A stretch of DNA of 64,000 nt from Sphingobacteriales bacterium 50-39. Lineage in GTDB: Bacteria > Bacteroidota > Bacteroidia > Chitinophagales > Chitinophagaceae. The stretch spans positions 496,001 to 560,000 of the forward strand of contig MKTZ01000001.1 of the NCBI GenBank assembly GCA_001898505.1, read 5' to 3'. The notes under the pieces are model-generated. The model was not told the origin of the DNA. It saw only the letters and a list, made by a program, of their open reading frames with translations, and did not search any database. Below are positions 1-64,000 of the stretch, piece by piece (the first letter of the stretch is position 1; the number at the start of each line of letters is the position of its first letter). Made by a program: the position numbers and the translations under genes.

Positions 1-1024
1 TTTGGCCATCATGGTAAAGTGCAATGGCGTAGTTGAGCGAGATAAAGGGATTGGGGTTGCCGTGCAATAACTTCGAGTATAATTGCGTGATGGTAGCCCA
101 ATCGGTGGCCGCAAAGCTTATTGCATGGGTATGGAGGTAGGCAATCGCCGCCTCATAGTGGTAGGAAGAGATTTCCCCCATGACCTGTGATTGAGAAAAG
201 TAATAATGGCCAAGGGCGATCAGGTCGCTGTCCCACAAAGTCCTATCCTGCTCGTCGAGATCCAGTAATTCTCCCGACATAGTAAGCCGCGCACCCAGCC
301 TTGCTGCATTGAACAAGAGCAAAGAATATAATGCTGCCGTATCCCCATTGCAAATGTGATTGTCCAGTAAAGATTTTGTCATGATCAGGCCTTCTTCGCA
401 CAGGTCCTCCCGGATGATATCTTTACCGCTGCCTGCCCGGTAGCCTTCATTGAATATCAAGTAAATGATCTTATGTACGATGGGTAATCTTGTTTTCAAT
501 TGCTGGGGCGTGGGTTCTTTCAGAAATATATTTTCCATCCTGATCAGGTTTTTCGCCCGCAACAGGACCTTATCGATGCCGTCAACGGTTATGCCCAACG
601 CCCTGGCCAGTGACTCCCCCCGAAGGTTAGCCACATATTTCAACGTAATTACCACCTGCATTTTCGAGGACAGGCGGGGGTGCGCGCAGGCAAACAGCAA
701 GTACATTTTGCGGTCATCAAAGGGGTCCTCATTCGGCTCCGCACCCTCGTCATTTGCATACTCGTCTTCGAAAGGGTTTTTAAATGATCTGTTCCTTTTA
801 AGAAAATTGAGGGCATTGTTTCTGCTGACCTTATACACCCATCCTGCGGGATTGTCCGGGATGCCCGTATGCGTCCATGTTGATAACGCCGAATAAAAAG
901 CATCCTGTACCAGGTCTTCAGCCGTCCCAAGGTCCAGATCCCTTGAAAACTGAAGCATGGCTGTTACCATTTTTCCAAAATGGGATTTGTATAATTTGTC
1001 AACTGCCTGTTGTTCTTCCTTCAT
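1..1024 (-). CDS. RNA polymerase ECF sigma factor, ECF42-like (DUF6596), C-terminus beyond window edge
   Basis: My own translation from the ATG at 1024 starts MKEEQQAVDKLYKSHFGKMV and stays open to base 1 (341 codons), so the 3' end is outside the window. It has the sigma-70 region 2 signature (AEDLVQDAFYSAL, then NPAGWVYKVSRNNALNFLKR), a region 4 segment, and then the helical extension typical of DUF6596 sigma factors (LPIVHKIIYLIFNEGY). ECF42-type factors are about 400 residues and are usually encoded beside YCII/DGPF proteins. That is the case here: the upstream gene overlaps this start by 26 bp, so the two are probably translationally coupled. There is no anti-sigma gene nearby, as expected for factors whose C-terminal extension acts as a built-in regulator. 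Family assignment is by recognition; its targets are unknown. Confidence 0.9.
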   Translation of the reverse strand, partial: MKEEQQAVDKLYKSHFGKMVTAMLQFSRDLDLGTAEDLVQDAFYSALSTWTHTGIPDNPAGWVYKVSRNNALNFLKRNRSFKNPFEDEYANDEGAEPNEDPFDDRKMYLLFACAHPRLSSKMQVVITLKYVANLRGESLARALGITVDGIDKVLLRAKNLIRMENIFLKEPTPQQLKTRLPIVHKIIYLIFNEGYRAGSGKDIIREDLCEEGLIMTKSLLDNHICNGDTAALYSLLLFNAARLGARLTMSGELLDLDEQDRTLWDSDLIALGHYYFSQSQVMGEISSYHYEAAIAYLHTHAISFAATDWATITQLYSKLLHGNPNPFISLNYAIALYHDGQ

Positions 1025-1385
1025 CGCCTAATTCCCTTATATCTTTTACGCCCATGAGGGGGCGGATCTCAATGGCCATCTCTCCTCTTTGAACAAAGGA
1101 ACATTTTTGCGCCAGAGATATGGCGTCCTGCATATCGGCTGCCTCCATAAATAAAATGCCGCTGATGCCTTCCTTCGCCTCAATGAACGGGCCGTCGGAA
1201 AGCACCTGGTTTTTGTTTACGTAGCTCCCGGCGATCCGTAATGCATCGCCGGATATATAATTGCCCTTTTCAACTAGGTGCTTCACCCATTTATCCATTT
1301 CGCGAATGGCATTATACCGCTGTTCTTCATTCCACTGCTTAAGCTTGCTTAGGTCCTCCCGGATAATGAATAGGAATTTTTCCAT
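999..1385 (-). CDS. YCII-related (DGPF) domain protein
   Basis: A 128-residue protein from the ATG at 1385 (MEKFLFIIREDLSKL). An upstream in-frame start would add residues that read as non-coding. The DGPF signature is present as SDGPFIEAKEGISG around residue 60, followed by the GILFMEAADMQDAISLAQKC segment usual for YCII-like ferredoxin-fold proteins. These small proteins are the standard partners of ECF41/ECF42 sigma factors; their biochemical role is not firmly known. The stop lies inside the sigma gene, giving a 26-bp overlap, so the two form one unit. It is 11 bp downstream of the SnoaL-like gene and probably shares its transcript. Confidence 0.85.
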   Translation of the reverse strand: MEKFLFIIREDLSKLKQWNEEQRYNAIREMDKWVKHLVEKGNYISGDALRIAGSYVNKNQVLSDGPFIEAKEGISGILFMEAADMQDAISLAQKCSFVQRGEMAIEIRPLMGVKDIRELGDEGRTTGS

Positions 1386-1396
1386 ACTGTTCCGAT

Positions 1397-1810
1397 TTAC
1401 TTGACATTGGTGGGATAACCCGCCCCCGAGCCACCGAAAAAGCATTCGATGGACTTGATCCTGCCATTGCTAAAGGTATAATATTCTGCGTTCCGGATGA
1501 CCTTGTCGTCGGTGGTAACGAGATTATAGAGGGCGAATGCATGGTCACCTTCCTGGATAATGCTAATGAATTCGAACTTTTTAATAAATTTTGACTGCGG
1601 CCAACACCGCTGTTTGTACACATCAAGGGGGATGTGGTCATCGGGAGCGGGACTGGTGAACGTGAACCCGTCCGCAAGCTGGCTGGAAGTGATGCTCCAG
1701 TCTTTCTTTTCGTACCCCGAAAAGTAGGTCCTGATGATGTTTGCAGCATTTTGGGCTTTGCAGGCTACCATTATTCCGCAAAACATGATGGCGAGTAAAA
1801 TCGAGCGCAT
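1397..1810 (-). CDS. SnoaL/NTF2-like secreted protein, probable lipoprotein
   Basis: 137 residues from the ATG at 1810 (MRSILLAIMFCGIMVACKAQ). This start gives a clean signal peptide with a possible lipobox ending at Cys17; an upstream start at 1864 would bury the signal sequence. The mature part (IIRTYFSGYEKKDW, later HAFALYNLVTTDDKVIRNAEYYTFSNGRIKSIECFFGG) has the layout of a SnoaL-like/nuclear-transport-factor-2 fold: an N-terminal helix pair and a beta-sheet ending in an aromatic-rich strand. The exact function and substrate cannot be read. It lies just upstream of the YCII and sigma genes on the same strand. Confidence 0.7.
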   Translation of the reverse strand: MRSILLAIMFCGIMVACKAQNAANIIRTYFSGYEKKDWSITSSQLADGFTFTSPAPDDHIPLDVYKQRCWPQSKFIKKFEFISIIQEGDHAFALYNLVTTDDKVIRNAEYYTFSNGRIKSIECFFGGSGAGYPTNVK

Positions 1811-1893
1811 AGACAACTTTATACTAAGACAACCGGGAACCGAATTTCCGTACAAAATGGGCAATTATTTTTAAATACCTGGATAACAAACCA

Positions 1894-2643
1894 TTACGGG
1901 AGATTGGACAGGCAATAATCATAGCCCAGGCGGAAAAGCTCATCCGCCCGTCCGGTGTCGAACAGCCGGAAGCGGGCAAGTCCGGGATGATCCAGGAATA
2001 GATGGCATTTTGCAGCTTTCTCATAGACGCTGCGTGCAATAGCCAGGTGAAAACATCGCTCCAATATCTGGCTCTTATGCTCCGAACCAGCTGGTATCGT
2101 CCACTCGCTCTGCCGATTGACATGCGAACCAACGATGTAATCGCATCGAGAGACCAGCGGATCCACCGGGAAATTATCCATGACGCCCCCGTCAACCCAT
2201 TCACAGCCGCGATAGACCACGGGCTCGAAGACGGCGGGAACACATGCGGAAGCCATCAGAGGTTCCACCAAAGGCCCTGTCGAAATGATCTCGACCGTCC
2301 CCGCCGTAAGATTGGTGGCAGCCACAAAGAGCCGTAGCGGCAGCTCTTCAAATGTTTTAAAGCCAAGGTGTTTTTCCAGCGCTGTCCGCATCTTGCTCAT
2401 ATTGAAAAGCCCTGGCCCACCTATCAAATGATGGGACAGGCCAAAATAGGCCGTGTCATGGAATAGGCCTTTTATCTCTTCCGGCGATGATCCGGCGGCA
2501 TAAAGCGCTGCTACCAGGGCGCCGGCACTGGTCCCGGCCAAAGCCACAGGCCGCATGCCTTTCTGTTCCAATGCCTGAAGAACCCCAAGGTGAGCAATGC
2601 CCCTCGCTCCACCGCCGGAAAGTACGATGCCAGTTCGTCGCAT
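1894..2643 (-). CDS. Patatin-like phospholipase (RssA/YlbK-type)
   Basis: 249 residues with all patatin landmarks: the oxyanion loop GGGARG at residues 10-15, the nucleophile elbow GTSAG with Ser39, and the second half of the Ser/Asp dyad in DGGVMDNFP with Asp151. The family hydrolyses acyl esters of phospholipids or similar lipids. The length matches small bacterial cytoplasmic or membrane-associated patatins, and there is no signal peptide. It lies alone on the minus strand, with 43 bp to the MBL-fold gene upstream. Physiological substrate unknown. Confidence 0.9.
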   Translation of the reverse strand: MRRTGIVLSGGGARGIAHLGVLQALEQKGMRPVALAGTSAGALVAALYAAGSSPEEIKGLFHDTAYFGLSHHLIGGPGLFNMSKMRTALEKHLGFKTFEELPLRLFVAATNLTAGTVEIISTGPLVEPLMASACVPAVFEPVVYRGCEWVDGGVMDNFPVDPLVSRCDYIVGSHVNRQSEWTIPAGSEHKSQILERCFHLAIARSVYEKAAKCHLFLDHPGLARFRLFDTGRADELFRLGYDYCLSNLP

Positions 2644-2686
2644 ATCTTTTTTGGCTGAAGATAATCTTTTCTTAAGAGCAGTATTG

Positions 2687-3355
2687 CTATCTTAGTTTCG
2701 GATCCGAAAATCTTTCTTTCAATCGTTGATTTGCCCGATTGTTCAGTGGCTTGCCATGACCAAATACGGCTCGATCAAACGGGTATTTAGCTACTCGTAA
2801 TAATGTCTCCCGGGCTAAAGATATGTCTTCATTCAGTACGCTATAGCTTAGTCCCATGATGTTTGAGCAAAGGTCGCCGGCTATCAACACGCCATCATTC
2901 CGCAACAGAAGCACCACCTGGCCGGCGCAGTGCCCCGGGGAATGAATGATCTCTATATCACTCGCTATGGCCAATAATTCACCGTTTTGCAACACGTGGT
3001 CAATGGTAACGGGCTCATATTTGGTGCCCCCGGGTTTAATAAGAAGCCGGTATACAATGGCAGGAATGGTAATTAATTCAAGTTCAATGGCATGGGCGTA
3101 TGTTTGTGCACCCGTGCGCCGCTGCACTTCGGCAGCGCTGCCGGCATGATCGATGTGACCGTGTGTAAGAAGCAAATGCCGGATGTCACGGGGGGTATGA
3201 CCACTTTCCCGAACAGCCGAAAATATTTTTTCCGCCTGACCGGGCCAGCCTGCATCGATCAGGAGAAGGCCATCATCCGTCGTCAAAAGGAAACTATTGA
3301 CCATTCCCATTTTCAATTGCCAAAGGCGAGGTGATATTTGCAGGACATTTGACAT
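2687..3355 (-). CDS. MBL-fold metallohydrolase
   Basis: 222 residues with a complete metallo-beta-lactamase fold metal site: THGHIDH (His65, His67, Asp69, His70), a third histidine in HSPGHCAGQ (His142), the bridging aspartate in IAGD (Asp161) and a last histidine in FGHGKP (His200). No signal peptide, so cytosolic. It resembles the general hydrolase or glyoxalase-II-like branch rather than secreted beta-lactamases. It is transcribed away from a broken Crp/Fnr-type gene across a 114-bp intergenic region with a perfect palindrome, so it was probably controlled by that regulator. Substrate not predictable. Confidence 0.88.
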   Translation of the reverse strand: MSNVLQISPRLWQLKMGMVNSFLLTTDDGLLLIDAGWPGQAEKIFSAVRESGHTPRDIRHLLLTHGHIDHAGSAAEVQRRTGAQTYAHAIELELITIPAIVYRLLIKPGGTKYEPVTIDHVLQNGELLAIASDIEIIHSPGHCAGQVVLLLRNDGVLIAGDLCSNIMGLSYSVLNEDISLARETLLRVAKYPFDRAVFGHGKPLNNRANQRLKERFSDPKLR

Positions 3356-3418
3356 AAATTGTTACGCTGAGTCGAGTAATTTTGGTATCAAAAATAAGGC
3401 GGGACGTGTCGAAATTTG

Positions 3419-3434
3419 TGACACAAATGTGTCA
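3419..3434. promoter_or_regulatory. Perfect palindromic operator in MBL/Crp-Fnr divergent promoter
   Basis: TGACACAAATGTGTCA has 7-bp arms and a 2-bp centre, 36 bp before the start of the Crp/Fnr-type gene and about 65 bp from the MBL start. Size and symmetry suit a dimeric Crp/Fnr-family or similar helix-turn-helix regulator. Inference: it is the target of the neighbouring, now broken regulator. Confidence 0.6.
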
Positions 3435-3469
3435 TTCTATTATATAAGGATATCTTTAACAACACAGCA

Positions 3470-3944
3470 ATGCAAATACAAATTCAAACTTTTCTCGAGT
3501 ATATAAAAGGTATTTGTCCATTATTAGCGAAAACCGAGTTAGACAATCTGGCGCCCAGCTTATCGATCCGCGAACTTAAAAAAGGGGATTATTTCATACG
3601 GGCCGGGGAACTGCAAAAGGATTTAGGATTTATCATTAAAGGGTTAGTTCGATCGTATTGCATCGATACGCATGGTGACGAGCAAACTATGCGATTTATG
3701 ACAGACAGACAATTTGTGTCTAACTATGCTGCGTTGCTCAGCTGAAAAAAGTTGTCAAATGCATCAGGATCGCATTGAAGCTTTTTTATTTGAAACGGCT
3801 GAACAGCGATACCTTAACTTTATCCGGCAACAGCCGGAAATATTTAGTCGGGTATCGGTAACACATCTCTGTAGTTATATAGGGGTAAAAAGACAATCGC
3901 TGACCCGCATTAGGAAGAAGTTGATCAAATCGTCCGGGGCTTAG
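3470..3944 (+). pseudogene. Crp/Fnr-family regulator broken by an internal deletion with frame change
   Basis: The first frame (3470-3745) encodes the N-terminal cyclic-nucleotide-binding-like half: PLLAKTELDNLAPSLSIREL, GDYFIRAGELQKDLGFIIKG and DRQFVSNYAALLS, then a stop. A second frame, open to 3944, carries the C-terminal half typical of the family: RIEAFLFETAEQRYLNFIRQ, then the winged-helix segment HLCSYIGVKRQSLTRIRKKL. Bacteroidota members are about 190 residues and join these halves through some 40-45 residues, including the dimerisation helix. That linker is missing and the frames do not match, so no functional regulator can be made. An alternative, two separately translated peptides, is unlikely. 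Confidence 0.8.
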
Positions 3945-3960
3945 CGTTGAGGCGCGACTT

Positions 3961-3980
3961 ATTCGCTACGCAAAGATCCC
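3961..3980 (-). pseudogene. Possible 3' tail remnant of an FtsX-type permease gene
   Basis: The 20 bases here match the 3' end of the intact permease gene at 10150-10169 with one mismatch. On the minus strand they read GSLRSE followed by a stop, the same C-terminal residues as that permease. No further permease similarity is visible upstream, where the DHFR-like gene ends at 4037. This is either a degraded gene tail or a short chance match. Confidence 0.3.
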
Positions 3981-4036
3981 CACCGACAGGTCCAATACAT
4001 TGATGATCGAAAAAACCTTGTGCCGGTAAAAATTTG

Positions 4037-4600
4037 TCACTGTTTCAAATAACGAAGCGCAACACATCCTGATTTAAAGGCCTTTGTCCCGACAAGTTTT
4101 AATGGTATTCTATCCAGGAGGCTGACATCTTCAAACAGCCGTCTGCCTTTTCCCACGATGACCGGGTGAATGACAATTCGATATTCATCAATCAGATCAT
4201 GCCCTAAGAGTTGCGAGGAAAGGGTTACGCCATCGAGTAAAATATTTTTGCCTTGTTCCTGTTTCAATTTTAGTATTTCGTCCTGAAGGTTCGAACGAAC
4301 AATTCTCGTATTTTTCCCTTCGACCCTGTCTAACGATTTTGAGAAAACAATAGTTTTGTCGACGGATCCCCACGCCTGGGCAAAATCGTTCATTGCTTTT
4401 GTATTCCCGGAATTGTTTTTTGCAATATCGGGCCAGAATGGAACCATCAATTGATAGGTGATACGCCCAATGACGATTGTGTCAGCCTCTCGCATGAGCT
4501 GCGAAAAATATTCGTATGTTTCATCATCACCGCCGCCCATTTTGGTGTGGTCGCAGCAGCCATCTAAAGAGAGGTTGATCGAGAAGATTACATTTTTCAT
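4037..4600 (-). CDS. Dihydrofolate reductase-like / RibD C-terminal domain protein
   Basis: 187 residues with the RibD_C/DHFR-like fold: MKNVIFSINLSLDGCCDH at the N-terminus, ADTIVIGRITYQLMVPFW, then KNILLDGVTLSSQLLGHDLIDEYRIVIHPVIVGKGRRLF and a final strand. This family (YyaP/YwjB-like) binds NADPH-type cofactors; most members have no known substrate and are not true folate reductases. It is 37 bp downstream of the SMP-30-like gene and probably the last gene of a minus-strand run that starts with the DJ-1/PfpI gene. A paralogue of the same broad family is at 26878. Confidence 0.85.
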   Translation of the reverse strand: MKNVIFSINLSLDGCCDHTKMGGGDDETYEYFSQLMREADTIVIGRITYQLMVPFWPDIAKNNSGNTKAMNDFAQAWGSVDKTIVFSKSLDRVEGKNTRIVRSNLQDEILKLKQEQGKNILLDGVTLSSQLLGHDLIDEYRIVIHPVIVGKGRRLFEDVSLLDRIPLKLVGTKAFKSGCVALRYLKQ

Positions 4601-4637
4601 TGGATTTCTTTTAGGGAAGGTAGAATATTTTTATGTC

Positions 4638-5576
4638 TCAGTGGAGACTTAATTCCACGATCTTTCCTTCTTCAACTCCCGCCGGAGATGGTATGGCCAT
4701 CCCTCCATTGGTAGATATATAAAGAACGGGGTCACCTGAGGGGTTTGTTGCCGATACAATGGCGGTGCAGCCTGCAACGCCCTCCTGTAAACCGGCCACG
4801 ATGGTTATCTTCTTTTCTGGCGTAATTTTAATTACGTAATTGTAGACATTGGTTGCTGCATAAATATTCCTTGCCTCATCGAAAGTAAAATCATCGATAT
4901 TCACTTTGTCCAAATATAATTCCGGGGTTCCGGGTTTCTCGCCTTGCAAAGGCAGTTTTACCAGTGTTTGCTTTTCCGTATTGGATATGTAAAGTTGATC
5001 TTTATAGATCTTGAGACCATTGGCTGCCGGATATTGGGATTTTTCGGATGATCTTTCCAACAGTTGGCTTTTTAACCAGGTGGAGATCGAATTGTCGGCC
5101 GCATCATACAACCAAATGCATCCTGCAAAGGAATCCGTGATCAGGTATTTGTTCCAGGAAAAATACAGGATGCCATTGGGGAACATGCCGTTCTGTATAT
5201 GAACCAGCAAACTAACATTGCCTTTTGCATCGATCCGAAAAAGGGCGGGTTTGCCCCCGTCATCCCAGCCGACGACCAAAAATTCATTTTTGTGGTATCG
5301 CGCAATCCCTGCGATCTTCCCTTTAATCGTCGCATAAACGCCGGCTGTTCCGCTGCGGGAGACCTTAAAGACCTTTCCCTCCGGGTAATCGGTGACATAC
5401 AATTCACCGTCATCCCCCATCACGAGATTTTCCAGCCAGGTGTTCTTTGGAAAAGATACCAGGACCTTCGATTTGAGGACCCGGCGGGGCGTCGATCCAA
5501 AAATAGGGGGGAGAGCCTGGGAGAGAACAGAAGAAAAGGGGAGAAGCGTTGCCAAGGCAAACATGAAAGTTTTCAT
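4638..5576 (-). CDS. Secreted SMP-30/gluconolactonase-like beta-propeller protein
   Basis: 312 residues with a cleavable signal peptide (MKTFMFALATLLPFSSVLSQ). The mature protein has repeated propeller-blade segments such as WLENLVMGDDGELYVTDYPEG, GIARYHKNEFLVVGWDDGG, PNGILYFSWNKYLITDSFAG and NGLKIYKDQLYISNTEKQ. This arrangement is typical of SMP-30/gluconolactonase or NHL-like six-bladed propellers that bind a divalent metal and hydrolyse lactones, but the metal ligands cannot be assigned by eye. It probably acts in the periplasm. It lies between the DUF481-like barrel (50 bp) and the DHFR-like gene. Confidence 0.75.
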   Translation of the reverse strand: MKTFMFALATLLPFSSVLSQALPPIFGSTPRRVLKSKVLVSFPKNTWLENLVMGDDGELYVTDYPEGKVFKVSRSGTAGVYATIKGKIAGIARYHKNEFLVVGWDDGGKPALFRIDAKGNVSLLVHIQNGMFPNGILYFSWNKYLITDSFAGCIWLYDAADNSISTWLKSQLLERSSEKSQYPAANGLKIYKDQLYISNTEKQTLVKLPLQGEKPGTPELYLDKVNIDDFTFDEARNIYAATNVYNYVIKITPEKKITIVAGLQEGVAGCTAIVSATNPSGDPVLYISTNGGMAIPSPAGVEEGKIVELSLH

Positions 5577-5626
5577 TTTTTTTGATGTTTTAGTGTTGGA
5601 GATAACTGATGCTATCAGAGATGGGA

Positions 5627-6412
5627 TCAGAAGGAAACATTTATTCCATATGTCAGCCGGAAATTATAGGGGTGGACATTTGCGGCTACAAAGCTCTCAT
5701 AACTTCCGACAGCGCTGGCCCGCAGGGAAATTTTGCCGGTGAGCGGAAAATCCAGGCTTCCCAAAAGGGTCCAGCGATAGTCGGTAAAATCTTTGATGTC
5801 GGGCTGAATAAAGAAATCGTAAGACAGGATAAGCTTACCGCGGAATAGATCGTTTTTCCCCTTAAGCCGGATATATACCTGGTCCGACTGCCGGATATAA
5901 TGAACATGATCCTTGTCGACGGGCGGAATGAACGCACGGGGCTTATATTGAGTAAGTTCATGATTATACCCGGCGCCTAATTTGATCGATTGCCCTTTTG
6001 AACGTAGCAGGTTATAGACCAGGGTCAACCCTGTGCTCAGTCTATAATTGATCTTCCTCAGAAAACTGCTTTCAAAAGAAAGCCCCAGGGCCGGATAAAA
6101 ACTATGCTCCTGCCCATACAGGACAAGAATATTTTCCAGGTATTCGCCTTCCACCTGTGCGCCGGGCTTTGAACTATATGCAATACTGGTTAGGGGCTCC
6201 ACCTCATAGATATGGTTCCCCATAGTAACCAGAGAAAGGAGCGTAGCCACGGTACGATTTTCATCTCCCGTCTGGATCAACCCTGTTACTCCTACTGAAC
6301 CTCTTATGAACGCGGTATCGGGAGGCTTGAAGGTGGTATCAGGGGGCTGCGCCTTTGCTATACAATGCGAGATGACGGCCACCGTCGCTATCGTCGCTGA
6401 AAGGAAGTTCAT
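5627..6412 (-). CDS. DUF481-like outer-membrane beta-barrel protein
   Basis: 261 residues starting with a signal peptide (MNFLSATIATVAVISHCIAKAQ). The rest alternates short amphipathic strands with aromatic ends, for example GSVGVTGLIQTGDENRTVATL, YSKPGAQVEGEYLENILVLYG, YRWTLLGSLDFPLTGKISLRASAVGSYESF, and ends in a C-terminal strand with terminal Phe (YGINVSF), the usual barrel-assembly signal. It resembles DUF481/YdiY-type proteins, whose function is poorly known. The start codon overlaps the stop of the DJ-1/PfpI gene (TAATG), so translation is probably coupled. Confidence 0.7.
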   Translation of the reverse strand: MNFLSATIATVAVISHCIAKAQPPDTTFKPPDTAFIRGSVGVTGLIQTGDENRTVATLLSLVTMGNHIYEVEPLTSIAYSSKPGAQVEGEYLENILVLYGQEHSFYPALGLSFESSFLRKINYRLSTGLTLVYNLLRSKGQSIKLGAGYNHELTQYKPRAFIPPVDKDHVHYIRQSDQVYIRLKGKNDLFRGKLILSYDFFIQPDIKDFTDYRWTLLGSLDFPLTGKISLRASAVGSYESFVAANVHPYNFRLTYGINVSF

Positions 6413-7158
6413 TATACGCCCAGCGCCTCAATGACCAACCCGGCAGCGAGTGCGGCTGAATACTGCTGTTGCCCTGTGATAAGATTGCCATCACGTAATG
6501 CAAAGGGCCAGAACATGCCTCCCGTGATGAAATTAGTATTGGCCATCTTTTTGGCTTCATCCTCAATTCGGAACGGTTGGATCTTTTGCTTTACAAAATT
6601 GTCGGCATAGTCCTCTTCGGTATTGGCGAACCCGGTCCAGGTCTTGCCTTTGACCAGCAGCGAGCCGTCGGACAGTTTTGTCTTTAGCAACATGCAGGTA
6701 GCATGGCAGACAACTGCGGTGATCTTATCTGCCTCATAAAAAGAGACCAGCAGCTTTTGCAACGGGGCATTGTCGATGAATGTATACATGGGCGACTGGC
6801 CACCTGCCACAAATATGGCATCATAATCCTCTACGGAAACTTTTGAAATGCTTTTTGTATTCTCCAGGAGGGCCGCATGCCGTGGGCTGCAAAGGAATCC
6901 CAGGCTCAGGATATCATGCTCCGAATAGCCGCTCTTATCTCTTGGGTCGCTCCAGGAGTCATGTATTACTTTCCCTCCTTCCGGGCTGACGATCTCGATT
7001 GTGTAGCCCTTCTCGACAAATGCCCAATAGGAATGGATGAGTTCCGACGCCCAAAAACCTATCTCCCATCCTGTCTGTCCGGATATGGCAGGGTTGGCGG
7101 CCACCAGCAGGATACGCTTAGGCGTCTGCGGGTGAAGAATGCTAATAGTTGCGCTCAT
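6412..7158 (-). CDS. DJ-1/PfpI (class I glutamine amidotransferase-like) protein, Hsp31-like
   Basis: 248 residues with the DJ-1/PfpI fold: RILLVAANPA at the N-terminus, YDAIFVAGGQSPMYTF, and the nucleophile elbow AVVCHATCMLL with Cys151 followed by His152. The N-terminal half (YWAFVEKGYTIEIVSPEGGK) and overall length fit the Hsp31-like group, which includes glyoxalase III-type and chaperone-type members. A role against reactive carbonyls is plausible but not shown by sequence. It starts a minus-strand run with the DUF481-like gene and is divergent from an AraC regulator at 7337, a common arrangement. Confidence 0.85.
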   Translation of the reverse strand: MSATISILHPQTPKRILLVAANPAISGQTGWEIGFWASELIHSYWAFVEKGYTIEIVSPEGGKVIHDSWSDPRDKSGYSEHDILSLGFLCSPRHAALLENTKSISKVSVEDYDAIFVAGGQSPMYTFIDNAPLQKLLVSFYEADKITAVVCHATCMLLKTKLSDGSLLVKGKTWTGFANTEEDYADNFVKQKIQPFRIEDEAKKMANTNFITGGMFWPFALRDGNLITGQQQYSAALAAGLVIEALGV

Positions 7159-7336
7159 ATATTGTTGTTTTAATGTTGAAGATCCGAAGGTGAAAGTAAG
7201 ACAGGGGTATAATTCCGTATTGTAAAAAAGAGAAATGCCGCTGCTAAATGACCAACCAACCAGCTAATTTTTGCGTTCATACCAGTCTGGGGGCTGGGAT
7301 GGGTCCTTTCGAGTAATTTACTACTATGGCATTACG

Positions 7337-8269
7337 ATGAAAAAGTTGAATAAAAATATCCAGACATTGCACCCGCGTGTCATTGGTGCTGAAATCAAGA
7401 AAAAACTGCCGGCCGGCCTCCGGAAAGATATCCATGACTTCAGCCAGCCGGATATCTTTATTATTACGAGGATAGAAGAAAGCGCCCCCTATATTGAATT
7501 TCCGATAAAATTGCACCGGAGGGATCAATTTGAATTTCTGCTGATCACCGAAGGACATGCGATCCGTACGAAGGGCCTCAATTCATACAGGCTAAATAAG
7601 AACTCACTGTTTTTCCTGCCGCCCGGCCAGATCACCTCTACTGAATTTGTAAGCGAGGATTGCAAGGGATACTTCTGTATGTTTGACGCGGCATTCTTTT
7701 ACTCGTTCTCCCGGGAGAACAATTATCTCGATCGGTTCTCCTTCTTTCAAACGGAGGGCGACCCTCTGATCGCGCTGCCGCAAGAAAGCATGCGGGATAT
7801 CCTTTTCCTGCTCAATAAATTGTATAATGAATTTATGGAGGCCACCGTGAATAAGCAAGATATCGCGGCGACCCTCATCCGCGCGGTATTGCTCGAAGCC
7901 GACAAATACCAGACGATACCCAAGGAGGGCCCACCCATTACCCCGGCCATTCCTGTCGAATTGGTGAGAAAATACAAATACCTATTGAACAAGTATTTAT
8001 TATCAAAAAAATCGTTGAAGGAATACGCCGATCTCTTATTCGTCTCCCCCAATCACCTCAATAAATGCGTTAAGGAAGTCACAGGCAAAACGGCCGGGAT
8101 GTTGATCGTCGATATGCAGCTATTAGAGGCAAAAGTGCTGTTGAAACAAACCGATCTCACCGTCTCACAAATAGCCGGCCGTCTGGGTTTTTACGATAGC
8201 TCTTACTTCTCCCGATTCTTCAAAAAAAACGCGGGAGTAACGCCCTTTACCTACCGGAAAACCTCCTGA
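7337..8269 (+). CDS. AraC-family transcriptional regulator
   Basis: 310 residues from the ATG at 7337 (MKKLNKNIQTLHPRVIGAEI). The N-terminal half is a cupin-like sensor (DQFEFLLITEGHAIRTKG, SLFFLPPGQITSTEFVSEDCKGYFCMFD). The C-terminal 100 residues form two AraC helix-turn-helix motifs: SLKEYADLLFVSPNHLNKCVKE and VSQIAGRLGFYDSSYFSRFFKKNAGVTPFTYRK. It is divergent from the DJ-1/PfpI gene across 178 bp and probably controls that run of genes. An in-frame start at 7271 would add residues unlike a regulator N-terminus. Confidence 0.88.
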   Translation: MKKLNKNIQTLHPRVIGAEIKKKLPAGLRKDIHDFSQPDIFIITRIEESAPYIEFPIKLHRRDQFEFLLITEGHAIRTKGLNSYRLNKNSLFFLPPGQITSTEFVSEDCKGYFCMFDAAFFYSFSRENNYLDRFSFFQTEGDPLIALPQESMRDILFLLNKLYNEFMEATVNKQDIAATLIRAVLLEADKYQTIPKEGPPITPAIPVELVRKYKYLLNKYLLSKKSLKEYADLLFVSPNHLNKCVKEVTGKTAGMLIVDMQLLEAKVLLKQTDLTVSQIAGRLGFYDSSYFSRFFKKNAGVTPFTYRKTS

Positions 8270-8347
8270 ATTATCCTGTCTTTCGATTGAATAGTCCTAG
8301 TTATTCCTATTTCTCCCGGATAACTTCGCACCTTTCAAAAAAGGCTT

Positions 8348-8911
8348 ATGACATCGAAGATATTCTTAGTTTATATTTTGTCACTGGCGGCCATTAAAGG
8401 CGTCAATGCGCAAAATACTCCGGTCACCTACCCATTTGCGCAAAAATACAATGCTGAACAGTTCAGCGGATTAGGAGTGGCGTTCGGGATCGACATGACA
8501 AATTTTGGAGGTACGACGACGATTAACGTCAGGGGGTATATCCCTTTGTCCACTTATTTTGCCATAAATGCAAGGGTCTTTTATATACCGAACAGCGATA
8601 GCACCCACGACAAAAGTATCGGCTTCCGGCCTGAATTGATCCTCCGCTCGATGGTAGTTCTTAATGTGGTACGGGTGTACTGTGGCTTTGGGCCGCAATT
8701 TTTTTATGGAATAAGCGGTCTTGACAAAAGTACCCATGATATCAGCGGGGGCTGGGAGATCGGTATAGAGGTTTTTGCCCATCCGCAGATCTCGGCCCAC
8801 CTTGAAATTGGAACGGGAGGAGGTACTGTTGGCGGTATCGGCGCCGGGTCGACCTTTGGCGCCGGGTTCCAATTTTACCCATTCTATAAAAAATATAAAA
8901 AGGCGGGGTAG
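8348..8911 (+). CDS. Small secreted outer-membrane beta-barrel protein, unknown function
   Basis: 187 residues with a signal peptide (MTSKIFLVYILSLAAIKGVNAQ). The mature chain is glycine-rich with alternating hydrophobic strands (LGVAFGIDMTNFGGTTTINVRGYIPLSTYFAINARVFY, VVLNVVRVYCGFGPQFFYG, GTGGGTVGGIGAGSTFGAGFQFYPF), as expected for a small 8-strand barrel. No family recognised. It is followed 8 bp later by a second AraC-type regulator, so the two are probably co-transcribed. Confidence 0.65.
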   Translation: MTSKIFLVYILSLAAIKGVNAQNTPVTYPFAQKYNAEQFSGLGVAFGIDMTNFGGTTTINVRGYIPLSTYFAINARVFYIPNSDSTHDKSIGFRPELILRSMVVLNVVRVYCGFGPQFFYGISGLDKSTHDISGGWEIGIEVFAHPQISAHLEIGTGGGTVGGIGAGSTFGAGFQFYPFYKKYKKAG

Positions 8912-8919
8912 TAAACAGC

Positions 8920-9750
8920 ATGATCTTAAGAACCTTAGAACCGGAATGCCAACTCCGGCCATTTGTGGATTCGATCTGGGTGTTTGAAAGTGATCATGGT
9001 ATCCTGCCGGAGAGTGGGGGTATGATCGTGCCGAACGGGAAAGTGAGGATCATTCTTCCTTATAAAAACTCTCTCTTTGGGAACAAACCCGGAGGCAACC
9101 GCGTTCGCCCGGAGAATCTGATCTATTTGGTTGGCCCCAAGGATGAGCCGGTGACGATTGGTTCACCGCCCGGCAGGACGGCATTGCTTATTATACAATT
9201 GACATACAAGGGAGGGTACCGGTTTACGGATGGCGCCCTGTCTGAATTGACCAACCGGCTGGTAAGTTTCGGCGAACTCTATGGCCAGCAAGGCTGCGAA
9301 TTGCAGGAGGAGCTTACCGGCGCGGAGAATGTTTATGCAAAAATCTCACTGATCCAACAGTTCCTGACCCGAAAGCTTTTAAGGACCCGGAAAGAGCATA
9401 TGATCGTGGACTATGTAACGGAGACTATCATGCAAAATGAAGGGCTTGTTGAAATGAAGAAAATGGAAAAGAAGACCGGATATTCCAAACGATATCTGGA
9501 GCTGCTCTTCCAGCATTATATAGGGCTTTCACCCAAGACGCTGGCGTGTATCACCCGATTCCAAAAATTCTATCATTTGTGTATAAACAATAACTCCCGG
9601 GGGTCCTACAAGAATTCCCTCCATAGCTTTTATTACGATCAGTCGCATTTTATAAAAGAATTCAAGACCTACACGGGGTATGCTCCCGAAAAGTACATGG
9701 AAATCAATAATGAATTCGGAAGAATACTAAGCAGGAGAAAAACAAACTAA
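8920..9750 (+). CDS. AraC-family regulator with DUF6597-like N-terminal domain
   Basis: 276 residues. The N-terminal domain (CQLRPFVDSIWVFESDHG, MIVPNGKVRIILPYKN, LVGPKDEPVTIG) matches the pattern of AraC proteins with a DUF6597-like sensor. The C-terminal domain holds the DNA-binding region: KKTGYSKRYLELLFQHYIGLSPKTLACITRFQKF and the second motif FYYDQSHFIKEFKTYTGYAPEKYM. It sits between a small barrel gene and a four-helix membrane protein (1-bp gap), all in one direction. Ligand and targets are unknown. Confidence 0.88.
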   Translation: MILRTLEPECQLRPFVDSIWVFESDHGILPESGGMIVPNGKVRIILPYKNSLFGNKPGGNRVRPENLIYLVGPKDEPVTIGSPPGRTALLIIQLTYKGGYRFTDGALSELTNRLVSFGELYGQQGCELQEELTGAENVYAKISLIQQFLTRKLLRTRKEHMIVDYVTETIMQNEGLVEMKKMEKKTGYSKRYLELLFQHYIGLSPKTLACITRFQKFYHLCINNNSRGSYKNSLHSFYYDQSHFIKEFKTYTGYAPEKYMEINNEFGRILSRRKTN

Positions 9751-9751
9751 A

Positions 9752-10165
9752 ATGAAACAGAAAATTATCTTACGGACGGCATCTATTGTCATGTTCCTTC
9801 ATGACGTCGGACATAGCTTCGGGGCTTTGACATGGAAACGAGCTACGGACCAGGCCAAACAGAAAGTGATCAACGAGATGACGGATAACAAATTTCCGTT
9901 AATGGGCGCCTCCAGGAGTATGGCTGAGACCTATGATGGATATGGCTTTGCTATAATATTGGCATTGCTGTTAATGGCGATCCTTTTATGGTTTGTTTCT
10001 GATCCGAAGGAACAAAAGACGGCCCTGTCCCGGAAGATAATCGTTACGCTGGCCGTTGTGCTTTTAGCCTGGGGGATCGTTGAATTGCTATTCTTTTTTC
10101 CGTTTGCTGCGGCCTTTAGTCTAATCGCGAGCTTACTTTGCATTTATTCATTCGCTACGCAATGA
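9752..10165 (+). CDS. Small integral membrane protein, unknown function
   Basis: 137 residues with about four hydrophobic segments: one near the N-terminus (ILRTASIVMFLHDVGHSFG), one around YGFAIILALLLMAILLWFV, and two at the C-terminus (IIVTLAVVLLAWGIVELLFFF, AAAFSLIASLLCIYSF). The first segment has a His-Asp...Gly-His pattern seen in similar small Bacteroidota membrane proteins. It follows the AraC gene by 1 bp. Its last 18 bp overlap tail-to-tail with the FtsX-type permease gene on the other strand. Confidence 0.65.
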   Translation: MKQKIILRTASIVMFLHDVGHSFGALTWKRATDQAKQKVINEMTDNKFPLMGASRSMAETYDGYGFAIILALLLMAILLWFVSDPKEQKTALSRKIIVTLAVVLLAWGIVELLFFFPFAAAFSLIASLLCIYSFATQ

Positions 10166-12532
10166 TCCCACGGGGTTGGCCATCGCGGCCTTCATCGATT
10201 GCAAACCAACGGTGAGCACGGTCAGCGTCAGCAAAGCTCCTCCCGACAGCAGGAACACATCCACTCCCACGCTGACCCGATACGCATAGTCCTGCAGCCA
10301 GCGGTGTGTAAGATACCAGCCGCCCGCAGAGGCGATTACCAGCGCGATCAGCACGAGTCTCACGAAGTCCTTACCCAATAATACGAGGATATCTTTCACA
10401 TTTGCGCCCATCACTTTCCGGATGCCGATCTCCCGGGTCCGTCGCGCGGTCGTGAACAGTGTCAGACCGAACAGCCCGATACAGCTGATAAACAGGGTAA
10501 TTCCTGTGGCAATGTTCAGCAGCCATTCCATCGTCTGCTCCCTCTTGTAGAATTTTGCAAGCTCCTCATCGAAAAATGCGTATTCGAAAGGCTTATGCGG
10601 GTACACAGTCTTCCATTGCCGCTGGACCCGGGCAATGATGGCATGCGCGGCCTGTGCCGACTTTTCCTTCGTATCCAACCGTACGGCCAGATCGGTACAC
10701 GCCATGCCGGCAATCAGCAGCGGCCGGATGGGTTCTTTATAGGAGTATTTGTGAAAATCCGCCACTACGCCGACGATCGAGACATTCCTGTTCCAGGTAT
10801 ACAGCTGTTGCCCGATGGCTTTATCCGGGCTGCGGAACCCCAGCAGTTTGGACAGGTTCTCATTGATCACTACCTCTTTCAGCGTATCGCTGGGGAACAG
10901 GTTGCGGCCGGCCAGCAATTTGATATCATACAAAGGAATATAATGTTCATCCGCCTGGATGGCCTCCACCCGTATGGGATCATCGCTCTTTGCTCTATGC
11001 CGGACGGTGAATATCCCCCGGTCCATTCCTGATGGCGGCATATTCGAACGCGAGATATCGGCGACACCTGGTAATTTGCGGATCTCTTCCTGGAGAACCT
11101 TCACTTTGCTGACGCTGTCCTTTCTTTCGTCCGTATCAAAAAGAATGATCGCATTCGACCTGAAACCAAGGTCCTTGTGCAACATAAACCCTATCTGCCG
11201 TCCCATGGTCATTGTCCCGATGATAAATAATAGCGAAACGGCAAACTGGAATACGATCAGCCCTTTCCTCAACAACCATTTCGACCCACCGCGGGGTCCG
11301 CCCTGTCCTTTCAGACTATTCACCGGTGAATGGGTTGAAAGCATCTTCGCGGGATAGAGACCTGCCAGCAGCGTCACTGCGATGGTGATTCCCGCCAGGA
11401 ATAACAGGTTGGCCGGCGTAAAAGGTATGAAACGGATCCCGGCAGGGACAAATTCCCGGAACACATTGAGCACCGGACGTACAGCCAGGACAGCGAACAG
11501 CCCGGCCACTATCGTCAGCAGGAATGTCTCTGTCAGCAATTGCAGGATCAGATGGTTGCGGCCGCTACCCATCACCTTGCGGATGCCGATCTCTTTTTCC
11601 CTGGTCAGCGATTGCGCTGTAGCAAGGTTGACATAATTGATGATGGCCAATACCAGGATAAACGCTGCGATGCTCAACAGCGAATACAAGGTTGACAACT
11701 GCGAGGTCCGAATGTTCCCATCATCAAAGCCCGGGGGAGTAAAATGCACGTCACTCAGCAACTGTAGCGCTACGCGTGGGTAAATTCCTTTGTCATTGTT
11801 ACGGCTATGATAGAGCGTCGTCAAGGCGCTCTGTACTTTATTCAGATCCGCATGCGGCGCCAGCCTGACCAGCGCCGATACCAGCACGGGAAATTTGTGT
11901 TCCTGGTCCGGAGCGAGCCCCAGGCTTTGGAGAAGAAAGCTGTGGTCTATCGTAGCGAAGGAGATAAAGTCGGTGTATGGAAAATCCGTGCGTCCCTCCC
12001 AGTCACGGACAATTCCGCTGACGTTGACCCGCAGGCTGTCCTGGTAGACGATGTCCTTGCCGATGATCCCATTCAGCGAACCCTTCCCGAAGTATTGCCG
12101 TGCGCGGCTCTCTGTCAGCACGACGCTGAAAGGATGGGATAGGGCCGTTAGCGGGTCGCCCGCCAGCCACTTATAACCCATGATGTTTAGATACTCCGGC
12201 GTCGCTACAATGGCGGTGTCATTACTCAGGACATAATAGGGCGCCGTCATCTCCACCCCCGGGATATGTTTTTGCACTGCGTCGGGAAGGTCTGCCAGCA
12301 CACCCGGCGCCAGGCGCTCCGGCTCGTCCTTCAGGAATTGCTCGTAGGAATTGATCCGATAGATCCGCCGGCTTTCGGGATGGCCGCGGTCAAAACTGAA
12401 CTCATAGCGGACGATGACCCAAATGACGAGGCAGGCGCAAATGCCAAGGGCCAATCCGAGGACATTGATCAACGTATACAGACGATGGCGAACCAGCATA
12501 CGCCAGGCGCTGATCCAATAGCTTTTGAACAT
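10148..12532 (-). CDS. FtsX/MacB-type ABC transporter permease
   Basis: 794 residues from the ATG at 12532 (MFKSYWISAWRMLVRHRLYT); a longer reading to 12577 adds an unlikely hydrophilic leader. The layout is typical of Bacteroidota eight-helix permeases: a first helix (LINVLGLALGICACLVIWVIV), a MacB-like periplasmic core, an FtsX domain with the REKEIGIRKVMGSGRNHLI coupling motif, a second core domain, and a final FtsX domain with RTREIGIRKVMGANVKDIL, ending NPVGSLRSE. Such proteins export lipoproteins, peptides or antimicrobials, or act as mechanotransducers, with a separate ATPase. No ATPase gene is in the neighbourhood. Confidence 0.92.
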   Translation of the reverse strand: MFKSYWISAWRMLVRHRLYTLINVLGLALGICACLVIWVIVRYEFSFDRGHPESRRIYRINSYEQFLKDEPERLAPGVLADLPDAVQKHIPGVEMTAPYYVLSNDTAIVATPEYLNIMGYKWLAGDPLTALSHPFSVVLTESRARQYFGKGSLNGIIGKDIVYQDSLRVNVSGIVRDWEGRTDFPYTDFISFATIDHSFLLQSLGLAPDQEHKFPVLVSALVRLAPHADLNKVQSALTTLYHSRNNDKGIYPRVALQLLSDVHFTPPGFDDGNIRTSQLSTLYSLLSIAAFILVLAIINYVNLATAQSLTREKEIGIRKVMGSGRNHLILQLLTETFLLTIVAGLFAVLAVRPVLNVFREFVPAGIRFIPFTPANLLFLAGITIAVTLLAGLYPAKMLSTHSPVNSLKGQGGPRGGSKWLLRKGLIVFQFAVSLLFIIGTMTMGRQIGFMLHKDLGFRSNAIILFDTDERKDSVSKVKVLQEEIRKLPGVADISRSNMPPSGMDRGIFTVRHRAKSDDPIRVEAIQADEHYIPLYDIKLLAGRNLFPSDTLKEVVINENLSKLLGFRSPDKAIGQQLYTWNRNVSIVGVVADFHKYSYKEPIRPLLIAGMACTDLAVRLDTKEKSAQAAHAIIARVQRQWKTVYPHKPFEYAFFDEELAKFYKREQTMEWLLNIATGITLFISCIGLFGLTLFTTARRTREIGIRKVMGANVKDILVLLGKDFVRLVLIALVIASAGGWYLTHRWLQDYAYRVSVGVDVFLLSGGALLTLTVLTVGLQSMKAAMANPVGSLRSE

Positions 12533-12679
12533 GTGATTCGATTTAGTTGGGAATTCCGGCTGGTAACTGAACGGCATATACAGTGCCGGCGGGATAACTA
12601 ATGCATAATCAATAATATAGACGTCGGTGATCCTTGTACGTTGTCCGCTTCCGATACACAGACTGTCCGGTGAACCCTG

Positions 12680-13951
12680 TTACTGCTGTGCTGTAATGAT
12701 TACCCGCCGGCTCTGATAGTTGGCGGCCGGATCACTAAGTTGAGCCGGATCGCTTTCGGCAGCCGGGTTGGCGGTCATTCTGTTGCGGGGTATGCCTTTC
12801 TTTTGCAAATATTTAGCGACGGCTTTGGCGCGGGCTTCACCTACTGTCTTTTTTTCCGTTGTCCTTTCGCCATCACAATAATGGCCTACGATAGAGAGAC
12901 GGATCCCGGGGTTTCGCTTCAGGAGGTTAGCCAGATCGTCCAAATGGGATCTCTGGAGTTCAGGAATAGAAATTTCGCCTACAATACCGAAAATGATGGG
13001 CTCGTCTATGATGGCTGCGTCCTCAGAGCTGAGAGTCGTCGGTGCGGGCGGTGACAACGGCTGAGCGGTGACTTTTTCGAGTGGAGCGGCTGTGTCGGGC
13101 CGGGTGATCGATCTTGCCCGGCCGTGTCCGAGGCCGAGCCTGATTTGCAGACCGTAGGAAAGTAATGTTGACCGGTCAGTATTCTTCGTATTCAACACAC
13201 TGCTCGCCTGCGGTCCATTCGTGCCATTGGAATTGTATGTTACGAAGCGCGAGGTATCGCTGTTGTCTTTTAGATTGTTCAGACCATAGTCGATAAATAG
13301 GCCGGTATAAAGGGACATACCAGGTGAAAGCTTGAAAATGATGCCGGTCCCTGCATGTAGTGCCGCCGCGGGTCTCAATTTTAATGTGCCGGTAGTTTTC
13401 CAATTATCGAGCGTACCAAAGCCATGCTGCGGCAGATCGGACAGCTCTACATTAAAATCGGGATAATAGCCTGTAAGGTCCACCTGTCGTGCCGAGATCT
13501 GTGTGCTGGCGTTGAAGGGAATGAGTAGTTTTGCGCCACCTTCGATGTACCATTGCATACCGTCGCCACCGGTATGGTATTGTAACAGCAGGGGAATGCC
13601 CGCTGCCAGAAAATGCTGCGTTTCTTTGTAGCCGGTGAATTTCAGTCTGTATTCAAATGCAGAGCCCATATCGTCTACCGCATTGTAGGTAAAAAGCTGG
13701 CCGTCGGGCAGCGTGATCTGTGTACGGTACAGTCCGGCGGTAACGCCGGTGAGAAGCCCCAACTGGCTGCTTAGCCTAAACGTATAATTCAGGCCCAAAG
13801 AGCCGGCCGGCAGTAGTTTTGTCTGGCCGTTCTTTAGCGAATACTGCATTCCCTGCAGGCCGCCGTTCAGCTCAATACCAAACTCCTGGGCATTGACTTG
13901 CGTCGAGACTGCTGTGAAACACAGCATCATCCCTATTATTTTCCGGATCAT
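12680..13951 (-). CDS. OmpA-family outer-membrane protein with N-terminal barrel
   Basis: 423 residues from the ATG at 13951 (MIRKIIGMMLCFTAVSTQVNAQ), a signal peptide; an upstream start at 13981 is less likely. The N-terminal 270 residues look like a beta-barrel (GIELNGGLQGMQYSL, LGLNYTFRLSSQLGLLTGVTAGLYR, LLSYGLQIRLGLGHG). The C-terminal 110 residues are an OmpA peptidoglycan-binding domain: LDDLANLLKRNPGIRLSIVGHYCD, then ARAKAVAKYLQKKGIPRNRM and a final SRRVIITAQQ. It probably anchors the outer membrane to peptidoglycan. The gap to the T9SS cargo gene upstream is 26 bp, so the two are likely co-transcribed. Confidence 0.85.
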   Translation of the reverse strand: MIRKIIGMMLCFTAVSTQVNAQEFGIELNGGLQGMQYSLKNGQTKLLPAGSLGLNYTFRLSSQLGLLTGVTAGLYRTQITLPDGQLFTYNAVDDMGSAFEYRLKFTGYKETQHFLAAGIPLLLQYHTGGDGMQWYIEGGAKLLIPFNASTQISARQVDLTGYYPDFNVELSDLPQHGFGTLDNWKTTGTLKLRPAAALHAGTGIIFKLSPGMSLYTGLFIDYGLNNLKDNSDTSRFVTYNSNGTNGPQASSVLNTKNTDRSTLLSYGLQIRLGLGHGRARSITRPDTAAPLEKVTAQPLSPPAPTTLSSEDAAIIDEPIIFGIVGEISIPELQRSHLDDLANLLKRNPGIRLSIVGHYCDGERTTEKKTVGEARAKAVAKYLQKKGIPRNRMTANPAAESDPAQLSDPAANYQSRRVIITAQQ

Positions 13952-13977
13952 TTTTATCGCGTTGTATCGGTGTAATA

Positions 13978-15339
13978 TCAATTTAAAACCAGCGCGTTCG
14001 TGCTTGCCATTTGTCCGTTGGCCAGTAATAGTCTGATGATGTATATGCCGTGTTCAGAGGGCATCGTTATCTGCATCGACGGCTGGACGGATGTCAACTG
14101 CTGCCACATTTTTCCGTTGAGGTCTATCACCTGCAAAACTGCTCCCTGTAAGGCGGTGGCCGTGTAGTTGTTGGTCACAGTGACCGCTGCGCCTGAGCTG
14201 ATCGGATTAGGATGAATTTTTATCCCCCCGGGTATCACCGTGTCACCGGCAATGGTAAGTACACAGGTTTGGATCTGCCGGCCGGCTGTAGTCGTTGCTA
14301 TCACATAATATTGGCCATTCAGCGTGGGTGTTTCGCTATAAAACGGGCTGGTTGCGTCCGGAACTGCCTGGCCGTTCTTATACCATTGCCATTGTACAAA
14401 GTCGCCGCTGCTGTTGTCGAAAATGATAACATCGTTCCAATGTTGCCTTATAAGGGAGGCCGACTGATAAAGCAGGGTATCTGCAACGGGCTGGGCCGCG
14501 GTATGACTGGCGTCCCCGGGCTGATTGGCGGTAATCACTGTGCTGCCCGGGCGCAGCAATGTCAATATATTCCCCGTGATGGCGGCTATACTTGTGTCCG
14601 CTACCGAATAGGTCACGGGCAGGCCGCTGCTGGCGGTGGCGGTCAGTTGCAATGTCGTACTGGTGTTGCACCCTACCAGCAGGCTTTGCGTCCATGTAAT
14701 ATGTTGTTGAACGGGCGTTGGAGGGGCGGAAATGGTCAAATAATTGCCCGTGTAGCTGATCGTATAGTTGAGGCCGGCGCTTAAGCTGCCCATGGTTATG
14801 GGATAGGTCCCGATGGTCTCGCCCGGGGCCCGGGTCAGGCTACCGGTGAATACCCCTGTATCGTCCCCATTCACGAAACCGTTGGATGTGTATGTGAAGA
14901 CCGGATCTGCGGCGCCAGAATCTTTTTTCTGCGCATTTGCGATTACGGTCAGTGTAGCCGGATCGATGACCAGGATATAGTCCTGCGAGACTGAAATGGG
15001 GCCATGATCATTGCTGCCCACGGCAGTAACCGTGAACTTAAAGGTGCCGGCAGCAGTGGGGGCACCGGACAAGATCCCATTACCGGATAAAGGTATGCCC
15101 GGAGGCAGGCTGCCGCTGGAAACAGAGAAGGCATAAGTTCCTTTGCCACCGGTGACTTTCAGGTGCTGATCTTTATAGGCTGTCCCATACTGCCCATCAG
15201 GGATCGTCGCCGGAGAAATATGCAAATCAGCCGCTGCCGGTAAAAAAATTTGTGGAGCATTTTCCCCATTGGGGGTGAAGGACATCAGCGTGCTTACTAC
15301 AATTAAATGGAACGTAACGATAAATTGTTTCCCTTGCAT
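13978..15339 (-). CDS. Secreted multidomain Ig/MBG protein with type IX sorting domain
   Basis: 453 residues from the ATG at 15339 (MQGKQFIVTFHLIVVSTLMS), giving a signal peptide. A putative-Ig domain comes first (GTAYKDQHLKVTGGKGTYAFSVSSGSLPPGI), then an MBG-type domain (LTVIANAQKKDSGAADPVFTYT, GETIGTYPITMGSLSAGLNYTISYTGNYLTI), an Ig-like 2 segment (VTYSVADTSIAAITGNILTL) and another Ig-like region. The C-terminal 80 residues match a T9SS type A sorting domain (IKIHPNPISSGAAVTVTN, VLQVIDLNGKMWQQL, IYIIRLLLANGQ). It is probably secreted by the type IX system and attached to the cell surface. No catalytic domain is visible. Confidence 0.85.
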   Translation of the reverse strand: MQGKQFIVTFHLIVVSTLMSFTPNGENAPQIFLPAAADLHISPATIPDGQYGTAYKDQHLKVTGGKGTYAFSVSSGSLPPGIPLSGNGILSGAPTAAGTFKFTVTAVGSNDHGPISVSQDYILVIDPATLTVIANAQKKDSGAADPVFTYTSNGFVNGDDTGVFTGSLTRAPGETIGTYPITMGSLSAGLNYTISYTGNYLTISAPPTPVQQHITWTQSLLVGCNTSTTLQLTATASSGLPVTYSVADTSIAAITGNILTLLRPGSTVITANQPGDASHTAAQPVADTLLYQSASLIRQHWNDVIIFDNSSGDFVQWQWYKNGQAVPDATSPFYSETPTLNGQYYVIATTTAGRQIQTCVLTIAGDTVIPGGIKIHPNPISSGAAVTVTNNYTATALQGAVLQVIDLNGKMWQQLTSVQPSMQITMPSEHGIYIIRLLLANGQMASTNALVLN

Positions 15340-15457
15340 ATAATAAACAGATAGAGTTGGACCATGGATCAAGACATCTGTCTGCAATTATTATTCCCGC
15401 AAGAGATAGAGGGGCGCCCTTCGATGAAGGTGGGCAGCCATCGGTGAAGATGTGGGG

Positions 15458-15565
15458 TTACTCGATCAGCCCTCTTTTGAGGGCTTCTTTTACCAGTCCG
15501 GCCGTATTCTTTACGTCCAGTTTTTGATTGATGTTAAGCCGCCAACGAGAATACACCTGGCTGTA
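15458..15565 (-). pseudogene. C-terminal remnant of a LuxR/NarL-type HTH regulator
   Basis: The minus-strand frame ending at 15458 reads RWRLNINQKLDVKNTAGLVK followed by EALKRGLIE and a stop. This is the recognition-helix end and tail found in many Bacteroidota LuxR/NarL regulators (a KLxVKNTAGLV motif). Upstream in the same frame only the SusD terminator sequence follows, so the rest of the gene is missing. Confidence 0.55.
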
Positions 15566-15568
15566 GAT

Positions 15569-15600
15569 AAAAAAAGGCCGCCAGAATTTTCCTGGCGGCG
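15569..15600 (-). terminator. Rho-independent terminator of the susC/susD operon
   Basis: On the minus strand an 8-bp perfect stem GCCGCCAG/CTGGCGGC (15577-15584 with 15592-15599) with a 7-nt loop is followed by a run of seven T (15575-15569). It lies 28 bp after the SusD stop codon at 15628. Confidence 0.85.
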
Positions 15601-15627
15601 ATTTGAACATAGGGTGTGCAACGCTGT

Positions 15628-16992
15628 TCATTTTCCCCAATTGACCTCGGAAAGCGGCCTCGGCATGGCATCAAATATTATCTGCCCCGGCTGGTCGAGC
15701 GGTAATTGGCCGAGCCGCCCGTAGCGCCGCATGTCTATCCATCGGTGTCCTTCGTAGAACAATGAGTAGCGGCGCTGTTTCAACAATTCATCGATGAGTG
15801 CGTTCTGCGTCAGGCCCCCGGTGTAGGGCCCCAATCCGCCCGCCTGGGTCCGGATGATGTTGAGGGCTTGTACGGCATTTTGCAATTGGCCCAACTGGAT
15901 CATGCATTCCGCGTAGATGAGGATCAATTCCTCGTTGCGGATGATGGACACCGGGGTGACGTTGGCAGGATACAGGTTTACATCATAGGCCCCGCCTACA
16001 CCGACCAGGGTATTGGGCGCACTGCGCAAGGCAATCTTGTTCAGCCGCCAATCACCGGGCTCTGCTTCCGCGGCAAAGGAATTGTTGGCTACTACGGAAA
16101 TAGAGTTGTCAAGGGGTTGATAAAGGGGGTTGAGGACGTCGGGCGCCAGTCCCCAATTGAAGACCGGACCGGTAGACAACGATCCGTTGAGGTTGAAGTA
16201 AGATGCATTGAGGGCGTTTAATGCGCCCTGCCAGTCCTTCTGGTAGATGGCTATCCTGGCGGCGATAGCCCTGTTGAACAGGAGGAAGGTCATCGGGGCA
16301 TCGAACCCGGCAAATCCCGCCGGGGACGTGAATAGGAAGGCATTCCCGGCCTGCTGCAGCTGAGTGGCTGCCGAATCCAGCCGCCCTTTGATCGCGGCCA
16401 GAGCGGAATCATAGGAAACAAAGGGTCCGGGGTTGAGATAATCTGCCAGATTGATCCGGATGCCATTTTTTCCCTGCATATTCAGGATATGCAGCATCTC
16501 GAAGGCGATCACCGTATTGGTGAAGCCCAGGATGCCCTCTCTCTCCTGGCTGTCGATGCTGTTGGTATTGAGGGCGGACTGTTGCAGGATAGCGGCCGTC
16601 TGCCGGCAACTGCTGAACGAGAAATAGTAGCCGTTATAGAAAGCCCCTGGGTCGAGCGCGCCATTAAGGCCGGCTAATTCATTCAGCCACCGGGTCTCGG
16701 AACTGTTGATCACATAGACCTCCCGTCCCAGGGTGCCGGCTACCTTGCAGTAGGATTCGTAGCTGCTGGTACCGTTGCCGGGATTGGTATTATAGCCCGT
16801 GCGCATGGCTGAGAAGGTGCCGATAGCCAATTGGGTCAACTGATCCCTGGTGGCGTTGGTGAGCACAGTAGACAGCTCGGCGCCATTGGGATTGCCAACA
16901 TGGGGCGTATTGATGATCTTATTGCAGGATACAGTAAGCAAGAGAGTGATCGCTGCAACAATAAGTCGTACTGTTGTTATGAAACGGATCAT
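15628..16992 (-). CDS. SusD/RagB-family nutrient-binding lipoprotein
   Basis: 454 residues starting with a lipoprotein signal (MIRFITTVRLIVAAITLLLTVSC, lipobox Cys23). The body shows the SusD layout: TPR-like helices in the N-terminal half and the conserved C-terminal region NVTPVSIIRNEELILIYAECMIQLG, QALNIIRTQAGGLG, ELLKQRRYSLFYEGHRWIDMRRYGRL. It is shorter than classical SusD proteins (about 500-600 residues), as in the compact RagB subgroup. It lies 36 bp after the SusC gene and is followed by a terminator, so the two form a surface glycan or peptide uptake pair. Substrate not predictable; no degradative enzyme is adjacent. Confidence 0.93.
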   Translation of the reverse strand: MIRFITTVRLIVAAITLLLTVSCNKIINTPHVGNPNGAELSTVLTNATRDQLTQLAIGTFSAMRTGYNTNPGNGTSSYESYCKVAGTLGREVYVINSSETRWLNELAGLNGALDPGAFYNGYYFSFSSCRQTAAILQQSALNTNSIDSQEREGILGFTNTVIAFEMLHILNMQGKNGIRINLADYLNPGPFVSYDSALAAIKGRLDSAATQLQQAGNAFLFTSPAGFAGFDAPMTFLLFNRAIAARIAIYQKDWQGALNALNASYFNLNGSLSTGPVFNWGLAPDVLNPLYQPLDNSISVVANNSFAAEAEPGDWRLNKIALRSAPNTLVGVGGAYDVNLYPANVTPVSIIRNEELILIYAECMIQLGQLQNAVQALNIIRTQAGGLGPYTGGLTQNALIDELLKQRRYSLFYEGHRWIDMRRYGRLGQLPLDQPGQIIFDAMPRPLSEVNWGK

Positions 16993-17028
16993 TTGTAATG
17001 CGTTTTAAAATGTGTGCTAAGCATGTGG

Positions 17029-20000
17029 TTAAAAATCGACACCCAGATGGAACATCAGACGCCGTGTGTAAGGAGCGCTGACGATATCGTAATTGGCGCC
17101 CACAGATGTCTGGCCAAAGGCCGATACTTCCGGATCGAAGCCAGTATATTTGGTAATAGTAAAGATATTGTAGGCGGAGACCCCGACTTTCAGGCCCTTG
17201 ACCCGGCCACCGGAAAGCCTTTCGAGCTGGCTCTTGCTGAAGACAAAGTTAAGCGCGGCCTCCCGCAGCTTGATATAGCTGGCATCTTCGATGAAGTAGG
17301 CGGCTGTAAGCCCCAGCTGTCTTGCGCGACCCATAGGCAGAGCCGGGCCGGGTATCTTGTTGCCGGAAGCGTCATAATTGGTAGAGACCATCCAGTCAGG
17401 GCTTTGACCGCCCTGGTCCTGCTGGAATCGGGTGAAATTGCTGACATAGCTTTTGTAATTCCAATGCAGCAGGAAGGAAAATTCGAAATACTTCAGGAAC
17501 TCGACCCTGTTATAGCTGCTCAATTGGAATTTAGGTTGCGCGTCCCCGTACCTGGTCGGGCTGCCGTCGGCCTTTATCGGACTGCCGACAAACAACGTGG
17601 GAGACTGGTCAACCCGGAGTTCATTGTATCCGTAGAGAGCGCCCAGGTTGGGACCGGCATCCGAGGGCGGGATGATCAGCCTGGTGATCTTGCTCCGGTT
17701 GTACCAGTAATTGAATGTCGTGGTCCATCTTACGTTCGACTTGTTGACAGGCAAAAAGGTCAGCGATGCTTCCAGCCCTGTGTTCTGAAGGTCGCCTATG
17801 GGATAACCGGTGATGCTTTGATACCCTACCGAAGGGGCAAGACTGAAGGGTTGGATCAGGTTCCTTACCTTCTTGTTGTAGAGGGTGAGTTCGAGCGTGA
17901 TCTTGTTGTGAAAGAGCCCCAGGTCGACGCCATATTCCAGCTCGCTGGCAACCTCGTATTTGATATTTTTGTTGCCGATGGTCACCGGGGCAGTGACACC
18001 CAGGGTATTCTGGTATACGATGGCGTTCAGCTGGCTGAAATTGCTGCCGAAGGATGCTGGCCCGCCCGTTTGACCGTAGGCTGCCCTGAGTTTGAGTTGG
18101 CTGATATCCTGAGCCCTCCACCAGTTGAACCTGACCAAATTGACAGCGAGTGCGCCTTTGGGGAAGGGATAGAAGGTATTGTATTGCGCATTGGTGGTGT
18201 TTTTGTCTACCCGGATGGCGCCTGTTGCAATGACCTTATCCTGCCAATTAATCTCATGCTGCAGGAAGGCGCCCGCGTTGTTGATCTGCTGGGTAAAATT
18301 ATAGGTTGTATGCACCACCGCATTGTTGGGGTTGATCTGTCCTGCCACTAACCCTTCGCCTTGTGTGGCTTGGATGCTCAGGTTCTGGTTGAAACGGACC
18401 AGGCCGGCCGAGGTCCTATGTATCAGCACATCACCGGTGAAGGTATTGACCAGCGCTAATTGGAAGTTGGTGTTCAGGCTCCTGTTGTCCGTGAACCGGG
18501 AGGCGCCCGCATAGCCGCTGATGGCGTTGATCTGCGACTGGGCGTCGGAAGGTGCATAGAGCTCGTCTTCGGTGAGCAGGTAGTCGATGCCGGCCTGGAA
18601 ACTGGCTTTGAGTTGATCGTGCCGGCTCCTGAAGAGGGTATAATTGGTCTGGAAGCTTTGAATGAAGCGATTGGTCGTTTCCTGATTGATGAAATTGTCG
18701 ATGACCATGAACGGGTTCTCGCCATAGTAGGGATTAATAGGGTAGGTCCCATCCGGCAGCCGGTGTATCTGGGCATAGGCGGGCAGGGAAGTAATGTTCG
18801 TACCGATGTCGACGCCATTGTTATCATTGTTCTCCCATCCCCGGTGGGTAAGATTATAGATATAGGTGCTGTTGAGCTGGATATCCCAATTGTTGTTAAT
18901 GGAATGGTTGAGATTGGTGCGAATGGTCGAACGTTTGAACCCGGTATTCCTGACCAGACCGTTCTCGCTGATGGCACCGCCTGAGATATAGAACCTGGTC
19001 TTTTCGTTGCCGCCGCTGATACCCAATTGGCTATAGGCGCCAAAGGCCGTGCCGCCATATATCTCTTTCGGGTAATCGATGTAATCCTTCCCGGCGGCTT
19101 TTGCGGCCCGATAGGCAGCTATTTCCACATTCGCCCTGGCTGTATCACTATAGTAGTCCGATATTTTTGCTTCATCCCAATGGGCATAGTTGAGAAAATG
19201 AGCAGCCCGGATGGCGGCAAAATCCTGGCTGAAGCTGACCTTTGTCGGTCCATTTTGGCCTTTTTTGGTGGTGATGATCACTACACCGGCGTTGGCCAGG
19301 GTACCATAGATGGCTGCCGCGCTGGATCCCTTAAGAACCTCGACGGATTCGACGTCTTCGGCATTGAGATCAGCCAGGCGGTTGGCCAGGTTGTCCTGAC
19401 CCCGGGAGATACTATTGGATCCGTTAAAGGCGTTGGTACCTCTGCCCGCGTCAAAGCTGGAGTTATTGAGGATGACGCCGTCGAGGATGTAAAGCGGTTG
19501 CGAGCTGCCGGTGATGGAGGAGATGCCCCGCAGCTGCACGGAGGAGCCGCCGCCCGGTGCACTGCTCATCTGGGTGATAGTAGCCCCTACGATCTTGCCG
19601 CTGAGCGCTCCTTCCAGCGTGGAAGGCGTTGTAGTGCCGACGAGGCGGTTAGCGGAGAGAGAGGCTACAGCATTGGCCGCATTGCTCTTTTTGATATTGG
19701 TAACGAGGCCGGTAGTGATGACGACATCCGACAATTGCTGACCTTCAACCTCCAACACCACATCCAACCTGGTTTGAGAGCCTGGCCGGATGTCCTTTTT
19801 CCTGAATCCGACAAGGCTATAGGTTATTATGCTCTCTTTCGATGGAACATTTATTCGATATATTCCATTGGAATCGGAAGTCGTCCCGCCGCGGACACCC
19901 GATATCGTTATACTTACAGCCGGCAGCGGCTCACCTTTGGAAGATGTAATCCTGCCGGAAAGAATGCCTTGTGCGAAAGCGCCTCCGGTACAGACAAATA

Positions 20001-20034
20001 GCAGGAGGCAGGTCATTGCAAAAAATGATCTCAT
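17029..20034 (-). CDS. SusC/RagA-family TonB-linked outer-membrane transporter
   Basis: 1001 residues from the ATG at 20034 (MRSFFAMTCLLLFVCTGGAFAQ). Upstream in-frame codons to 20127 have no signal sequence. Domains in order: CarboxypepD_reg-like domain (about residues 24-100: LSGRITSSKGEPLPAVSITI, SIITYSLVGFRKKDI), plug domain (VVITTGLVTNIKKSNAANAV, SSVQLRGISSITGSSQPLYILDGVILNN, ESVEVLKGSSAAAIYGTLANAGVVIITTKKG), then a 22-strand barrel ending in LMFHLGVDF. It moves ligands captured by its SusD partner across the outer membrane with TonB energy. The long antisense open frames inside this gene are shadows. Confidence 0.95.
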   Translation of the reverse strand: MRSFFAMTCLLLFVCTGGAFAQGILSGRITSSKGEPLPAVSITISGVRGGTTSDSNGIYRINVPSKESIITYSLVGFRKKDIRPGSQTRLDVVLEVEGQQLSDVVITTGLVTNIKKSNAANAVASLSANRLVGTTTPSTLEGALSGKIVGATITQMSSAPGGGSSVQLRGISSITGSSQPLYILDGVILNNSSFDAGRGTNAFNGSNSISRGQDNLANRLADLNAEDVESVEVLKGSSAAAIYGTLANAGVVIITTKKGQNGPTKVSFSQDFAAIRAAHFLNYAHWDEAKISDYYSDTARANVEIAAYRAAKAAGKDYIDYPKEIYGGTAFGAYSQLGISGGNEKTRFYISGGAISENGLVRNTGFKRSTIRTNLNHSINNNWDIQLNSTYIYNLTHRGWENNDNNGVDIGTNITSLPAYAQIHRLPDGTYPINPYYGENPFMVIDNFINQETTNRFIQSFQTNYTLFRSRHDQLKASFQAGIDYLLTEDELYAPSDAQSQINAISGYAGASRFTDNRSLNTNFQLALVNTFTGDVLIHRTSAGLVRFNQNLSIQATQGEGLVAGQINPNNAVVHTTYNFTQQINNAGAFLQHEINWQDKVIATGAIRVDKNTTNAQYNTFYPFPKGALAVNLVRFNWWRAQDISQLKLRAAYGQTGGPASFGSNFSQLNAIVYQNTLGVTAPVTIGNKNIKYEVASELEYGVDLGLFHNKITLELTLYNKKVRNLIQPFSLAPSVGYQSITGYPIGDLQNTGLEASLTFLPVNKSNVRWTTTFNYWYNRSKITRLIIPPSDAGPNLGALYGYNELRVDQSPTLFVGSPIKADGSPTRYGDAQPKFQLSSYNRVEFLKYFEFSFLLHWNYKSYVSNFTRFQQDQGGQSPDWMVSTNYDASGNKIPGPALPMGRARQLGLTAAYFIEDASYIKLREAALNFVFSKSQLERLSGGRVKGLKVGVSAYNIFTITKYTGFDPEVSAFGQTSVGANYDIVSAPYTRRLMFHLGVDF

Positions 20035-20060
20035 AAAACGTAGTTTAAAAAATGGATGTA

Positions 20061-20246
20061 TTAATGTACCAGGCAGATAGCCACATAAGTGCAAATCACT
20101 ACCAGGCCCAGCAACGGACAGAGCCAACCGATGATGAACTTCCTGCGGCGTGTCCGATGATACTTTGAAAAAATCCCGCGGTCTTCTTTGGAAAGATAAT
20201 GTGTAGCCGGTGGGATAAAAATGTCGATCTCCTCTCTTCTAAGCAT
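20061..20246 (-). CDS. Possible small single-pass membrane protein
   Basis: 61 residues (MLRREEIDIFIPPATHYLSK, basic middle KYHRTRRRKF, one hydrophobic segment IIGWLCPLLGLVVICTYVAICLV). It lies between the predicted SusC promoter (20374-20404) and the SusC start, so it would be the first gene of that transcript. No family recognised. It could be a real small membrane protein or just an open stretch of leader. Confidence 0.35.
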   Translation of the reverse strand: MLRREEIDIFIPPATHYLSKEDRGIFSKYHRTRRRKFIIGWLCPLLGLVVICTYVAICLVH

Positions 20247-20373
20247 AAAAGATGTTTTGTTCCCGTTGCCGGAGACTGCTTAAAAGAGGTGTCCGGCTTT
20301 ACGGAAGATTAGGTAATATTTCGTTCTTACTTCGACTGTCTTCCATCGTGTAGTGAAGTTTTGATTTGCGAGG

Positions 20374-20404
20374 CAAAGGTAGAAGGGGATATATTGCCTG
20401 CCAA
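20374..20404 (-). promoter_or_regulatory. Bacteroidota-type promoter for the susC/susD operon
   Basis: On the minus strand TACCTTTG (20381-20374) matches the -7 consensus TAnnTTTG exactly, and TTGG (20404-20401) lies 19 bp upstream, the expected -33 spacing. The predicted transcript has a leader of about 330 nt before the SusC start, which contains the small ORF at 20061-20246. Confidence 0.6.
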
Positions 20405-20447
20405 CGAATTTCCAATAGAGTTTCTTTAGAAATGAATTAGAAGATCA

Positions 20448-21152
20448 TTAGAGCGTAAGGTTATCAGGTTGCTGCTTGTCTTTCAGCATAAACCCGAATC
20501 CGGTTTGTGTGTGGATGAGCTTGGTCGGAAAGCCGGTGTCAATTTTTTTACGCAGGTAGTTGATGTAGACGTCGATGAAGCTGGTCCTGGTATTGGGTGT
20601 ATGCCAGACGTTCTCGGCCAGTTCGTCCCTGGATAGCGGTCTTTCCGGATTCCGTATGAGGTATTCCAGCAAATGGAATTCCCTGGGGGTGAGCTCTACT
20701 TCCTTCGACCCCCTTATGGCCGATAGCCGGTGAAAATCCAGTTGGAGATCGGCATATTGCAGCACGGTGGCTTTTTGTGCCGGAGGCGTGGGTCTATTGC
20801 ATTGGATCAGCGCGTGAATGCGGGCATTCAGCTCTCTGGGATGGAAAGGTTTTTCTACATAGTCTGTGGCGCCCGCCTCGAACCCGGCGATCTTGTCATC
20901 TATGTTGTCAGCTACAGAAAGCAGGATGATAGGGAGTCCCGGTCTTGCCGATCGCCATTTCCGGCAGAGTTCGAGTCCATTTCCGGGTGGTATGGGAATA
21001 TCGATGATGAGCAGATCGACGTCGGAAGAGACAGCTTCTGCTTTTTCCGGCAGGCTTGCCTGGATGGTCGTATGGGGAGAACCCGGCGCATTCAGCAGGG
21101 GTTTCATTACGGTGGCGACTCGTTGTTTGGTTTCAATAATGAAAATGTTCAT
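20448..21152 (-). CDS. OmpR-family response regulator, orphan
   Basis: 234 residues from the ATG at 21152 (MNIFIIETKQRVATVMKPLL). The receiver domain has the phosphoacceptor Asp51 (DLLIIDIPIPPGNG), Ser79 and Lys101 (DYVEKPFHP), but the usual acidic pair after strand 1 is only Glu7-Thr8, so metal binding may be weak. The C-terminal winged helix is complete (VELTPREFHLLEYLIRNPERPLSRDELAENVW, SFIDVYINYLRKKIDTGFPTKLIHTQTGFGFML). No histidine kinase gene is adjacent. It is upstream of the SusC/D operon on the same strand and might control it; this is inference from position. Confidence 0.88.
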   Translation of the reverse strand: MNIFIIETKQRVATVMKPLLNAPGSPHTTIQASLPEKAEAVSSDVDLLIIDIPIPPGNGLELCRKWRSARPGLPIILLSVADNIDDKIAGFEAGATDYVEKPFHPRELNARIHALIQCNRPTPPAQKATVLQYADLQLDFHRLSAIRGSKEVELTPREFHLLEYLIRNPERPLSRDELAENVWHTPNTRTSFIDVYINYLRKKIDTGFPTKLIHTQTGFGFMLKDKQQPDNLTL

Positions 21153-21344
21153 AATCGCATATTTGGCCCCGCGCCGGTGGGGTTGCAGCATGCGATCCAT
21201 CGGGCAGAAGTTAGTAAATGGGACGATGTCGTGAATGACTCTCCATAGATGTTAATGATGTGCTCTGCATATGATGAGCGGAGCAAAGTTAAGGTGGACT
21301 GTGCTTATTTTCCTATTAGAAAAAAATTAGAGAATCTACAGATG

Positions 21345-22078
21345 CTAAAACCATGATCTCTCATGCGTTTTTCTCCCTATTGTAACTTTTACGATCGACC
21401 TGTCCGTATTGTCGCTGAGTCCGATGCCGTAGCCGAAATTCACTATATAATCACCTATATTATTCAGGTCGAATGTAATGAACAGCTGCTGTTGCTGCTG
21501 CTGATAAGGATAGAAATGGCTCAAAGGACCCAGTTCGCTGTAATATTCAATTCCTGGAGCCAGATACCTATCAATGAGATAATTTATCTTAAACGCCGGA
21601 GTGAACGAAAAATTTTGTTGAGAATATGGCCCTTGCAGAGATCTTACAAAGGAAAGAACTTTTTGTTCAGGAACCCACCATCAACCACCAACCCCAATCC
21701 TATATTGCCAGGCAGGCGGTATTTTGGGGGCAACAAAATAAGATTGTGAAAATGAGCCCCTGCAATATCGCTTCTGTTATTATCCCCAACTGCCCAGTAC
21801 AGCATTAAAGCCGATTCCCACCAATCTGAAAACCAGTGGCTGAACTCCAAAGCCGATGTCGATAAATGTTCCCGGGAAACAACCTCTTTTTGAAATTTTT
21901 TTGGACCCTTGAAAACAAAGGCGCTATGAATCTGTAAGGTAATGTCATGCCTGATATTCGACTGTGTGCCATGAACTTCTATGACATAATTATCCTGAGC
22001 TTCAGCACTAACAGATGCTGCAAGCACATGTAATAAGAATATATTCCGGAAATGACGCCGGATGATCCCATCAGACAT
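21345..22078 (-). pseudogene. Outer-membrane protein gene with single-base frameshift
   Basis: The first frame (22078 to a stop at 21644) gives 144 residues with a signal peptide (MSDGIIRRHFRNIFLLHVLA...AEAQ) and barrel-like strands. After GLVVDGGFLNKK the frame breaks. Shifting one base restores a long continuation: VLSFVRSLQGPYSQQNFSF, then RYLAPGIEYYSELGPL, QQLFITFDLNNIGDYIVNFG, GLSDNTDR and VKVTIGRK, ending at 21345. The break falls at a run of five T (plus strand 21660-21664); six would repair it. Together the halves make about 245 residues, a normal size for such outer-membrane proteins. It may be true decay or a sequencing error. Confidence 0.8.
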
Positions 22079-22161
22079 AGTATAACTATTTGGAAATGGA
22101 GCAATAGCGTATACCCCGCATTGGCAGGTCTACGAAAATCCGAATGAAAAAGAAAAAATAG

Positions 22162-22416
22162 TTATACTAATTGAGGAGGCTGCCAGACAGGAATGTATAC
22201 ATCTATAAGGGCGGATGAGAAATAAGGAATAAAGCTGATAGTTACACCAGGCTGGATAATTTCAATGCAGGCTATAGTGTGGTCAATCGAAAACCCGCCA
22301 CAACATGAACAATGGCAAAAGGGGGAGCAACACGAATTGTCGTGCTTCTCATCGGCGCAAGGCATTGCGCTTTGCGCCAAAATTATAATTCCCAAAAGGA
22401 AAGCAGCTAACCGCAT
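22162..22416 (-). CDS. Small Cys-rich secreted protein, DUF6660-like
   Basis: 84 residues with a signal peptide (MRLAAFLLGIIILAQSAMPC) followed by a cysteine/histidine-rich stretch CCSPFCHCSCC and a C-terminus ending VWQPPQLV. The CSPFCxCxCC motif and WQPPxL ending are those I recognise from DUF6660-type peptides in Bacteroidota, often placed before heavy-metal efflux genes (CzcCBA/Cus-like). No efflux genes follow here; the next gene downstream is the frameshifted outer-membrane protein. A metal-binding role is plausible but not shown. Confidence 0.6.
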   Translation of the reverse strand: MRLAAFLLGIIILAQSAMPCADEKHDNSCCSPFCHCSCCGGFSIDHTIACIEIIQPGVTISFIPYFSSALIDVYIPVWQPPQLV

Positions 22417-22471
22417 GCCCCCAAATTAATATCTTGCGGGTAAGAATTGCTATTTACAAACCTGTAAAAAC

Positions 22472-22726
22472 TCAACGGAGTTGCAAAAGCGGAAAAAAGT
22501 AGAGAATGACAAGTTCTTTTACTGTTGGCGGGTAACTTTCGCGCCAGTACTTCAGATCTTCGTTCCCTGCGTTCCGGCCCGGGTTGGCTTCCTCTCTGGC
22601 GGCTTTGTATTTCGCGGAGAATTCCGGGGATTCGGTGTAAGTCCTGATAAAATTGGGCAAAGCTATTCGCGGCCTTTTGGGTTTTTCTCCGTAGAAGTAC
22701 TTGGTTTTAAAAATCAGGGGGCGTAG
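22472..22726 (-). pseudogene. Start-less open frame, probable gene remnant
   Basis: The minus-strand frame is open from 22726 to the stop at 22472. It reads KTKYFYGEKPKRPRIALPNF then IRTYTESPEFSAKYKAAREE and, near the end, LKYWRESYPPTVKELV. The composition is protein-like (charged, Pro/Tyr-rich), but there is no ATG, only TTG or CTG candidates. I do not recognise a family with certainty. It is probably the 3' part of a decayed gene; an intact gene with a TTG start at 22660 is the alternative. Confidence 0.35.
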
Positions 22727-22803
22727 TTAACGCTTAAATAATTTTCCCGGTGTCTTGTTTGTCCTAATTTGCGCCTCCTATTCCTAATTTTCCTAATTTA
22801 CTT

Positions 22804-24216
22804 ATGATGAAAATATTTACTTCGTATCTATTCACAGCTGGTCTTCTCCTATTCGTATCCTGCTCGAAGAAAGACCAGGTTTCCATTTCTTCACAGGAGT
22901 TTATGGCTGGTTCTTTTATTCAGGATGGCGACACGTTGAACTCCAAGAACGGCTCCAACGGCAGGGCCATCAAGGGTACCCTTCAGGCAGGGGAGACCTA
23001 CTATCTTTCCAGCGATTTTTCCGATGCTACAGTGAATAGCGGGGATACGCTTGTCGTGCAAAGCGGTGTGAAGGTGTTGGTGGTTGGCCCTTCTTCCGGG
23101 GCAAATGCCATTGGTACGGAAGGCCATGCTCCGGCGCTGTTGATCAATGGTGTCTTTCTCTGCTTGGGTACCAAGGCCAAACCAATTCTTTTCAGTGTGG
23201 CCGATCCGGCCCTCAAATCGGACCCCGCCAAGGACCCACAGGACCCGAATACCGACCCTGCATTCAAAGGTTATTGGGGAGGAATCCAGGGCGGCGCCGG
23301 CTGCGGCGACATCATCATCAAATGGACAAGGCTGGAATATCTGGGGGGTATTGCGCCGGCTACAGCCGCCAGCAGGCCTGGTCAGGCCCGGTATGGCATT
23401 TTTGTAAATAATCCATCCGCCAATTTTGTGTTGGAGGATTGCTGGCTTTATGGCTCTAAAAATGATATGGTGCGGCCGGCCGGATGCAAGTTCGAGATCT
23501 TCCGCAATACCTTCGAAAAGGTTGGGTTCACTGCCGGGGAATGTGTGAATGTCAAAAGCGGCAGCGTCGGCGACATCGCGTACAACCTGGTTATAGGAGG
23601 TACCGGAAATGCTTTTAAAAGTGCGAATGCAGGCGGGCTTTCACCGCAGAGTAATATGAACGCTTACAATAATACAGTGATCACTACGGGCTTCCGCCAG
23701 GCCAAGGCGGGTGAGGGCGGGTCAATCGATTTCGAAAATGGCGGTCGCGGCATGGCCTATAATAATTTGCTGGTTGATTGCGCGTATGGCCTGGGTGTGC
23801 GGGGTGGCGGGGGAACCACTCCTGCTGCCGATACGATCAATACTAAATATGGGTATACTTACAATTATGGGGAGAATGTGTCTATGACTACCCAGTTCCT
23901 GCCGGTGGGATTTATTACTGTACAGCAGCCTTCGGATATCAACGGCGGCAATGCTACGACGCCGGGGGCCAACAATCCCTCCTTCGTCAATTATTCCCTG
24001 CCCTTGCCGGCTACGGTGAACTTCAACAGTGCTAATTACGCAGGCGGCTATGATTTTCACCTAAGGCTCAACTCACCGGCCATCGGAAAGGGAAATATTG
24101 CTTTCACCCCTTATGCCGTCGTAAAAGTCGATCCGGTATTCGGTGTTACAGAAATAACATTTCCCGGCAAAGACATCGGCGCATTTCAAACCAATGGGTC
24201 AGGTAACCAGCATTAG
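22804..24216 (+). CDS. Lipoprotein with right-handed parallel beta-helix
   Basis: 470 residues with a lipoprotein signal (MMKIFTSYLFTAGLLLFVSCSKK, lipobox Cys20). The mature part has regularly spaced short strands typical of a parallel beta-helix: WTRLEYLGGI, RYGIFVNNPSANFVLEDCWLYG, FEIFRNTFEKVGF, DIAYNLVIGGTGNAFKS, NAYNNTVITTGFR, GMAYNNLLVDCAYGLGVRGGG. No catalytic signature of pectate lyases is evident. The C-terminus (LNSPAIGKGNIAFTPYAVVKVDPVFGVTEITFPGKDIGAFQT) is common in surface-exposed Bacteroidota helix proteins. It is 2 bp before a TonB-dependent receptor, so it probably works as that receptor's surface partner. Confidence 0.8.
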   Translation: MMKIFTSYLFTAGLLLFVSCSKKDQVSISSQEFMAGSFIQDGDTLNSKNGSNGRAIKGTLQAGETYYLSSDFSDATVNSGDTLVVQSGVKVLVVGPSSGANAIGTEGHAPALLINGVFLCLGTKAKPILFSVADPALKSDPAKDPQDPNTDPAFKGYWGGIQGGAGCGDIIIKWTRLEYLGGIAPATAASRPGQARYGIFVNNPSANFVLEDCWLYGSKNDMVRPAGCKFEIFRNTFEKVGFTAGECVNVKSGSVGDIAYNLVIGGTGNAFKSANAGGLSPQSNMNAYNNTVITTGFRQAKAGEGGSIDFENGGRGMAYNNLLVDCAYGLGVRGGGGTTPAADTINTKYGYTYNYGENVSMTTQFLPVGFITVQQPSDINGGNATTPGANNPSFVNYSLPLPATVNFNSANYAGGYDFHLRLNSPAIGKGNIAFTPYAVVKVDPVFGVTEITFPGKDIGAFQTNGSGNQH

Positions 24217-24218
24217 CC

Positions 24219-26831
24219 ATGGAAAAGTGCGTGATCTGCTGTATTGTATTTTGCTGTTTTTTCTCACTCGCCGTTGACGCAGCGGTCATGGATCAACGTG
24301 ATACGTTACCGAAGGTAACCGTTGTGGGGTATACGGACAGCGGATCGGAGAAAACTGCCTTACGTCTGCAACATCAGTCATCCACCATCGTGGAGATCGT
24401 CTCGGCAGAAAATGTGGCACAGTCCTCTGACCAGACTGTGGCAGACATCACCCGTCGCGTGAATGGGCTATCCGTCACCACGGATCATTCGGGACAGTCA
24501 GACAGAACATTCATCCGCGGTCTGGACCCGAAATACAATTACACCCTGATAGATGGTGTAAAAGTGCCGAGTCCGGGGGACCGTAGCCGATATGTTCCGC
24601 TCGCGATATTTCCCGCCGATGTGGTCCAGCGGCTGGAAGTCTATAAATCCCTTACGCCGGAGATGGAAGCCGACGCCATCGGCGGAGCCGTCAACCTGGT
24701 GCTGCGCAATGCACCGAATGCGCCTATGTTGAAATTTAGATTGGAGGGAGGGTATAATCAAACCTTTATCGGACATCCTTACTTATCTTTCAACAGTAAG
24801 GTGGTACAGAAGCAATCGCCTTACCAGACGTATGGCTCCGATTATGCAGCCACGGGCAGCGATTTCACCAAAGCAAATCTTTATTTTATGGACAAGCAGC
24901 CGGGACCAGATGTGCTTGGCAGCCTTACCTGGGGACAGCGTTATTTCCATAATAAACTGGGTGTTCTTATTGCCGGTGACTATCAGAATATCAAAAGAGG
25001 GGTGAGTAATTTCTTTATTCCACAGAATAACGAGCCTCAGTTGAATAACGCGCCGGGCCTGACGGATTTTTATCTCGATCAAAATTCTGCCACCATTCTC
25101 CGCAGGAGCGTGCACGCCAAACTGGATTTTGCCATCGACCCAAAAAATACCATCGACCTGTACCAGTTCTATACGAGCCAGAAAGACATCGAAAGCCGCC
25201 ACCGTATCGACACCAGCCTGTCGCTGGGCCGGACTAAACCTGGTACGGGCAGGATCACCCTATCGGATCGAAGCCGTCTGCATTACCAGGATCTTTACAG
25301 CGTGAGTTTCCGGGGAAGCCACCTCCTTGGCGCACAGTGGTCGGTAAAATGGACGATGGCATACGCAAGAGCAGCGGGGCTTTATCCTGACTGGTCGGCA
25401 CTTTCTGCCGGCACTGCGCTGATCGAGCAGTCCAACGGTAGTATCTCTCAAAGCCCGCTTCTGCTGAACCCTCTGAACCGGATCTGGCTGCGCAACGTCG
25501 AACAGGACCTGTCCGGCTATGTCCATGCCAACTACCATCGAACGATCATGGGCCGGGAATTTAATTTTTCAACGGGCGGTCTTTACCGGGCAAAGGGCCG
25601 CGACAATTTCTACAACAGCTATACCTTCCAGCCGGCTATCACGGATTCATTCGGTCAGCGCTTTGTCGATATCTATCACGCGACCTGGACCAATAACAAC
25701 GGCCCGCAGAACCCATATGGCGCAGTGGCTAATCCCAATACCTATACGGCCCATGAATATATCGGCTCCGCCTACGCTGCTGCGACCTTCGCCGGAAAAA
25801 AAATGGAGTGGACGGCCGGTGTCCGGTATGAGAACACCCGTCAGCAATTCGTCTCTTCTGTGGACCCCACGGTGAGCTATGGCAAGCGGGGCAGTATCGA
25901 ATACTCCGACTATCTACCCTCTGTGCAAATGAAATTCAGGCTGGCTGAGCGGCAGTTGCTCCGGGCTTCCTGGTACAGGAGCTTATCACGTCCGGCCTTG
26001 TACGACGTTACATTTTATTCGGTGACTTATGAGGATTATCTCGAAGCAGGCAACCCCTTTCTTAAAAGATCGCGAGCAGACAATGCCGACCTGCGGTACG
26101 AATGGTATTCCGGAAACCTGGACTTCCTGCAGGCCGGACTGTTCTACAAGCATATCATAGACCCCTACGAAAGGGTGCTACTCAACGCTGGCGATGAACT
26201 TTATCCACTGCCTTCACAGGGACTGTCTTACACGCCGGCAGGTGAACTTACGGCTCAGATGCGGAACGTCCCGTCAGCGAATGATTATGGGGTGGAGTTC
26301 GCCGCGGCCAAATATATCGGGAAAGTAGGCGTCCAGGTGCAATACTCTTATATTTACAGTCGGGTCACTGTTCCGGCCAAGTTCAAGACTCGCCAGGACC
26401 CAACCGATCCTTCCAGCAACCTCGTCACGGTCACGAGGGATGAAACAAGACCCCTGCAGGGCCAATCCCCCCATCTGGCAGGGCTCAGTCTGATCTACCG
26501 GCATGACAGAAAAGGTTGGAGAGCCCGCCTTACCACGGTATATACCGGCAGAAGGATTTATTCTGCATCCGGCTGGTATGGACTTAACTACTGGCAAAAA
26601 GGTTACGCTATGCTGGATGCTGCGGTTGAAAAGAAGCTCGGCAGGCATATAAAAGTATTCGCGAAAGCGAACAATCTGTTTAACACCATCACCACCGTCG
26701 ATCTTTTAACTCCTAATCCTGAATACTCGTCGGGGTTTATCCCCGGTCAGCAGTCGGCGGGTCGCATTACCGTCATGCGCCAGGTAGATAAAGCAGCTTA
26801 TTATGCGGGGCTGGAATGGGGATTGCCATAA
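24219..26831 (+). CDS. TonB-dependent receptor (not SusC type)
   Basis: 870 residues with a Cys-rich signal peptide (MEKCVICCIVFCCFFSLAVDA), then directly a plug domain (PKVTVVGYTDSGSEKTALRL, TVADITRRVNGLSVTTDHSGQ, TFIRGLDPKYNYTLIDGVKV, VVQRLEVYKSLTPEMEADAIGGAVNLVLRN) and a barrel ending YYAGLEWGLP. It lacks the N-terminal carboxypeptidase-regulatory-like domain of SusC proteins and has no SusD partner, so it is closer to siderophore/TonB receptors. It is translationally close to the beta-helix lipoprotein. Its ligand is unknown. Confidence 0.92.
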   Translation: MEKCVICCIVFCCFFSLAVDAAVMDQRDTLPKVTVVGYTDSGSEKTALRLQHQSSTIVEIVSAENVAQSSDQTVADITRRVNGLSVTTDHSGQSDRTFIRGLDPKYNYTLIDGVKVPSPGDRSRYVPLAIFPADVVQRLEVYKSLTPEMEADAIGGAVNLVLRNAPNAPMLKFRLEGGYNQTFIGHPYLSFNSKVVQKQSPYQTYGSDYAATGSDFTKANLYFMDKQPGPDVLGSLTWGQRYFHNKLGVLIAGDYQNIKRGVSNFFIPQNNEPQLNNAPGLTDFYLDQNSATILRRSVHAKLDFAIDPKNTIDLYQFYTSQKDIESRHRIDTSLSLGRTKPGTGRITLSDRSRLHYQDLYSVSFRGSHLLGAQWSVKWTMAYARAAGLYPDWSALSAGTALIEQSNGSISQSPLLLNPLNRIWLRNVEQDLSGYVHANYHRTIMGREFNFSTGGLYRAKGRDNFYNSYTFQPAITDSFGQRFVDIYHATWTNNNGPQNPYGAVANPNTYTAHEYIGSAYAAATFAGKKMEWTAGVRYENTRQQFVSSVDPTVSYGKRGSIEYSDYLPSVQMKFRLAERQLLRASWYRSLSRPALYDVTFYSVTYEDYLEAGNPFLKRSRADNADLRYEWYSGNLDFLQAGLFYKHIIDPYERVLLNAGDELYPLPSQGLSYTPAGELTAQMRNVPSANDYGVEFAAAKYIGKVGVQVQYSYIYSRVTVPAKFKTRQDPTDPSSNLVTVTRDETRPLQGQSPHLAGLSLIYRHDRKGWRARLTTVYTGRRIYSASGWYGLNYWQKGYAMLDAAVEKKLGRHIKVFAKANNLFNTITTVDLLTPNPEYSSGFIPGQQSAGRITVMRQVDKAAYYAGLEWGLP

Positions 26832-26877
26832 AGTTCCGTAATTTGTATGGAGCCGGAGCCGCCAACCGTTCAAACAA

Positions 26878-27435
26878 ATGACAACAGACGCTTTTACCAT
26901 AACCATACATATGGTTTCGAGCCTGGATGGGATTATTGCCAGGAAAGACAATAGCGTTTCATGGTTTGAGACGACTTCCCGTTATGAGAAAGGGGTTGTT
27001 GGAGAAAATATCGAGGAATTCCTTAAGACAATAGATTGCTATGTAATGGGCGCCCGGACATATGAGCATGCCCTGGAGCTTTCGAGGTCTTACGGGTGGG
27101 CCTATGGGGATACACCCACCATTGTAGTAACGCATCGAGACCTGCCGATCGAAAGAGAGAACATCGAGCTTTATTCGGGCGAGCTGAACAAATTGGTGGA
27201 CGAGCGGCTAAAACCGAATTATAAGAATGTTTGGATCGTTGGCGGGGCAATGCTTGTCAAAGACTTTATCCGGGCGAAACTGGCGGACGAAATAAGGATA
27301 TCCATTTTGCCTATCGTTTTGGGTGACGGGACATTGTTTTTTGACCACCTGGGACTGGAGCAGCCGTTGCATCTGAAAGACGTAACGGCTTATAAGAACG
27401 GGATGGTAGAACTGTGTTATGAAATAAGAAAATAG
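26878..27435 (+). CDS. Dihydrofolate reductase-like / RibD C-terminal domain protein
   Basis: 185 residues: FTITIHMVSSLDGIIARKDN at the N-terminus, CYVMGARTYEHALELSRSYGWAYG, NVWIVGGAMLVKDFIRAKLADEIRISILPIVLGDGTLFF. These are the conserved blocks of the RibD_C/DHFR-like superfamily, with the GG-x-x-L nucleotide-binding turn. Probably an NAD(P)H-dependent reductase of unknown substrate. It stands alone, 46 bp after the TonB receptor. It is distinct in sequence from the relative at 4037. Confidence 0.87.
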   Translation: MTTDAFTITIHMVSSLDGIIARKDNSVSWFETTSRYEKGVVGENIEEFLKTIDCYVMGARTYEHALELSRSYGWAYGDTPTIVVTHRDLPIERENIELYSGELNKLVDERLKPNYKNVWIVGGAMLVKDFIRAKLADEIRISILPIVLGDGTLFFDHLGLEQPLHLKDVTAYKNGMVELCYEIRK

Positions 27436-27549
27436 ACAGATATACGGGTAACCATTTAGCGTTAAGTGGTTAGCTTTAGTATCCGTAGGGCCTGCCGTGA
27501 ATATTTCGGGATATTGTTTGCCGAAACTTGGAAATAGACTGTGGCGCTT

Positions 27550-27855
27550 ATGGAAGTTCTCGTGATCACGGATACTTCCTTTCTATCCTGGGAGCTGCGT
27601 GCAAACGAAGACCCCTCCCGGAATAGTACTCCTTCGAAAGATGAGCAGCTGGAGGAAGCCTGCTGGAAGGGGGTGCTGCAATCTATGCTTCCGGAGATCT
27701 TTGAGCAAAGCGAGGGGGATAACCTTCTGTACCTTTGGGAGGTTAAAAGGACCGAATCCTTCCTGCATCTCAATCTGGGCGCAGTCCCTCCTACGATGGA
27801 GAGCTGCTTTTCGATAGTGCCTTATTTATTTCTTCCTACGCTGTGTTGTAGTTGA
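27550..27855 (+). CDS. Hypothetical protein
   Basis: 101 residues from the ATG at 27550 (MEVLVITDTSFLSWELRANE). The segments EEACWKGVLQSMLPEIFEQS, LLYLWEVKRTESFLHLNLG and PPTMESCFSIVPYLFLPTL alternate charged and hydrophobic residues like a small soluble alpha/beta protein, and codon use resembles the neighbours. No family recognised and no signal peptide. The antisense frames in the same stretch look less protein-like. Confidence 0.5.
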   Translation: MEVLVITDTSFLSWELRANEDPSRNSTPSKDEQLEEACWKGVLQSMLPEIFEQSEGDNLLYLWEVKRTESFLHLNLGAVPPTMESCFSIVPYLFLPTLCCS

Positions 27856-27955
27856 AAGCCTAAACTTCCTCATTTAATCTGATCATACAGGTGACCCGGC
27901 GGTTAGTGACAGACCATGTCGGAGAGACGGGGGGAGGGCCTATGTATTTGATAAT

Positions 27956-28537
27956 TCATTGGCCTGGGAGTTTTTTTCTGAAGGTGAGGCTGTCGAAGTA
28001 GGGGATATTGAATAATCCTTTTTTGAGATCTACCTGCAATGTATCCCCGATATTTGGTCTGATCCGATATGCGGACTTTGACAGGGTGTCATCTATTTGA
28101 AGGCTTTTTGCACCAATGTCATATAGGTGCAGATTTGACGCTTTCGTTTCATCACCATTGAAATATTCCGCTACATAAGCCCTCCGAACCACGCCGTGGG
28201 AGGTCTGACGGTTGATAAAAAGACCTATTGCGGTGGCAGCGTCATGAAAGAATAAATAAAATAAGGCCAGATAGAAAGTAGCGATCAGCGTGCTTTGCAG
28301 GACTGCCCAGGCACGTCTGAGCATCCCTGTGGCTTCAACCTTCAGGGAGAGCCATACTATAAGAAAGGAAAGTGCAGCCGCTTCAAAAAAGACGAGGAAA
28401 CGATGAGAAGCGTCTGAAAAATTATCCTTGTCGGAGCGTAAATAAAATTCGTCTTGCCGGGGGATAAAATAAAATATTATTAAGGTCCATAGTGCGAGCC
28501 ATGCTATTTTCCATTTATATTTTTTTAGAAATTTCAT
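27956..28537 (-). CDS. Membrane protein of unknown function
   Basis: 193 residues. Three hydrophobic segments span about residues 10-25 (IAWLALWTLIIFYFI), 47-65 (FLVFFEAAALSFLIVWLSL) and 77-98 (AVLQSTLIATFYLALFYLFF). A soluble C-terminal domain of about 80 residues follows (VVRRAYVAEYFNGDETKASNLHLYD, LQIDDTLSKSAYRIRPNIGDTLQVDLKKGLFNI), probably on one face of the inner membrane. No family recognised. It is convergent with the hypothetical gene at 27550 and divergent from the truncated NTF2-like gene. Confidence 0.65.
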   Translation of the reverse strand: MKFLKKYKWKIAWLALWTLIIFYFIPRQDEFYLRSDKDNFSDASHRFLVFFEAAALSFLIVWLSLKVEATGMLRRAWAVLQSTLIATFYLALFYLFFHDAATAIGLFINRQTSHGVVRRAYVAEYFNGDETKASNLHLYDIGAKSLQIDDTLSKSAYRIRPNIGDTLQVDLKKGLFNIPYFDSLTFRKKLPGQ

Positions 28538-28628
28538 GTCAATTGTTCAAACCAATATACATTTTTTCTCATGATCCGGCAAGTGTTGGAGACAGGCGGG
28601 TATGCGGGAAAATCTATACATTAGCATT

Positions 28629-28835
28629 ATGGCCAAAATTCAAATACCGTCCGATTGTGGCAACGCCCCCAGAAGGTTATTCCTTAAAAATATGTATATA
28701 GCTCTTGCCAATGGCGACCTGGATTTTATAACCTCTACTGTCCCGGAAGAGATAAGCTGGGAGACGGTGGGGAAGAAAACGGTGACGGGGAAAAAAGACA
28801 GTTCGGGGTTTGAATTCAAGGATGAATTCGACTAG
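28629..28835 (+). pseudogene. Truncated NTF2/SnoaL-like gene
   Basis: 68 residues from the ATG at 28629: MAKIQIPSDCGNAPRRLFLK followed by NMYIALANGDLDFITSTVPEEISWETVGKKTVTGKK. This is the N-terminal half of NTF2/SnoaL-like proteins of about 120 residues (the helix FIxxxVxxxIxWxxxGxxxxxG). After TGKK it runs into DSSGFEFKDEFD and stops, without the C-terminal strands. I find no continuation in the other frames, so the second half appears deleted. Confidence 0.55.
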
Positions 28836-28839
28836 TTTT

Positions 28840-29520
28840 ATGCGTATGCCACAATGGTCATTAACCAAAACTTTAGCCCTTATATCCATATCGGTGATCC
28901 AAATCTTTGGCGACTGCAGATCCGTTATGATTACACCGTACAGGCATCATTTTCTTCAGAAGGTGGATCTGACCCCCTATAAGAAGATCTACCACATTGG
29001 GGATACCATCCGATTTGAATTTACGGGCACGGGAAAAATGTTATTCGATACGATAACCAACAGCTTTGTCAAGGCAGATTCTGTGGGATTTGTTGTTCGG
29101 ACCGGAATGGCGAGATTAAATAAGTTCGAAAGAGCAGGACGTATACGTCCTGAACATTTTTTTACCAGCAGTGATGGGACTAATTTTGCGCTAACAGCTA
29201 CTGATCTGGATTTTGGAGTAACCTGGTTTTACACAAGGGTGACAGCATGCGGTGCCGGACCTGATCTTCATTTTTCAGCGGGAATAATTCCAAGGTATGC
29301 GGGGGTATATGAGGTCGATCTCTTTTCTGAGCATGATGCGTATAATTGTTACAGCGGTGTAAACTCCCGCGCGGATATAGATTTTGTCTTTAACCTTCAG
29401 GATTGCAACGGAGACCTTGTGACCAGTATGGGAGATTCTTTGAAGATATCCCCGGCGGACACCGCTGATTATACCAGGCTGGCGGCGCAGAAGAAAATAT
29501 TTTTCTTCAGGGTGGAATAG
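28840..29520 (+). CDS. Secreted hypothetical protein
   Basis: 226 residues from the ATG at 28840 (MRMPQWSLTKTLALISISVI), a signal-peptide-like start. The mature part contains KKIYHIGDTIRFEFTGTGKMLFDT, GTNFALTATDLDFGVTWFYTRVTAC and a repeated-strand C-terminus ending AAQKKIFFFRVE, which suggests a beta-rich extracytoplasmic protein. No family recognised. It begins 4 bp after the truncated NTF2-like frame, so it may have been affected by the same rearrangement; the exact start is uncertain (28846 also possible). Confidence 0.55.
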   Translation: MRMPQWSLTKTLALISISVIQIFGDCRSVMITPYRHHFLQKVDLTPYKKIYHIGDTIRFEFTGTGKMLFDTITNSFVKADSVGFVVRTGMARLNKFERAGRIRPEHFFTSSDGTNFALTATDLDFGVTWFYTRVTACGAGPDLHFSAGIIPRYAGVYEVDLFSEHDAYNCYSGVNSRADIDFVFNLQDCNGDLVTSMGDSLKISPADTADYTRLAAQKKIFFFRVE

Positions 29521-29591
29521 GGTCGCGGGGCGGAGAAAATTCAGTAACTTCCGGAAGGGGATTCTATTACGCAACACCAAAATCTGACTGT

Positions 29592-31283
29592 ATGCGTCCG
29601 GGGCAGGGGAATCAACTGTTTGTCTTATTGCTTTCAACCATTCTGGTTGCATGCGGGAGTGATCATTCCATACCATCTGCAAAAGTTATCGACGGGCTGG
29701 ATCTGAAGAAGGGAGGGCTTATTTTCTGCGGACCTCCGGAGGCGGAATTTGGAGCCCTGGATTTTGAGACCACCTGCGACCCGTCTATTAAAAAGGATTT
29801 CAATATTGCTGTCGAACTGCTCCATTCCTTCGAGTATGACGAATCTGAAAAGGTCTTTGCGGGGATCATCGGGCGGGCGCCGGGATGCGCCATGGCATAC
29901 TGGGGAGTGGCCATGTGTAACTTCCATCCTTTGTGGGAACCGCCAACGAAGGCCGATCTTAAAAAAGGGGGTGAAGCCGTGGACATTGCCCGATCCATTG
30001 CCGGAAAATCAGAACGTGAATCCGGGTTTATCGATGCGGTAGCGGCCTATTATAAAGACTGGGATAAGGATATACCTTTTCGTGTGCGGACCGCAGCATT
30101 TGAAAAGGCAATGGAGCAGCTGTACCTGCAATATCCCGCCGATGCGGAGGCGGCTATCTTTTATGCGCTGGCATTGGACGCGGCGGCTTCTCCTACAGAC
30201 GGGTCTTACAGCAAACAACGAAAGGCGGGAGATCTTCTAAATGCCCTATACAAGACCGCACCCAATCATCCCGGCATCATCCATTATATCATTCACACCT
30301 ATGACTATCCCAATATAGCCGAACTGGGGTTAACTGCCGCAAGGAGATATGCGCAGGTCGCGCCGTCCTCGGCCCATGCGCTGCACATGCCTTCGCATAT
30401 TTTTACGAGACTGGGGCTTTGGGATGATTGTATCCGAAGCAACAGAGCATCGGTGGCGGCGGCGCAATGTTACGCACAGTTGGTGGGAATACGGGGACAT
30501 TGGGATGAGGAGCTGCATGGACTGGACTATCTTATTTACGCCCATTTGCAAAGGGGGGACAACAAAGCTGCCGAAGAGCAGCTTAGATACCTGGACAGCA
30601 TCCGGGAGGTGTATCCGGTGAACTTTAAGGTCGCCTATACTTTTGCTGCCGCTCCTGCCCGCGTGGCGCTTGAAAATAAAGACTGGGCTATGGCTGCTTC
30701 GCTGACCTTGCATTCAGGCGGACTGGAGTGGGGCAGATTCCCCTGGCAGGAGGCGATCAACCATTTTGCCCGTCTGCTGGGTAATGTCCATTTGCGAAAG
30801 ATGGAAGCCGCGCAATCCGAACTGATAAGACTCGGACAGCTGCATGATGAGCTGGTAAAGCAAAATGATACGTACAAGGCGGGCCAGGTGGCCATCCAAA
30901 TGAAGGCGGGCGAGGCGTGGATAAAGTTCGGAATGGGTAAGAGGCCGGAGGCGTTAAGCCTGATGAGACTGGCGGCAGATATGGAAGACAGCACTTCAAA
31001 ACACCCGGTGACGCCGGGAGAGGTCCTGCCGGCGCGAGAGCTTTATGCCGACATGCTGCTTGAAAATAAAGAGTATGCTGTTGCCCTGCAGGCATATGAG
31101 GGTGTATTGCAAAAATGTCCCAATCGATGGAATAGCTTGTATGGAGCTGGGCAGGCTGCCGGCATGGGGGGCGATGTTCGAAAGGCATTTTTATATTTTA
31201 GAGAGCTGCCGGTGATGGCGGATACCGCTTCGAAGCGGCCGGAACTGAGTGTGGCAAAGAAGTTTCTGGAAAAGCATTCTTAG
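29592..31283 (+). CDS. TPR-repeat lipoprotein
   Basis: 563 residues with a lipoprotein signal (NQLFVLLLSTILVACGSDHS, lipobox Cys21). The protein is helical with TPR-like pairs: FNIAVELLHSFEYDESEKVFAGIIGRAPGCAMAYWGVAMCN, AEAAIFYALALDAAAS, PGIIHYIIHTYDYPNIAELGLTAARRYAQVAPSSAHALHMPSHIFTRLGLWDDCIRSN, and ALQAYEGVLQKCPNRWNSLYGAGQAAG at the end. The block HALHMPSHIFTRLG is conserved in many Bacteroidota and proteobacterial TPR proteins of unknown role. It is probably periplasmic and membrane-anchored. It is 9 bp before the DUF2784-like gene. Confidence 0.8.
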   Translation: MRPGQGNQLFVLLLSTILVACGSDHSIPSAKVIDGLDLKKGGLIFCGPPEAEFGALDFETTCDPSIKKDFNIAVELLHSFEYDESEKVFAGIIGRAPGCAMAYWGVAMCNFHPLWEPPTKADLKKGGEAVDIARSIAGKSERESGFIDAVAAYYKDWDKDIPFRVRTAAFEKAMEQLYLQYPADAEAAIFYALALDAAASPTDGSYSKQRKAGDLLNALYKTAPNHPGIIHYIIHTYDYPNIAELGLTAARRYAQVAPSSAHALHMPSHIFTRLGLWDDCIRSNRASVAAAQCYAQLVGIRGHWDEELHGLDYLIYAHLQRGDNKAAEEQLRYLDSIREVYPVNFKVAYTFAAAPARVALENKDWAMAASLTLHSGGLEWGRFPWQEAINHFARLLGNVHLRKMEAAQSELIRLGQLHDELVKQNDTYKAGQVAIQMKAGEAWIKFGMGKRPEALSLMRLAADMEDSTSKHPVTPGEVLPARELYADMLLENKEYAVALQAYEGVLQKCPNRWNSLYGAGQAAGMGGDVRKAFLYFRELPVMADTASKRPELSVAKKFLEKHS

Positions 31284-31292
31284 GACATAACC

Positions 31293-31679
31293 ATGTGGTA
31301 CCATTTCCTGAATATTTTCTTCTTTGTCTTTCATACCGCCCTGACCCTGTTCAATTGTACCGGATGGGCTTTCCGGGCGACCCGAAAATGGAATCTTGCT
31401 ACGTTGCTGCTCACGGCCGCGTCCTGGTTCATTTTGGGAATATGGTATGGTTGGGGCTATTGTCTGTGTACGGACGCGCATTGGATGGTGCGGCGGCATC
31501 TGGGCTATCATGATGAAAGCAGGTCCTACATACATTTCCTGATCCTGAAGCTTACGGGGGCCAATCTTGATCCGCAGTTGGTGGAGCGGGGCACCCTCAT
31601 CGTTTTTATTCTTAGCTTGGTTTTGAGCATATGGCTCAATTTCTGTGACTGGCGCCGGAAAAGGGCCAGGAGGGGGTAA
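31293..31679 (+). CDS. DUF2784-like integral membrane protein
   Basis: 128 residues with three hydrophobic segments (LNIFFFVFHTALTLFNCTGWAF, LATLLLTAASWFILGIWYGWGYC, TLIVFILSLVLSIWLNFCDW). The order of helices, the WYGWGYCLCTDAHW block and the length fit DUF2784 proteins, whose function is unknown. It follows the TPR lipoprotein closely and probably shares its transcript. The GlxA-type gene downstream has its own promoter. Confidence 0.7.
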   Translation: MWYHFLNIFFFVFHTALTLFNCTGWAFRATRKWNLATLLLTAASWFILGIWYGWGYCLCTDAHWMVRRHLGYHDESRSYIHFLILKLTGANLDPQLVERGTLIVFILSLVLSIWLNFCDWRRKRARRG

Positions 31680-31696
31680 AATGGACATTGCGGAGG

Positions 31697-31728
31697 GTTG
31701 TTCAGGACAAGCGGTCTTGCTAATTTTG
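31697..31728 (+). promoter_or_regulatory. Bacteroidota-type promoter for the GlxA-type regulator
   Basis: TAATTTTG at 31721-31728 matches the -7 consensus TAnnTTTG exactly, with GTTG at 31697-31700 placed 20 bp upstream as a -33 element. It lies just before the ATG at 31738 and supports that start rather than the in-frame ATG at 31681. Confidence 0.5.
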
Positions 31729-31737
31729 TCAAAAATC

Positions 31738-32730
31738 ATGCGGATGAAGCACCTTACCATTCTGGTCCCTGACGGGCAAAGTGATCTGAGCACCCTTGCC
31801 AGCATCGTCGGGGCTTATGAGATATTTGCAAGGGCCAACAAGTATAAAAGAGAGAACGGTGAAAGGGAGGTATTCAGGATCGAACTGGCGGGTATCTCTA
31901 AAATAACGGAGTTTGACAGCGGCATGATCAATATAAAACCGCAGATCCATATTTCATCGATCACGAAGACGCATCTTATCATCGTTCCGCCCTCGCTGAT
32001 CCGCAATTATGAAAAAGCCGGGAAAGGGAACCGGCTGCTGATCGACTGGATAGGGGAGCGGTATAAGGCGGGGGCGGAGATAGCGAGCATATGTACGGGG
32101 GCCTTTATCCTGGCATCGGCGGGTCTGCTGGAAGGAAAGAACTGCTCTACGCATTGGGCTTCGGAGGCATCTTTCAGAAAATTCTTCCCCAACGTGAAGC
32201 TACATCCGGAGAAGCTGATCACGGATGAAAATGGGATCTATACGAATGGGGGCGGCTATTCCTTTCTCAACCTGGTGATCTACCTGATAGAGAAATATTT
32301 TGACCGGGAGACCGCCATTTTTTGTTCCAAGATCTTTCAGATCGAGCTGGACAGACAAAGCCAGTCAGCCTTTAGCATATTTACGGGACAAAAATCACAT
32401 GGAGATGAAGTCGTGAAAAAAGCACAAGCCTATATCGAGGCGCATCTGGAAGAAAAGATATCGGTAGAACATATGTGTGCCAAATTCTCGGTGGGCAGGA
32501 GAAATTTCGACCGGAGATTTATCAGGGCCACCGGCAATACCCCGCTGGAATATTCGCAAAGGGTCAAGATCGAGAGTGCGAAAAAATCGTTCGAAACCTG
32601 TCGCAAGACTATCAATGAAGTGATGTATGAGGTGGGCTACTCAGATGTAAAAGCATTTCGCGAGGTATTCAAAAAAGTTACGGGCATGTCTCCCCTGGAA
32701 TACAGGAGCAGGTACAACAAGGAGGCGTAG
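31738..32730 (+). CDS. GlxA-family regulator (DJ-1/PfpI-like domain plus AraC HTH)
   Basis: 330 residues from the ATG at 31738 (MRMKHLTILVPDGQSDLSTL). The N-terminal domain is DJ-1/PfpI-like with the elbow ASICTGAFILASAGLLEGK (Cys119); the C-terminal domain is AraC-type (EKISVEHMCAKFSVGRRNFDRRFIRATGNTPLEYSQR, INEVMYEVGYSDVKAFREVFKKVTGMSPLEYRSRY). Such regulators usually sense small metabolites through an inactive amidotransferase-like domain. It converges with the DeoR-type gene, their stop codons being 1 bp apart. Target genes unknown. Confidence 0.9.
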   Translation: MRMKHLTILVPDGQSDLSTLASIVGAYEIFARANKYKRENGEREVFRIELAGISKITEFDSGMINIKPQIHISSITKTHLIIVPPSLIRNYEKAGKGNRLLIDWIGERYKAGAEIASICTGAFILASAGLLEGKNCSTHWASEASFRKFFPNVKLHPEKLITDENGIYTNGGGYSFLNLVIYLIEKYFDRETAIFCSKIFQIELDRQSQSAFSIFTGQKSHGDEVVKKAQAYIEAHLEEKISVEHMCAKFSVGRRNFDRRFIRATGNTPLEYSQRVKIESAKKSFETCRKTINEVMYEVGYSDVKAFREVFKKVTGMSPLEYRSRYNKEA

Positions 32731-32731
32731 C

Positions 32732-33487
32732 TCATTTAGCCTCGGGCGTGATAACGTTTATGCCTTTTTTCCGGATGGATGCGAGATGCGGGCCATTCCT
32801 GTCGGTGATCAGGTTCTGGATAAGCGACAGGTCGGCGAATTTAAAATAGGCTTCCCGATCGATCTTCGAAGCATCGCAAAGAAGGTAGGTTGTTCTGGCC
32901 CGGGCGGCAAATGCCAGCGTGATCGAGGCTTCCAGTTCCGTGTTGGCGAACAGCCCTTTGGCTGAGACCCCATCTACTCCCAGAAAGGCTATTGACGCCC
33001 GGTACCTTAAAATATGTTCCTTTGCCATGACCCCGTGAACTGCCTGGCGATCGTGATCGAACTCGCCGCCGATGATATTGAGGGAGACGACCGTATTCGA
33101 GAGCTCGACCACCACGGGCAGAGAGTTGGTGATCACTTTTATTCTTTTGTTCCGGATGAAATGGCATAGCCTGAAAACCGTGCTTCCGCAGTCCATAAAT
33201 ATCGTATCTCCTTCCCTGATCTGTTCGGCGGCGAGCTGGCAGATAATATCTTTCGCGGCCAAATTTGCAGCCGCCTTGTTCTCGAACTTTTGTTTGTGTA
33301 CCAGCAGGTCAACCTTCATGGCCCCGCCATGGGTGCGCAGGATCAAACCCTGAGCCGCCATGTGGTTAAGGTCACGGCGGATGGTCATGTCCGATGCGGA
33401 GAGTTCGGTAACGAGCCGGGTGGTGCTGACCTCACCATTGGTTTCGAGAAGATCCAGGATTTTTTTTTGTCTGCTTTGAGATGTCAT
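32732..33487 (-). CDS. DeoR/GlpR-family transcriptional regulator
   Basis: 251 residues with an N-terminal winged helix (QKKILDLLETNGEVSTTRLVTELSASDMTIRRDLNHMAAQGLILRTHGGA) and the DeoR sensor domain (GDTIFMDCGSTVFRLCHFIR, KVITNSLPVVVELS, IGGEFDHDRQAVHG, AFLGVDGVSAKGLFANTELEA). DeoR-type proteins sense phosphorylated sugars through this domain. It is divergent from a DUF4406-like gene; the 61-bp gap between them carries four 10-bp spaced repeats that look like its operator, so it probably represses itself and possibly the neighbour. Confidence 0.9.
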   Translation of the reverse strand: MTSQSRQKKILDLLETNGEVSTTRLVTELSASDMTIRRDLNHMAAQGLILRTHGGAMKVDLLVHKQKFENKAAANLAAKDIICQLAAEQIREGDTIFMDCGSTVFRLCHFIRNKRIKVITNSLPVVVELSNTVVSLNIIGGEFDHDRQAVHGVMAKEHILRYRASIAFLGVDGVSAKGLFANTELEASITLAFAARARTTYLLCDASKIDREAYFKFADLSLIQNLITDRNGPHLASIRKKGINVITPEAK

Positions 33488-33503
33488 AGGAAAGTTCTAT
33501 TTT

Positions 33504-33538
33504 AAACAAATGTAAACATATTCGAACAAAATCGAACA
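33504..33538. promoter_or_regulatory. Four phased repeats, probable DeoR operator
   Basis: The pentamer (A/G)AACA occurs at 33504, 33514, 33524 and 33534, exactly 10 bp apart. The last two are part of a longer direct repeat TCGAACA at 33522-33528 and 33532-33538. On the other strand this reads TGTTCGA, close to known GlpR/DeoR half-sites. It is 17-51 bp upstream of the DeoR start. Confidence 0.6.
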
Positions 33539-33548
33539 TTCTATTTTT

Positions 33549-33920
33549 ATGAGCCAGACAAAATTGATGGTCCTTATTGCGGGCCCCTACAGATCGGGGA
33601 CGAACGATGATCCTGTATTGATGAAACAAAATCTCCGTAAGCTGGAGGAGGCGGCGCTGCCTATTTTTCGTGCGGGGCATATTCCGGTGATCGGGGAATG
33701 GTTTGCGTTGCCATTGTTGGAGGTGGCGGGGAGCAAGTATCCCGGGGATCCGGTGTATGAGGAGATATTATATCCCGTGGCGGCAAGGATCATCAACAAG
33801 TGTGATTGTATCCTGCGGCTGGAGGGCGCGTCGAAAGGGGCAGACGAGGATGTCCGGCTCGCCAGGACATTGGGGCTTCCCGTTTATTACAATTTGGAGG
33901 ATGTGCCTGGCCTTTCATGA
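33549..33920 (+). CDS. DUF4406-like (nucleoside deoxyribosyltransferase-fold) protein
   Basis: 123 residues: MVLIAGPYRSGTNDDP at the N-terminus, RKLEEAALPIFRAGHIPVIGEWFALPLLEVAG, IINKCDCILRLEGASKGADEDVRLARTLGLPVYYNLEDV. The AGPYR start, the central GHIP segment and the ...D.ILRL.G.S.GAD.D...A...G pattern are typical of small proteins related to nucleoside 2-deoxyribosyltransferases and the DUF4406 family. It may act on a nucleoside or sugar nucleotide; the reaction is not known. It is divergent from DeoR and may be its target. Confidence 0.65.
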   Translation: MSQTKLMVLIAGPYRSGTNDDPVLMKQNLRKLEEAALPIFRAGHIPVIGEWFALPLLEVAGSKYPGDPVYEEILYPVAARIINKCDCILRLEGASKGADEDVRLARTLGLPVYYNLEDVPGLS

Positions 33921-33945
33921 GTTGTGTGCTTATTGCGTACCTTGC

Positions 33946-33966
33946 ACCCTATTAAAATAATAGGGT
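33946..33966 (+). promoter_or_regulatory. Inverted repeat abutting the PLP-lyase start codon
   Basis: Perfect 8-bp arms ACCCTATT (33946-33953) and AATAGGGT (33959-33966) with a 5-nt centre AAAAT end directly before the ATG at 33967. In RNA it would fold the ribosome landing area into a hairpin; in DNA it is a good operator-type palindrome. Confidence 0.5.
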
Positions 33967-35193
33967 ATGGAAATTAATCCGGAGTTTGGCAGTATGTCGT
34001 CGTATGCTATTCATGGACTGGGGCATGAAAATGCGGAGCATGCGCATCTGCTGCCTATTTTTTCTTCCTCTACATTCACTTTTGACAGCGCGCAGCAGGG
34101 GATGGATCGTTTCTCCGGCAAGGAGCCAGGCTATATGTATTCGAGATTTGCCAACCCGACCGTGCGGGCGGCGGAGAAGCTGGTGGCGGGGCTGGAAGCT
34201 TTTGGTCTTAAGGGCGCGGATGGGAAGCCGCTGGAGCTGCGGGCGTTGTTGCATGCGAGCGGTCAGTCTGCAATGGCTACGATGATGCTCGCCAATCTTT
34301 CGGCCGGTGATGTGGTGCTGTCCCATCCTTCTTTGTACGGAGGTACGTATGAATTTATATATGGGATGTTGCCGCGGTTTGGCATCCATGCGTTGTTGGA
34401 TGATCTTAAAGACATGGACCGGCTGTCGATGCTTCTTGAGAAGACACCAGGGCTGAAACTTATCCATATCGAGACGCCTGCCAATCCTACGATGGGGTGT
34501 ATCGACCTGGAGGCGGTCTGTGCGGTGGCGGGTAGCCGTGGGGTCAAGGTGACGGTGGACAATACTTTCGCAACGCCATATTTGCAACAGCCTTTCCGGT
34601 ATGGGGTGGATTTTGTGTTCCATTCCACGACGAAGTTCCTGAATGGTCATGGCACTTCCATCGGCGGGGTGTTGATCGGAAGGGATATTGCCTTTATGAA
34701 TACCCGGGGGTATGATACCTACAAGCTGTTGGGGGGCACGAGCAGTCCTTTTGATGCCTTTCTGCTGACACAGGGGATCAAGACGCTGGGATTGCGGATG
34801 GACCGGCATTGTGATAATGCCGAGCGTGTGGCGGAGTTCCTGACGGGGCATCCGGCGGTGTCGAAGGTGCATTACAACGGGTTAAAGGACCATGCGGATG
34901 CGGCCCTGACGGCGAGGCAGATGCGCCGGGCCGGCGCGGTGATGGCTTTTGAGCTGAAAGGGGGGATGAAGGCGGGTATGCGATTTATCGACAGGCTGCG
35001 TGTATGTACGAGGGCGGTGTCGGTAGGTACGATCGATACGCTTATTTCTCATCCTGCCTCGATGTCACATTCGGGGATGGCGCCGGCGGACAGGATCAAG
35101 GCGGGGGTGACGGATGGATTGATCCGGATGAGTGTTGGGCTGGAGGCTCTCGATGATATTATTGGGGATCTTGGCCAGGCGATGAAGGATTAG
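33967..35193 (+). CDS. PLP-dependent gamma-family lyase/synthase (methionine gamma-lyase or cystathionine gamma-lyase/synthase type)
   Basis: 408 residues with the fold-type I trans-sulfuration signature: HASGQSAMATMMLANLSAGDVVL, IETPANPTMGCIDL, VDNTFATPYLQQP (Asp198 contacts the PLP ring), and Lys223 in HSTTKFLNGHGTSIGG, which forms the Schiff base. The enzyme acts on the gamma-carbon of sulfur amino acids; telling methionine gamma-lyase from cystathionine gamma-lyase or O-acylhomoserine enzymes needs a tree. The length is normal. A palindrome precedes its start. Confidence 0.9.
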   Translation: MEINPEFGSMSSYAIHGLGHENAEHAHLLPIFSSSTFTFDSAQQGMDRFSGKEPGYMYSRFANPTVRAAEKLVAGLEAFGLKGADGKPLELRALLHASGQSAMATMMLANLSAGDVVLSHPSLYGGTYEFIYGMLPRFGIHALLDDLKDMDRLSMLLEKTPGLKLIHIETPANPTMGCIDLEAVCAVAGSRGVKVTVDNTFATPYLQQPFRYGVDFVFHSTTKFLNGHGTSIGGVLIGRDIAFMNTRGYDTYKLLGGTSSPFDAFLLTQGIKTLGLRMDRHCDNAERVAEFLTGHPAVSKVHYNGLKDHADAALTARQMRRAGAVMAFELKGGMKAGMRFIDRLRVCTRAVSVGTIDTLISHPASMSHSGMAPADRIKAGVTDGLIRMSVGLEALDDIIGDLGQAMKD

Positions 35194-35215
35194 AACGGGG
35201 CCGACCATGGCGAGG

Positions 35216-35848
35216 TCAGGGGATGATCTTGAGCTCCGCGAGGACCCTGTCTACGATGCGATCGCAGCGGGTGAGGTGGAAGGCATAGACATGTTCTTTC
35301 ATGTAACCTTTCAGGTGGTCCTTTAGCATGGTCTTGGCCCTGTTGAGGCGGGTCTTGACATTGGAGGAAGCGATATCCAGCACTTCTGCGGTCTCTTTTA
35401 CGGACAGATCTTCTACTTCCCTTAAAACAAATACGAGCCGGTATTTTTCGGGCAGCTGTTCGATGGCGTTCTCAAGGAGGGCGGAAAGCTCTTTATTATG
35501 CAGTTCACTATCCGGAGTTACCATGTTGATCGAATTGTCTTGTGAAATGTTTCTTGCCGAGCGCGTCTTTCTGATCTGACCCAGGCACTGATTGATCATG
35601 ATCCTTGTGATCCAGGTGCCAAAAGAGCTGTTATTCTTAAACTTATCGAGGTGCAGATATGCATTTATATAGGCTGTCTGCATGGCATCTTCTACATCGG
35701 CGTCGTTATTCAATATCGACATGCCGGTGCGGAACAACCGTTGGTTATATCTCCTGATGATGTATTCGAAAGCCTTCTTATCTCCGTCGAGGATGATCTT
35801 TATCAAGGTCTCGTCGGGGATCTGACTTCTGGACTCCTGTTGGATCAT
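35216..35848 (-). CDS. ECF-family RNA polymerase sigma factor
   Basis: 210 residues from the ATG at 35848 (MIQQESRSQIPDETLIKIIL); a start at 35875 is possible. Region 2 (AFEYIIRRYNQRLFRTGMSILNNDADVEDAMQTAYINAYLHLDKF, SSFGTWITRIMINQCLGQIRK) and region 4 (AIEQLPEKYRLVFVLREVEDLSVKETAEVLDIASSNVKTRLNRAKTMLKDHL) are complete. No anti-sigma gene is adjacent; the divergent neighbour is a DoxX-like membrane protein, a pairing I have seen in related genomes. Function not known. Confidence 0.92.
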   Translation of the reverse strand: MIQQESRSQIPDETLIKIILDGDKKAFEYIIRRYNQRLFRTGMSILNNDADVEDAMQTAYINAYLHLDKFKNNSSFGTWITRIMINQCLGQIRKTRSARNISQDNSINMVTPDSELHNKELSALLENAIEQLPEKYRLVFVLREVEDLSVKETAEVLDIASSNVKTRLNRAKTMLKDHLKGYMKEHVYAFHLTRCDRIVDRVLAELKIIP

Positions 35849-35907
35849 ATTTCCCGTTAGATGCATCAATGTCAAAAAGGTTACAAGAAATAATATGGCT
35901 GGCCGTG

Positions 35908-35926
35908 TGACCCTTTGGGAGGGTCA
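35908..35926 (+). promoter_or_regulatory. Inverted repeat and possible ECF-type promoter before the DoxX-like gene
   Basis: Arms TGACCCT (35908-35914) and AGGGTCA (35920-35926) with a 5-nt centre lie in the 108 bp between the divergent sigma factor and DoxX-like genes. GTGACC plus TCTAATAGG about 16 bp further on resembles an ECF-dependent -35/-10 pair, so the sigma factor may read its own neighbour. This is inference. Confidence 0.35.
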
Positions 35927-35956
35927 TTTATCTAATAGGAAACAAAATTATATTTT

Positions 35957-36331
35957 ATGGCTACTGTAAAACAACTTTCTCAGACTTTGAGGCTGACTTT
36001 TGGAATAGTGCCCATCGTGGCGGGTCTGGACAAATTTACGAACCTGCTGACCCATTGGTCGGATTATCTATATAAATCCATGTTACCCATGGATCCCGAG
36101 ACCTTTATGAAGATAGTAGGGGTGATCGAGATCATTGCGGGGGTTATTGTGTTCGTAAGAACGATGGTGGGGGCCTATGTTGTGATGGCGTGGCTGATCT
36201 GTATTGCAATACAGCTACTTATAAGCGGGCATTATTTCGATGTGGCGGTGCGGGACCTGGTGATGGCGGTGGGGGCGTATACGCTGGCGCAGCTGACAAA
36301 AATGAGCTCGGCGGGGCCGGTGGCGGCATAA
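35957..36331 (+). CDS. DoxX-like small integral membrane protein
   Basis: 124 residues with four hydrophobic segments (TFGIVPIVAGLDKFTNLL, FMKIVGVIEIIAGVIVFVRT, AYVVMAWLICIAIQLLIS, DLVMAVGAYTLAQLTKM). The spacing and the GLDKF pattern after the first helix fit DoxX/DUF-type four-helix proteins. The role of this group is unknown, with links to redox or membrane stress in some bacteria. It is divergent from the ECF sigma gene and converges with the NarL-type gene, 11 bp apart. Confidence 0.75.
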   Translation: MATVKQLSQTLRLTFGIVPIVAGLDKFTNLLTHWSDYLYKSMLPMDPETFMKIVGVIEIIAGVIVFVRTMVGAYVVMAWLICIAIQLLISGHYFDVAVRDLVMAVGAYTLAQLTKMSSAGPVAA

Positions 36332-36342
36332 AAGGGGGCGGG

Positions 36343-36954
36343 CTAGTTTACATTATATAAGGTAGCAAGTTCTTTTAGCTGCAGGACATTGCTGGTCCTG
36401 GTCTTTTCGAAGATGCGGCTTTTGAGGGTGGAGATGGTGTTGTGTTTGAGGTTGAGGTTGCGGCTGATGTCGTTACCGCTCAGTCCCTGGAGCATATAAT
36501 GCAATACTTCGAACTCCCGGGCGGAGAGTTTTACAAATGGGTTGTACGGATCACCCGTAGGGACTTCCTTGCCGGGTGCGATGTTGCTCTGAAAGAATTT
36601 CCTGATCTGGGTGGTCGTTTCTTCTTCGGAGGCCGTTTTGGATAAATAGTGAGACAGGCCGTATTGCTTTTTCAACACTTCTCCATATACTTCTGCGGGC
36701 TGCATAGAGAATATGAGTATCTTAAGCTGGGGATAGAGCGTTTGGATCGTGGGCAAGACTTCGAGGGTGCTGCCATCGGACAGATTGATATCCAGTACGA
36801 GGTGGGTATATATCTTTTTGTTGAGCTCTTTCATCATTTCGCTGCAGGCGGCTACTCCCCGGACATCTGTGTACCCAAAATTCAACTCCAGGATCAGCTT
36901 GACTGCCTTGCAGATCATGCTGTGATCATCCGCCAGAAGTATTTTGGGTTCCAT
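36343..36954 (-). CDS. NarL/FixJ-family response regulator
   Basis: 203 residues: a receiver with the acidic pair Asp9-Asp10 (ILLADDHSM), phosphoacceptor Asp55 (HLVLDINLSDG) and Lys106 (YLSKTASEEE), then a LuxR-type helix-turn-helix (VKLSAREFEVLHYMLQGLSGNDISRNLNLKHNTISTLKSRIFEKTRTSNVLQLKELATLYNV). No sensor kinase gene is adjacent. About 135 bp upstream of its start is an 18-bp palindrome that may be its own operator. Confidence 0.92.
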   Translation of the reverse strand: MEPKILLADDHSMICKAVKLILELNFGYTDVRGVAACSEMMKELNKKIYTHLVLDINLSDGSTLEVLPTIQTLYPQLKILIFSMQPAEVYGEVLKKQYGLSHYLSKTASEEETTTQIRKFFQSNIAPGKEVPTGDPYNPFVKLSAREFEVLHYMLQGLSGNDISRNLNLKHNTISTLKSRIFEKTRTSNVLQLKELATLYNVN

Positions 36955-37282
36955 CTCATATAGGTTTTGTTATATGATAAAGCTATGTAAATATTTACTA
37001 CGCTGAAGGGTAGCATATTGTCTGGCATGATTGAGCGCCGATGGGGATAAAAGAAGGTTTGAGGAAAACTGTCCGGATTAGGAGGCGTGTAGAAGTATTT
37101 CTACAAACTTTTTTGCAGGAGCTGTCTAATTTTAAGTTCTAATAGGATAAGGTTTAATGGTTATGGTATTTGATTAGCGCATCCCTGCAGCAGTGTGGGG
37201 ATTTTTTTTGTTTGTTCCGGGCAGGCGAGGGGTTTGCTAAAACTTGCTAAAATTTTATTGGCTAGGGTGCATGGAAAAAAAA
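36955..37282. other. Intergenic region between response regulator and lacI
   Basis: No convincing coding frame. It contains the palindrome at 37089-37106 and, at 37181-37209, ATCCC paired with GGGAT followed by eight T on the plus strand, a weak terminator-like hairpin. A short untranslated RNA ending there is possible but not supported by a clear promoter. Confidence 0.4.
37089..37106. promoter_or_regulatory. 18-bp perfect palindrome upstream of the NarL-type gene
   Basis: TGTAGAAGTATTTCTACA has 7-bp arms and a 4-bp centre. It is unlike the LacI-family operators further on. The dyad size suits a dimeric helix-turn-helix protein such as the response regulator encoded at 36343-36954. Confidence 0.45.
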
Positions 37283-37315
37283 TTTGGATTTATTCCGAAG
37301 ATTGGATTATGTTTG
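37283..37315 (+). promoter_or_regulatory. Bacteroidota-type promoter for lacI
   Basis: TTTG (37283-37286), a 21-bp spacer and TATGTTTG (37308-37315), an exact TAnnTTTG match. The operator at 37319-37334 would cover the start of transcription, which predicts autorepression. Confidence 0.7.
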
Positions 37316-37318
37316 TTT

Positions 37319-37334
37319 TGTTAAACGATTAAGC
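37319..37334. promoter_or_regulatory. LacI-family operator, copy 1 (before lacI)
   Basis: TGTTAAACGATTAAGC: 14 of 16 positions match the reverse complement of the best copy GCTTAATCGTTTAAGC at 43582. It lies 4 bp after the -7 element of the lacI promoter. Confidence 0.7.
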
Positions 37335-37369
37335 AGTCTGTTAGGAGAAAATAAGAGTATATTTGATCG

Positions 37370-38404
37370 ATGGATAAAAAAGTGTCGCTTAAAGATATTG
37401 CGAATCATCTGGGAGTATCGACAGCTCTTGTTTCCTATGCGTTGAATCACCGTGATAAGGAGGCGAGGGTAGGGGCTGACATGGCCGAGAAGATACGGAA
37501 GGCTGCGGCGGAGCTGAACTACCAACCGAATGTCATAGCGAAGAGCTTAAAAAGCGGAAAGACGAACACGATCGGCCTGATCGTGGCGGATATCTCGAAC
37601 CCTTTTTTCTCCAATATTGCCAGGATCATCGAGGATGAGGCCAGGAAGCACGGCTATATTGTAATTTTTGGGAGCAGCGACGAAAGCGCGGAGAAATCCA
37701 AGTTGTTGATCGATGTTCTTTTAAACCGGCAGGTGGACGCATTTATTATTGCGCCGTCGGAACATACAGAGAAACAGATCCGGAACCTTCAAAAGCGAAA
37801 AGTGCCTGTGGTGTTGATCGACCGGTATTTTCCAAACATCGAAACCGACTTTATTCAAACCAATAATTTCCAGGCTGCCTACCAGGCGGTGGATCATCTG
37901 ATCAAGAATCGCCGGGAAAAAATAGGCATGGTGGCGTATGACACGGGGTTGTTACATATGCGGGAAAGGATCGAAGGGTATAAGGAAGCTTTGAAGGACA
38001 ACGGCATTCGCTTCAAAAGCGACTGGTTGAGGAAAGTCTCGTACCAGCATTTTACCAGGGATGTGGAGCTGGGCATCAAAAGCCTTATAGAGCCAACGTT
38101 ACGGGTGGACGGGTTCTTTTTTGCCACCAACACTATTGCGGTGGAGAGTCTCAAGATCATTAATCAGTCAGGGTTTAAAGTCCCGGACGACCTGGCAATC
38201 GTATCATTCGATGAAAGTATCGCCTTCGACTTCTTCTACTCCCCATTGACGTATATCCGTCAGTCCGTGGAAGAGATCGGCAAGGAAGCCGTCAAACTGG
38301 CCTTGTCAAGGATCGCGGACAAGACAAAAAAGCCAACGTCAGTAGTGATCGATGCGAGTCTTGTGGTGAGGAGCAGTTCGAAAGGGGCCGGGAAGAAAAA
38401 ATAA
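37370..38404 (+). CDS. LacI-family transcriptional regulator of the sugar locus
   Basis: 344 residues. The N-terminal helix-turn-helix and hinge are typical (VSLKDIANHLGVSTALVSYALNHRDKEARV, IRKAAAELNYQPNVIAKSLKSGKTNTIGLIVADISNPFFSNIARIIEDEA), followed by a periplasmic-binding-like sensor (PVVLIDRYFPNIETDFIQTNNFQAAYQAVDHLI, VDGFFFATNTIAVESLKII, DLAIVSFDESIAFDFFYSPLTYIRQSVEEIGKEAVKLAL). It probably binds the five related palindromes before itself, fucI, susC and the SDR, and senses a sugar or sugar derivative of this pathway. A promoter plus operator precede it, so it should repress itself. Confidence 0.93.
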   Translation: MDKKVSLKDIANHLGVSTALVSYALNHRDKEARVGADMAEKIRKAAAELNYQPNVIAKSLKSGKTNTIGLIVADISNPFFSNIARIIEDEARKHGYIVIFGSSDESAEKSKLLIDVLLNRQVDAFIIAPSEHTEKQIRNLQKRKVPVVLIDRYFPNIETDFIQTNNFQAAYQAVDHLIKNRREKIGMVAYDTGLLHMRERIEGYKEALKDNGIRFKSDWLRKVSYQHFTRDVELGIKSLIEPTLRVDGFFFATNTIAVESLKIINQSGFKVPDDLAIVSFDESIAFDFFYSPLTYIRQSVEEIGKEAVKLALSRIADKTKKPTSVVIDASLVVRSSSKGAGKKK

Positions 38405-38420
38405 ATTTTTTTATTTGATA

Positions 38421-38436
38421 GCTTAATCGTTAAAGC
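38421..38436. promoter_or_regulatory. LacI-family operator, copy 2 (before fucI)
   Basis: GCTTAATCGTTAAAGC lies 56 bp before the fucI start. The surrounding 20 bases TTGATAGCTTAATCGTTAAA are identical to copy 5 before the SDR gene. Confidence 0.75.
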
Positions 38437-38492
38437 TGCTATCATCAGCGCATTTGCGGAATAAACTTTAAAATATTAAACGGAACAGAGCA

Positions 38493-40256
38493 ATGGCAAA
38501 TTATCCCAGGATCGGTATCAGGCCGATCATCGACGGGCGCCTGGGTGGCGTACGTGAGTCCCTGGAAGAGACGACTATGAAGATGGCCAGGAATGTCGCG
38601 AGTTTGTATGAATCGACACTGCGATATCCGGATGGAACACCTGTGCAATGTGTGATTGCAGATAGTTGTATCGGCGGGGTGTATGAGGCTGCTGCCTGCA
38701 GCAGTAAGTTCGAGGCAAACAACGTCGGTGTGTCTTTGTCTGTGACGCCGTGCTGGTGTTATGGCAGCGAGACCATGGATATGCATCCATTTTTGCCCAA
38801 GGCCATCTGGGGTTTCAACGGGACGGAGCGGCCCGGAGCGGTGTATCTGGCTGCCACGCTTGCTGCGCACAACCAGATGGGATTGCCGGCATTCGGTATT
38901 TATGGCCGGGATGTACAGGACCTGGGTGATGAGGCGATACCGGAGGATGTAAGAGAGCGCTTGTTGAGTTTTGCAAAAGCTGGTCTTGCGGCGGCTATTA
39001 TGCGAGGCAAGGCGTACCTGGCCATTGGTTCGGTGTCGATGGGGATTGCCGGATCGATCGTGGTACCTGACTTCTTCCGGGAATACCTTGGCATGCGGAA
39101 CGAATATGTCGACTCTTCTGAAATATTGAGACGGATAGAAAAGAAGATCTATGACGAAGCGGAATTTTCAAAGGCGCTGGATTGGACAAAGAAACATTGC
39201 AAGGAAGGAGAAGATCTCAATGCTGTGGCAAAGCAATTCCCCCGTGCGCAGAAAGACAAGGACTGGGAGTTCGTGGTGAAGATGGCCATTATCATCCGCG
39301 ACCTTATGACGGGTAATCCCCATCTGAAAGAAAAGGGTTTTGGGGAAGAATCATATGGTCACCATGCGCTGATCTCCGGATTCCAGGGCCAGCGTCAGTG
39401 GACGGATTTTTTGCCCAATGGAGATTTTGCAGAAGCTATTTTGAATTCCTCTTTTGATTGGAACGGGATACGGGCGCCCTATCTGGTTGCTACGGAGAAT
39501 GATGCGCTCAATGCGGTGAGCATGCTCTTTGGTTATCTGCTGACCAACGCCGCGCAGATATTTGCGGATGTGCGTACTTACTGGAGCCCCGATGCTGTGC
39601 AACGTGTCGCGGGATGGCGTCCGGAGGGGGCGGCAGCGGATGGGTTTATTCACCTTATCAATTCCGGCTCGGCTGCGCTGGATGGGAGCGGGCGGCAGGA
39701 GGTGGACGGCAAGCCTGTCATGAAGCCATTCTGGGAGATCAGCAAGAAGGAAGCTGACGCGTGTCTGGAGGCGACGACCTGGTATCCCGCCAATAACGGT
39801 TATTTCAGGGGCGGGGGGTATTCTTCCAAATTCGTTACACGCGGCGGTATGCCCGTGACCATGTGCCGGCTGAACCTGGTAAAAGGCCTGGGGCCTGTGT
39901 TGCAGATCGCCGAGGGGGAGACGATCGATCTTCCCGGACGTGTCCACCAGATACTGGATGACAGAACGGATAAAGCATGGCCAACGACCTGGTTTGTCCC
40001 CAGGATCACCGGAGAAGGGGCGTTTACGGATGTATATACCGTCATGGCCCGCTGGGGGGCCAACCATGGCGCTATCACCTATGGTCATATCGGGCATGAC
40101 CTTATTTCACTGGCGGCCATACTTCGTATACCTGTGTGCATGCACAATGTGCCGGACCAGCGCGTCTTCCGTCCTTCCGCGTGGAATGCGTTCGGGTCGG
40201 ATGGAGAGTCTGCGGACTACCGGGCGTGTGAGAATTATGGGGCGCTGTATAAGTAA
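38493..40256 (+). CDS. fucI: L-fucose isomerase (also D-arabinose isomerase)
   Basis: 587 residues, collinear with E. coli FucI (591). Shared blocks include [77 protein letters not shown] and [11 protein letters not shown]. The catalytic/metal residues correspond to Glu335 (ATEND), Asp359 (FADVR) and His525 (WGANHG). The enzyme converts L-fucose to L-fuculose and, in E. coli, D-arabinose to D-ribulose with Mn2+. It is the first metabolic gene after lacI and has its own operator, with fucP and the kinase downstream. Confidence 0.96.
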
Positions 40257-40300
40257 GAGACACTATATACTAAGAAAATCTTTATAACAGGAACTTGCAT

Positions 40301-41680
40301 ATGAAAAGGAATTTCATCTCTCTGTTTCGCGCGGAGGATGGCCGCAGCTATCTGCGTCCTTTCTCGATGGTGACGAGTCTCTTTTTGCTTTGGGGGTTTG
40401 CCCACGGGTTGCTGGATGTGTTGGATAAGCATTTTCAGAATACGCTGCACATATCCAAGGCACAATCGGGCATGGTCCAGTTTGCTCTTTATATCGGCTA
40501 TCTTGTTATGGGGGGGCCTGCGGGTGGGTTTATGAAGCGGTATGGTTATAAGAAAGGTATCATTCTGGGCTTGCTTCTTTTTGCGGCCGGTGCATTTCTA
40601 TTCTATCCTGCTGCCCGGCTGGCTGCTTTCGTACCCTTTCTATTGGCGCTTTTTATTATCGCATGCGGCCTGTGCTGCCTGGAGACTGCCGCGAATCCCT
40701 ATACGACCGTGCTCGGACCGATGGATGGAGCGGCCCGACGTATCAATATTGCTCAGTCCTTTAACGGTCTCGGATGGATACTGGGGCCGTTGCTCGGAGG
40801 GCTTTTGATATTTGGCGCGGGCGGGGCCGGTGGTGTCGCCGGGACATCTGGTATAGGAGGGGGAACATCCGGCGATGCGGGAACGTTCGAATCGTTGACA
40901 ACGCCCTATATGTGGATCGGCTGTATCGTTGTCGGAGTGGCTGTTCTGTTTGCTTTTACCCGGCTGCCGGTGATCGTGGAGGAGAATAGTGAAGGTATTG
41001 CTGAAAATGCTTCGGCGCGCGAGCTTTTGAAACACCGGGGATTCGTGCTGGCGGTGATCGCACAATTCCTGTATGTGGCTGCTCAGACCGGTGTCAATTC
41101 CTTTTTTATCAACTATGTCACGGAGACTATGACGGGGGTACAGGCGGCGGTAGGGAATATGATGGCTCACCTGGGGGCTTTTGGAAGGGTGTTCATGCCA
41201 GTGAGCCCGGAGATGGCAGCCTCCTCTATTCTCGGTCTCGGAGGTATGGGCTGTTTCTGGATCGGGCGGTTGTCGGGATCGTACCTGATGAAATTTATCG
41301 CTCCTGCCCGGTTGCTGGCGACATATGCCATTGTCAATACCTTTCTCATGGTCCTGGTGATCTTCCATCTGGGGTGGGTAAGCGTGATCGCGCTGCTCCT
41401 GACCTATTTCTTTATGTCAGTCATGTTCCCCACCATTTTTGCGCTGGGTCTTAAGGGGTTGGGGCCTTTGACCAAACGGGCGGCATCCATTCTCGTAATG
41501 GCCGTGGCCGGAGGGGCTTTTTGTCCGCCGCTGATGGGACTTATAGCGGATCATTCCGGAATGCCCGTTGCCTTTATCATACCCTTGTTTTGTTTTGCTT
41601 TTATCTCATGGTTTGCCCTCCGGAAGAACAAAGGTTCTGACGCCGAAGCCGGTGTGGCGAGCGTGGTCCGATATCATTAA
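40301..41680 (+). CDS. fucP: Fucose/D-arabinose:H+ symporter, FucP-like MFS permease
   Basis: 459 residues from the ATG at 40301 (MKRNFISLFRAEDGRSYLRP). Twelve hydrophobic segments and the FucP/NagP-family features are present: LFLLWGFAHGLLDVLDKHFQ in TM1, the fifth-helix region CGLCCLETAANPYTTVLGP, and IAQSFNGLGWILGPLLGGLL. It has a glycine-rich insert (about residues 180-200, GGAGGVAGTSGIGGGTSGDAG) in a loop that E. coli FucP lacks. It should import L-fucose or D-arabinose with protons through the inner membrane. It lies 44 bp after fucI. Confidence 0.93.
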   Translation: MKRNFISLFRAEDGRSYLRPFSMVTSLFLLWGFAHGLLDVLDKHFQNTLHISKAQSGMVQFALYIGYLVMGGPAGGFMKRYGYKKGIILGLLLFAAGAFLFYPAARLAAFVPFLLALFIIACGLCCLETAANPYTTVLGPMDGAARRINIAQSFNGLGWILGPLLGGLLIFGAGGAGGVAGTSGIGGGTSGDAGTFESLTTPYMWIGCIVVGVAVLFAFTRLPVIVEENSEGIAENASARELLKHRGFVLAVIAQFLYVAAQTGVNSFFINYVTETMTGVQAAVGNMMAHLGAFGRVFMPVSPEMAASSILGLGGMGCFWIGRLSGSYLMKFIAPARLLATYAIVNTFLMVLVIFHLGWVSVIALLLTYFFMSVMFPTIFALGLKGLGPLTKRAASILVMAVAGGAFCPPLMGLIADHSGMPVAFIIPLFCFAFISWFALRKNKGSDAEAGVASVVRYH

Positions 41681-41705
41681 GTGGCCATCATTAAACAGTA
41701 CAGAT

Positions 41706-43385
41706 ATGTCCAATGATCAATATTGTATAGGCGTCGATTTCGGCACTGATTCCGTGCGGACCATTATCGTGAATGCCCGTACCGGAGAGGAGATGGCATC
41801 GGATGTTTACCATTATCCCCGCTGGCGGGATGGGCTCTATTGCAATGCGGCCCTCAACCAGTTCCGTCAGCATCCCCGGGATCATATGGAGGGGCTGCAG
41901 CAGACGATCACACGCTGTCTTAGTCTGGCAGGGCCTGCGGTAAGACGTCATGTCAAGGCTATTTCGGTGGATACGACCGGCTCGACGCCGGTGGCGGTGG
42001 ATAGAACGGGCATGCCGTTGGCGTTGCTTCCTGCCTTCGAGCATGATCCCGATGCGATGTTCGTGCTCTGGAAAGATCATACTGCCGCGGGAGAGGCGTC
42101 GGAGATCAATGCGCATGCGGGGAGGTTCGAAACCGACTATTTAAAATATGTCGGTGGCACTTATTCATCGGAATGGTTCTGGAGCAAGCTCTTGTATATA
42201 TTGAGAAAGAGCAGCCGTGTAAGAGAGGCTGCCTGTTCATGGGTGGAGCATTGCGATTGGATACCTTTTCTTCTCACCGGGGGCAGGCGGGCGGAGGATA
42301 TCAGACGAAGTGTATGTACGGCGGGGCATAAAGCGCTCTGGTCCGGGGATTGGGGCGGATTGCCGCCAGAAGATTTTTTTTCATCGCTCGATCCATTGCT
42401 GTCGCCTTTTGCGAAAGGGCTTTATGATCGCACCTACACCGCGGACCAGGCGGCGGGAAATCTTTGTCCCGAGTGGGCGGAGCTGTTGGGATTAGGGACG
42501 GATGTAGTCGTCGGTATCGGCGCGATGGATGCGCATATGGGTGCGGTCGGCGGGCAGATAGAACCCTATTATCTCAGCAAAGTGATGGGAACTTCCACCT
42601 GTGACATGCTGGTGGCGCCTGTGGGTGAGATGCAGGGAAAATATGTACGGGGTATCTGTGGTCTGGTGGATGGTTCGATCATTCCCGGTATGATAGGTAT
42701 GGAAGCCGGTCAGTCCGCCTTTGGGGATGTTTATGCGTGGTTCAGGGAGCTGCTGGCATGGCCGATAAGACATATTCTCCATGGAGGGGAGGGGGCGATC
42801 AACAGCGGGGAGAGAGCGGTTAATGAAGTGGAGATCGAAAAGATCATCCCGGAGCTGAGCAGACAGGCTATGGGACTGTCACCGGAGGGGGTAGGGGAAA
42901 TGAGTGTGGACTGGTTCAATGGCCGGCGTACGCCGGATGCCAATGCATCTGTAAAGGGGAGCATAACGGGGCTGAGCCTGGGGAGCGATGCGCCGAGGAT
43001 ATTTTACTCGCTGGTAGAGTCCACTTGTTATGGGGCGAAGGCGATCGTGGACAGGTTTATAGAGCAGGGTGTGCCGGTGAAGGGGATTATGGGGCTGGGG
43101 GGGATCCCTCAAAAATCGCCCTTTATCATGCAGATGCTGGCTGATGTGTTCGATATGCCCATCCGGATCAGCCGATCGACGCAGGCCTGTGCTACGGGTG
43201 CGGCCATGTTTGCTGCTACCGCGGCCGGGATCTATAAGAAAGTGGAGGATGCCATGCAGGTGATGGGGCATGGGTTTGAACGGGAATATATCCCTGATGG
43301 CAAAAAGGTCCCGCTATATCGGGAGCGATACAGAAGCTACCTGCGGATCGGCGAATTCCTGGAAGAGCTGGGCGGGGCCGGATAA
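41706..43385 (+). CDS. FGGY-family carbohydrate kinase, ribulokinase (AraB) type
   Basis: 559 residues from the ATG at 41706, 25 bp after fucP. It aligns along its length with AraB, not with FucK: CIGVDFGTDSVRTIIVNARTGEE, HYPRWRDGLYCNAALNQFRQHPRD, SVDTTGSTPVAVD, AMFVLWKDHTAAGEASEI, GGTYSSEWFWSKLL, DIRRSVCTAGHKALW, the base Asp275 in GAMDAHMGAVGG, KVMGTSTCDML and DWFNGRRTPDANASVKGSITGL. Ribulokinases phosphorylate 2-ketopentoses at O5, including D-ribulose. With a D-arabinose isomerase this would give D-ribulose 5-phosphate. L-fuculose is not a usual ribulokinase substrate. Confidence 0.9.
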   Translation: MSNDQYCIGVDFGTDSVRTIIVNARTGEEMASDVYHYPRWRDGLYCNAALNQFRQHPRDHMEGLQQTITRCLSLAGPAVRRHVKAISVDTTGSTPVAVDRTGMPLALLPAFEHDPDAMFVLWKDHTAAGEASEINAHAGRFETDYLKYVGGTYSSEWFWSKLLYILRKSSRVREAACSWVEHCDWIPFLLTGGRRAEDIRRSVCTAGHKALWSGDWGGLPPEDFFSSLDPLLSPFAKGLYDRTYTADQAAGNLCPEWAELLGLGTDVVVGIGAMDAHMGAVGGQIEPYYLSKVMGTSTCDMLVAPVGEMQGKYVRGICGLVDGSIIPGMIGMEAGQSAFGDVYAWFRELLAWPIRHILHGGEGAINSGERAVNEVEIEKIIPELSRQAMGLSPEGVGEMSVDWFNGRRTPDANASVKGSITGLSLGSDAPRIFYSLVESTCYGAKAIVDRFIEQGVPVKGIMGLGGIPQKSPFIMQMLADVFDMPIRISRSTQACATGAAMFAATAAGIYKKVEDAMQVMGHGFEREYIPDGKKVPLYRERYRSYLRIGEFLEELGGAG

Positions 43386-43388
43386 TAG

Positions 43389-43426
43389 TCGAGGGGCCTG
43401 CTGATACTCGAGGGGCCCGTTGATAC
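43389..43426 (+). repeat. 19-bp tandem direct repeat after the kinase gene
   Basis: TCGAGGGGCCTGCTGATAC at 43389-43407 and TCGAGGGGCCCGTTGATAC at 43408-43426 differ at two positions. They begin 4 bp after the kinase stop codon. Confidence 0.8.
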
Positions 43427-43480
43427 CCATGAAGAGGAAAAAACCTGGATGTTATTTTCGGGATATTTATTTTACTCATT

Positions 43481-43496
43481 GCTTAACCATTAAAAC
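43481..43496. promoter_or_regulatory. LacI-family operator, copy 3 (degenerate)
   Basis: GCTTAACCATTAAAAC keeps the left arm and part of the right arm. It lies 101 bp upstream of copy 4, a spacing that would allow looping, and directly precedes the short ORF at 43506. Confidence 0.5.
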
Positions 43497-43505
43497 ACTT
43501 GCCAT

Positions 43506-43562
43506 ATGAAGGATTTTCTACCATCCTGTCTTGTTTTTTCCCGGCGCTTCGCCGGGCCATAA
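43506..43562 (+). CDS. Possible 18-codon leader ORF with embedded hairpin
   Basis: ATG at 43506 reads MKDFLPSCLVFSRRFAGP and stop. The sequence before its ATG (GCCATATGAA) closely resembles that before the SDR start. A strong hairpin CCCGGCG/CGCCGGG (43540-43546 with 43550-43556, 3-nt loop) lies inside its 3' half, followed after 8 nt by a T-run. It may be a leader peptide/attenuator, or the cut-off start of a lost gene. Confidence 0.3.
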   Translation: MKDFLPSCLVFSRRFAGP

Positions 43563-43572
43563 AATTTTTTTT
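43540..43572 (+). terminator. Possible terminator or attenuator before susC
   Basis: 7-bp GC-only stem with a 3-nt loop, then CCATAAAA and eight T (43565-43572). The T-run is offset by 8 nt, so efficiency is uncertain. It would separate the isomerase-permease-kinase transcript from susC. Confidence 0.45.
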
Positions 43573-43581
43573 GGAGAAAAC

Positions 43582-43597
43582 GCTTAATCGTTTAAGC
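43582..43597. promoter_or_regulatory. LacI-family operator, copy 4 (best copy, before susC)
   Basis: GCTTAATCGTTTAAGC: perfect 6-bp arms around TCGT, 48 bp before the susC start. This defines the consensus for the other copies. Confidence 0.8.
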
Positions 43598-43644
43598 ATC
43601 AGCTTGTTATTATTCTCTCTCTTAACCAAACCAAATGAGATTTT

Positions 43645-46600
43645 ATGAGAAATTTTTTGTTACAAAAAAAGTCAGACCGGGCATGTTTACGACTGTCTGT
43701 GCTTTTAGGGGCATTGCTACTGTTCAACATGGCTGTTCTTGCTCAGCATAAACAGATCACCGGCAAAGTAATAGATGCGTCCGGGCAGCCTATTGCAGGT
43801 ATTTCAGTGACCATCAAGGGAAGCAGTACGGGGGTTACCACCGGCAATGACGGTGTTTATAAAATTGACGCCGCCAAAGGGCAGGTATTGATATTTTCCT
43901 TTGTGGGCAAGACACCCCAGGAGATCATTGTCGGGAGCGGCAGTGTGATCAATGTATCGATGAAGGAAGGCGATGCATTCGACCTGAACCAGGTAGTAGT
44001 CACCGGGTATATGACGCAGAAAAAGGCGGATCTGACGGGAGCGATATCCGTAGTGTCGCCACAGGACCTCACGAAGAACCATGGCACGACCAATATTTTA
44101 GAGTCCTTACAGGGGGCTGTCCCCGGTATGCATATCACGACGGATGGAAGCCCGGTGGGTAATTACAGCGTACAGATACGTGGATTGACATCGGTGAACG
44201 GCGCTGCGCCCCTGATAGTGATCGACGGTGTGCCTACCTATATGAACCTCCGGGATATCAATGCGGACAATATTGCTTCTATCCAGGTATTGAAGGATGC
44301 GGCCTCGGCCAGCATCTATGGCGCCCAGGGCGCTGCCGGGGTTATCCTCATCGAAACGAAAAAAGGGCAGGCCGGGAATGCAAAGATCAGCTATAATGGG
44401 TCATTTGGCGCGTCGGCGTTCCTGAACAAGGTCAAGATGATGAATACGCAGCAGTACGGGCAGGCGTTGTGGCAGGCAGCGGTCAATGACGGAAAGGATC
44501 CCAATCTCGTCACGCAGATATATACGTACGACTGGCATACGGATGGTCAGGGAATCCCACGCCTGGATAAGGTGACGCCGCGCAAATATCTCAACGCGGA
44601 CTCCACGATGCTGTCGGCCAATACCAACTGGCTCGACGCCATTTCTCAGCTGGGTATCCAAAACAATCATCAGATCACTATCTCGGGGGGGAATGATAAA
44701 GCCACCAGCCTGTTGTCATTTAATTTTTTCCAAAATCAGGGTACGCAGATATATACGGGATACAAAAGATTCTCCCTGCGGGTGAATACCTCTTACCGGA
44801 CATTGGGGAATCATCTTACGATAGGAGAAAACCTGGAAGCCTCCCGAATGAAGATCAACGACCAGAACCAGATGCACCAGGCGCTTGTGGAGCCTCCGAT
44901 CATCCCGGTGCATACGACGAATGGAGGTTGGGGCGGATCGGCTGTGGCATTGGGAATGGACGATTACTGGAACCCTGTCCGGGAGCTCACCTTGAACAAG
45001 GACAATGGAAACAGTTACAATAAAGTATATGGGGATGCATTTGCCAGTCTGAGTTTTCTGAAGCATTTCACCCTGCGTTCGCAATTGGGTCTTATTTACA
45101 CGGATGGGTACCATCGTACTATCCAGTTTACCTTCCAGGAAGGCGGGGGGAAGTTCAATCCCATCAGCAGTGTGGATCAGTGGTATTGGACGGAGTCGAC
45201 GCTGGATCTCACCAATACGCTGTCCTATAAGCTGAGCGTGGGCAAACACAACCTGGACGCCATCGCAGGTATGGAAGCTACGAAATACCAGACGGAGACG
45301 GTGGATGCCAGCCGCCAGACTATCCAGTTCCAGAACTATGACTATGCCTATTTGGGCAATGCTACGGGAAATATAACGTTGGGGGGCAGCGGAAATAAAT
45401 ACAATGCGCTGTCGTATTTCTCGAAATTCAATTATGTCTACAATTCGAAATATCTCTTGTCGGCCTCCCTGCGTTATGACGGGTCTTCCAAGTTCGGTGT
45501 AAACAATCAATATGGTCTTTTCCCAGCGGTGTCTGCCGGCTGGAGATTGAGCGAGGAGGATTTTATGAAAAGCGTAACGGTTGTGTCGGATCTGAAGCTC
45601 CGGGCCAGCTGGGGTAAGAACGGTAATTCGAATATCCCTACGGGCGCCACGCAAACCTATTTCGTTTCCGACTATAACGGCACTTCTTATGGCATTGCGG
45701 GGAATGAGACAGGGAGTAATCCTTCCGGCTATCGGAGAGTGCAAACGGGAAATCCCAATCTGAAATGGGAGACAACGACGCAGACGGACATCGGCGTCGA
45801 CTTCGGACTACTGAACCGCAGGATCGTTGGTTCTATCGACTATTACCACAAACACACCAACGGGATGCTTTTTCAGCCTCCTTACCTTGGTACGATCGGG
45901 GAAGGCGGTTACAAATGGGTGAATGCGGCTGACATGTCGAACAATGGCATCGAGCTGGAGATCGGTTATCAAAGTGACCCGACCCGGAAATTTACCTATA
46001 GCATACGGGGTAATATAGCCCATAATAAGAACAAGATCACCAATCTGCCCAAGTCCGTGCAATATTCTTATGGCGGCAGCGCCTTGAAGGGAGATGATAT
46101 CCAGGGGCGTCCTCTCGACTCTTACTATGGATTTATTACTGACGGGATCTTTACCAGCGACGACCAGGTAAACAATTCTGCTGCTCAACCGGGCAAGGGG
46201 CTGGGCCGGATACGATATAAAGATATCTCGGGGCCGGGTGGAAAGCCTGATGGGAAGATCGATTATGACTATGACAGGACCTGGATCGGCAGCTGGGATC
46301 CCAGCATCGAATATGGGATAACCTTCGCGGCCAATTATAAGAATTTCGATTTCTCCCTATTCTGGCAGGGTGTCGCGGGCAATACGGTGTATGATGGATG
46401 GAAGAGCTACAGCGATTTTTACAATGTATGGGTCCAGAACGGCTTTAATCATCCGACACGGGTCCTGGATGCATGGTCCAAGGCCAATCCCAATTCGAAG
46501 ATACCTGCCTTGTCATTGATAAATCCCAATGACGAGCTAAGGATGTCAACCTATTTTATGGAGTCGGGCTCCTATCTGAAACTGCGTAATGTTCAGGTGG

Positions 46601-46809
46601 GGTATACCTTCCCGAAGAGGATGGTCTCTGCCATCGGTATGGAAAAACTGCATTTTTACCTGATGGCCGAAAACGTTGTGCTATTGAAGAAATGGTGGGG
46701 GAACAATGCTTTTACCGGCGTCGATCCGGAGACTCCCAACGGCAGCTCCTATGACAATCCTTATGTAAGACCGCAAACGTTCAAACTGGGAGTGGATGTT
46801 GCTTTTTAG
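43645..46809 (+). CDS. SusC/RagA-family TonB-linked outer-membrane transporter
   Basis: 1054 residues with a signal peptide ending near LFNMAVLAQ. Domains: CarboxypepD_reg-like (about 36-112: ITGKVIDASGQPIAGISVTI, VLIFSFVGKTPQEI), plug (QVVVTGYMTQKKADLTGAIS, YSVQIRGLTSVNGAAPLIVIDGVP, SIQVLKDAASASIYGAQGAAGVILIETKKG), and a barrel ending RPQTFKLGVDVAF. It imports glycan fragments bound by the SusD protein. Two LacI-type operators precede it, so its expression should follow that of fucI. The susD start lies 34 bp after the susC stop. Confidence 0.95.
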   Translation: MRNFLLQKKSDRACLRLSVLLGALLLFNMAVLAQHKQITGKVIDASGQPIAGISVTIKGSSTGVTTGNDGVYKIDAAKGQVLIFSFVGKTPQEIIVGSGSVINVSMKEGDAFDLNQVVVTGYMTQKKADLTGAISVVSPQDLTKNHGTTNILESLQGAVPGMHITTDGSPVGNYSVQIRGLTSVNGAAPLIVIDGVPTYMNLRDINADNIASIQVLKDAASASIYGAQGAAGVILIETKKGQAGNAKISYNGSFGASAFLNKVKMMNTQQYGQALWQAAVNDGKDPNLVTQIYTYDWHTDGQGIPRLDKVTPRKYLNADSTMLSANTNWLDAISQLGIQNNHQITISGGNDKATSLLSFNFFQNQGTQIYTGYKRFSLRVNTSYRTLGNHLTIGENLEASRMKINDQNQMHQALVEPPIIPVHTTNGGWGGSAVALGMDDYWNPVRELTLNKDNGNSYNKVYGDAFASLSFLKHFTLRSQLGLIYTDGYHRTIQFTFQEGGGKFNPISSVDQWYWTESTLDLTNTLSYKLSVGKHNLDAIAGMEATKYQTETVDASRQTIQFQNYDYAYLGNATGNITLGGSGNKYNALSYFSKFNYVYNSKYLLSASLRYDGSSKFGVNNQYGLFPAVSAGWRLSEEDFMKSVTVVSDLKLRASWGKNGNSNIPTGATQTYFVSDYNGTSYGIAGNETGSNPSGYRRVQTGNPNLKWETTTQTDIGVDFGLLNRRIVGSIDYYHKHTNGMLFQPPYLGTIGEGGYKWVNAADMSNNGIELEIGYQSDPTRKFTYSIRGNIAHNKNKITNLPKSVQYSYGGSALKGDDIQGRPLDSYYGFITDGIFTSDDQVNNSAAQPGKGLGRIRYKDISGPGGKPDGKIDYDYDRTWIGSWDPSIEYGITFAANYKNFDFSLFWQGVAGNTVYDGWKSYSDFYNVWVQNGFNHPTRVLDAWSKANPNSKIPALSLINPNDELRMSTYFMESGSYLKLRNVQVGYTFPKRMVSAIGMEKLHFYLMAENVVLLKKWWGNNAFTGVDPETPNGSSYDNPYVRPQTFKLGVDVAF

Positions 46810-46843
46810 GGAACCGAGGTTTCGAAACAATCAAAACAGCGTT

Positions 46844-48583
46844 ATGAAAAAAATAGCATTTTATATAATAGGGGGAATGATGTTTCTTTCCCTGTCCAAT
46901 TGTAAAAAGTTCCTGGATGTAAAACCGCAGGGAGCGATCACGGAAACTGATCTGGCGACCCCGGAGAATGTAGATGGCCTTGTCATTGCGGCTTATGCAT
47001 TTTATCCGCACGAGTGGACGCTGGGTGAAAAGATGAGTCCCTGGCTGGCGGATATCAAGTCGGATGACTCCTATAAGGGCGGGGGTGGTCTTTCGGACCA
47101 GACGCCCTGGTATCAGATGGAAGTGTTCTCGCTGGTGACGCCCAGTATCGGCAATAATGATGGGGTGTGGTATGGTCAATACAGGGGGATATCCCGGTGC
47201 AACACGGCCCTGAAAGCGCTGAATTCCATCGACGAATCGAAATACCCGCTGAAAAGTCAACGTATAGCGGAGGTGAAGTTCCTCCGGGGGTATATGTATA
47301 TGCAGCTGAAGAAGTGGTATCGCTGGATACCTTATTACGACGAGACGGTAGGTGCGGATTCGATCGTTAAGATCCATAATCATCCGGATACGGCAACGAG
47401 CGATCTATATCTCTGGAATGATATTTACCAGGATTTTGCCGCCGCTATGAATGGTCTGCCGCCGACGCAAACCGACAAGGGCCGTCCGACAAAATACGCA
47501 GCGGAGGCGGAGCTGGCTAATGTATTGCTATGGATGGCTTATGAGGAGGATGCTAATAATAAGGTGGTCAATGTCAATAAGGCCCGGTTGACACAGGCGC
47601 TGGCCAATATCGACGATATCCTCAACAGCAACCGATACAGCCTTACGCCTGACTATGGGGACAACTTCATGTTCTCGGAAGACAACCTGACCCCCGAGAG
47701 TCTTTTTGAATGGCAATATACCCATAACGATGGTACGCCCAATGGCAATACCAACGGGAGCACGCCTCTGAACGCACCCTGGTGGCCACCCTATTTCAGC
47801 TGTTGCGATTTTCATAAAGCGTCGTATAATATGGTGAATGCATTCCGTGTCGACAACAATGGCTTGCCTCTTTTCAATACATTCAACACGGAGGAAATAA
47901 CGGACAAGGGAGCGTACTTCGCCGGCAATTCCTGGGACCCGCGGATAGGCCATACCGTAGCGATACCGGGTCTGCCGTGGAAATACCAGACGAACCTTCT
48001 GTTCGACAGCAGCGGGGCGCGTGATCCCAACAACTACGGGTATTTCAATTCGCTGAAGGAGAATGTGGAAGCCGGAAGTCCCGGGCTGGTCAACCTGTTC
48101 TGGATGTGGAACTCCAAGAATGAGACAGCCATAAGGCTTGGCAGGATACTGTTGTGGAAAGCGGAGATACTCATACAACTGAATCGTGAAGCGGAGGCAT
48201 TGCCCATCATCAACCAGATAAGGCAACGTGCGGCCAGCAGTCTGGGCAAGTTGAAATTTGCCGACGGGACGCCTACCTTGCCGTATAAGATAGGGTTGTA
48301 CGAGGATGGGGTCAATTGCAACTGGACCCATGACTTTGCATGGAACGCGCTGATATGGGAGAATCGATTGGAGTTTGCGATGGAAGGCGAGCGATGGTTT
48401 GACCTTGTGCGATGGGGGATCGCAGAAAGCGTATTAAACTCCTATTTTGCCGCAGAGTATCCAAGAGGGCGTTCCTGGCTAAAGGATGGGCATTTCACGG
48501 CGGGGCGGGATGAGTATATGCCTATTCCGCAGCCGCAGATGAATTATTCCTATGGAGTGTATAAGCAGAATGTTGGATATTGA
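46844..48583 (+). CDS. SusD/RagB-family glycan-binding lipoprotein
   Basis: 579 residues from the ATG at 46844 (MKKIAFYIIGGMMFLSLSNC, lipobox Cys20); an in-frame frame to 46796 lies within susC. Typical SusD blocks: CKKFLDVKPQGAITETDLATPENVDGLVIAAYAFY, RCNTALKALNSIDESKYPL, EVKFLRGYMYMQLKKWYRWIPY, RLGRILLWKAEILIQLNREAEALPIINQIRQRA, and the C-terminal WENRLEFAMEGERWFDLVRWG. It is the surface partner of the preceding SusC. The ligand cannot be predicted from sequence alone. Confidence 0.95.
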   Translation: MKKIAFYIIGGMMFLSLSNCKKFLDVKPQGAITETDLATPENVDGLVIAAYAFYPHEWTLGEKMSPWLADIKSDDSYKGGGGLSDQTPWYQMEVFSLVTPSIGNNDGVWYGQYRGISRCNTALKALNSIDESKYPLKSQRIAEVKFLRGYMYMQLKKWYRWIPYYDETVGADSIVKIHNHPDTATSDLYLWNDIYQDFAAAMNGLPPTQTDKGRPTKYAAEAELANVLLWMAYEEDANNKVVNVNKARLTQALANIDDILNSNRYSLTPDYGDNFMFSEDNLTPESLFEWQYTHNDGTPNGNTNGSTPLNAPWWPPYFSCCDFHKASYNMVNAFRVDNNGLPLFNTFNTEEITDKGAYFAGNSWDPRIGHTVAIPGLPWKYQTNLLFDSSGARDPNNYGYFNSLKENVEAGSPGLVNLFWMWNSKNETAIRLGRILLWKAEILIQLNREAEALPIINQIRQRAASSLGKLKFADGTPTLPYKIGLYEDGVNCNWTHDFAWNALIWENRLEFAMEGERWFDLVRWGIAESVLNSYFAAEYPRGRSWLKDGHFTAGRDEYMPIPQPQMNYSYGVYKQNVGY

Positions 48584-48585
48584 TA

Positions 48586-48601
48586 GCTTAATCGTTAAAT
48601 T
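48586..48601. promoter_or_regulatory. LacI-family operator, copy 5 (before SDR gene)
   Basis: GCTTAATCGTTAAATT, 39 bp before the SDR start and just after the susD stop. With 4 bases to its left it is identical to copy 2 over 20 bp. It indicates that the downstream enzyme genes have their own regulated promoter. Confidence 0.7.
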
Positions 48602-48639
48602 GCTCTACCTTCTCCTATAATTATTTAAAATAATGCCAT

Positions 48640-49353
48640 ATGAATCTGTATCTCCAGGGTAAGGTATTTATCGTTACAGGGGGAGCCAGCGGGATCGGCG
48701 AAAGCATTGTCCGGAAACTTGCCGACAACGGAGCGATCGCATGTATCGTCGATGGCAGCGAGAAGGCTTCGATGCGGCTATGTGATGAGCTATGCACTGG
48801 GGGGAAGCAAGCATATTTTGTCCCGACGGAACTGTCCCGGACTGAGGCATGTGCGTATGCCGTAAGCCAGGTAATGGCTGAGTACGGACAAATCGACGGG
48901 CTCGTGAACAATGCCGGACTGAACGATGGGGTAAGTCTCGAAAATGGCAATTACGAAAAATTTATAGGTTCATTGCATAGGAATGTCGTCCATTATTATA
49001 ACATGGGGAATTTTTCTTTGCCGTATTTGAAGAAATCCCGGGGCGTGATCGTCAATATCTGCTCAAGGGTTGCGGAGACGGGGCAAGGGGGCGCATCGGG
49101 ATATGCTGCGGCCAACGGTGTAAGGTTTGGTCTAACCAGCCAATGGGCATGTGAATTGTTATCCTTTGGGATTCGTGTAAATGCTGTGGTACACGAGCTG
49201 CCGGGGGCGGGGGCGATGATCCCTTTAGGTAACAGGATGACGACGCCGGATGAAATTGCCGACACGGTGCTTTTCCTTTTGTCGCGAAAGTCTGGATCCG
49301 TCAACGGCGAGTTTTTACATGTAGATGGAGGATATGTTCATTTGGACAAATAG
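48640..49353 (+). CDS. SDR-family protein related to L-fucose dehydrogenase, catalytic Lys missing
   Basis: 237 residues. The Rossmann dinucleotide motif TGGASGIG (13-20) and NNAG (90-93) are intact, as are Ser142 (NICSR) and Tyr155 (SGYAAAN). The catalytic lysine four residues after Tyr is Asn159. Close relatives (L-fucose/D-arabinose dehydrogenases of about 255 residues) carry YAASK here and have about 15-20 more residues between RVNAV and IPLGxRMTT; that substrate loop is shortened (VVHELPGAGAM). The C-terminus GEFLHVDGGYVHLDK is typical of the group. Either activity is lost, or the protein works in a changed way. It starts the second operon of the locus. Confidence 0.85.
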   Translation: MNLYLQGKVFIVTGGASGIGESIVRKLADNGAIACIVDGSEKASMRLCDELCTGGKQAYFVPTELSRTEACAYAVSQVMAEYGQIDGLVNNAGLNDGVSLENGNYEKFIGSLHRNVVHYYNMGNFSLPYLKKSRGVIVNICSRVAETGQGGASGYAAANGVRFGLTSQWACELLSFGIRVNAVVHELPGAGAMIPLGNRMTTPDEIADTVLFLLSRKSGSVNGEFLHVDGGYVHLDK

Positions 49354-49411
49354 GAAATGTACTGGCTGTGAGGACGGGTATATTCTTTTCAAAATTAAAC
49401 TCAACACGCTT

Positions 49412-51943
49412 ATGAAAAGGAATCAGAAAATCCGATGGGCATTTTCCGGGCTTTCTCTTTTCCTCTGCCTGGTGGCCGCGGCGCAGAAACCCAGCGGGCA
49501 TTTGTATAACGGGGTTTACAAGGGCGCTTATCTGAAGGAGGTGGCTTTTCCCATCGGAGGCATCGGGGCAGGTATGTTTTGTCTGGAGGGGACGGGCGCC
49601 ATCTCACATCTGAGTGTTCGTAACAGTCCGGATATGTTCAATGAGCCGGCGGTGTTTGCCGCTATTTCCATCAAGCAGCTGTCTAACAGTGCGCGGGTGC
49701 TGGAAGGGCCGGTGCCTGCCTGGAAAAAATTTGGACAGCATGATGCGGGGTTGGGAGCGCCGGGTATGACCTGGGGGCTGCCGCGCTTCAGAGAGGCGGA
49801 GTTCCTGGCAAGATTCCCATTTGGGGAGGTGACGTTGCGGGATAAAGAATTACCCTTGGAGGTACATATAACGGGGTGGAGTCCTTTTATACCTACGGAT
49901 GCGGATAATTCGAGCCTGCCGGTGGGGGCGTTGGAATATACTTTCCGTAATGTGTCCACGAAGACAATGGATTATGTCTTTTCCTATAATGCCAGGAATT
50001 TTATGGTCACGGGGGATGAACGTGAAGCGGCCAATCATATCAGGGCCATCCGGCAGGGATTTGTCCTTTCACAGGATGGGACAAAGGAAGCGCCTGAGAA
50101 GAAGGGGGATTTTGCCATATTTACGACAGATGCGGGGGTAGTGGTAGACCATTGCTGGTTCCGCGGCGGATGGTGGGACCCTTTTTCCATGGCCTGGAAC
50201 AATGTTGAAAAGGGGCAGGTGAAGGTGGTGGCTCCGGTGGAGAAGGATGCACCGGGGGCCTCTCTTTTTGTGCCGTTCACCCTAAAGGCGGGGGAGGAAA
50301 AGAAGATCGTGGTGCTGATGGCCTGGTATGTGCCGGATACGCATCTGCGTATAGGAGATGAACCCACAAGCCCAAAGGATAGTACGGTGCCTGATCTTTC
50401 GCGGCAGCTGCCCTCTCCCTATCACAAACCCTGGTATAGCAGCAAATTTCCCGATGTGGAGGCTGTGGCTTCATACTGGAGTGAGCATTATAACGAGCTG
50501 CGGGGGAATTCTTCTCTGTTCCGCGATGCCTTTTATAAGAGTACGCTGCCGCCGGAGGTGACGGAGGCGATAGCGGCCAATCTGACCATTCTTAAATCAC
50601 CGACCGTCATGCGGCAATACGACGGCAGATTCTGGGCCTGGGAAGGCAGCGCCGACTCCTGGGGGAGCTGTCATGGCTCGTGTACGCATGTATGGAACTA
50701 CGCACAGGCGGTATCGCATCTATTCCCTTCGCTGGAGAGAAGTCTTCGCAATACCGAGTTTGGAGAAAGTCAGAATGCGGATGGGCATCAGACCTTCCGG
50801 ACCTCACTGCCTATTCGTCCCGTGGCGCATAATTTTTATGCTGCCAGCGATGGGCAGCTGGGGGGTATCATGAAAGTCTATCGGGAATGGAGGATCAGTG
50901 GTGACAGCGCCTGGTTGAGGGGTATCTATCCCCGGGTGAAGGCGAGCATGGATTATTGTATACGGACCTGGGATCCCCGTCATGTGGGGGCGGTAGAGGA
51001 ACCGCATCACAATACCTATGATATCGAGTTTTGGGGACCGGGTGGGATGACTACGAGCTTTTATCTTGGCGCCCTGGAGTCGATGTGCGTCATGGGAAAG
51101 TGGCTCGGCGAGGATGTGAGTCTGTATGAGGCGCTGTATGAGAAGGGGCGGAAGTTTATGGAGTCCGAGCTTTTCAACGGAGAGTATTTTATCCAGAAGA
51201 TCAAGTGGACAGGGTTGAATGCGGCGGACCCGGTGGAGGCGGCTAAGAAATCTTTCGGGGGCGGCTATTCGGCGGAAGCGGTGCAATTGCTGCAGCAAGA
51301 GGGGCCTAAATATCAGTATGGGACAGGCGTGCTTTCGGACGGGGTACTGGGTTCCTGGATAGCCCGGGTCTGCGGTCTGCCTGAACCGGTGGATACGGCA
51401 AAGATCAGACAGCATCTGTTGTCGGTGTATAGATACAATCTCAAAAAGGACCTGACAGATCATAGTAATCCCCAGCGACCTGGTTATGCCATCGGTGATG
51501 AAGGCGGCCTGCTGTTGTGCAGCTGGCCAAAGGGAGGTAAGCTATCGCTGCCTTTTGTATATAGCGACGAAGTATGGACCGGTATAGAATACCAGGTGGC
51601 ATCCCATCTTATATTCGAGGGGCGGGTAAAAGAAGGGCTAGATATCGTGCGTACGTGCAGGGATAGATATGCGGGCAATGTGCGCAATCCTTTTGATGAA
51701 TATGAGTGTGGTCACTGGTATGCGCGGGCCATGTCGAGCTATGCGTTGCTGGAGGCCCTGACGGGTGTGCGCTATGATGCGGTGGAGAAGACGCTGTATG
51801 TGAACAGCAGGGTAGGGGATTTTACAACCTTTCTATCGACGGCTACGGGGTTTGCAGATGTGAGCTATCGTAGGGGCAAGGTGGATGTGAAGGTGGTGTA
51901 TGGGAAGATACCGGTGGAGAAAATCGTAATTGGAAAAAAATAA
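49412..51943 (+). CDS. Secreted glycoside hydrolase family 116
   Basis: 843 residues from the ATG at 49412 (MKRNQKIRWAFSGLSLFLCLVAAAQ, signal peptide). The N-terminal beta-sandwich domain (about 40-350) begins KEVAFPIGGIGAGMFCLEGTG, the GBA2-type signature, and the (alpha/alpha)6 catalytic domain follows (about 370-815). Likely catalytic regions are Glu411 in FWAWEGSADSWG and the acidic pair Asp537/Glu539 in HNTYDIEFWGPGG; exact assignment needs a structural alignment. Known activities include beta-glucosidase, beta-xylosidase, N-acetylglucosaminidase and exo-beta-D-arabinofuranosidase. It is probably periplasmic and in the same transcript as the GH172 gene. Confidence 0.9.
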   Translation: MKRNQKIRWAFSGLSLFLCLVAAAQKPSGHLYNGVYKGAYLKEVAFPIGGIGAGMFCLEGTGAISHLSVRNSPDMFNEPAVFAAISIKQLSNSARVLEGPVPAWKKFGQHDAGLGAPGMTWGLPRFREAEFLARFPFGEVTLRDKELPLEVHITGWSPFIPTDADNSSLPVGALEYTFRNVSTKTMDYVFSYNARNFMVTGDEREAANHIRAIRQGFVLSQDGTKEAPEKKGDFAIFTTDAGVVVDHCWFRGGWWDPFSMAWNNVEKGQVKVVAPVEKDAPGASLFVPFTLKAGEEKKIVVLMAWYVPDTHLRIGDEPTSPKDSTVPDLSRQLPSPYHKPWYSSKFPDVEAVASYWSEHYNELRGNSSLFRDAFYKSTLPPEVTEAIAANLTILKSPTVMRQYDGRFWAWEGSADSWGSCHGSCTHVWNYAQAVSHLFPSLERSLRNTEFGESQNADGHQTFRTSLPIRPVAHNFYAASDGQLGGIMKVYREWRISGDSAWLRGIYPRVKASMDYCIRTWDPRHVGAVEEPHHNTYDIEFWGPGGMTTSFYLGALESMCVMGKWLGEDVSLYEALYEKGRKFMESELFNGEYFIQKIKWTGLNAADPVEAAKKSFGGGYSAEAVQLLQQEGPKYQYGTGVLSDGVLGSWIARVCGLPEPVDTAKIRQHLLSVYRYNLKKDLTDHSNPQRPGYAIGDEGGLLLCSWPKGGKLSLPFVYSDEVWTGIEYQVASHLIFEGRVKEGLDIVRTCRDRYAGNVRNPFDEYECGHWYARAMSSYALLEALTGVRYDAVEKTLYVNSRVGDFTTFLSTATGFADVSYRRGKVDVKVVYGKIPVEKIVIGKK

Positions 51944-51966
51944 TTAACACTTAAAATCGACTTAGT

Positions 51967-53130
51967 ATGAAGAAAACGCTCTTTCTGGCCTGTCTCTTTG
52001 TGAGTGGACGGCTATTGGCGCAGCAAGCGCCGAAGTTCAACGGCATCGATGCCGGCATGAGCAACATTTATCGGCTGTCAGATGCCAAAACCAGATCCAT
52101 CAGCCCTGAAAATTTCAATGGCGCCAAGGGAGGCGGGGGCAAGGCTACTACAGGGACGGGGCAGGGGGCTTCGAGGGATCTGGGGCAAGGTTGGAAGGTG
52201 AGTCCCAGTGTGGTCATAAAGGCGCATACAACTTTTACTATTGCGGAGATAGACGGGTCAGGATCCATTCAGCATATCTGGATGACGCCAACGGGCAACT
52301 GGCGTTATTCCATCCTGCGATTTTATTGGGATGATGAGGCGACGCCTTCGGTGGAGGCGCCCGTAGGCGACTTTTTTGGAATGGGGTGGGGGAGATATTC
52401 GCCCTTGCGCAGCCTGCCGGTATGTGTCAATCCCGGCAGCGCCTTCAACTGTTACTGGCCTATGCCTTTCCGTAAGAAATGCAGGATCACGATGGAGAAC
52501 ATCGATGAGAAGGACATGGTTTTATACTACCAGGTAGATTATATACAGACGGAAGTACCCAGTGATGCGGCTTATTTTCATGCGCAATTCCGCCGGGTGA
52601 ACCCGCTGCCGTACAAGACCAACTATGTGCTGGTAGACAGCATCAAGGGCAAGGGGCAGTATGTGGGTACCTACCTGGCCTGGGGTGTGCATAACAATGG
52701 CTGGTGGGGCGAAGGGGAGATCAAGTTCTTTATGGATGGGGATACGGATTACCCCACCATTTGCGGAACGGGTACGGAGGATTATTTTTGCGGATCGTAT
52801 GATTTCGACACGCAAAAGAAGGTATCGGAAGGGGTGACGGTGAGCGACTATACGGAGTTCAATACGCCTTATTCGGGGTTGGCGCAGGTGATCAAGGGTG
52901 ACGGGCATTATGATATCGCGCAGCGGTTTGGACTTTATCGTTGGCATATAACGGACCCTGTCCGATTTGAAAAGAACCTGAAAGTGACGATACAGGCGTT
53001 GGGATGGAGAGATGGGGGAAGGTATCTGCCGTTACAAGATGATATATCTTCGACGGTGTTCTGGTATCAGGCGGAGCCGCATGGGGCGTTCCCGAAGTTG
53101 CCGTCGAAGGATCAACTGGAGGTGAATTAA
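51967..53130 (+). CDS. Secreted DUF2961 / glycoside hydrolase family 172
   Basis: 387 residues with a signal peptide (MKKTLFLACLFVSGRLLAQ). DUF2961 blocks: RSISPENFNGAKGGGG, IAEIDGSGSIQHIWMTPTG, LRFYWDDEATPSVEAPVGDFFGMGWG, NCYWPMPFRKKCRITMEN, GWWGEGEIKFFMDGDTDYPTICGTGTEDYFCGSY. The acidic residues in GEGEIKFF and GTGTEDYF (Glu271) are the expected catalytic region. Characterised GH172 enzymes act on alpha-D-fructofuranosides or alpha-D-arabinofuranosides, probably as multimers. It lies 23 bp after the GH116 gene. Confidence 0.92.
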   Translation: MKKTLFLACLFVSGRLLAQQAPKFNGIDAGMSNIYRLSDAKTRSISPENFNGAKGGGGKATTGTGQGASRDLGQGWKVSPSVVIKAHTTFTIAEIDGSGSIQHIWMTPTGNWRYSILRFYWDDEATPSVEAPVGDFFGMGWGRYSPLRSLPVCVNPGSAFNCYWPMPFRKKCRITMENIDEKDMVLYYQVDYIQTEVPSDAAYFHAQFRRVNPLPYKTNYVLVDSIKGKGQYVGTYLAWGVHNNGWWGEGEIKFFMDGDTDYPTICGTGTEDYFCGSYDFDTQKKVSEGVTVSDYTEFNTPYSGLAQVIKGDGHYDIAQRFGLYRWHITDPVRFEKNLKVTIQALGWRDGGRYLPLQDDISSTVFWYQAEPHGAFPKLPSKDQLEVN

Positions 53131-53177
53131 CCGGGTCGGGTCAATGGGGCGGGCCAGGAGAAATTTAAAAATTGCAT

Positions 53178-54407
53178 ATGAATAAAAGACTGTTAGGATC
53201 GATGATGACGGCGGTGATGCTGGCTGCTGCGTGTAATAATAATCAGCCTGTGAAGCAGGAAGAAGGACTTAAGGCAAATTCGGAAGGTACATTTGGCTAT
53301 GACCTGGACTTTCTGCGGGCACATGACAGCGTCATTGTCCTGCAAATCGATGGGGGCAAGTCGCAGGTGATCGTATCACCCAGGTACCAGGCAAAGGTCT
53401 TTACGTCCACGGCGGATGGGGAGCGGGGGAAAAGTTTTGGATGGATACATTACAAGGCTTTTACGGGACCGGTGGATGCCCATATGAATGCCTATGGCGG
53501 GGAGAACCGTCTCTGGCTGGGACCGGAGGGAGGAAAGTATTCTCTCTTTTTTCCAAAGGGGGCGGCGATGGAAATTGCGAACTGGAAGACGCCGGCGGCC
53601 TTCGATACGGAGGCATGGAGGGTGATCCGGCAGGATTCGACGTCCGTGAGCATGCAAAAGGATATGCAGCTGGTGAATTATGCGGGAGCGCCCTTGTCTC
53701 TCTCTGTTATGCGGGATGTAACTATTCTGAACAGGAGCGTTATCGACGGTATGCTGTCATCGCATGACCCGGCCTTAAAGGTAGTCGGGTATCGGACCAA
53801 CAATACGCTGACCAATACGGGCGCCAGGGGATGGACGGAGGAGACAGGTATGCCTTGTATCTGGATGCTGGATATGTTCAATCCCTCGCCGGCTACGGTG
53901 ATCGTTATACCTCATAAGAAGGGGGGAAAGGGGGAGAAGATAGCCACTACCGACTATTTTGGAGAGATACCTTCGGATAGGATCAAGATCACGGATAGCA
54001 CGCTGTATTTCAAGGCGGATGGGAAGAGCAGGGGCAAGCTGGGTATTCATCCCGCCAGTGCGCTGCCGAGGGCGGGGAGCTATGATGCGCAGAACAAGGT
54101 GCTGACCGTGACGATATTCGATGTGGACTCTACGGGCAAATACCTGAACCAGGAGTGGAAGACGACGAAACCAGCGTTTAGCGGGGATGCGGTGAATGCG
54201 TATAATGACGGTGCGTTAGCAGATGGCAGTCAGATGGGTCCTTTTTATGAAATAGAAAGCGTCTCGCCGGCGGCCTTTTTAAAACCGGGGGAATCGCTGC
54301 ATCATCAGCATATGGTATTCCATTTTACAGGGGATGAGGCGGCGCTGGACAAGGTGAGCCGTGCGTGGCTGGGGGTGTCGCTGGAGGAGATCAAAAAGGT
54401 TTTTTAG
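53178..54407 (+). CDS. DUF6786-like secreted lipoprotein
   Basis: 409 residues from the ATG at 53178 (MNKRLLGSMMTAVMLAAACNNN, lipobox Cys19). The body is beta-rich: VIVLQIDGGKSQVIVSPRYQAKVFTSTADGERGKSFGWIH, MNAYGGENRLWLGPEGGKYSLFF, RTNNTLTNTGARGWTEETGMPCIWMLDMFNPS, SQMGPFYEIESVSPAAFLKPGESLHHQHMVFHF. This pattern is that of DUF6786/DUF4380-like proteins, which resemble aldose-epimerase-type beta-sandwiches and often sit in sugar loci. The function is not established; a mutarotase or carbohydrate-binding role is conceivable. Confidence 0.75.
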   Translation: MNKRLLGSMMTAVMLAAACNNNQPVKQEEGLKANSEGTFGYDLDFLRAHDSVIVLQIDGGKSQVIVSPRYQAKVFTSTADGERGKSFGWIHYKAFTGPVDAHMNAYGGENRLWLGPEGGKYSLFFPKGAAMEIANWKTPAAFDTEAWRVIRQDSTSVSMQKDMQLVNYAGAPLSLSVMRDVTILNRSVIDGMLSSHDPALKVVGYRTNNTLTNTGARGWTEETGMPCIWMLDMFNPSPATVIVIPHKKGGKGEKIATTDYFGEIPSDRIKITDSTLYFKADGKSRGKLGIHPASALPRAGSYDAQNKVLTVTIFDVDSTGKYLNQEWKTTKPAFSGDAVNAYNDGALADGSQMGPFYEIESVSPAAFLKPGESLHHQHMVFHFTGDEAALDKVSRAWLGVSLEEIKKVF

Positions 54408-54411
54408 TATA

Positions 54412-54431
54412 TTTAGCAGACAACTGCTAAA
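54412..54431 (+). promoter_or_regulatory. Intercistronic hairpin before the esterase start
   Basis: TTTAGCAG (54412-54419), loop ACAA, CTGCTAAA (54424-54431): a perfect 8-bp stem that ends 2 bp before the ATG at 54434, with no T-run after it. It could limit translation or stabilise one half of the message. Confidence 0.5.
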
Positions 54432-54433
54432 AT

Positions 54434-56140
54434 ATGGGAAAACTTTGCTTTGCTGTCCTACTGTTTGTGTGGAGTGCCGGGAAAGCCCAGACTTTCCGGG
54501 TCAATATTTCGCCTCAGCTGCATTCGGCCGCCTGGGATGGGAGGCTTCTGTTGCTGTTATCCAATAACGATACCCAGGAGCCACGATATCAGGTAAGCGA
54601 CGCTGCGGGTACGCAGCTGGTATTTGGGGTAGATGTGGATGGATGGCAGCCGGGTGTGTCGGAACTGGTGGACATGCGTGCGTTCGGCTATCCCATCGAG
54701 CGGCTGCGGGATGTACCGGCAGGTGACTATTATGTGCAGGCGCTCCTGCACAAATATGAGACCTTTCATCTGAAGAACGGCCATGCGGTGAAGCTGCCGA
54801 TGGACAGGGGAGAAGGGCAACATTGGAATATCGCTCCCGGCAATATCTATTCCAAGCCTGTCCGGATACATTTTGATCCTGCGCGTATGGGTGAGGTGGT
54901 GTTGACGATCGACCAGGAGATCCCGCCTATTGCGGAGCCGCAGGATACCCGTTATATCAAGCATATCAAGATACAAAGCAAGCTGCTCACCGAGTTTTGG
55001 GGGCGGCCGATGTTTATCGGGGCGCATGTGCTGTTGCCGGAGGGGTTTGACGGACATCCGAATGTCAAGTACCCGCTGGCGGTTTTCCACGGTCACTTTC
55101 CGGAGGATTTCGGCGGATTCCGCATGACGCCACCCGATGAGAACCTGAAGCCCGACAGCAGCGCCCGATTTCGCATCACCGGGTATAACAAGATCGTACA
55201 ACAGGAGGCTTACGACTTTTATAAGCAATGGACAGGGCCCGGATTTCCCCGGGTGCTGGCGATAGAGATAACACATGCCAATCCTTATTATGACGACTCG
55301 TATGCCGTGAATTCGGAAAATTTAGGGCCTTATGGGGATGCGATCACCTATGAGCTGATCCCGGAGATCGAAAGGCGGTTCCGGGGCATCGGGCAGGGTT
55401 GGGCCAGATTCACCTACGGAGGGTCTACGGGGGGATGGGAAGCACTGGCCGTACAGGTGCTATATCCCGACGAATACAATGGATGTTATGCCGCCTGCCC
55501 GGACCCTGTGGATTTTCATCACTACACCACTATCGATATCTACCATGATAAAAACGCCTATTTTGTCGAAAGCGATTATAAGAGGACGCCACGTCCAGGC
55601 TACCGGGATTATCTGGGGCATGTGAGCGCCATGGTAAAGGACATGAACCAGCGGGAACTGGCGTTGGGTACCCGCAGCCGAAGCGGGGATCAGTTCGACA
55701 TTTGGGAAGCGGTCTTTTCTCCGGCAGACCAGGATGGATACCCGAAGCGCATCTTCGACAAGTATACCGGGGCTATCGACAGTTCGGTGGCGGCCTATTG
55801 GATGGAGCACTATGATCTCACCCATATCATCCAGCGGGACTGGCCGAAGATCGGGGAAAAGCTAAAGGGCAAGATCCATATCTATGTGGGAGATATGGAT
55901 AGCTATTATCTGAACAATGCGGTGTATACGGCGGAGGATGTCCTAAAGAAGCTGCAAAACCCTGTCTGTAATTGTGAAGTGGATTATGGCGACCGGGCGG
56001 AGCATTGCTGGAACGGAGATCATGCACATCCCAATTATATCAGCCGTCTGCGCTATCACCAGATGTATATAAAAAAGTGGGCGGAAGAAATGCAGCGCCG
56101 TGCTCCTAAGGGTGCGGACCTGCGCTCGTGGAGATACTAG
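54434..56140 (+). CDS. Secreted alpha/beta-hydrolase-fold esterase-like protein
   Basis: 568 residues with a signal peptide (MGKLCFAVLLFVWSAGKAQ). The N-terminal 170 residues form a beta-rich domain. A hydrolase domain follows: FIGAHVLLPEGFDGHPNVKYPLAVFHGHF, RVLAIEITHANPYYDDSYAVNSENLGPYGDAITYELIPEIERRFRG, and the nucleophile elbow YGGSTGGWEA, with a His near EHCWNGDHAHP as a possible third member. The fold resembles esterase D/feruloyl-esterase types. It is the last gene of the sugar locus and its stop overlaps the M48 gene stop (CTAG). A role in removing ester groups from the glycan is likely but unproven. Confidence 0.78.
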   Translation: MGKLCFAVLLFVWSAGKAQTFRVNISPQLHSAAWDGRLLLLLSNNDTQEPRYQVSDAAGTQLVFGVDVDGWQPGVSELVDMRAFGYPIERLRDVPAGDYYVQALLHKYETFHLKNGHAVKLPMDRGEGQHWNIAPGNIYSKPVRIHFDPARMGEVVLTIDQEIPPIAEPQDTRYIKHIKIQSKLLTEFWGRPMFIGAHVLLPEGFDGHPNVKYPLAVFHGHFPEDFGGFRMTPPDENLKPDSSARFRITGYNKIVQQEAYDFYKQWTGPGFPRVLAIEITHANPYYDDSYAVNSENLGPYGDAITYELIPEIERRFRGIGQGWARFTYGGSTGGWEALAVQVLYPDEYNGCYAACPDPVDFHHYTTIDIYHDKNAYFVESDYKRTPRPGYRDYLGHVSAMVKDMNQRELALGTRSRSGDQFDIWEAVFSPADQDGYPKRIFDKYTGAIDSSVAAYWMEHYDLTHIIQRDWPKIGEKLKGKIHIYVGDMDSYYLNNAVYTAEDVLKKLQNPVCNCEVDYGDRAEHCWNGDHAHPNYISRLRYHQMYIKKWAEEMQRRAPKGADLRSWRY

Positions 56141-58269
56141 ATATTCCTGGAGATACCGGACAATTGGAGTTCCAGCATCTGCTTATAGATCATGAACCGC
56201 TGCTGTCCGAAATATTCCGCTGTCCTGATCGCAAGGCCGGTGAGCTCATTGAGCTCGTCATCGTTGAAATGGTCGATGATGAAATAGCGATAATCCTTCC
56301 CGATGAATGTTTTTAGCGAGGTATAGAGCTCGTTGTTGCCCGCGAGTGTGATAAGCCCCTTATCCATCAGCTGGGTATATGCTTTTCTTAATTCCGGTTC
56401 GTATTTTTCCTTCAGGGTCGCTATAATACTCATTACCGTGTCGTGCGAGATGCCGCCTGCATAAAAGGGGTTGATGGTCTTTAATGTCATATTGACCAGG
56501 CCGGCATATTCTTCATACTCGCGGCTGATGGATTGATAGGAGCTATAAGCATTGCGGAGGGCTTCTTTGTTTGATGACTCTGACTGCTGCAGGAAGAAAT
56601 AATAAGCTTCGCGGTCCAGGGACTGGAGGCGGGCGTTGAGGGCAGCGATGTCTTGTTCCAGAGACTTTATGACCGTGTCGGCGTCCTTGCGGGAATGTTT
56701 TACACCGTCGAGGTCGAAGCTGGTGACGTCGAGACGTTTGTCTTTGATGGCTTTTACTATTTCAATATCCTTTTCCAGGGAGTTGATGGAGGTTTGGAGC
56801 TGGCCTGTCTCTTCGTTGAAGAGCTGATCGAAGGATTTGACGGGGGGGACGTTGAAAGTGTCCGACGAACCGGTGGGAGAGCCGGGGCCGGGGCTATCGA
56901 GGTCCCAATCGACTGTGACGAACCTGCCATCGTAAAATCCATTATAAGCCGGTGGTAGGGCATATTTTTCTTTTCTGGCGCTGTACCAGCGTTCGAATTC
57001 CTGGCTGTCGTATGGCTTTACATCGTCGCTAAGGGTAACATTTGCGTAGAGATTGCGGGTCAGCTGTTCCTGGAGGGTCTGTGGCTGGTCGAAGAGGAGC
57101 CAGGGGCTGCTGGTGTCGGGAGGGGCTTCGATGGAGAACCGGTCGAGATGCGTCCGCCTCTCTGCGAGTGTAGGGTGGCTGGCCCATTGATCCTTATAGT
57201 TGATACGGCTGCGGGAAAAGGACTGTATAAAATGATAGGATATTTCGGGCAGGCCATTCTTTACGGGAAGGTGATAATCCCCGGCGAGGGACTGGAAGAC
57301 GACGAGCTGGTCTGCGTAGATGTTGGCGGCGATCCTGTTTTCCTTCAGCTTGTCGTTGGCGTTGTTGAGCGCGCTGTTATAACAGTTGGCTGCTACTTCG
57401 ATACGGCTGAGGGCGCTGATGACGTTGTTGCCCCCCGATACCGAGGCGGCGACCGTGTCGGCATGGAATTCCATCTCCCGGCTAAGGCTTCTGTAATTCT
57501 TGTTTATCAGCCGGTACATGCCCCGGAGTATCCACTGGATGCCTTCGGCGATCCTGATGGTGATGCTGACGAAGATGCGGAGGTAGCCGTGTAAATTACC
57601 CCATGCACTGAGAAAGGAGCTGTAGCTGTTGTTCTCGAAGAGCATGTTGTGGATGACCCTGTTCACGTTGTAGGTAAAGCTGCCCAGCTTCATGCTCTTC
57701 TGGCTGAAGTGCCCGAACTCATGGGCAACGACCGCCTTGAATTCGCTGATATTAGTGCTATTGACCAGTCCGAGCCCTATCTCGAGGTTCTTCCGGACGG
57801 GGAAGAACATGCTCCAGAAGCTGGAGTTATAAAATACACAGGCGTTGACGTCGGGGGATATAAAGATCTTTTTTGGGAAGGGGGTTTGGGTCTCTGTGGT
57901 GAGGCGCCGGATGAAGGCGTACAGGCGGGGATGCTGCTCTTCGGTGATCTCTACCCGCTGAGAGTTTTCGTCTTTGGCTACGGCGAAAATGAATTTTACG
58001 AGAAATACGATGACGGAGACACCTACTGCCATCAATCCCAACCCTAAGATAAGGGTGAGGAACATGGGTTTTGCAATGATGATGGCAACGCCGAGCCAGC
58101 AAAGGACGATGGCCAGGACGATGGCGGCGGCTACGAGGAGGAGGTAGACGATGGCGAAAAGGACGATGGAGGTGATGACGGTGCCAACCTGTTTGCGAAA
58201 GGCTGGAGAGATATCGAGCACTCCGGGATCGACATTGGTGGGAGATGGGGGATATAAATTATTTTCCAT
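56137..58269 (-). CDS. M48-family membrane metalloprotease (HtpX/Ste24-like)
   Basis: 710 residues from the ATG at 58269 (MENNLYPPSPTNVDPGVLDI); a GTG at 58293 is the alternative. Two hydrophobic segments span about residues 28-62 and 68-98. The zinc site is HEFGH (His183, Glu184, His187), and the third ligand is probably in SREMEFHADTVAA (EMEFHAD motif). The C-terminal 350 residues are a helical, coiled-coil-rich region (LQTSINSLEKDIEIVKAIKDKRLDV, IKSLEQDIAALNARLQSLDR) not found in short M48 proteins. Such proteases degrade damaged membrane proteins. It overlaps the esterase stop and is followed upstream by two secreted proteins. Confidence 0.88.
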   Translation of the reverse strand: MENNLYPPSPTNVDPGVLDISPAFRKQVGTVITSIVLFAIVYLLLVAAAIVLAIVLCWLGVAIIIAKPMFLTLILGLGLMAVGVSVIVFLVKFIFAVAKDENSQRVEITEEQHPRLYAFIRRLTTETQTPFPKKIFISPDVNACVFYNSSFWSMFFPVRKNLEIGLGLVNSTNISEFKAVVAHEFGHFSQKSMKLGSFTYNVNRVIHNMLFENNSYSSFLSAWGNLHGYLRIFVSITIRIAEGIQWILRGMYRLINKNYRSLSREMEFHADTVAASVSGGNNVISALSRIEVAANCYNSALNNANDKLKENRIAANIYADQLVVFQSLAGDYHLPVKNGLPEISYHFIQSFSRSRINYKDQWASHPTLAERRTHLDRFSIEAPPDTSSPWLLFDQPQTLQEQLTRNLYANVTLSDDVKPYDSQEFERWYSARKEKYALPPAYNGFYDGRFVTVDWDLDSPGPGSPTGSSDTFNVPPVKSFDQLFNEETGQLQTSINSLEKDIEIVKAIKDKRLDVTSFDLDGVKHSRKDADTVIKSLEQDIAALNARLQSLDREAYYFFLQQSESSNKEALRNAYSSYQSISREYEEYAGLVNMTLKTINPFYAGGISHDTVMSIIATLKEKYEPELRKAYTQLMDKGLITLAGNNELYTSLKTFIGKDYRYFIIDHFNDDELNELTGLAIRTAEYFGQQRFMIYKQMLELQLSGISRNI

Positions 58270-58289
58270 GATAAGGTCTGGGGGCGAGA

Positions 58290-58928
58290 TCACTTGGTAA
58301 GGAACCCAAAATCCACTACACGGCGAAGGTATTGTTTGTCCCGGATGACCCAGGTGAACTCGCTGCCTCCGCTATTGATATTCAGCATATAGATATAAAA
58401 AGTGTGTTTGTCGTTGGAGGGAAAGACGCCATTACGGCTACGGTTTGCGCCTCCCTGATTGAAGCTGAACTGGGGGTCAAAGAGATCGTTGTATGCGGTG
58501 GGGGGTATGGCCACTGTGTCCTTGCCTACGACGACGGTAATGGATTCGATGGTGGTCTGCGGGGCCACGCCATAGGTGCCGCCGTAATAAGGGTGGTTGT
58601 CGATGCGGAGAAGGTGCTTATCTGTGTACATCATCTTGTGTTTGGAGGGGAAGAAGACGCCCGTACGGATGGTGACCTGGATATTGCCGTCATCGAAGGT
58701 CATGGAATTGCCGCTTACTTCTTTTACCGGCAGGCTGTTGAGGGGCGCTTTACCGATGCTTTCGTCCACGCCCGCCAGTACGAAGCTGGCCAGGTCTGAC
58801 CGGATGTCCTTATCGCTGATCTTTGCGAAATTGTCCTTTTTGCTGCGATAGTCGGGGAAGTCCAGGTCCTGGGCTGTGAGGGTGGATGTGACGAGCGCGA
58901 AAAGAAGACAGGATAGTAGTACACGCAT
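58290..58928 (-). CDS. Secreted protein of unknown function
   Basis: 212 residues with a signal peptide (MRVLLSCLLFALVTSTLTAQ). The mature part is mixed (KDIRSDLASFVLAGVDESIGKAPLNSLPVKEV, TFDDGNIQVTIRTGVFFPSKHKMMYTDKHLLRIDNHPYYGGTYG, WVIRDKQYLRRVVDFGFL). No family recognised. Its stop overlaps an alternative M48 start, and it lies 3 bp after the next gene, so the three minus-strand genes form one operon. Confidence 0.7.
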   Translation of the reverse strand: MRVLLSCLLFALVTSTLTAQDLDFPDYRSKKDNFAKISDKDIRSDLASFVLAGVDESIGKAPLNSLPVKEVSGNSMTFDDGNIQVTIRTGVFFPSKHKMMYTDKHLLRIDNHPYYGGTYGVAPQTTIESITVVVGKDTVAIPPTAYNDLFDPQFSFNQGGANRSRNGVFPSNDKHTFYIYMLNINSGGSEFTWVIRDKQYLRRVVDFGFLTK

Positions 58929-58931
58929 GAC

Positions 58932-59774
58932 CTAAAATTTATAGTTGTACTCGATGTGGCCGAGCATTTCTTTCTGCTTGTTATAGACCGTCTCGTTGAC
59001 CTTTAGCTCTTTATCGTCGTATATGTAGTACCATTTCTGATAGTCGGAGGTGCCTTCGTATACTACGAGCATGGTGGCGAGCTTGTTCCCTTCGTATTCG
59101 AACACGTAATCGGGGAGGAGGCGCTGGGCTTTTCTATTATATCGCACGATGTCGGTGAGGCGTCCGGCGTCGTCGTAATAGTAAAAAACCGTGGGGAGGT
59201 CGATCTTATAACGGGTAGCGTGCTCCTCGACGATATTGCCTTTTTCATCCTGTACGAAATGGATGAAGGTAGTGTCCACGCCATTCTTGATCTTGAGCAT
59301 GCCGGTGGGTTTGCCTTTGGCGTCGTATTGCCAGAGGTGCTGTTCCACGGCGGTGAGGTGGTTATCCGTCTCGGTAGAGGTATTGGTGATGGAGATGATC
59401 CGCCCCTGGGGGTCGTATTTGTATTCGGAGACGCTGCTGTATGTGTCGCTGGTGTCAATGGTACGAGTGGGCCAGCCTGTGGGTGAATAGTAGGCGAGGA
59501 GCCAGGATTCGGGACTACCTTTTGTCTGGGTATGGGTGGTGATGAGACTGAGGCTTACCATATCCTGCTGGCCCTGGAAGCCTTCGGAGGGCTTGCCATC
59601 GGCCTCGAAGCTGCTGAGCGTGACGGACTTTACCTTATTGTCCTTATACAATTTCCATTGGCTGGCGGTATGGGCAGTGACGATCAGGTCCTTATAGTAG
59701 TACTGGGCGCTACCGACCTTTACCAGCGATATGAGCAACAAGGAGCCAACAATTGACTTAAATACAGGTGCCAT
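58932..59774 (-). CDS. Secreted protein with RHS/YD-like repeats
   Basis: 280 residues with a signal peptide (MAPVFKSIVGSLLLISLVKVGSAQ). Several segments have the YD/RHS-like rhythm: YKYDPQGRIISITNTSTE, WQYDAKGKPTGMLKIKNG, FVQDEKGNIVEEHATRY, YYYDDAGRLTDIVRYN, FEYEGNKLATMLVVYEG. Only about six repeats are present, far fewer than in toxin-type RHS proteins, and there is no toxin domain. It is probably an exported or periplasmic protein and the first gene of a three-gene operon with the M48 protease. Confidence 0.7.
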   Translation of the reverse strand: MAPVFKSIVGSLLLISLVKVGSAQYYYKDLIVTAHTASQWKLYKDNKVKSVTLSSFEADGKPSEGFQGQQDMVSLSLITTHTQTKGSPESWLLAYYSPTGWPTRTIDTSDTYSSVSEYKYDPQGRIISITNTSTETDNHLTAVEQHLWQYDAKGKPTGMLKIKNGVDTTFIHFVQDEKGNIVEEHATRYKIDLPTVFYYYDDAGRLTDIVRYNRKAQRLLPDYVFEYEGNKLATMLVVYEGTSDYQKWYYIYDDKELKVNETVYNKQKEMLGHIEYNYKF

Positions 59775-59855
59775 GTTAGAGCAAGTAACGAAAAAATCCC
59801 TGTTTTAATACATTGGAAGTGGCTAAGTTGCTTATTTTTATCAAAATAACCCCCG

Positions 59856-61094
59856 GTGTCGCATTTAAAGGAAAGAAAAGAAAAAATATGTCTTAATTGT
59901 AATACTGACCTGATAGGGCGGTATTGTCATGTATGCGGACAGCAAAATTTGGAGCCCAAGGAGACGGTTTGGCATCTTGTAACGCATTTTTTTAATGATA
60001 TTACCCACTTCGACGGGAAATTCTTCGAGACGGTGAGGCTGCTGCTGCGGAAGCCGGGGTTTTTATCGGCCCAGTATGTGGCGGGGCGGCGGGCATCATT
60101 TTTGAACCCTATCCGGATGTATGTGTTCACTTCGGCCATATTTTTTATCATCCTGTTCTCGCTGACGAGCCCGATAAATATGAATGGGACGGGACAGGAT
60201 CGGAAGAGGGGGCTGGTGGAACTGGAGCGGGCCAGGCTCAGGCAGGACAGTATCGCAACCCATGCGAAGGACAAGGGGGACCGGGAGGATGCGGAAAAGG
60301 CATCGATAAAGTATAAGATGCGGATAGCGGCGGTGAAGCATGTTTATGGGGACAGTACGGACCGGAAGTTCGATGATGAGGAACTGGACATGGCGATCAT
60401 AACGGATATGACGGATAGTTTGCAGCGTGGGGATTTGCCGCAGGTGGTAAAGGACCGGCTGAAGCAGAATATAACGGAGCGTCAATTTAATGAACGCAAT
60501 GGGAACCTGAGCTTTTTCGATCTGGGCCGGGGATATCGTACGGTGGAGGCATATGACAGCGCCGAACGGCGGCTGCCGGAGGACCTTCGGGATGGCTGGT
60601 TCAAACGGGCGATGGTGCATAAGCTGATACATCTGCAAGAGGAATACCGCGACGACAAAAAGGCTTTTAAAGAGCATCTGAAGGAAAATGTCCTTCATTC
60701 CTTCCCCAAGATACTTTTTATCACGCTGCCGATATTTGCCCTGATACTGAACATCCTCTATTTCCGGCATAAGAAGCAGTATTACTATGTGGATCATGGC
60801 ATTTTTACCATCCATGTCTACTGTGCGACCTTTATCCTGCTGATGGCGGCCATACTGGTGAATAAGCTGGGAGATGCGATAGGGGTGGGTTGGGTCCAGG
60901 TCATTTCCATGATACTACAGCTGGGTATCTGGTTCTATATCCTGATATATCTGTACAAGGCGATGCGGGGCTTCTATCACCAGGGGCGCTTTAAGACCTT
61001 TATAAAATATTTTATTACCTGCCTCCTGTCCTTTATCATCAACGTTATTTTGTTCCTGGTGTTTATCGCGATATCTGTGATCAGTCTGGGTTGA
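59856..61094 (+). CDS. DUF3667 membrane protein with zinc ribbon
   Basis: 412 residues from a GTG start at 59856; no ATG precedes the conserved region. A zinc-ribbon-like motif opens the protein (CLNCNTDL...YCHVCGQQN: CxxC, 8 residues, CxxC), then the typical DUF3667 block HFDGKFFETVRLLLRKPGFLSAQYVAGRRASFLNPIRMYVFTSAIFFIIL. A long charged region follows, and the C-terminus has several hydrophobic segments (FPKILFITLPIFALILNIL, IFTIHVYCATFILLMAAI, LLSFIINVILFLVFIAI). Function unknown; such proteins are common in Bacteroidota. Confidence 0.88.
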   Translation: MSHLKERKEKICLNCNTDLIGRYCHVCGQQNLEPKETVWHLVTHFFNDITHFDGKFFETVRLLLRKPGFLSAQYVAGRRASFLNPIRMYVFTSAIFFIILFSLTSPINMNGTGQDRKRGLVELERARLRQDSIATHAKDKGDREDAEKASIKYKMRIAAVKHVYGDSTDRKFDDEELDMAIITDMTDSLQRGDLPQVVKDRLKQNITERQFNERNGNLSFFDLGRGYRTVEAYDSAERRLPEDLRDGWFKRAMVHKLIHLQEEYRDDKKAFKEHLKENVLHSFPKILFITLPIFALILNILYFRHKKQYYYVDHGIFTIHVYCATFILLMAAILVNKLGDAIGVGWVQVISMILQLGIWFYILIYLYKAMRGFYHQGRFKTFIKYFITCLLSFIINVILFLVFIAISVISLG

Positions 61095-61133
61095 CGGTCG
61101 GGAGGGTGATCAGCTGGGTTGACCGTCGAGAGG
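61077..61133 (+). repeat. 28-29-bp tandem repeat at the end of the DUF3667 gene
   Basis: Two near-identical units, 61077-61105 and 61106-61133, each start GTGATCAG and continue CTGGGTTGACSGTCGRGAGG; unit 1 has one extra T. The DUF3667 stop codon lies in the first unit, so the second is a duplication just after the gene. Confidence 0.75.
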
Positions 61134-61156
61134 AGGCCAGCGCTAAAAAAAATTTT

Positions 61157-61960
61157 ATGAGTGAGCACAATGATGCATTTCAGCGGCTAGTGACTATTAT
61201 GGATGATCTGAGGGAGAAATGTCCCTGGGACAAGAAGCAGACGGTGGAGACCCTTCGTCCTCTCACCATCGAGGAAACATATGAGCTGGCGGATGCCATT
61301 ACGGAGGGGGACTGGAAGGGGATCAAGGAGGAGCTGGGGGATATGTTGCTGCACATCGTTTTTTATGCGCGGATAGGCCGGGAGCAGGGTCAGTTCACGC
61401 TGGAGGAGGTGATCAATGGGATATGTGATAAATTGGTGGCCCGCCATCCGCATGTGTATCCGCCGCCTGAGAGCGTGTCACAGGAGGGGCTGGTGAAGGT
61501 GACTGATGAGGAGGATGTAAAAAAGAATTGGGAGAGGCTAAAGCTGAAAGAAGGGAAAAAGTCTGTATTGGGCGGGGTGCCGGTGTCCTTGCCTGCGACG
61601 GTGAAAGCAATACGACTCCAGGAAAAGGCGGCGCAGGTGGGTTTTGAATGGGATGAGACGGCGCAGGTATGGGAAAAGGTCAAGGAGGAGATGGAGGAGC
61701 TGCAGGAGGCGGTAGCCTCGAAGGACCGGGGGCAAATACAGGAGGAGTACGGGGACCTGGTCTTCTCATTGATCAATTACGCACGATTTTTGCAGATAGA
61801 TGCGGAGAATTCCCTTGAACTGACAAACCGCAAGTTCATCGCCAGATTTACCCGGATGGAGCAGGAGGCGCTCGCGCAGGGCAAACAGCTGGCCGACATG
61901 ACCCTGGAGGAGATGGATGGGATATGGAATTCTATTAAAAAGCAAAAAAACCAGGATTGA
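61157..61960 (+). CDS. mazG: Nucleoside triphosphate pyrophosphohydrolase MazG
   Basis: 267 residues from the ATG at 61157 (MSEHNDAFQRLVTIMDDLRE). Two tandem MazG domains: the first with CPWDKKQTVETLRPLTIEETYELADAI and EELGDMLLHIVFYARI (metal-binding EExxE at 39-43 and EExxD at 58-62), the second with FEWDETAQVWEKVKEEMEELQEAV and EEYGDLVFSLINYARFL. The length equals that of E. coli MazG (263). It hydrolyses NTPs to NMPs and pyrophosphate and clears damaged nucleotides. The next gene starts within its stop codon. Confidence 0.95.
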   Translation: MSEHNDAFQRLVTIMDDLREKCPWDKKQTVETLRPLTIEETYELADAITEGDWKGIKEELGDMLLHIVFYARIGREQGQFTLEEVINGICDKLVARHPHVYPPPESVSQEGLVKVTDEEDVKKNWERLKLKEGKKSVLGGVPVSLPATVKAIRLQEKAAQVGFEWDETAQVWEKVKEEMEELQEAVASKDRGQIQEEYGDLVFSLINYARFLQIDAENSLELTNRKFIARFTRMEQEALAQGKQLADMTLEEMDGIWNSIKKQKNQD

Positions 61961-64000
61961 AGGCCTTTTTTACTGATATTTTTCGCAAGAACCGTTGGCT
62001 GATGCTGGAGGCGCTTGGGCTGTTCTTGTGCGGCTATTTCCTCAACTTATATTTCAACAGTGACGCTTCTGTCCGAAGTCTACGGAACTCGATACAGTCC
62101 TCGCTGCAGGACAGGGAGCAGGATTTTGAGCGATTGACAGGGGACACGGCGATGGTGGAGCGGCTGGTGGACCGGCAGTATACGGAGCAGGAGATGGACA
62201 AGCTGGTGGATAAGAAATACGCGGTATTCCTTTATGATGCGGATTCCAGCGGGGTGGCGTCGACCCTGCTGTTTTGGAACGATCAGCGTTCCCTTCCTAC
62301 GCCGGAGATACTGGGGATGAACGATGGGTATATCTTTTCCCAGCTAAGCAATGGTCAATACAATGCGGTGAAGAAGACGCTGCGGCGGCGTGATGGGCGG
62401 ATGCTGATAGGCGTAGCGCTTATCCCTGTGCGCTGGCAGTATTATATTTCCACGACCAATCTTCCGCCGGAGTTTACGAGCGATGAAGCCGCAGAGGCGC
62501 GGGTATCCATATCGGCCGTTCCGACTGAATTCTCTGTACATACCTCCCTGGGGAAGGGGGGGATATTATTTTACCTGGCCAAGAAGCCGGCCTATCATGC
62601 CGCAGCTCATATTTGGATCATACCGCTGGTGATCCTGCTGGGTGTGCTGCTGGTGCTGGTGCTGATCCACAATATAGCGCATACGATCCGGGAAAGATGG
62701 GGCGCGGCCTTGGGGATCGGCTTTCTCATATCGGTGATCTTGCTGTTGCGCGTACTGGTCTATATCTATCCGGGGGTGCTAAACCTTCGCCAGTTCGAGC
62801 TTTTTGATCCTACTATCTATGGTTCCAGTCTCATCCTCAGCTCACTGGGAGATCTGGTGATCAACGCCTTCCTGTTCTGCTGGATCATCCTTTTTATCAA
62901 ACGGGAGATCAGCGAATATACCATCCCGCAATCGGTGCATCGCTGGAAGAACTGGCTATGGACTATTATCGGGCTGGTGCTGCTGGTGATTGCGACGTTT
63001 GGGTTTGCCAATATCATTCAGTCGCTGGTGACGGACGCGAAGATATCCTTTAACGTGACGAACTTCTTCAGCCTGCTGACAAACTACAGTTTTGTGGGGT
63101 TCCTGGCGTTGGCTGCGCTGGCGCTGGGATATTTCTTCCTGTCGCAGGTATTGTTCCAGCTGGTAGGGTACCTGGTGCGGGCGTTGTCCATCGTGCTGTA
63201 TATCATTATCGCCTTTATGGGGCTGTTGTTTCTCACGGCTGTCGTGCTCTTAAGTCATAATTCGGCGGCGGCCCAGACGACGGTGGAGCTGGATATCTTT
63301 GTTTTGTTGTGGCTGCTGGCATATACCTGGCTGATGCAGCGGAGGGTATTCTCGGACCTGCGATTCCGGCTGAATGTATCGGAGGTGCTGTTCTGGCTTT
63401 TTATTTTCTCCACCTCCATATCGGCGGTGATCCTGTTTGAGAACCGGAAGAAGGAAGAGATACACCTCAGGGGGATGGCAGAGCAGCTGGGCAACCAGGC
63501 GGACCCCACGAGCGAGAAGATGCTGAGCATTTCCTTCAGCTATATCGATGGGGATTTCCTTTCCCTGATCTTCTCCCGATTTAAGGACCCGGTGCAGAAT
63601 TCGGCGATAAAGGATAGCATGGTGAACAGCAATTTCCTTGGCTATCAGCAGAAGTTCGATACGCATATCTATACCTATGACCAGAATGAGAAACCGTTGT
63701 ATAACGACCGGACCATTTCCTATGATACGCTGAATACGATCTTTACCCTGTTGGGCAAGAATACGGGTATCCAGGACCTGAAGTATTATGAGAAATCCTT
63801 TGACAAATACACGTATATCTATCGTAAGGCGGTGCATGGCAGCGGGGACAGCGCTTCGAAGGTAGCGGGCTATCTCTTTATCCTGTCGGAGCCAAAGACC
63901 TATAAGGGGAACAATGCGCTGATCCCGGAGCTCTTCCGGCAGAAAAGCGAGGACCTGCCGGAATACTATGCCATCTATAACAAGCGGGAGCTTGTCAGTG
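61957..64000 (+). CDS. Large multi-pass membrane protein, possible sensor histidine kinase N-terminal part (3' end outside window)
   Basis: The frame opens with TTG at 61957 overlapping the MazG stop (ATTGA) and stays open to the window end (over 680 codons); an ATG at 62002 is the alternative. My translation starts LKAFFTDIFRKNRWLMLEAL. After a first helix comes an extracytoplasmic domain (RQYTEQEMDKLVDKKYAVFLYD), then about six to eight hydrophobic segments between codons 220 and 510, and a second soluble domain (SFSYIDGDFLSLIFSRFKDP). I have seen this arrangement in Bacteroidota sensor kinases, but no kinase domain is within the window, so this remains a guess. Confidence 0.65.
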   Translation, partial: MKAFFTDIFRKNRWLMLEALGLFLCGYFLNLYFNSDASVRSLRNSIQSSLQDREQDFERLTGDTAMVERLVDRQYTEQEMDKLVDKKYAVFLYDADSSGVASTLLFWNDQRSLPTPEILGMNDGYIFSQLSNGQYNAVKKTLRRRDGRMLIGVALIPVRWQYYISTTNLPPEFTSDEAAEARVSISAVPTEFSVHTSLGKGGILFYLAKKPAYHAAAHIWIIPLVILLGVLLVLVLIHNIAHTIRERWGAALGIGFLISVILLLRVLVYIYPGVLNLRQFELFDPTIYGSSLILSSLGDLVINAFLFCWIILFIKREISEYTIPQSVHRWKNWLWTIIGLVLLVIATFGFANIIQSLVTDAKISFNVTNFFSLLTNYSFVGFLALAALALGYFFLSQVLFQLVGYLVRALSIVLYIIIAFMGLLFLTAVVLLSHNSAAAQTTVELDIFVLLWLLAYTWLMQRRVFSDLRFRLNVSEVLFWLFIFSTSISAVILFENRKKEEIHLRGMAEQLGNQADPTSEKMLSISFSYIDGDFLSLIFSRFKDPVQNSAIKDSMVNSNFLGYQQKFDTHIYTYDQNEKPLYNDRTISYDTLNTIFTLLGKNTGIQDLKYYEKSFDKYTYIYRKAVHGSGDSASKVAGYLFILSEPKTYKGNNALIPELFRQKSEDLPEYYAIYNKRELVS

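Follow-up and report, generated by a model that had tools for sequence, protein, structure and literature searches.

A candidate LacI-controlled PUL for D-arabinofuranose-containing glycans in a Chitinophagaceae bacterium

D-Arabinan characterizes the walls of mycobacteria and corynebacteria. The enzymes responsible for its breakdown came to light in two papers of 2023, and in both the depolymerase is GH183. PUL42 of Dysgonomonas gadei combines GH183 (DUF4185) endo-D-arabinanases with three GH172 enzymes (PMC10115798). The GH172 enzyme ExoMA1 was inactive on intact LAM and required endo-released oligosaccharides. In ExoMA2, of GH116 subfamily 4, E431 is the nucleophile, D557 the acid/base, and H446 and R483 serve recognition (PMC10509167). 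PUL42 itself was compared by description, with the GH183 PUL of G337 (from the order of a Tannerellaceae MAG) as its sequence stand-in; besides GH183, that PUL encodes FucI, FucP, an AraB-type kinase, DUF6786 and a related SusC/SusD pair. In the literature searched we found no account of a D-arabinan locus that lacks GH183.

Here we analyze a locus in a 64,000-nucleotide stretch (the window) of Sphingobacteriales bacterium 50-39. With a probability of roughly 0.8, we read it from its sequence as a LacI-controlled PUL for a D-arabinofuranose-containing glycan, most likely actinobacterial cell-wall D-arabinan oligosaccharides. Profile scans of the window found all of the genes named in a preliminary description, FucI, FucP, an AraB-type kinase, SusC/SusD, an SDR, GH116 and GH172, in order and on the + strand, confirming their co-localization (Table 1). 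The D-arabinose reading proposed there is also supported, as the sequence checks that could be run on GH116, GH172, kinase type and aldolase came out in its favor. A LacI gene that had played no part in that argument heads the locus, and a DUF6786 gene (frame 53172-54407) had been overlooked. Sequence inspection places the likely true starts of FucP, the kinase and GH116 at 40301, 41706 and 49412. Promoter and terminator scans gave little or no excess over shuffled sequence (27 versus 22.8 and 17 versus 16.5).

Table 1. Features of the locus, in window coordinates, with the evidence for each assignment.
Feature	Position	Strand	Evidence
LacI-type operator 1, 5′ of lacI	37319..37334	+	2 mismatches to GCTTAAWCGWTTAAGC
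LacI-family regulator	37370..38404	+	profile matches
LacI-type operator 2, 5′ of fucI	38421..38436	+	1 mismatch to operator
FucI, putative D-arabinose isomerase	38493..40256	+	TIGR01089, 1034 bits
FucP-type sugar:H+ symporter	40295..41680, ATG 40301	+	TIGR00885, 339 bits
AraB-type FGGY kinase, putative D-ribulokinase	41706..43385	+	PRK04123, 665 bits
LacI-type operator 3, 5′ of susC	43582..43597	+	0 mismatches
SusC, TonB-dependent transporter	43645..46809	+	profile match
SusD	46796..48583	+	profile match
SDR, L-fucose/D-arabinose dehydrogenase-like, 20-residue stretch missing	48640..49353	+	287 bits
GH116, predicted ExoMA2-like exo-beta-D-arabinofuranosidase	49412..51943	+	PDB score, tree
GH172/DUF2961, predicted ExoMA1-clade exo-alpha-D-arabinofuranosidase	51967..53130	+	PDB score, tree
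DUF6786 lipoprotein, galactose-mutarotase-like fold, putative periplasmic D-arabinose mutarotase	53178..54407	+	537 bits
Secreted alpha/beta-hydrolase-like protein, possible deacylase	54434..56140	+	profile with PDB 8z91

Both glycosidases had been proposed to be D-arabinofuranosidases, as opposed to beta-glucosidase-type and fructofuranosidase-type enzymes, and the scores bear this out. The best PDB match of GH172 is ExoMA1 (438 bits, versus 148 for aFFase1, 129 for BACUNI and 123 for DG02479), to which it is 57% identical over the aligned part, and the GH172 tree, in agreement with this, places it with the G337 enzyme in one broad 107-row clade. At each of the two columns that we take to hold the catalytic glutamates, in the roles we assume for them, 118 of 119 aligned rows have E and one has a gap; the window protein keeps both. 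For GH116, ExoMA2 is the best PDB match at 369 bits, versus at most 51 bits for other solved relatives, and all four functional residues (E431, H446, R483 and D557 in the numbering of PMC10509167) are kept. These residues alone are no proof of specificity, because they are aligned-identical in a distant GH116 paralogue on contig C15 that is 28% identical and otherwise differs in context. In a tree built without beta-glucosidases, the GH116 enzymes of the window and of G337 share a 13-row clade with support of 100/99. We predict GH116 to be an exo-beta-D-arabinofuranosidase and GH172 an exo-alpha-D-arabinofuranosidase of the ExoMA1 clade. A PUL42-type D-arabinan PUL would be expected to contain such a GH172 together with a FucI-type isomerase; the first is present as judged by sequence, and the isomerase is also found at the locus. 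At least 588 relatives belong to the GH172 clade, and D-arabinofuranosides may therefore be a commoner food than assumed.

The kinase passes the PRK04123 ribulokinase cut-off of 428 bits and lies below that of TIGR01234 (551 versus 583 bits). It is the second AraB-type enzyme of the genome, separate from the copy in the araB-araD-araA operon on C15. In the kinase tree it groups with kinases beside fucI at a support of 91/93, which is below the strong mark and comes with flagged long branches; the kinase of the G337 PUL is sister to another G337 kinase and falls outside this group. FucI, single-copy by whole-genome search, exceeds its cut-off of 850 bits, and FucP passes TIGR00885 (cut-off 280) and is below PRK10133 (297 versus 427 bits). 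The SDR falls short of the L-fucose dehydrogenase cut-off of 300 bits and lacks a 20-residue stretch that is kept in 13 of 13 aligned homologues; it is possibly decaying.

DUF6786, for which we found no mention in the literature searched, had no usable sequence match in the PDB. Its structure model (pLDDT 87) has 3nre as its best structural match, a distant one (E 2.3e-11, TM 0.50/0.68, rmsd 6.7, 12% identity), and on this model the protein is a mutarotase-fold lipoprotein. Catalysis in the aldose 1-epimerase superfamily uses a His pair and a Glu base; the DUF6786 alignment holds one invariant His only (H382) and several invariant Glu/Asp. Among 103 loci picked by GH172, DUF6786 occurs in 8 of the 9 that have FucI, in all 19 that have oxidative-pathway-like genes and in 5 of the 75 that have neither in the stretch covered. 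These counts include many short stretches and contigs, use bit thresholds set by the analyst and are uncorrected for relatedness, so that Fisher values computed from them should not be read as probabilities (three genome repeats, L062, L070 and L087, were dropped and L044 was replaced by the wider L235). By these gene neighborhoods DUF6786 is tied to D-arabinose-type pathway genes, and it may be a periplasmic D-arabinose mutarotase. A set picked by DUF6786 itself (20 matches, from which the GH172-bearing window and L042 were removed) comprises 18 loci, of which 10 have a FucP-like permease nearby, 5 GH172, 3 FucI and 3 GH116, and 7 lack all six partner families that were looked for. We also considered DUF6786 as the missing endo-enzyme; this is less likely, because the fold is mutarotase-like and the partners are spread in this way.

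The last gene of the locus was previously called an esterase. Its product has no Pfam family and its structure model is unusable (pLDDT 29). A four-sequence profile matches the PDB esterase 8z91 (E 0.0011) over residues 285-359, and since this match spans the GxSxG region, the protein is likely an alpha/beta-hydrolase; the claim stands to that extent and no further.

The LacI protein shares 54-69% identity with LacI proteins encoded in 11 related loci (two of these, L034 and L062, being one genome) and at most 41% with the others found. Three operator sites occur in the window, versus 0.09 expected, and the operator also precedes orthologous genes in relatives. Across 131 related loci there are 17 sites at one mismatch or fewer (two of them one site of the same genome, L034/L062), versus none for any of 25 control palindromes. 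With two mismatches, it lies 18 bp before a GH183 gene in Pedobacter yulinensis; G007:C10 (L234), a stretch that begins inside the first SusC gene, has none at two mismatches or fewer. We infer that LacI binds this operator.

A scan beyond the window, covering 1.27 Mb or roughly 16% of the genome (all of contig C1 and parts of C4, C9 and C15, with about 4 kb of window overlap), found the operator again at a second locus, some 120 kb from the first. This locus has SusC-SusD, a large secreted and unclassified (alpha/alpha)-barrel-like protein (P0009, C1:406383-408515) and a paralogue of LacI that shares the operator, so that the operator is not exclusive to the window LacI. P0009 homologues occur in four FucI loci that were reached differently (L043 by GH172, L194 by DUF6786, L234 by the kinase and G337 by GH183), the last being the GH183 PUL; among loci picked by GH172 alone, a homologue is present in 1 of 9 with FucI and 0 of 94 others. 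A tentative, rather doubtful proposal is that the P0009 family is a new D-arabinan-active GH, possibly a GH183-independent endo-D-arabinanase, that DUF6786 is a dedicated D-arabinose mutarotase, and that both form a two-locus LacI regulon with GH116, GH172, FucI, FucP and the kinase.

There are other possible readings of the locus. FucI and FucP score above the cut-offs of L-fucose equivalog models, and the locus could process L-fucose freed from glycans through FucI, FucP and the kinase. One pathway is common to L-fucose and D-arabinose in Campylobacter jejuni (PMC6946681), so homology of isomerase, permease and dehydrogenase cannot separate the two sugars. The preliminary description had pointed to the lack of a fucosidase, a FucK-type kinase and a fuculose-phosphate aldolase. 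Indeed, no fucosidase is found among 20 Pfam-scanned proteins in and around the locus, and the kinase reaches 30 bits against the FucK model (cut-off 471) versus 665 for ribulokinase. Nor does any aldolase exceed the cut-off genome-wide (best 81.9 versus 400 bits), the three sub-cut-off matches lying at two places, AraD of the araBDA operon on C15 and a 487-aa frame on C4. As both glycosidases in addition score as D-arabinofuranosidases, an L-fucose locus is very improbable, and we reject it as the main reading on the aldolase and the AraB-type kinase. That GH172 cleaves another furanoside, such as alpha-D-fructofuranosides of a fructan-like glycan, is hardly credible. The alpha-D-fructofuranosidase aFFase1 does belong to GH172, and Asn253 of ExoMA1, said to exclude fructofuranose (PMC10509167), is replaced in the window; the replacement, however, is Asp, versus the Gly stated for aFFase1 (PMC10509167), which is gapped there in our alignment, and the score, the clade and the context of GH116 and FucI likewise set the window enzyme apart. 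Over 119 rows, this column has D in 77, N in 29, a gap in 6, G in 3, Y in 3 and A in 1.

The sugar may instead be D-arabinose with no arabinan polymer involved, with enzymes attacking only the ends of short decorations made of D-Araf, for example pilin glycans, or of oligosaccharides released by others. Pilin oligosaccharides containing D-Araf are likewise substrates of GH172 enzymes (PMC10115798). GH183 had been expected to lie possibly outside the window, and this was not borne out: it is not merely beyond the window, because a model search of the whole assembly found 0 DUF4185 genes, the same model giving near-full-length matches elsewhere. In the genus, 2 of 33 genomes gave matches, weak and partial ones, and among 50 genomes carrying the GH172 clade (of 80, mostly the longer-contig ones) 18 have a DUF4185 match, near-whole in only 3. 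Against this reading stand SusC and SusD, 46% and 44% identical to those of the G337 GH183 PUL, and the second operator-marked SusCD locus, whose large secreted protein is common to that PUL. We regard decorations or scavenged oligosaccharides as an unlikely though serious alternative to arabinan.

For a D-arabinan-type substrate, probably actinobacterial arabinan, oligosaccharides would be imported via SusC/SusD, after which envelope-side GH116 would take off terminal beta-D-Araf and GH172 alpha-D-Araf. The freed sugar would be converted to the FucP-transported form with the help of the DUF6786 lipoprotein, and FucI and the AraB-type kinase would then convert D-arabinose to D-ribulose and D-ribulose to D-ribulose 5-phosphate. 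The dependence of ExoMA1 on endo-released oligosaccharides, the lack of a GH183 match, and the 75 of 103 GH172-picked loci that have neither fucI nor oxidative-type genes in the stretch covered count against this scheme. Without GH183, the system may either trim chain ends and scavenge the oligosaccharides of others or use a different depolymerase, for which P0009 would be the best candidate. The locus suggests a GH183-free D-arabinan route for Chitinophagaceae-like Bacteroidota, names two uncharacterized families for testing (DUF6786 and the P0009 family), and provides in the operator a handle for mapping the regulon.

Compared with PUL42, the locus has no GH183 and a single GH172. The C. jejuni fuc cluster (PMC6946681) combines an SDR with a dehydratase and a FucP-like permease, like the oxidative version of the sister loci, in which FAH and UxaA relatives score below family cut-offs; the window differs from it in its isomerase-kinase set, its glycosidases and its shortened SDR. 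The Microbacterium arabinogalactanolyticum cluster (EndoMA1/2 and ExoMA1/2) resembles the window locus in an ExoMA1-like GH172, an ExoMA2-like GH116 with the same four residues, and a putative isomerase and kinase leading to D-ribulose 5-phosphate (PMC10509167). The exo-enzymes of that cluster are without signal sequences and were proposed to act intracellularly after GH183 action and ABC import (PMC10509167), whereas those of the window have apparent signal peptides and are accompanied by SusC/D and FucP as transporters.

Sequence comparison strongly supports the window locus as a D-arabinose glycan locus. The preliminary description, which proposed D-arabinan or D-arabinose utilisation here, held for the genes it named, but its list lacked LacI and DUF6786. 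Against solved structures, the window GH172 scores 438 bits to ExoMA1 (8ic8), a characterised D-arabinofuranosidase of Microbacterium arabinogalactanolyticum, versus 148 to aFFase1, 129 to BACUNI and 123 to DG02479; the window GH116 scores 369 bits to ExoMA2 (8ic6) of the same organism, versus at most 51 to glucosylceramidase and beta-glucosidase entries. In a GH172 tree of 117 rows, the window protein and 106 relatives adjoin ExoMA1, separate from aFFase1 and BACUNI/DgGH172c, with ExoMA1, aFFase1 and the genome's own paralogue (L006) on long, flagged branches. The GH116 tree (16 rows, the C15 paralogue of the source genome being the sole outgroup) places the window protein and the GH116 of a GH183-bearing PUL (genome G337) in a 13-row clade (100/99), with ExoMA2 outside. 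Four residues named for ExoMA2 in one account (E431, H446, R483, D557; PMC10509167) are all kept in the window GH116 and in every aligned row with sequence there. These agree with the D-arabinofuranosidase reading and do not decide between readings, because the C15 paralogue has them too. At the position of ExoMA1 Asn253 the window GH172 has Asp. No obvious link between this change and another pathway emerges, since Asn is shared by the G337 PUL and Chitinophaga loci that carry oxidative-type genes (L095, L112, L126), and Asp predominates among nearer relatives of the window protein.

Features of the window, the second locus on contig C1 and the G337 PUL (plain positions are within the window; C1 positions are on the contig)
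Feature	Position	Strand	Details
Window locus	37319-56140	+	LacI, FucI, FucP, AraB-type kinase, SusC, SusD, SDR, GH116, GH172, DUF6786, secreted alpha/beta-hydrolase-like protein
SDR	48640-49353	+	
GH116	from 49412	+	
GCTTAAWCGWTTAAGC site	37319		2 mismatches
GCTTAAWCGWTTAAGC site	38421		1 mismatch
GCTTAAWCGWTTAAGC site	43582		0 mismatches
Further SusD region	12680-20127		
SusD gene	15628-16992		
SusC-sized ORF	17029-20127		
GCTTAAWCGWTTAAGC sites, second locus	C1:413212, 413269		
SusC, second locus	C1:410001-413087	-	
SusD, second locus	C1:408542-409984	-	
P0009	C1:406383-408515	-	
LacI paralogue	C1:405319-406407	-	
G337 PUL	~25 kb		FGGY, FucP, DUF6786, P0009-like, ExoMA1-clade GH172, another GH172-like, GH116, GH183, SusD, SusC, BACUNI-like GH172, FucI (cut off by end of fetched stretch)

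The source genome (7.9 Mb), in which the window spans C1:496001-560000, has one FucI and two ribulokinases over cut-off, one in araB-araD-araA (C15) and the other in the window, and no FucA over cut-off was found in it (best 81.9 bits against a cut-off of 400). FucK phosphorylates O1, for an aldolase, whereas AraB-type kinases phosphorylate O5; FucI with an AraB-type kinase and no aldolase therefore fits conversion of D-arabinose to D-ribulose 5-phosphate. Caldicellulosiruptor is cited as having a fucose isomerase active on D-arabinose (PMC3637100). The window kinase groups (support 91/93) with four kinases that likewise adjoin fucP and fucI (L213, L216, L228, L232). The G337 PUL kinase is sister to another G337 kinase rather than to this group, so a kinase was probably recruited to such loci more than once.

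Relatives of the GH172 number at least 588 in a scan of GTDB contigs, and the best 80 of these, which were kept, belong chiefly to Bacteroidota, with Acidobacteriota, Armatimonadota, KSB1, Planctomycetota and others also present. Two catabolic sets stand beside this same GH172, an isomerase type (FucI) and an oxidative type (UxaA-like dehydratase, FAH-family protein, SDR) whose UxaA-like and FAH-family proteins fall below NCBIfam cut-offs. Among 103 loci chosen by GH172 (9 with FucI, 19 oxidative, 75 with neither), DUF6786 is present in 8/9, 19/19 and 5/75 respectively, a FucP-like permease in 7/9, 12/19 and 2/75, GH116 in 5/9, 2/19 and 5/75, and an AraB-type kinase in 2/9, 0/19 and 0/75. In eight oxidative loci (L046, L049, L051, L052, L071, L095, L112, L126), a UxaA-type dehydratase, a FAH-family protein and DUF6786 adjoin the GH172, with a FucP-like permease or SDR in six; the set resembles a pathway of the D-arabinonate type linked to a D-arabinofuranosidase. 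In C. jejuni, L-fucose and D-arabinose are both described as following an oxidative route (PMC6946681). A CobW-family (metallochaperone-like) gene recurs close to GH116 or GH172 in genus members (Pfam-checked in L037; by clustering in L038, L040 and L044/L235).

Signal-peptide-like N-termini, judged by eye, on GH116, GH172 and the final alpha/beta-hydrolase-like protein, and a lipobox at the DUF6786 start (also by eye; Cys19 invariant in 21/21 aligned sequences), place these four proteins probably on the envelope side. No role is given to the window SDR, because it lacks a 20-residue stretch that all 13 homologues have and carries Asn, as do all 14 aligned members, where the catalytic residue is usually Lys. 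Elsewhere in the window, a further SusD gene adjoins a SusC-sized ORF and is followed downstream, on the minus strand, by genes with MBG and OmpA domains. A scan of 10 large ORFs within the first 33 kb found no glycosidase.

DUF6786 is named in no paper of the literature searched. Its AlphaFold model (pLDDT 87) finds as best PDB matches aldose 1-epimerase relatives, distantly (3nre, E 2.3e-11, TM 0.50/0.68, 12% identity). That DUF6786 is retained with either catabolic route suggests that it acts on the free sugar, and we read it as a putative periplasmic mutarotase feeding a FucP-type permease. Counting against this, its alignment holds only one invariant His, and known mutarotases use two. 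The family occurs in 19 of 395 genomes evenly sampled from the phylum; 18 fetched loci have a FucP-like permease nearby in 10 cases, GH172 in 5 and FucI in 3. It is not confined to D-arabinose loci, since seven of the 18 have none of six partner families.

A palindrome, GCTTAAWCGWTTAAGC, a putative LacI-type operator, was first noticed before lacI and susC. The window holds three sites against 0.09 expected, and 0/100 shuffles reached three; because two of the three supplied the pattern itself, a fairer comparison comes from relatives. A search of 2.39 Mb of other loci at up to two mismatches yields 28 matches, one site being counted twice (L034 and L062 are one genome; L062, a Chitinophagaceae MAG record, is a contig of G007, of the source genus, with identical GH172). 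For 26 of these, a lacI, GH172, GH116, DUF6786, susC or GH183 gene starts within about 210 bp downstream; one of the others precedes an ORF of no assigned family near susC and one falls within an ORF. At up to one mismatch, 17 matches occur in 2.26 Mb, versus none for each of 25 arm-permuted controls. In Pedobacter yulinensis, whose GH172 locus is L115, a two-mismatch site stands 18 bp before a full-length GH183 gene (L166).

Outside the window, 1.27 Mb of scanned genome holds just one more pair of sites, spaced by 57 bp, ahead of a SusC-SusD-P0009-LacI set whose LacI is 63% identical to that of the window. P0009 is a secreted protein of 710 aa with no Pfam model over cut-off. All nine family members weakly match the GH127 catalytic model (best 2.5e-6), with matches also to GH88 (3/9), GH47 (3/9) and GH76 (2/9), which suggests an (alpha/alpha)-barrel enzyme; a PDB profile search gave weak, short barrel matches only (GH76 mannanase 3.5e-4, pectate lyase 6e-3). 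Homologues at 55-79% identity are found in four fetched loci (L043, L194, L234 and the G337 PUL), all with FucI and DUF6786. This amounts to 4/14 FucI loci versus 0/112 others, with sampling routes mixed and kinship uncontrolled; among the 103 GH172-chosen loci the figures are 1/9 with FucI and 0/94 others. The window and second loci look like parts of one regulon, because L043 has, behind three operators, the order SusC-SusD-P0009 homologue-GH172-LacI-DUF6786-FucI, in which SusC and SusD share 84% identity with the second-locus pair. Longer, distantly related proteins (913-926 aa, ~24% identity to P0009) near DUF6786 in L200, L201, L202 and L204, two with a FucP-like permease, form by sequence a second branch of the P0009 family.

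GH183 (PF13810) has no match in the source genome. The GH172 is present at E 1e-60 or better in 25/33 genus genomes versus 0/25 genomes elsewhere in the family and order, and DUF4185 matches occur in 2/33, both partial (38.5 bits, just over cut-off when counted with its neighbours, and 28.8 bits). DUF4185 is matched in 18 of a further 50 genomes that carry this GH172 clade, over nearly the whole domain in three. In the order of G105 (the Tannerellaceae MAG of L137), GH183 is found at E 1e-40 in 3/393 genomes. One of them, G337, has the partners within ~25 kb, and its predicted gene content thereby ties the genes of the window locus to a PUL with GH183. In the stretches covered, the two remaining GH183 loci are without most of the partners. 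Described D-arabinan systems have GH183, whereas none was found for the genome of the window locus; unlike those systems, this locus points to two uncharacterised families, DUF6786 and P0009.
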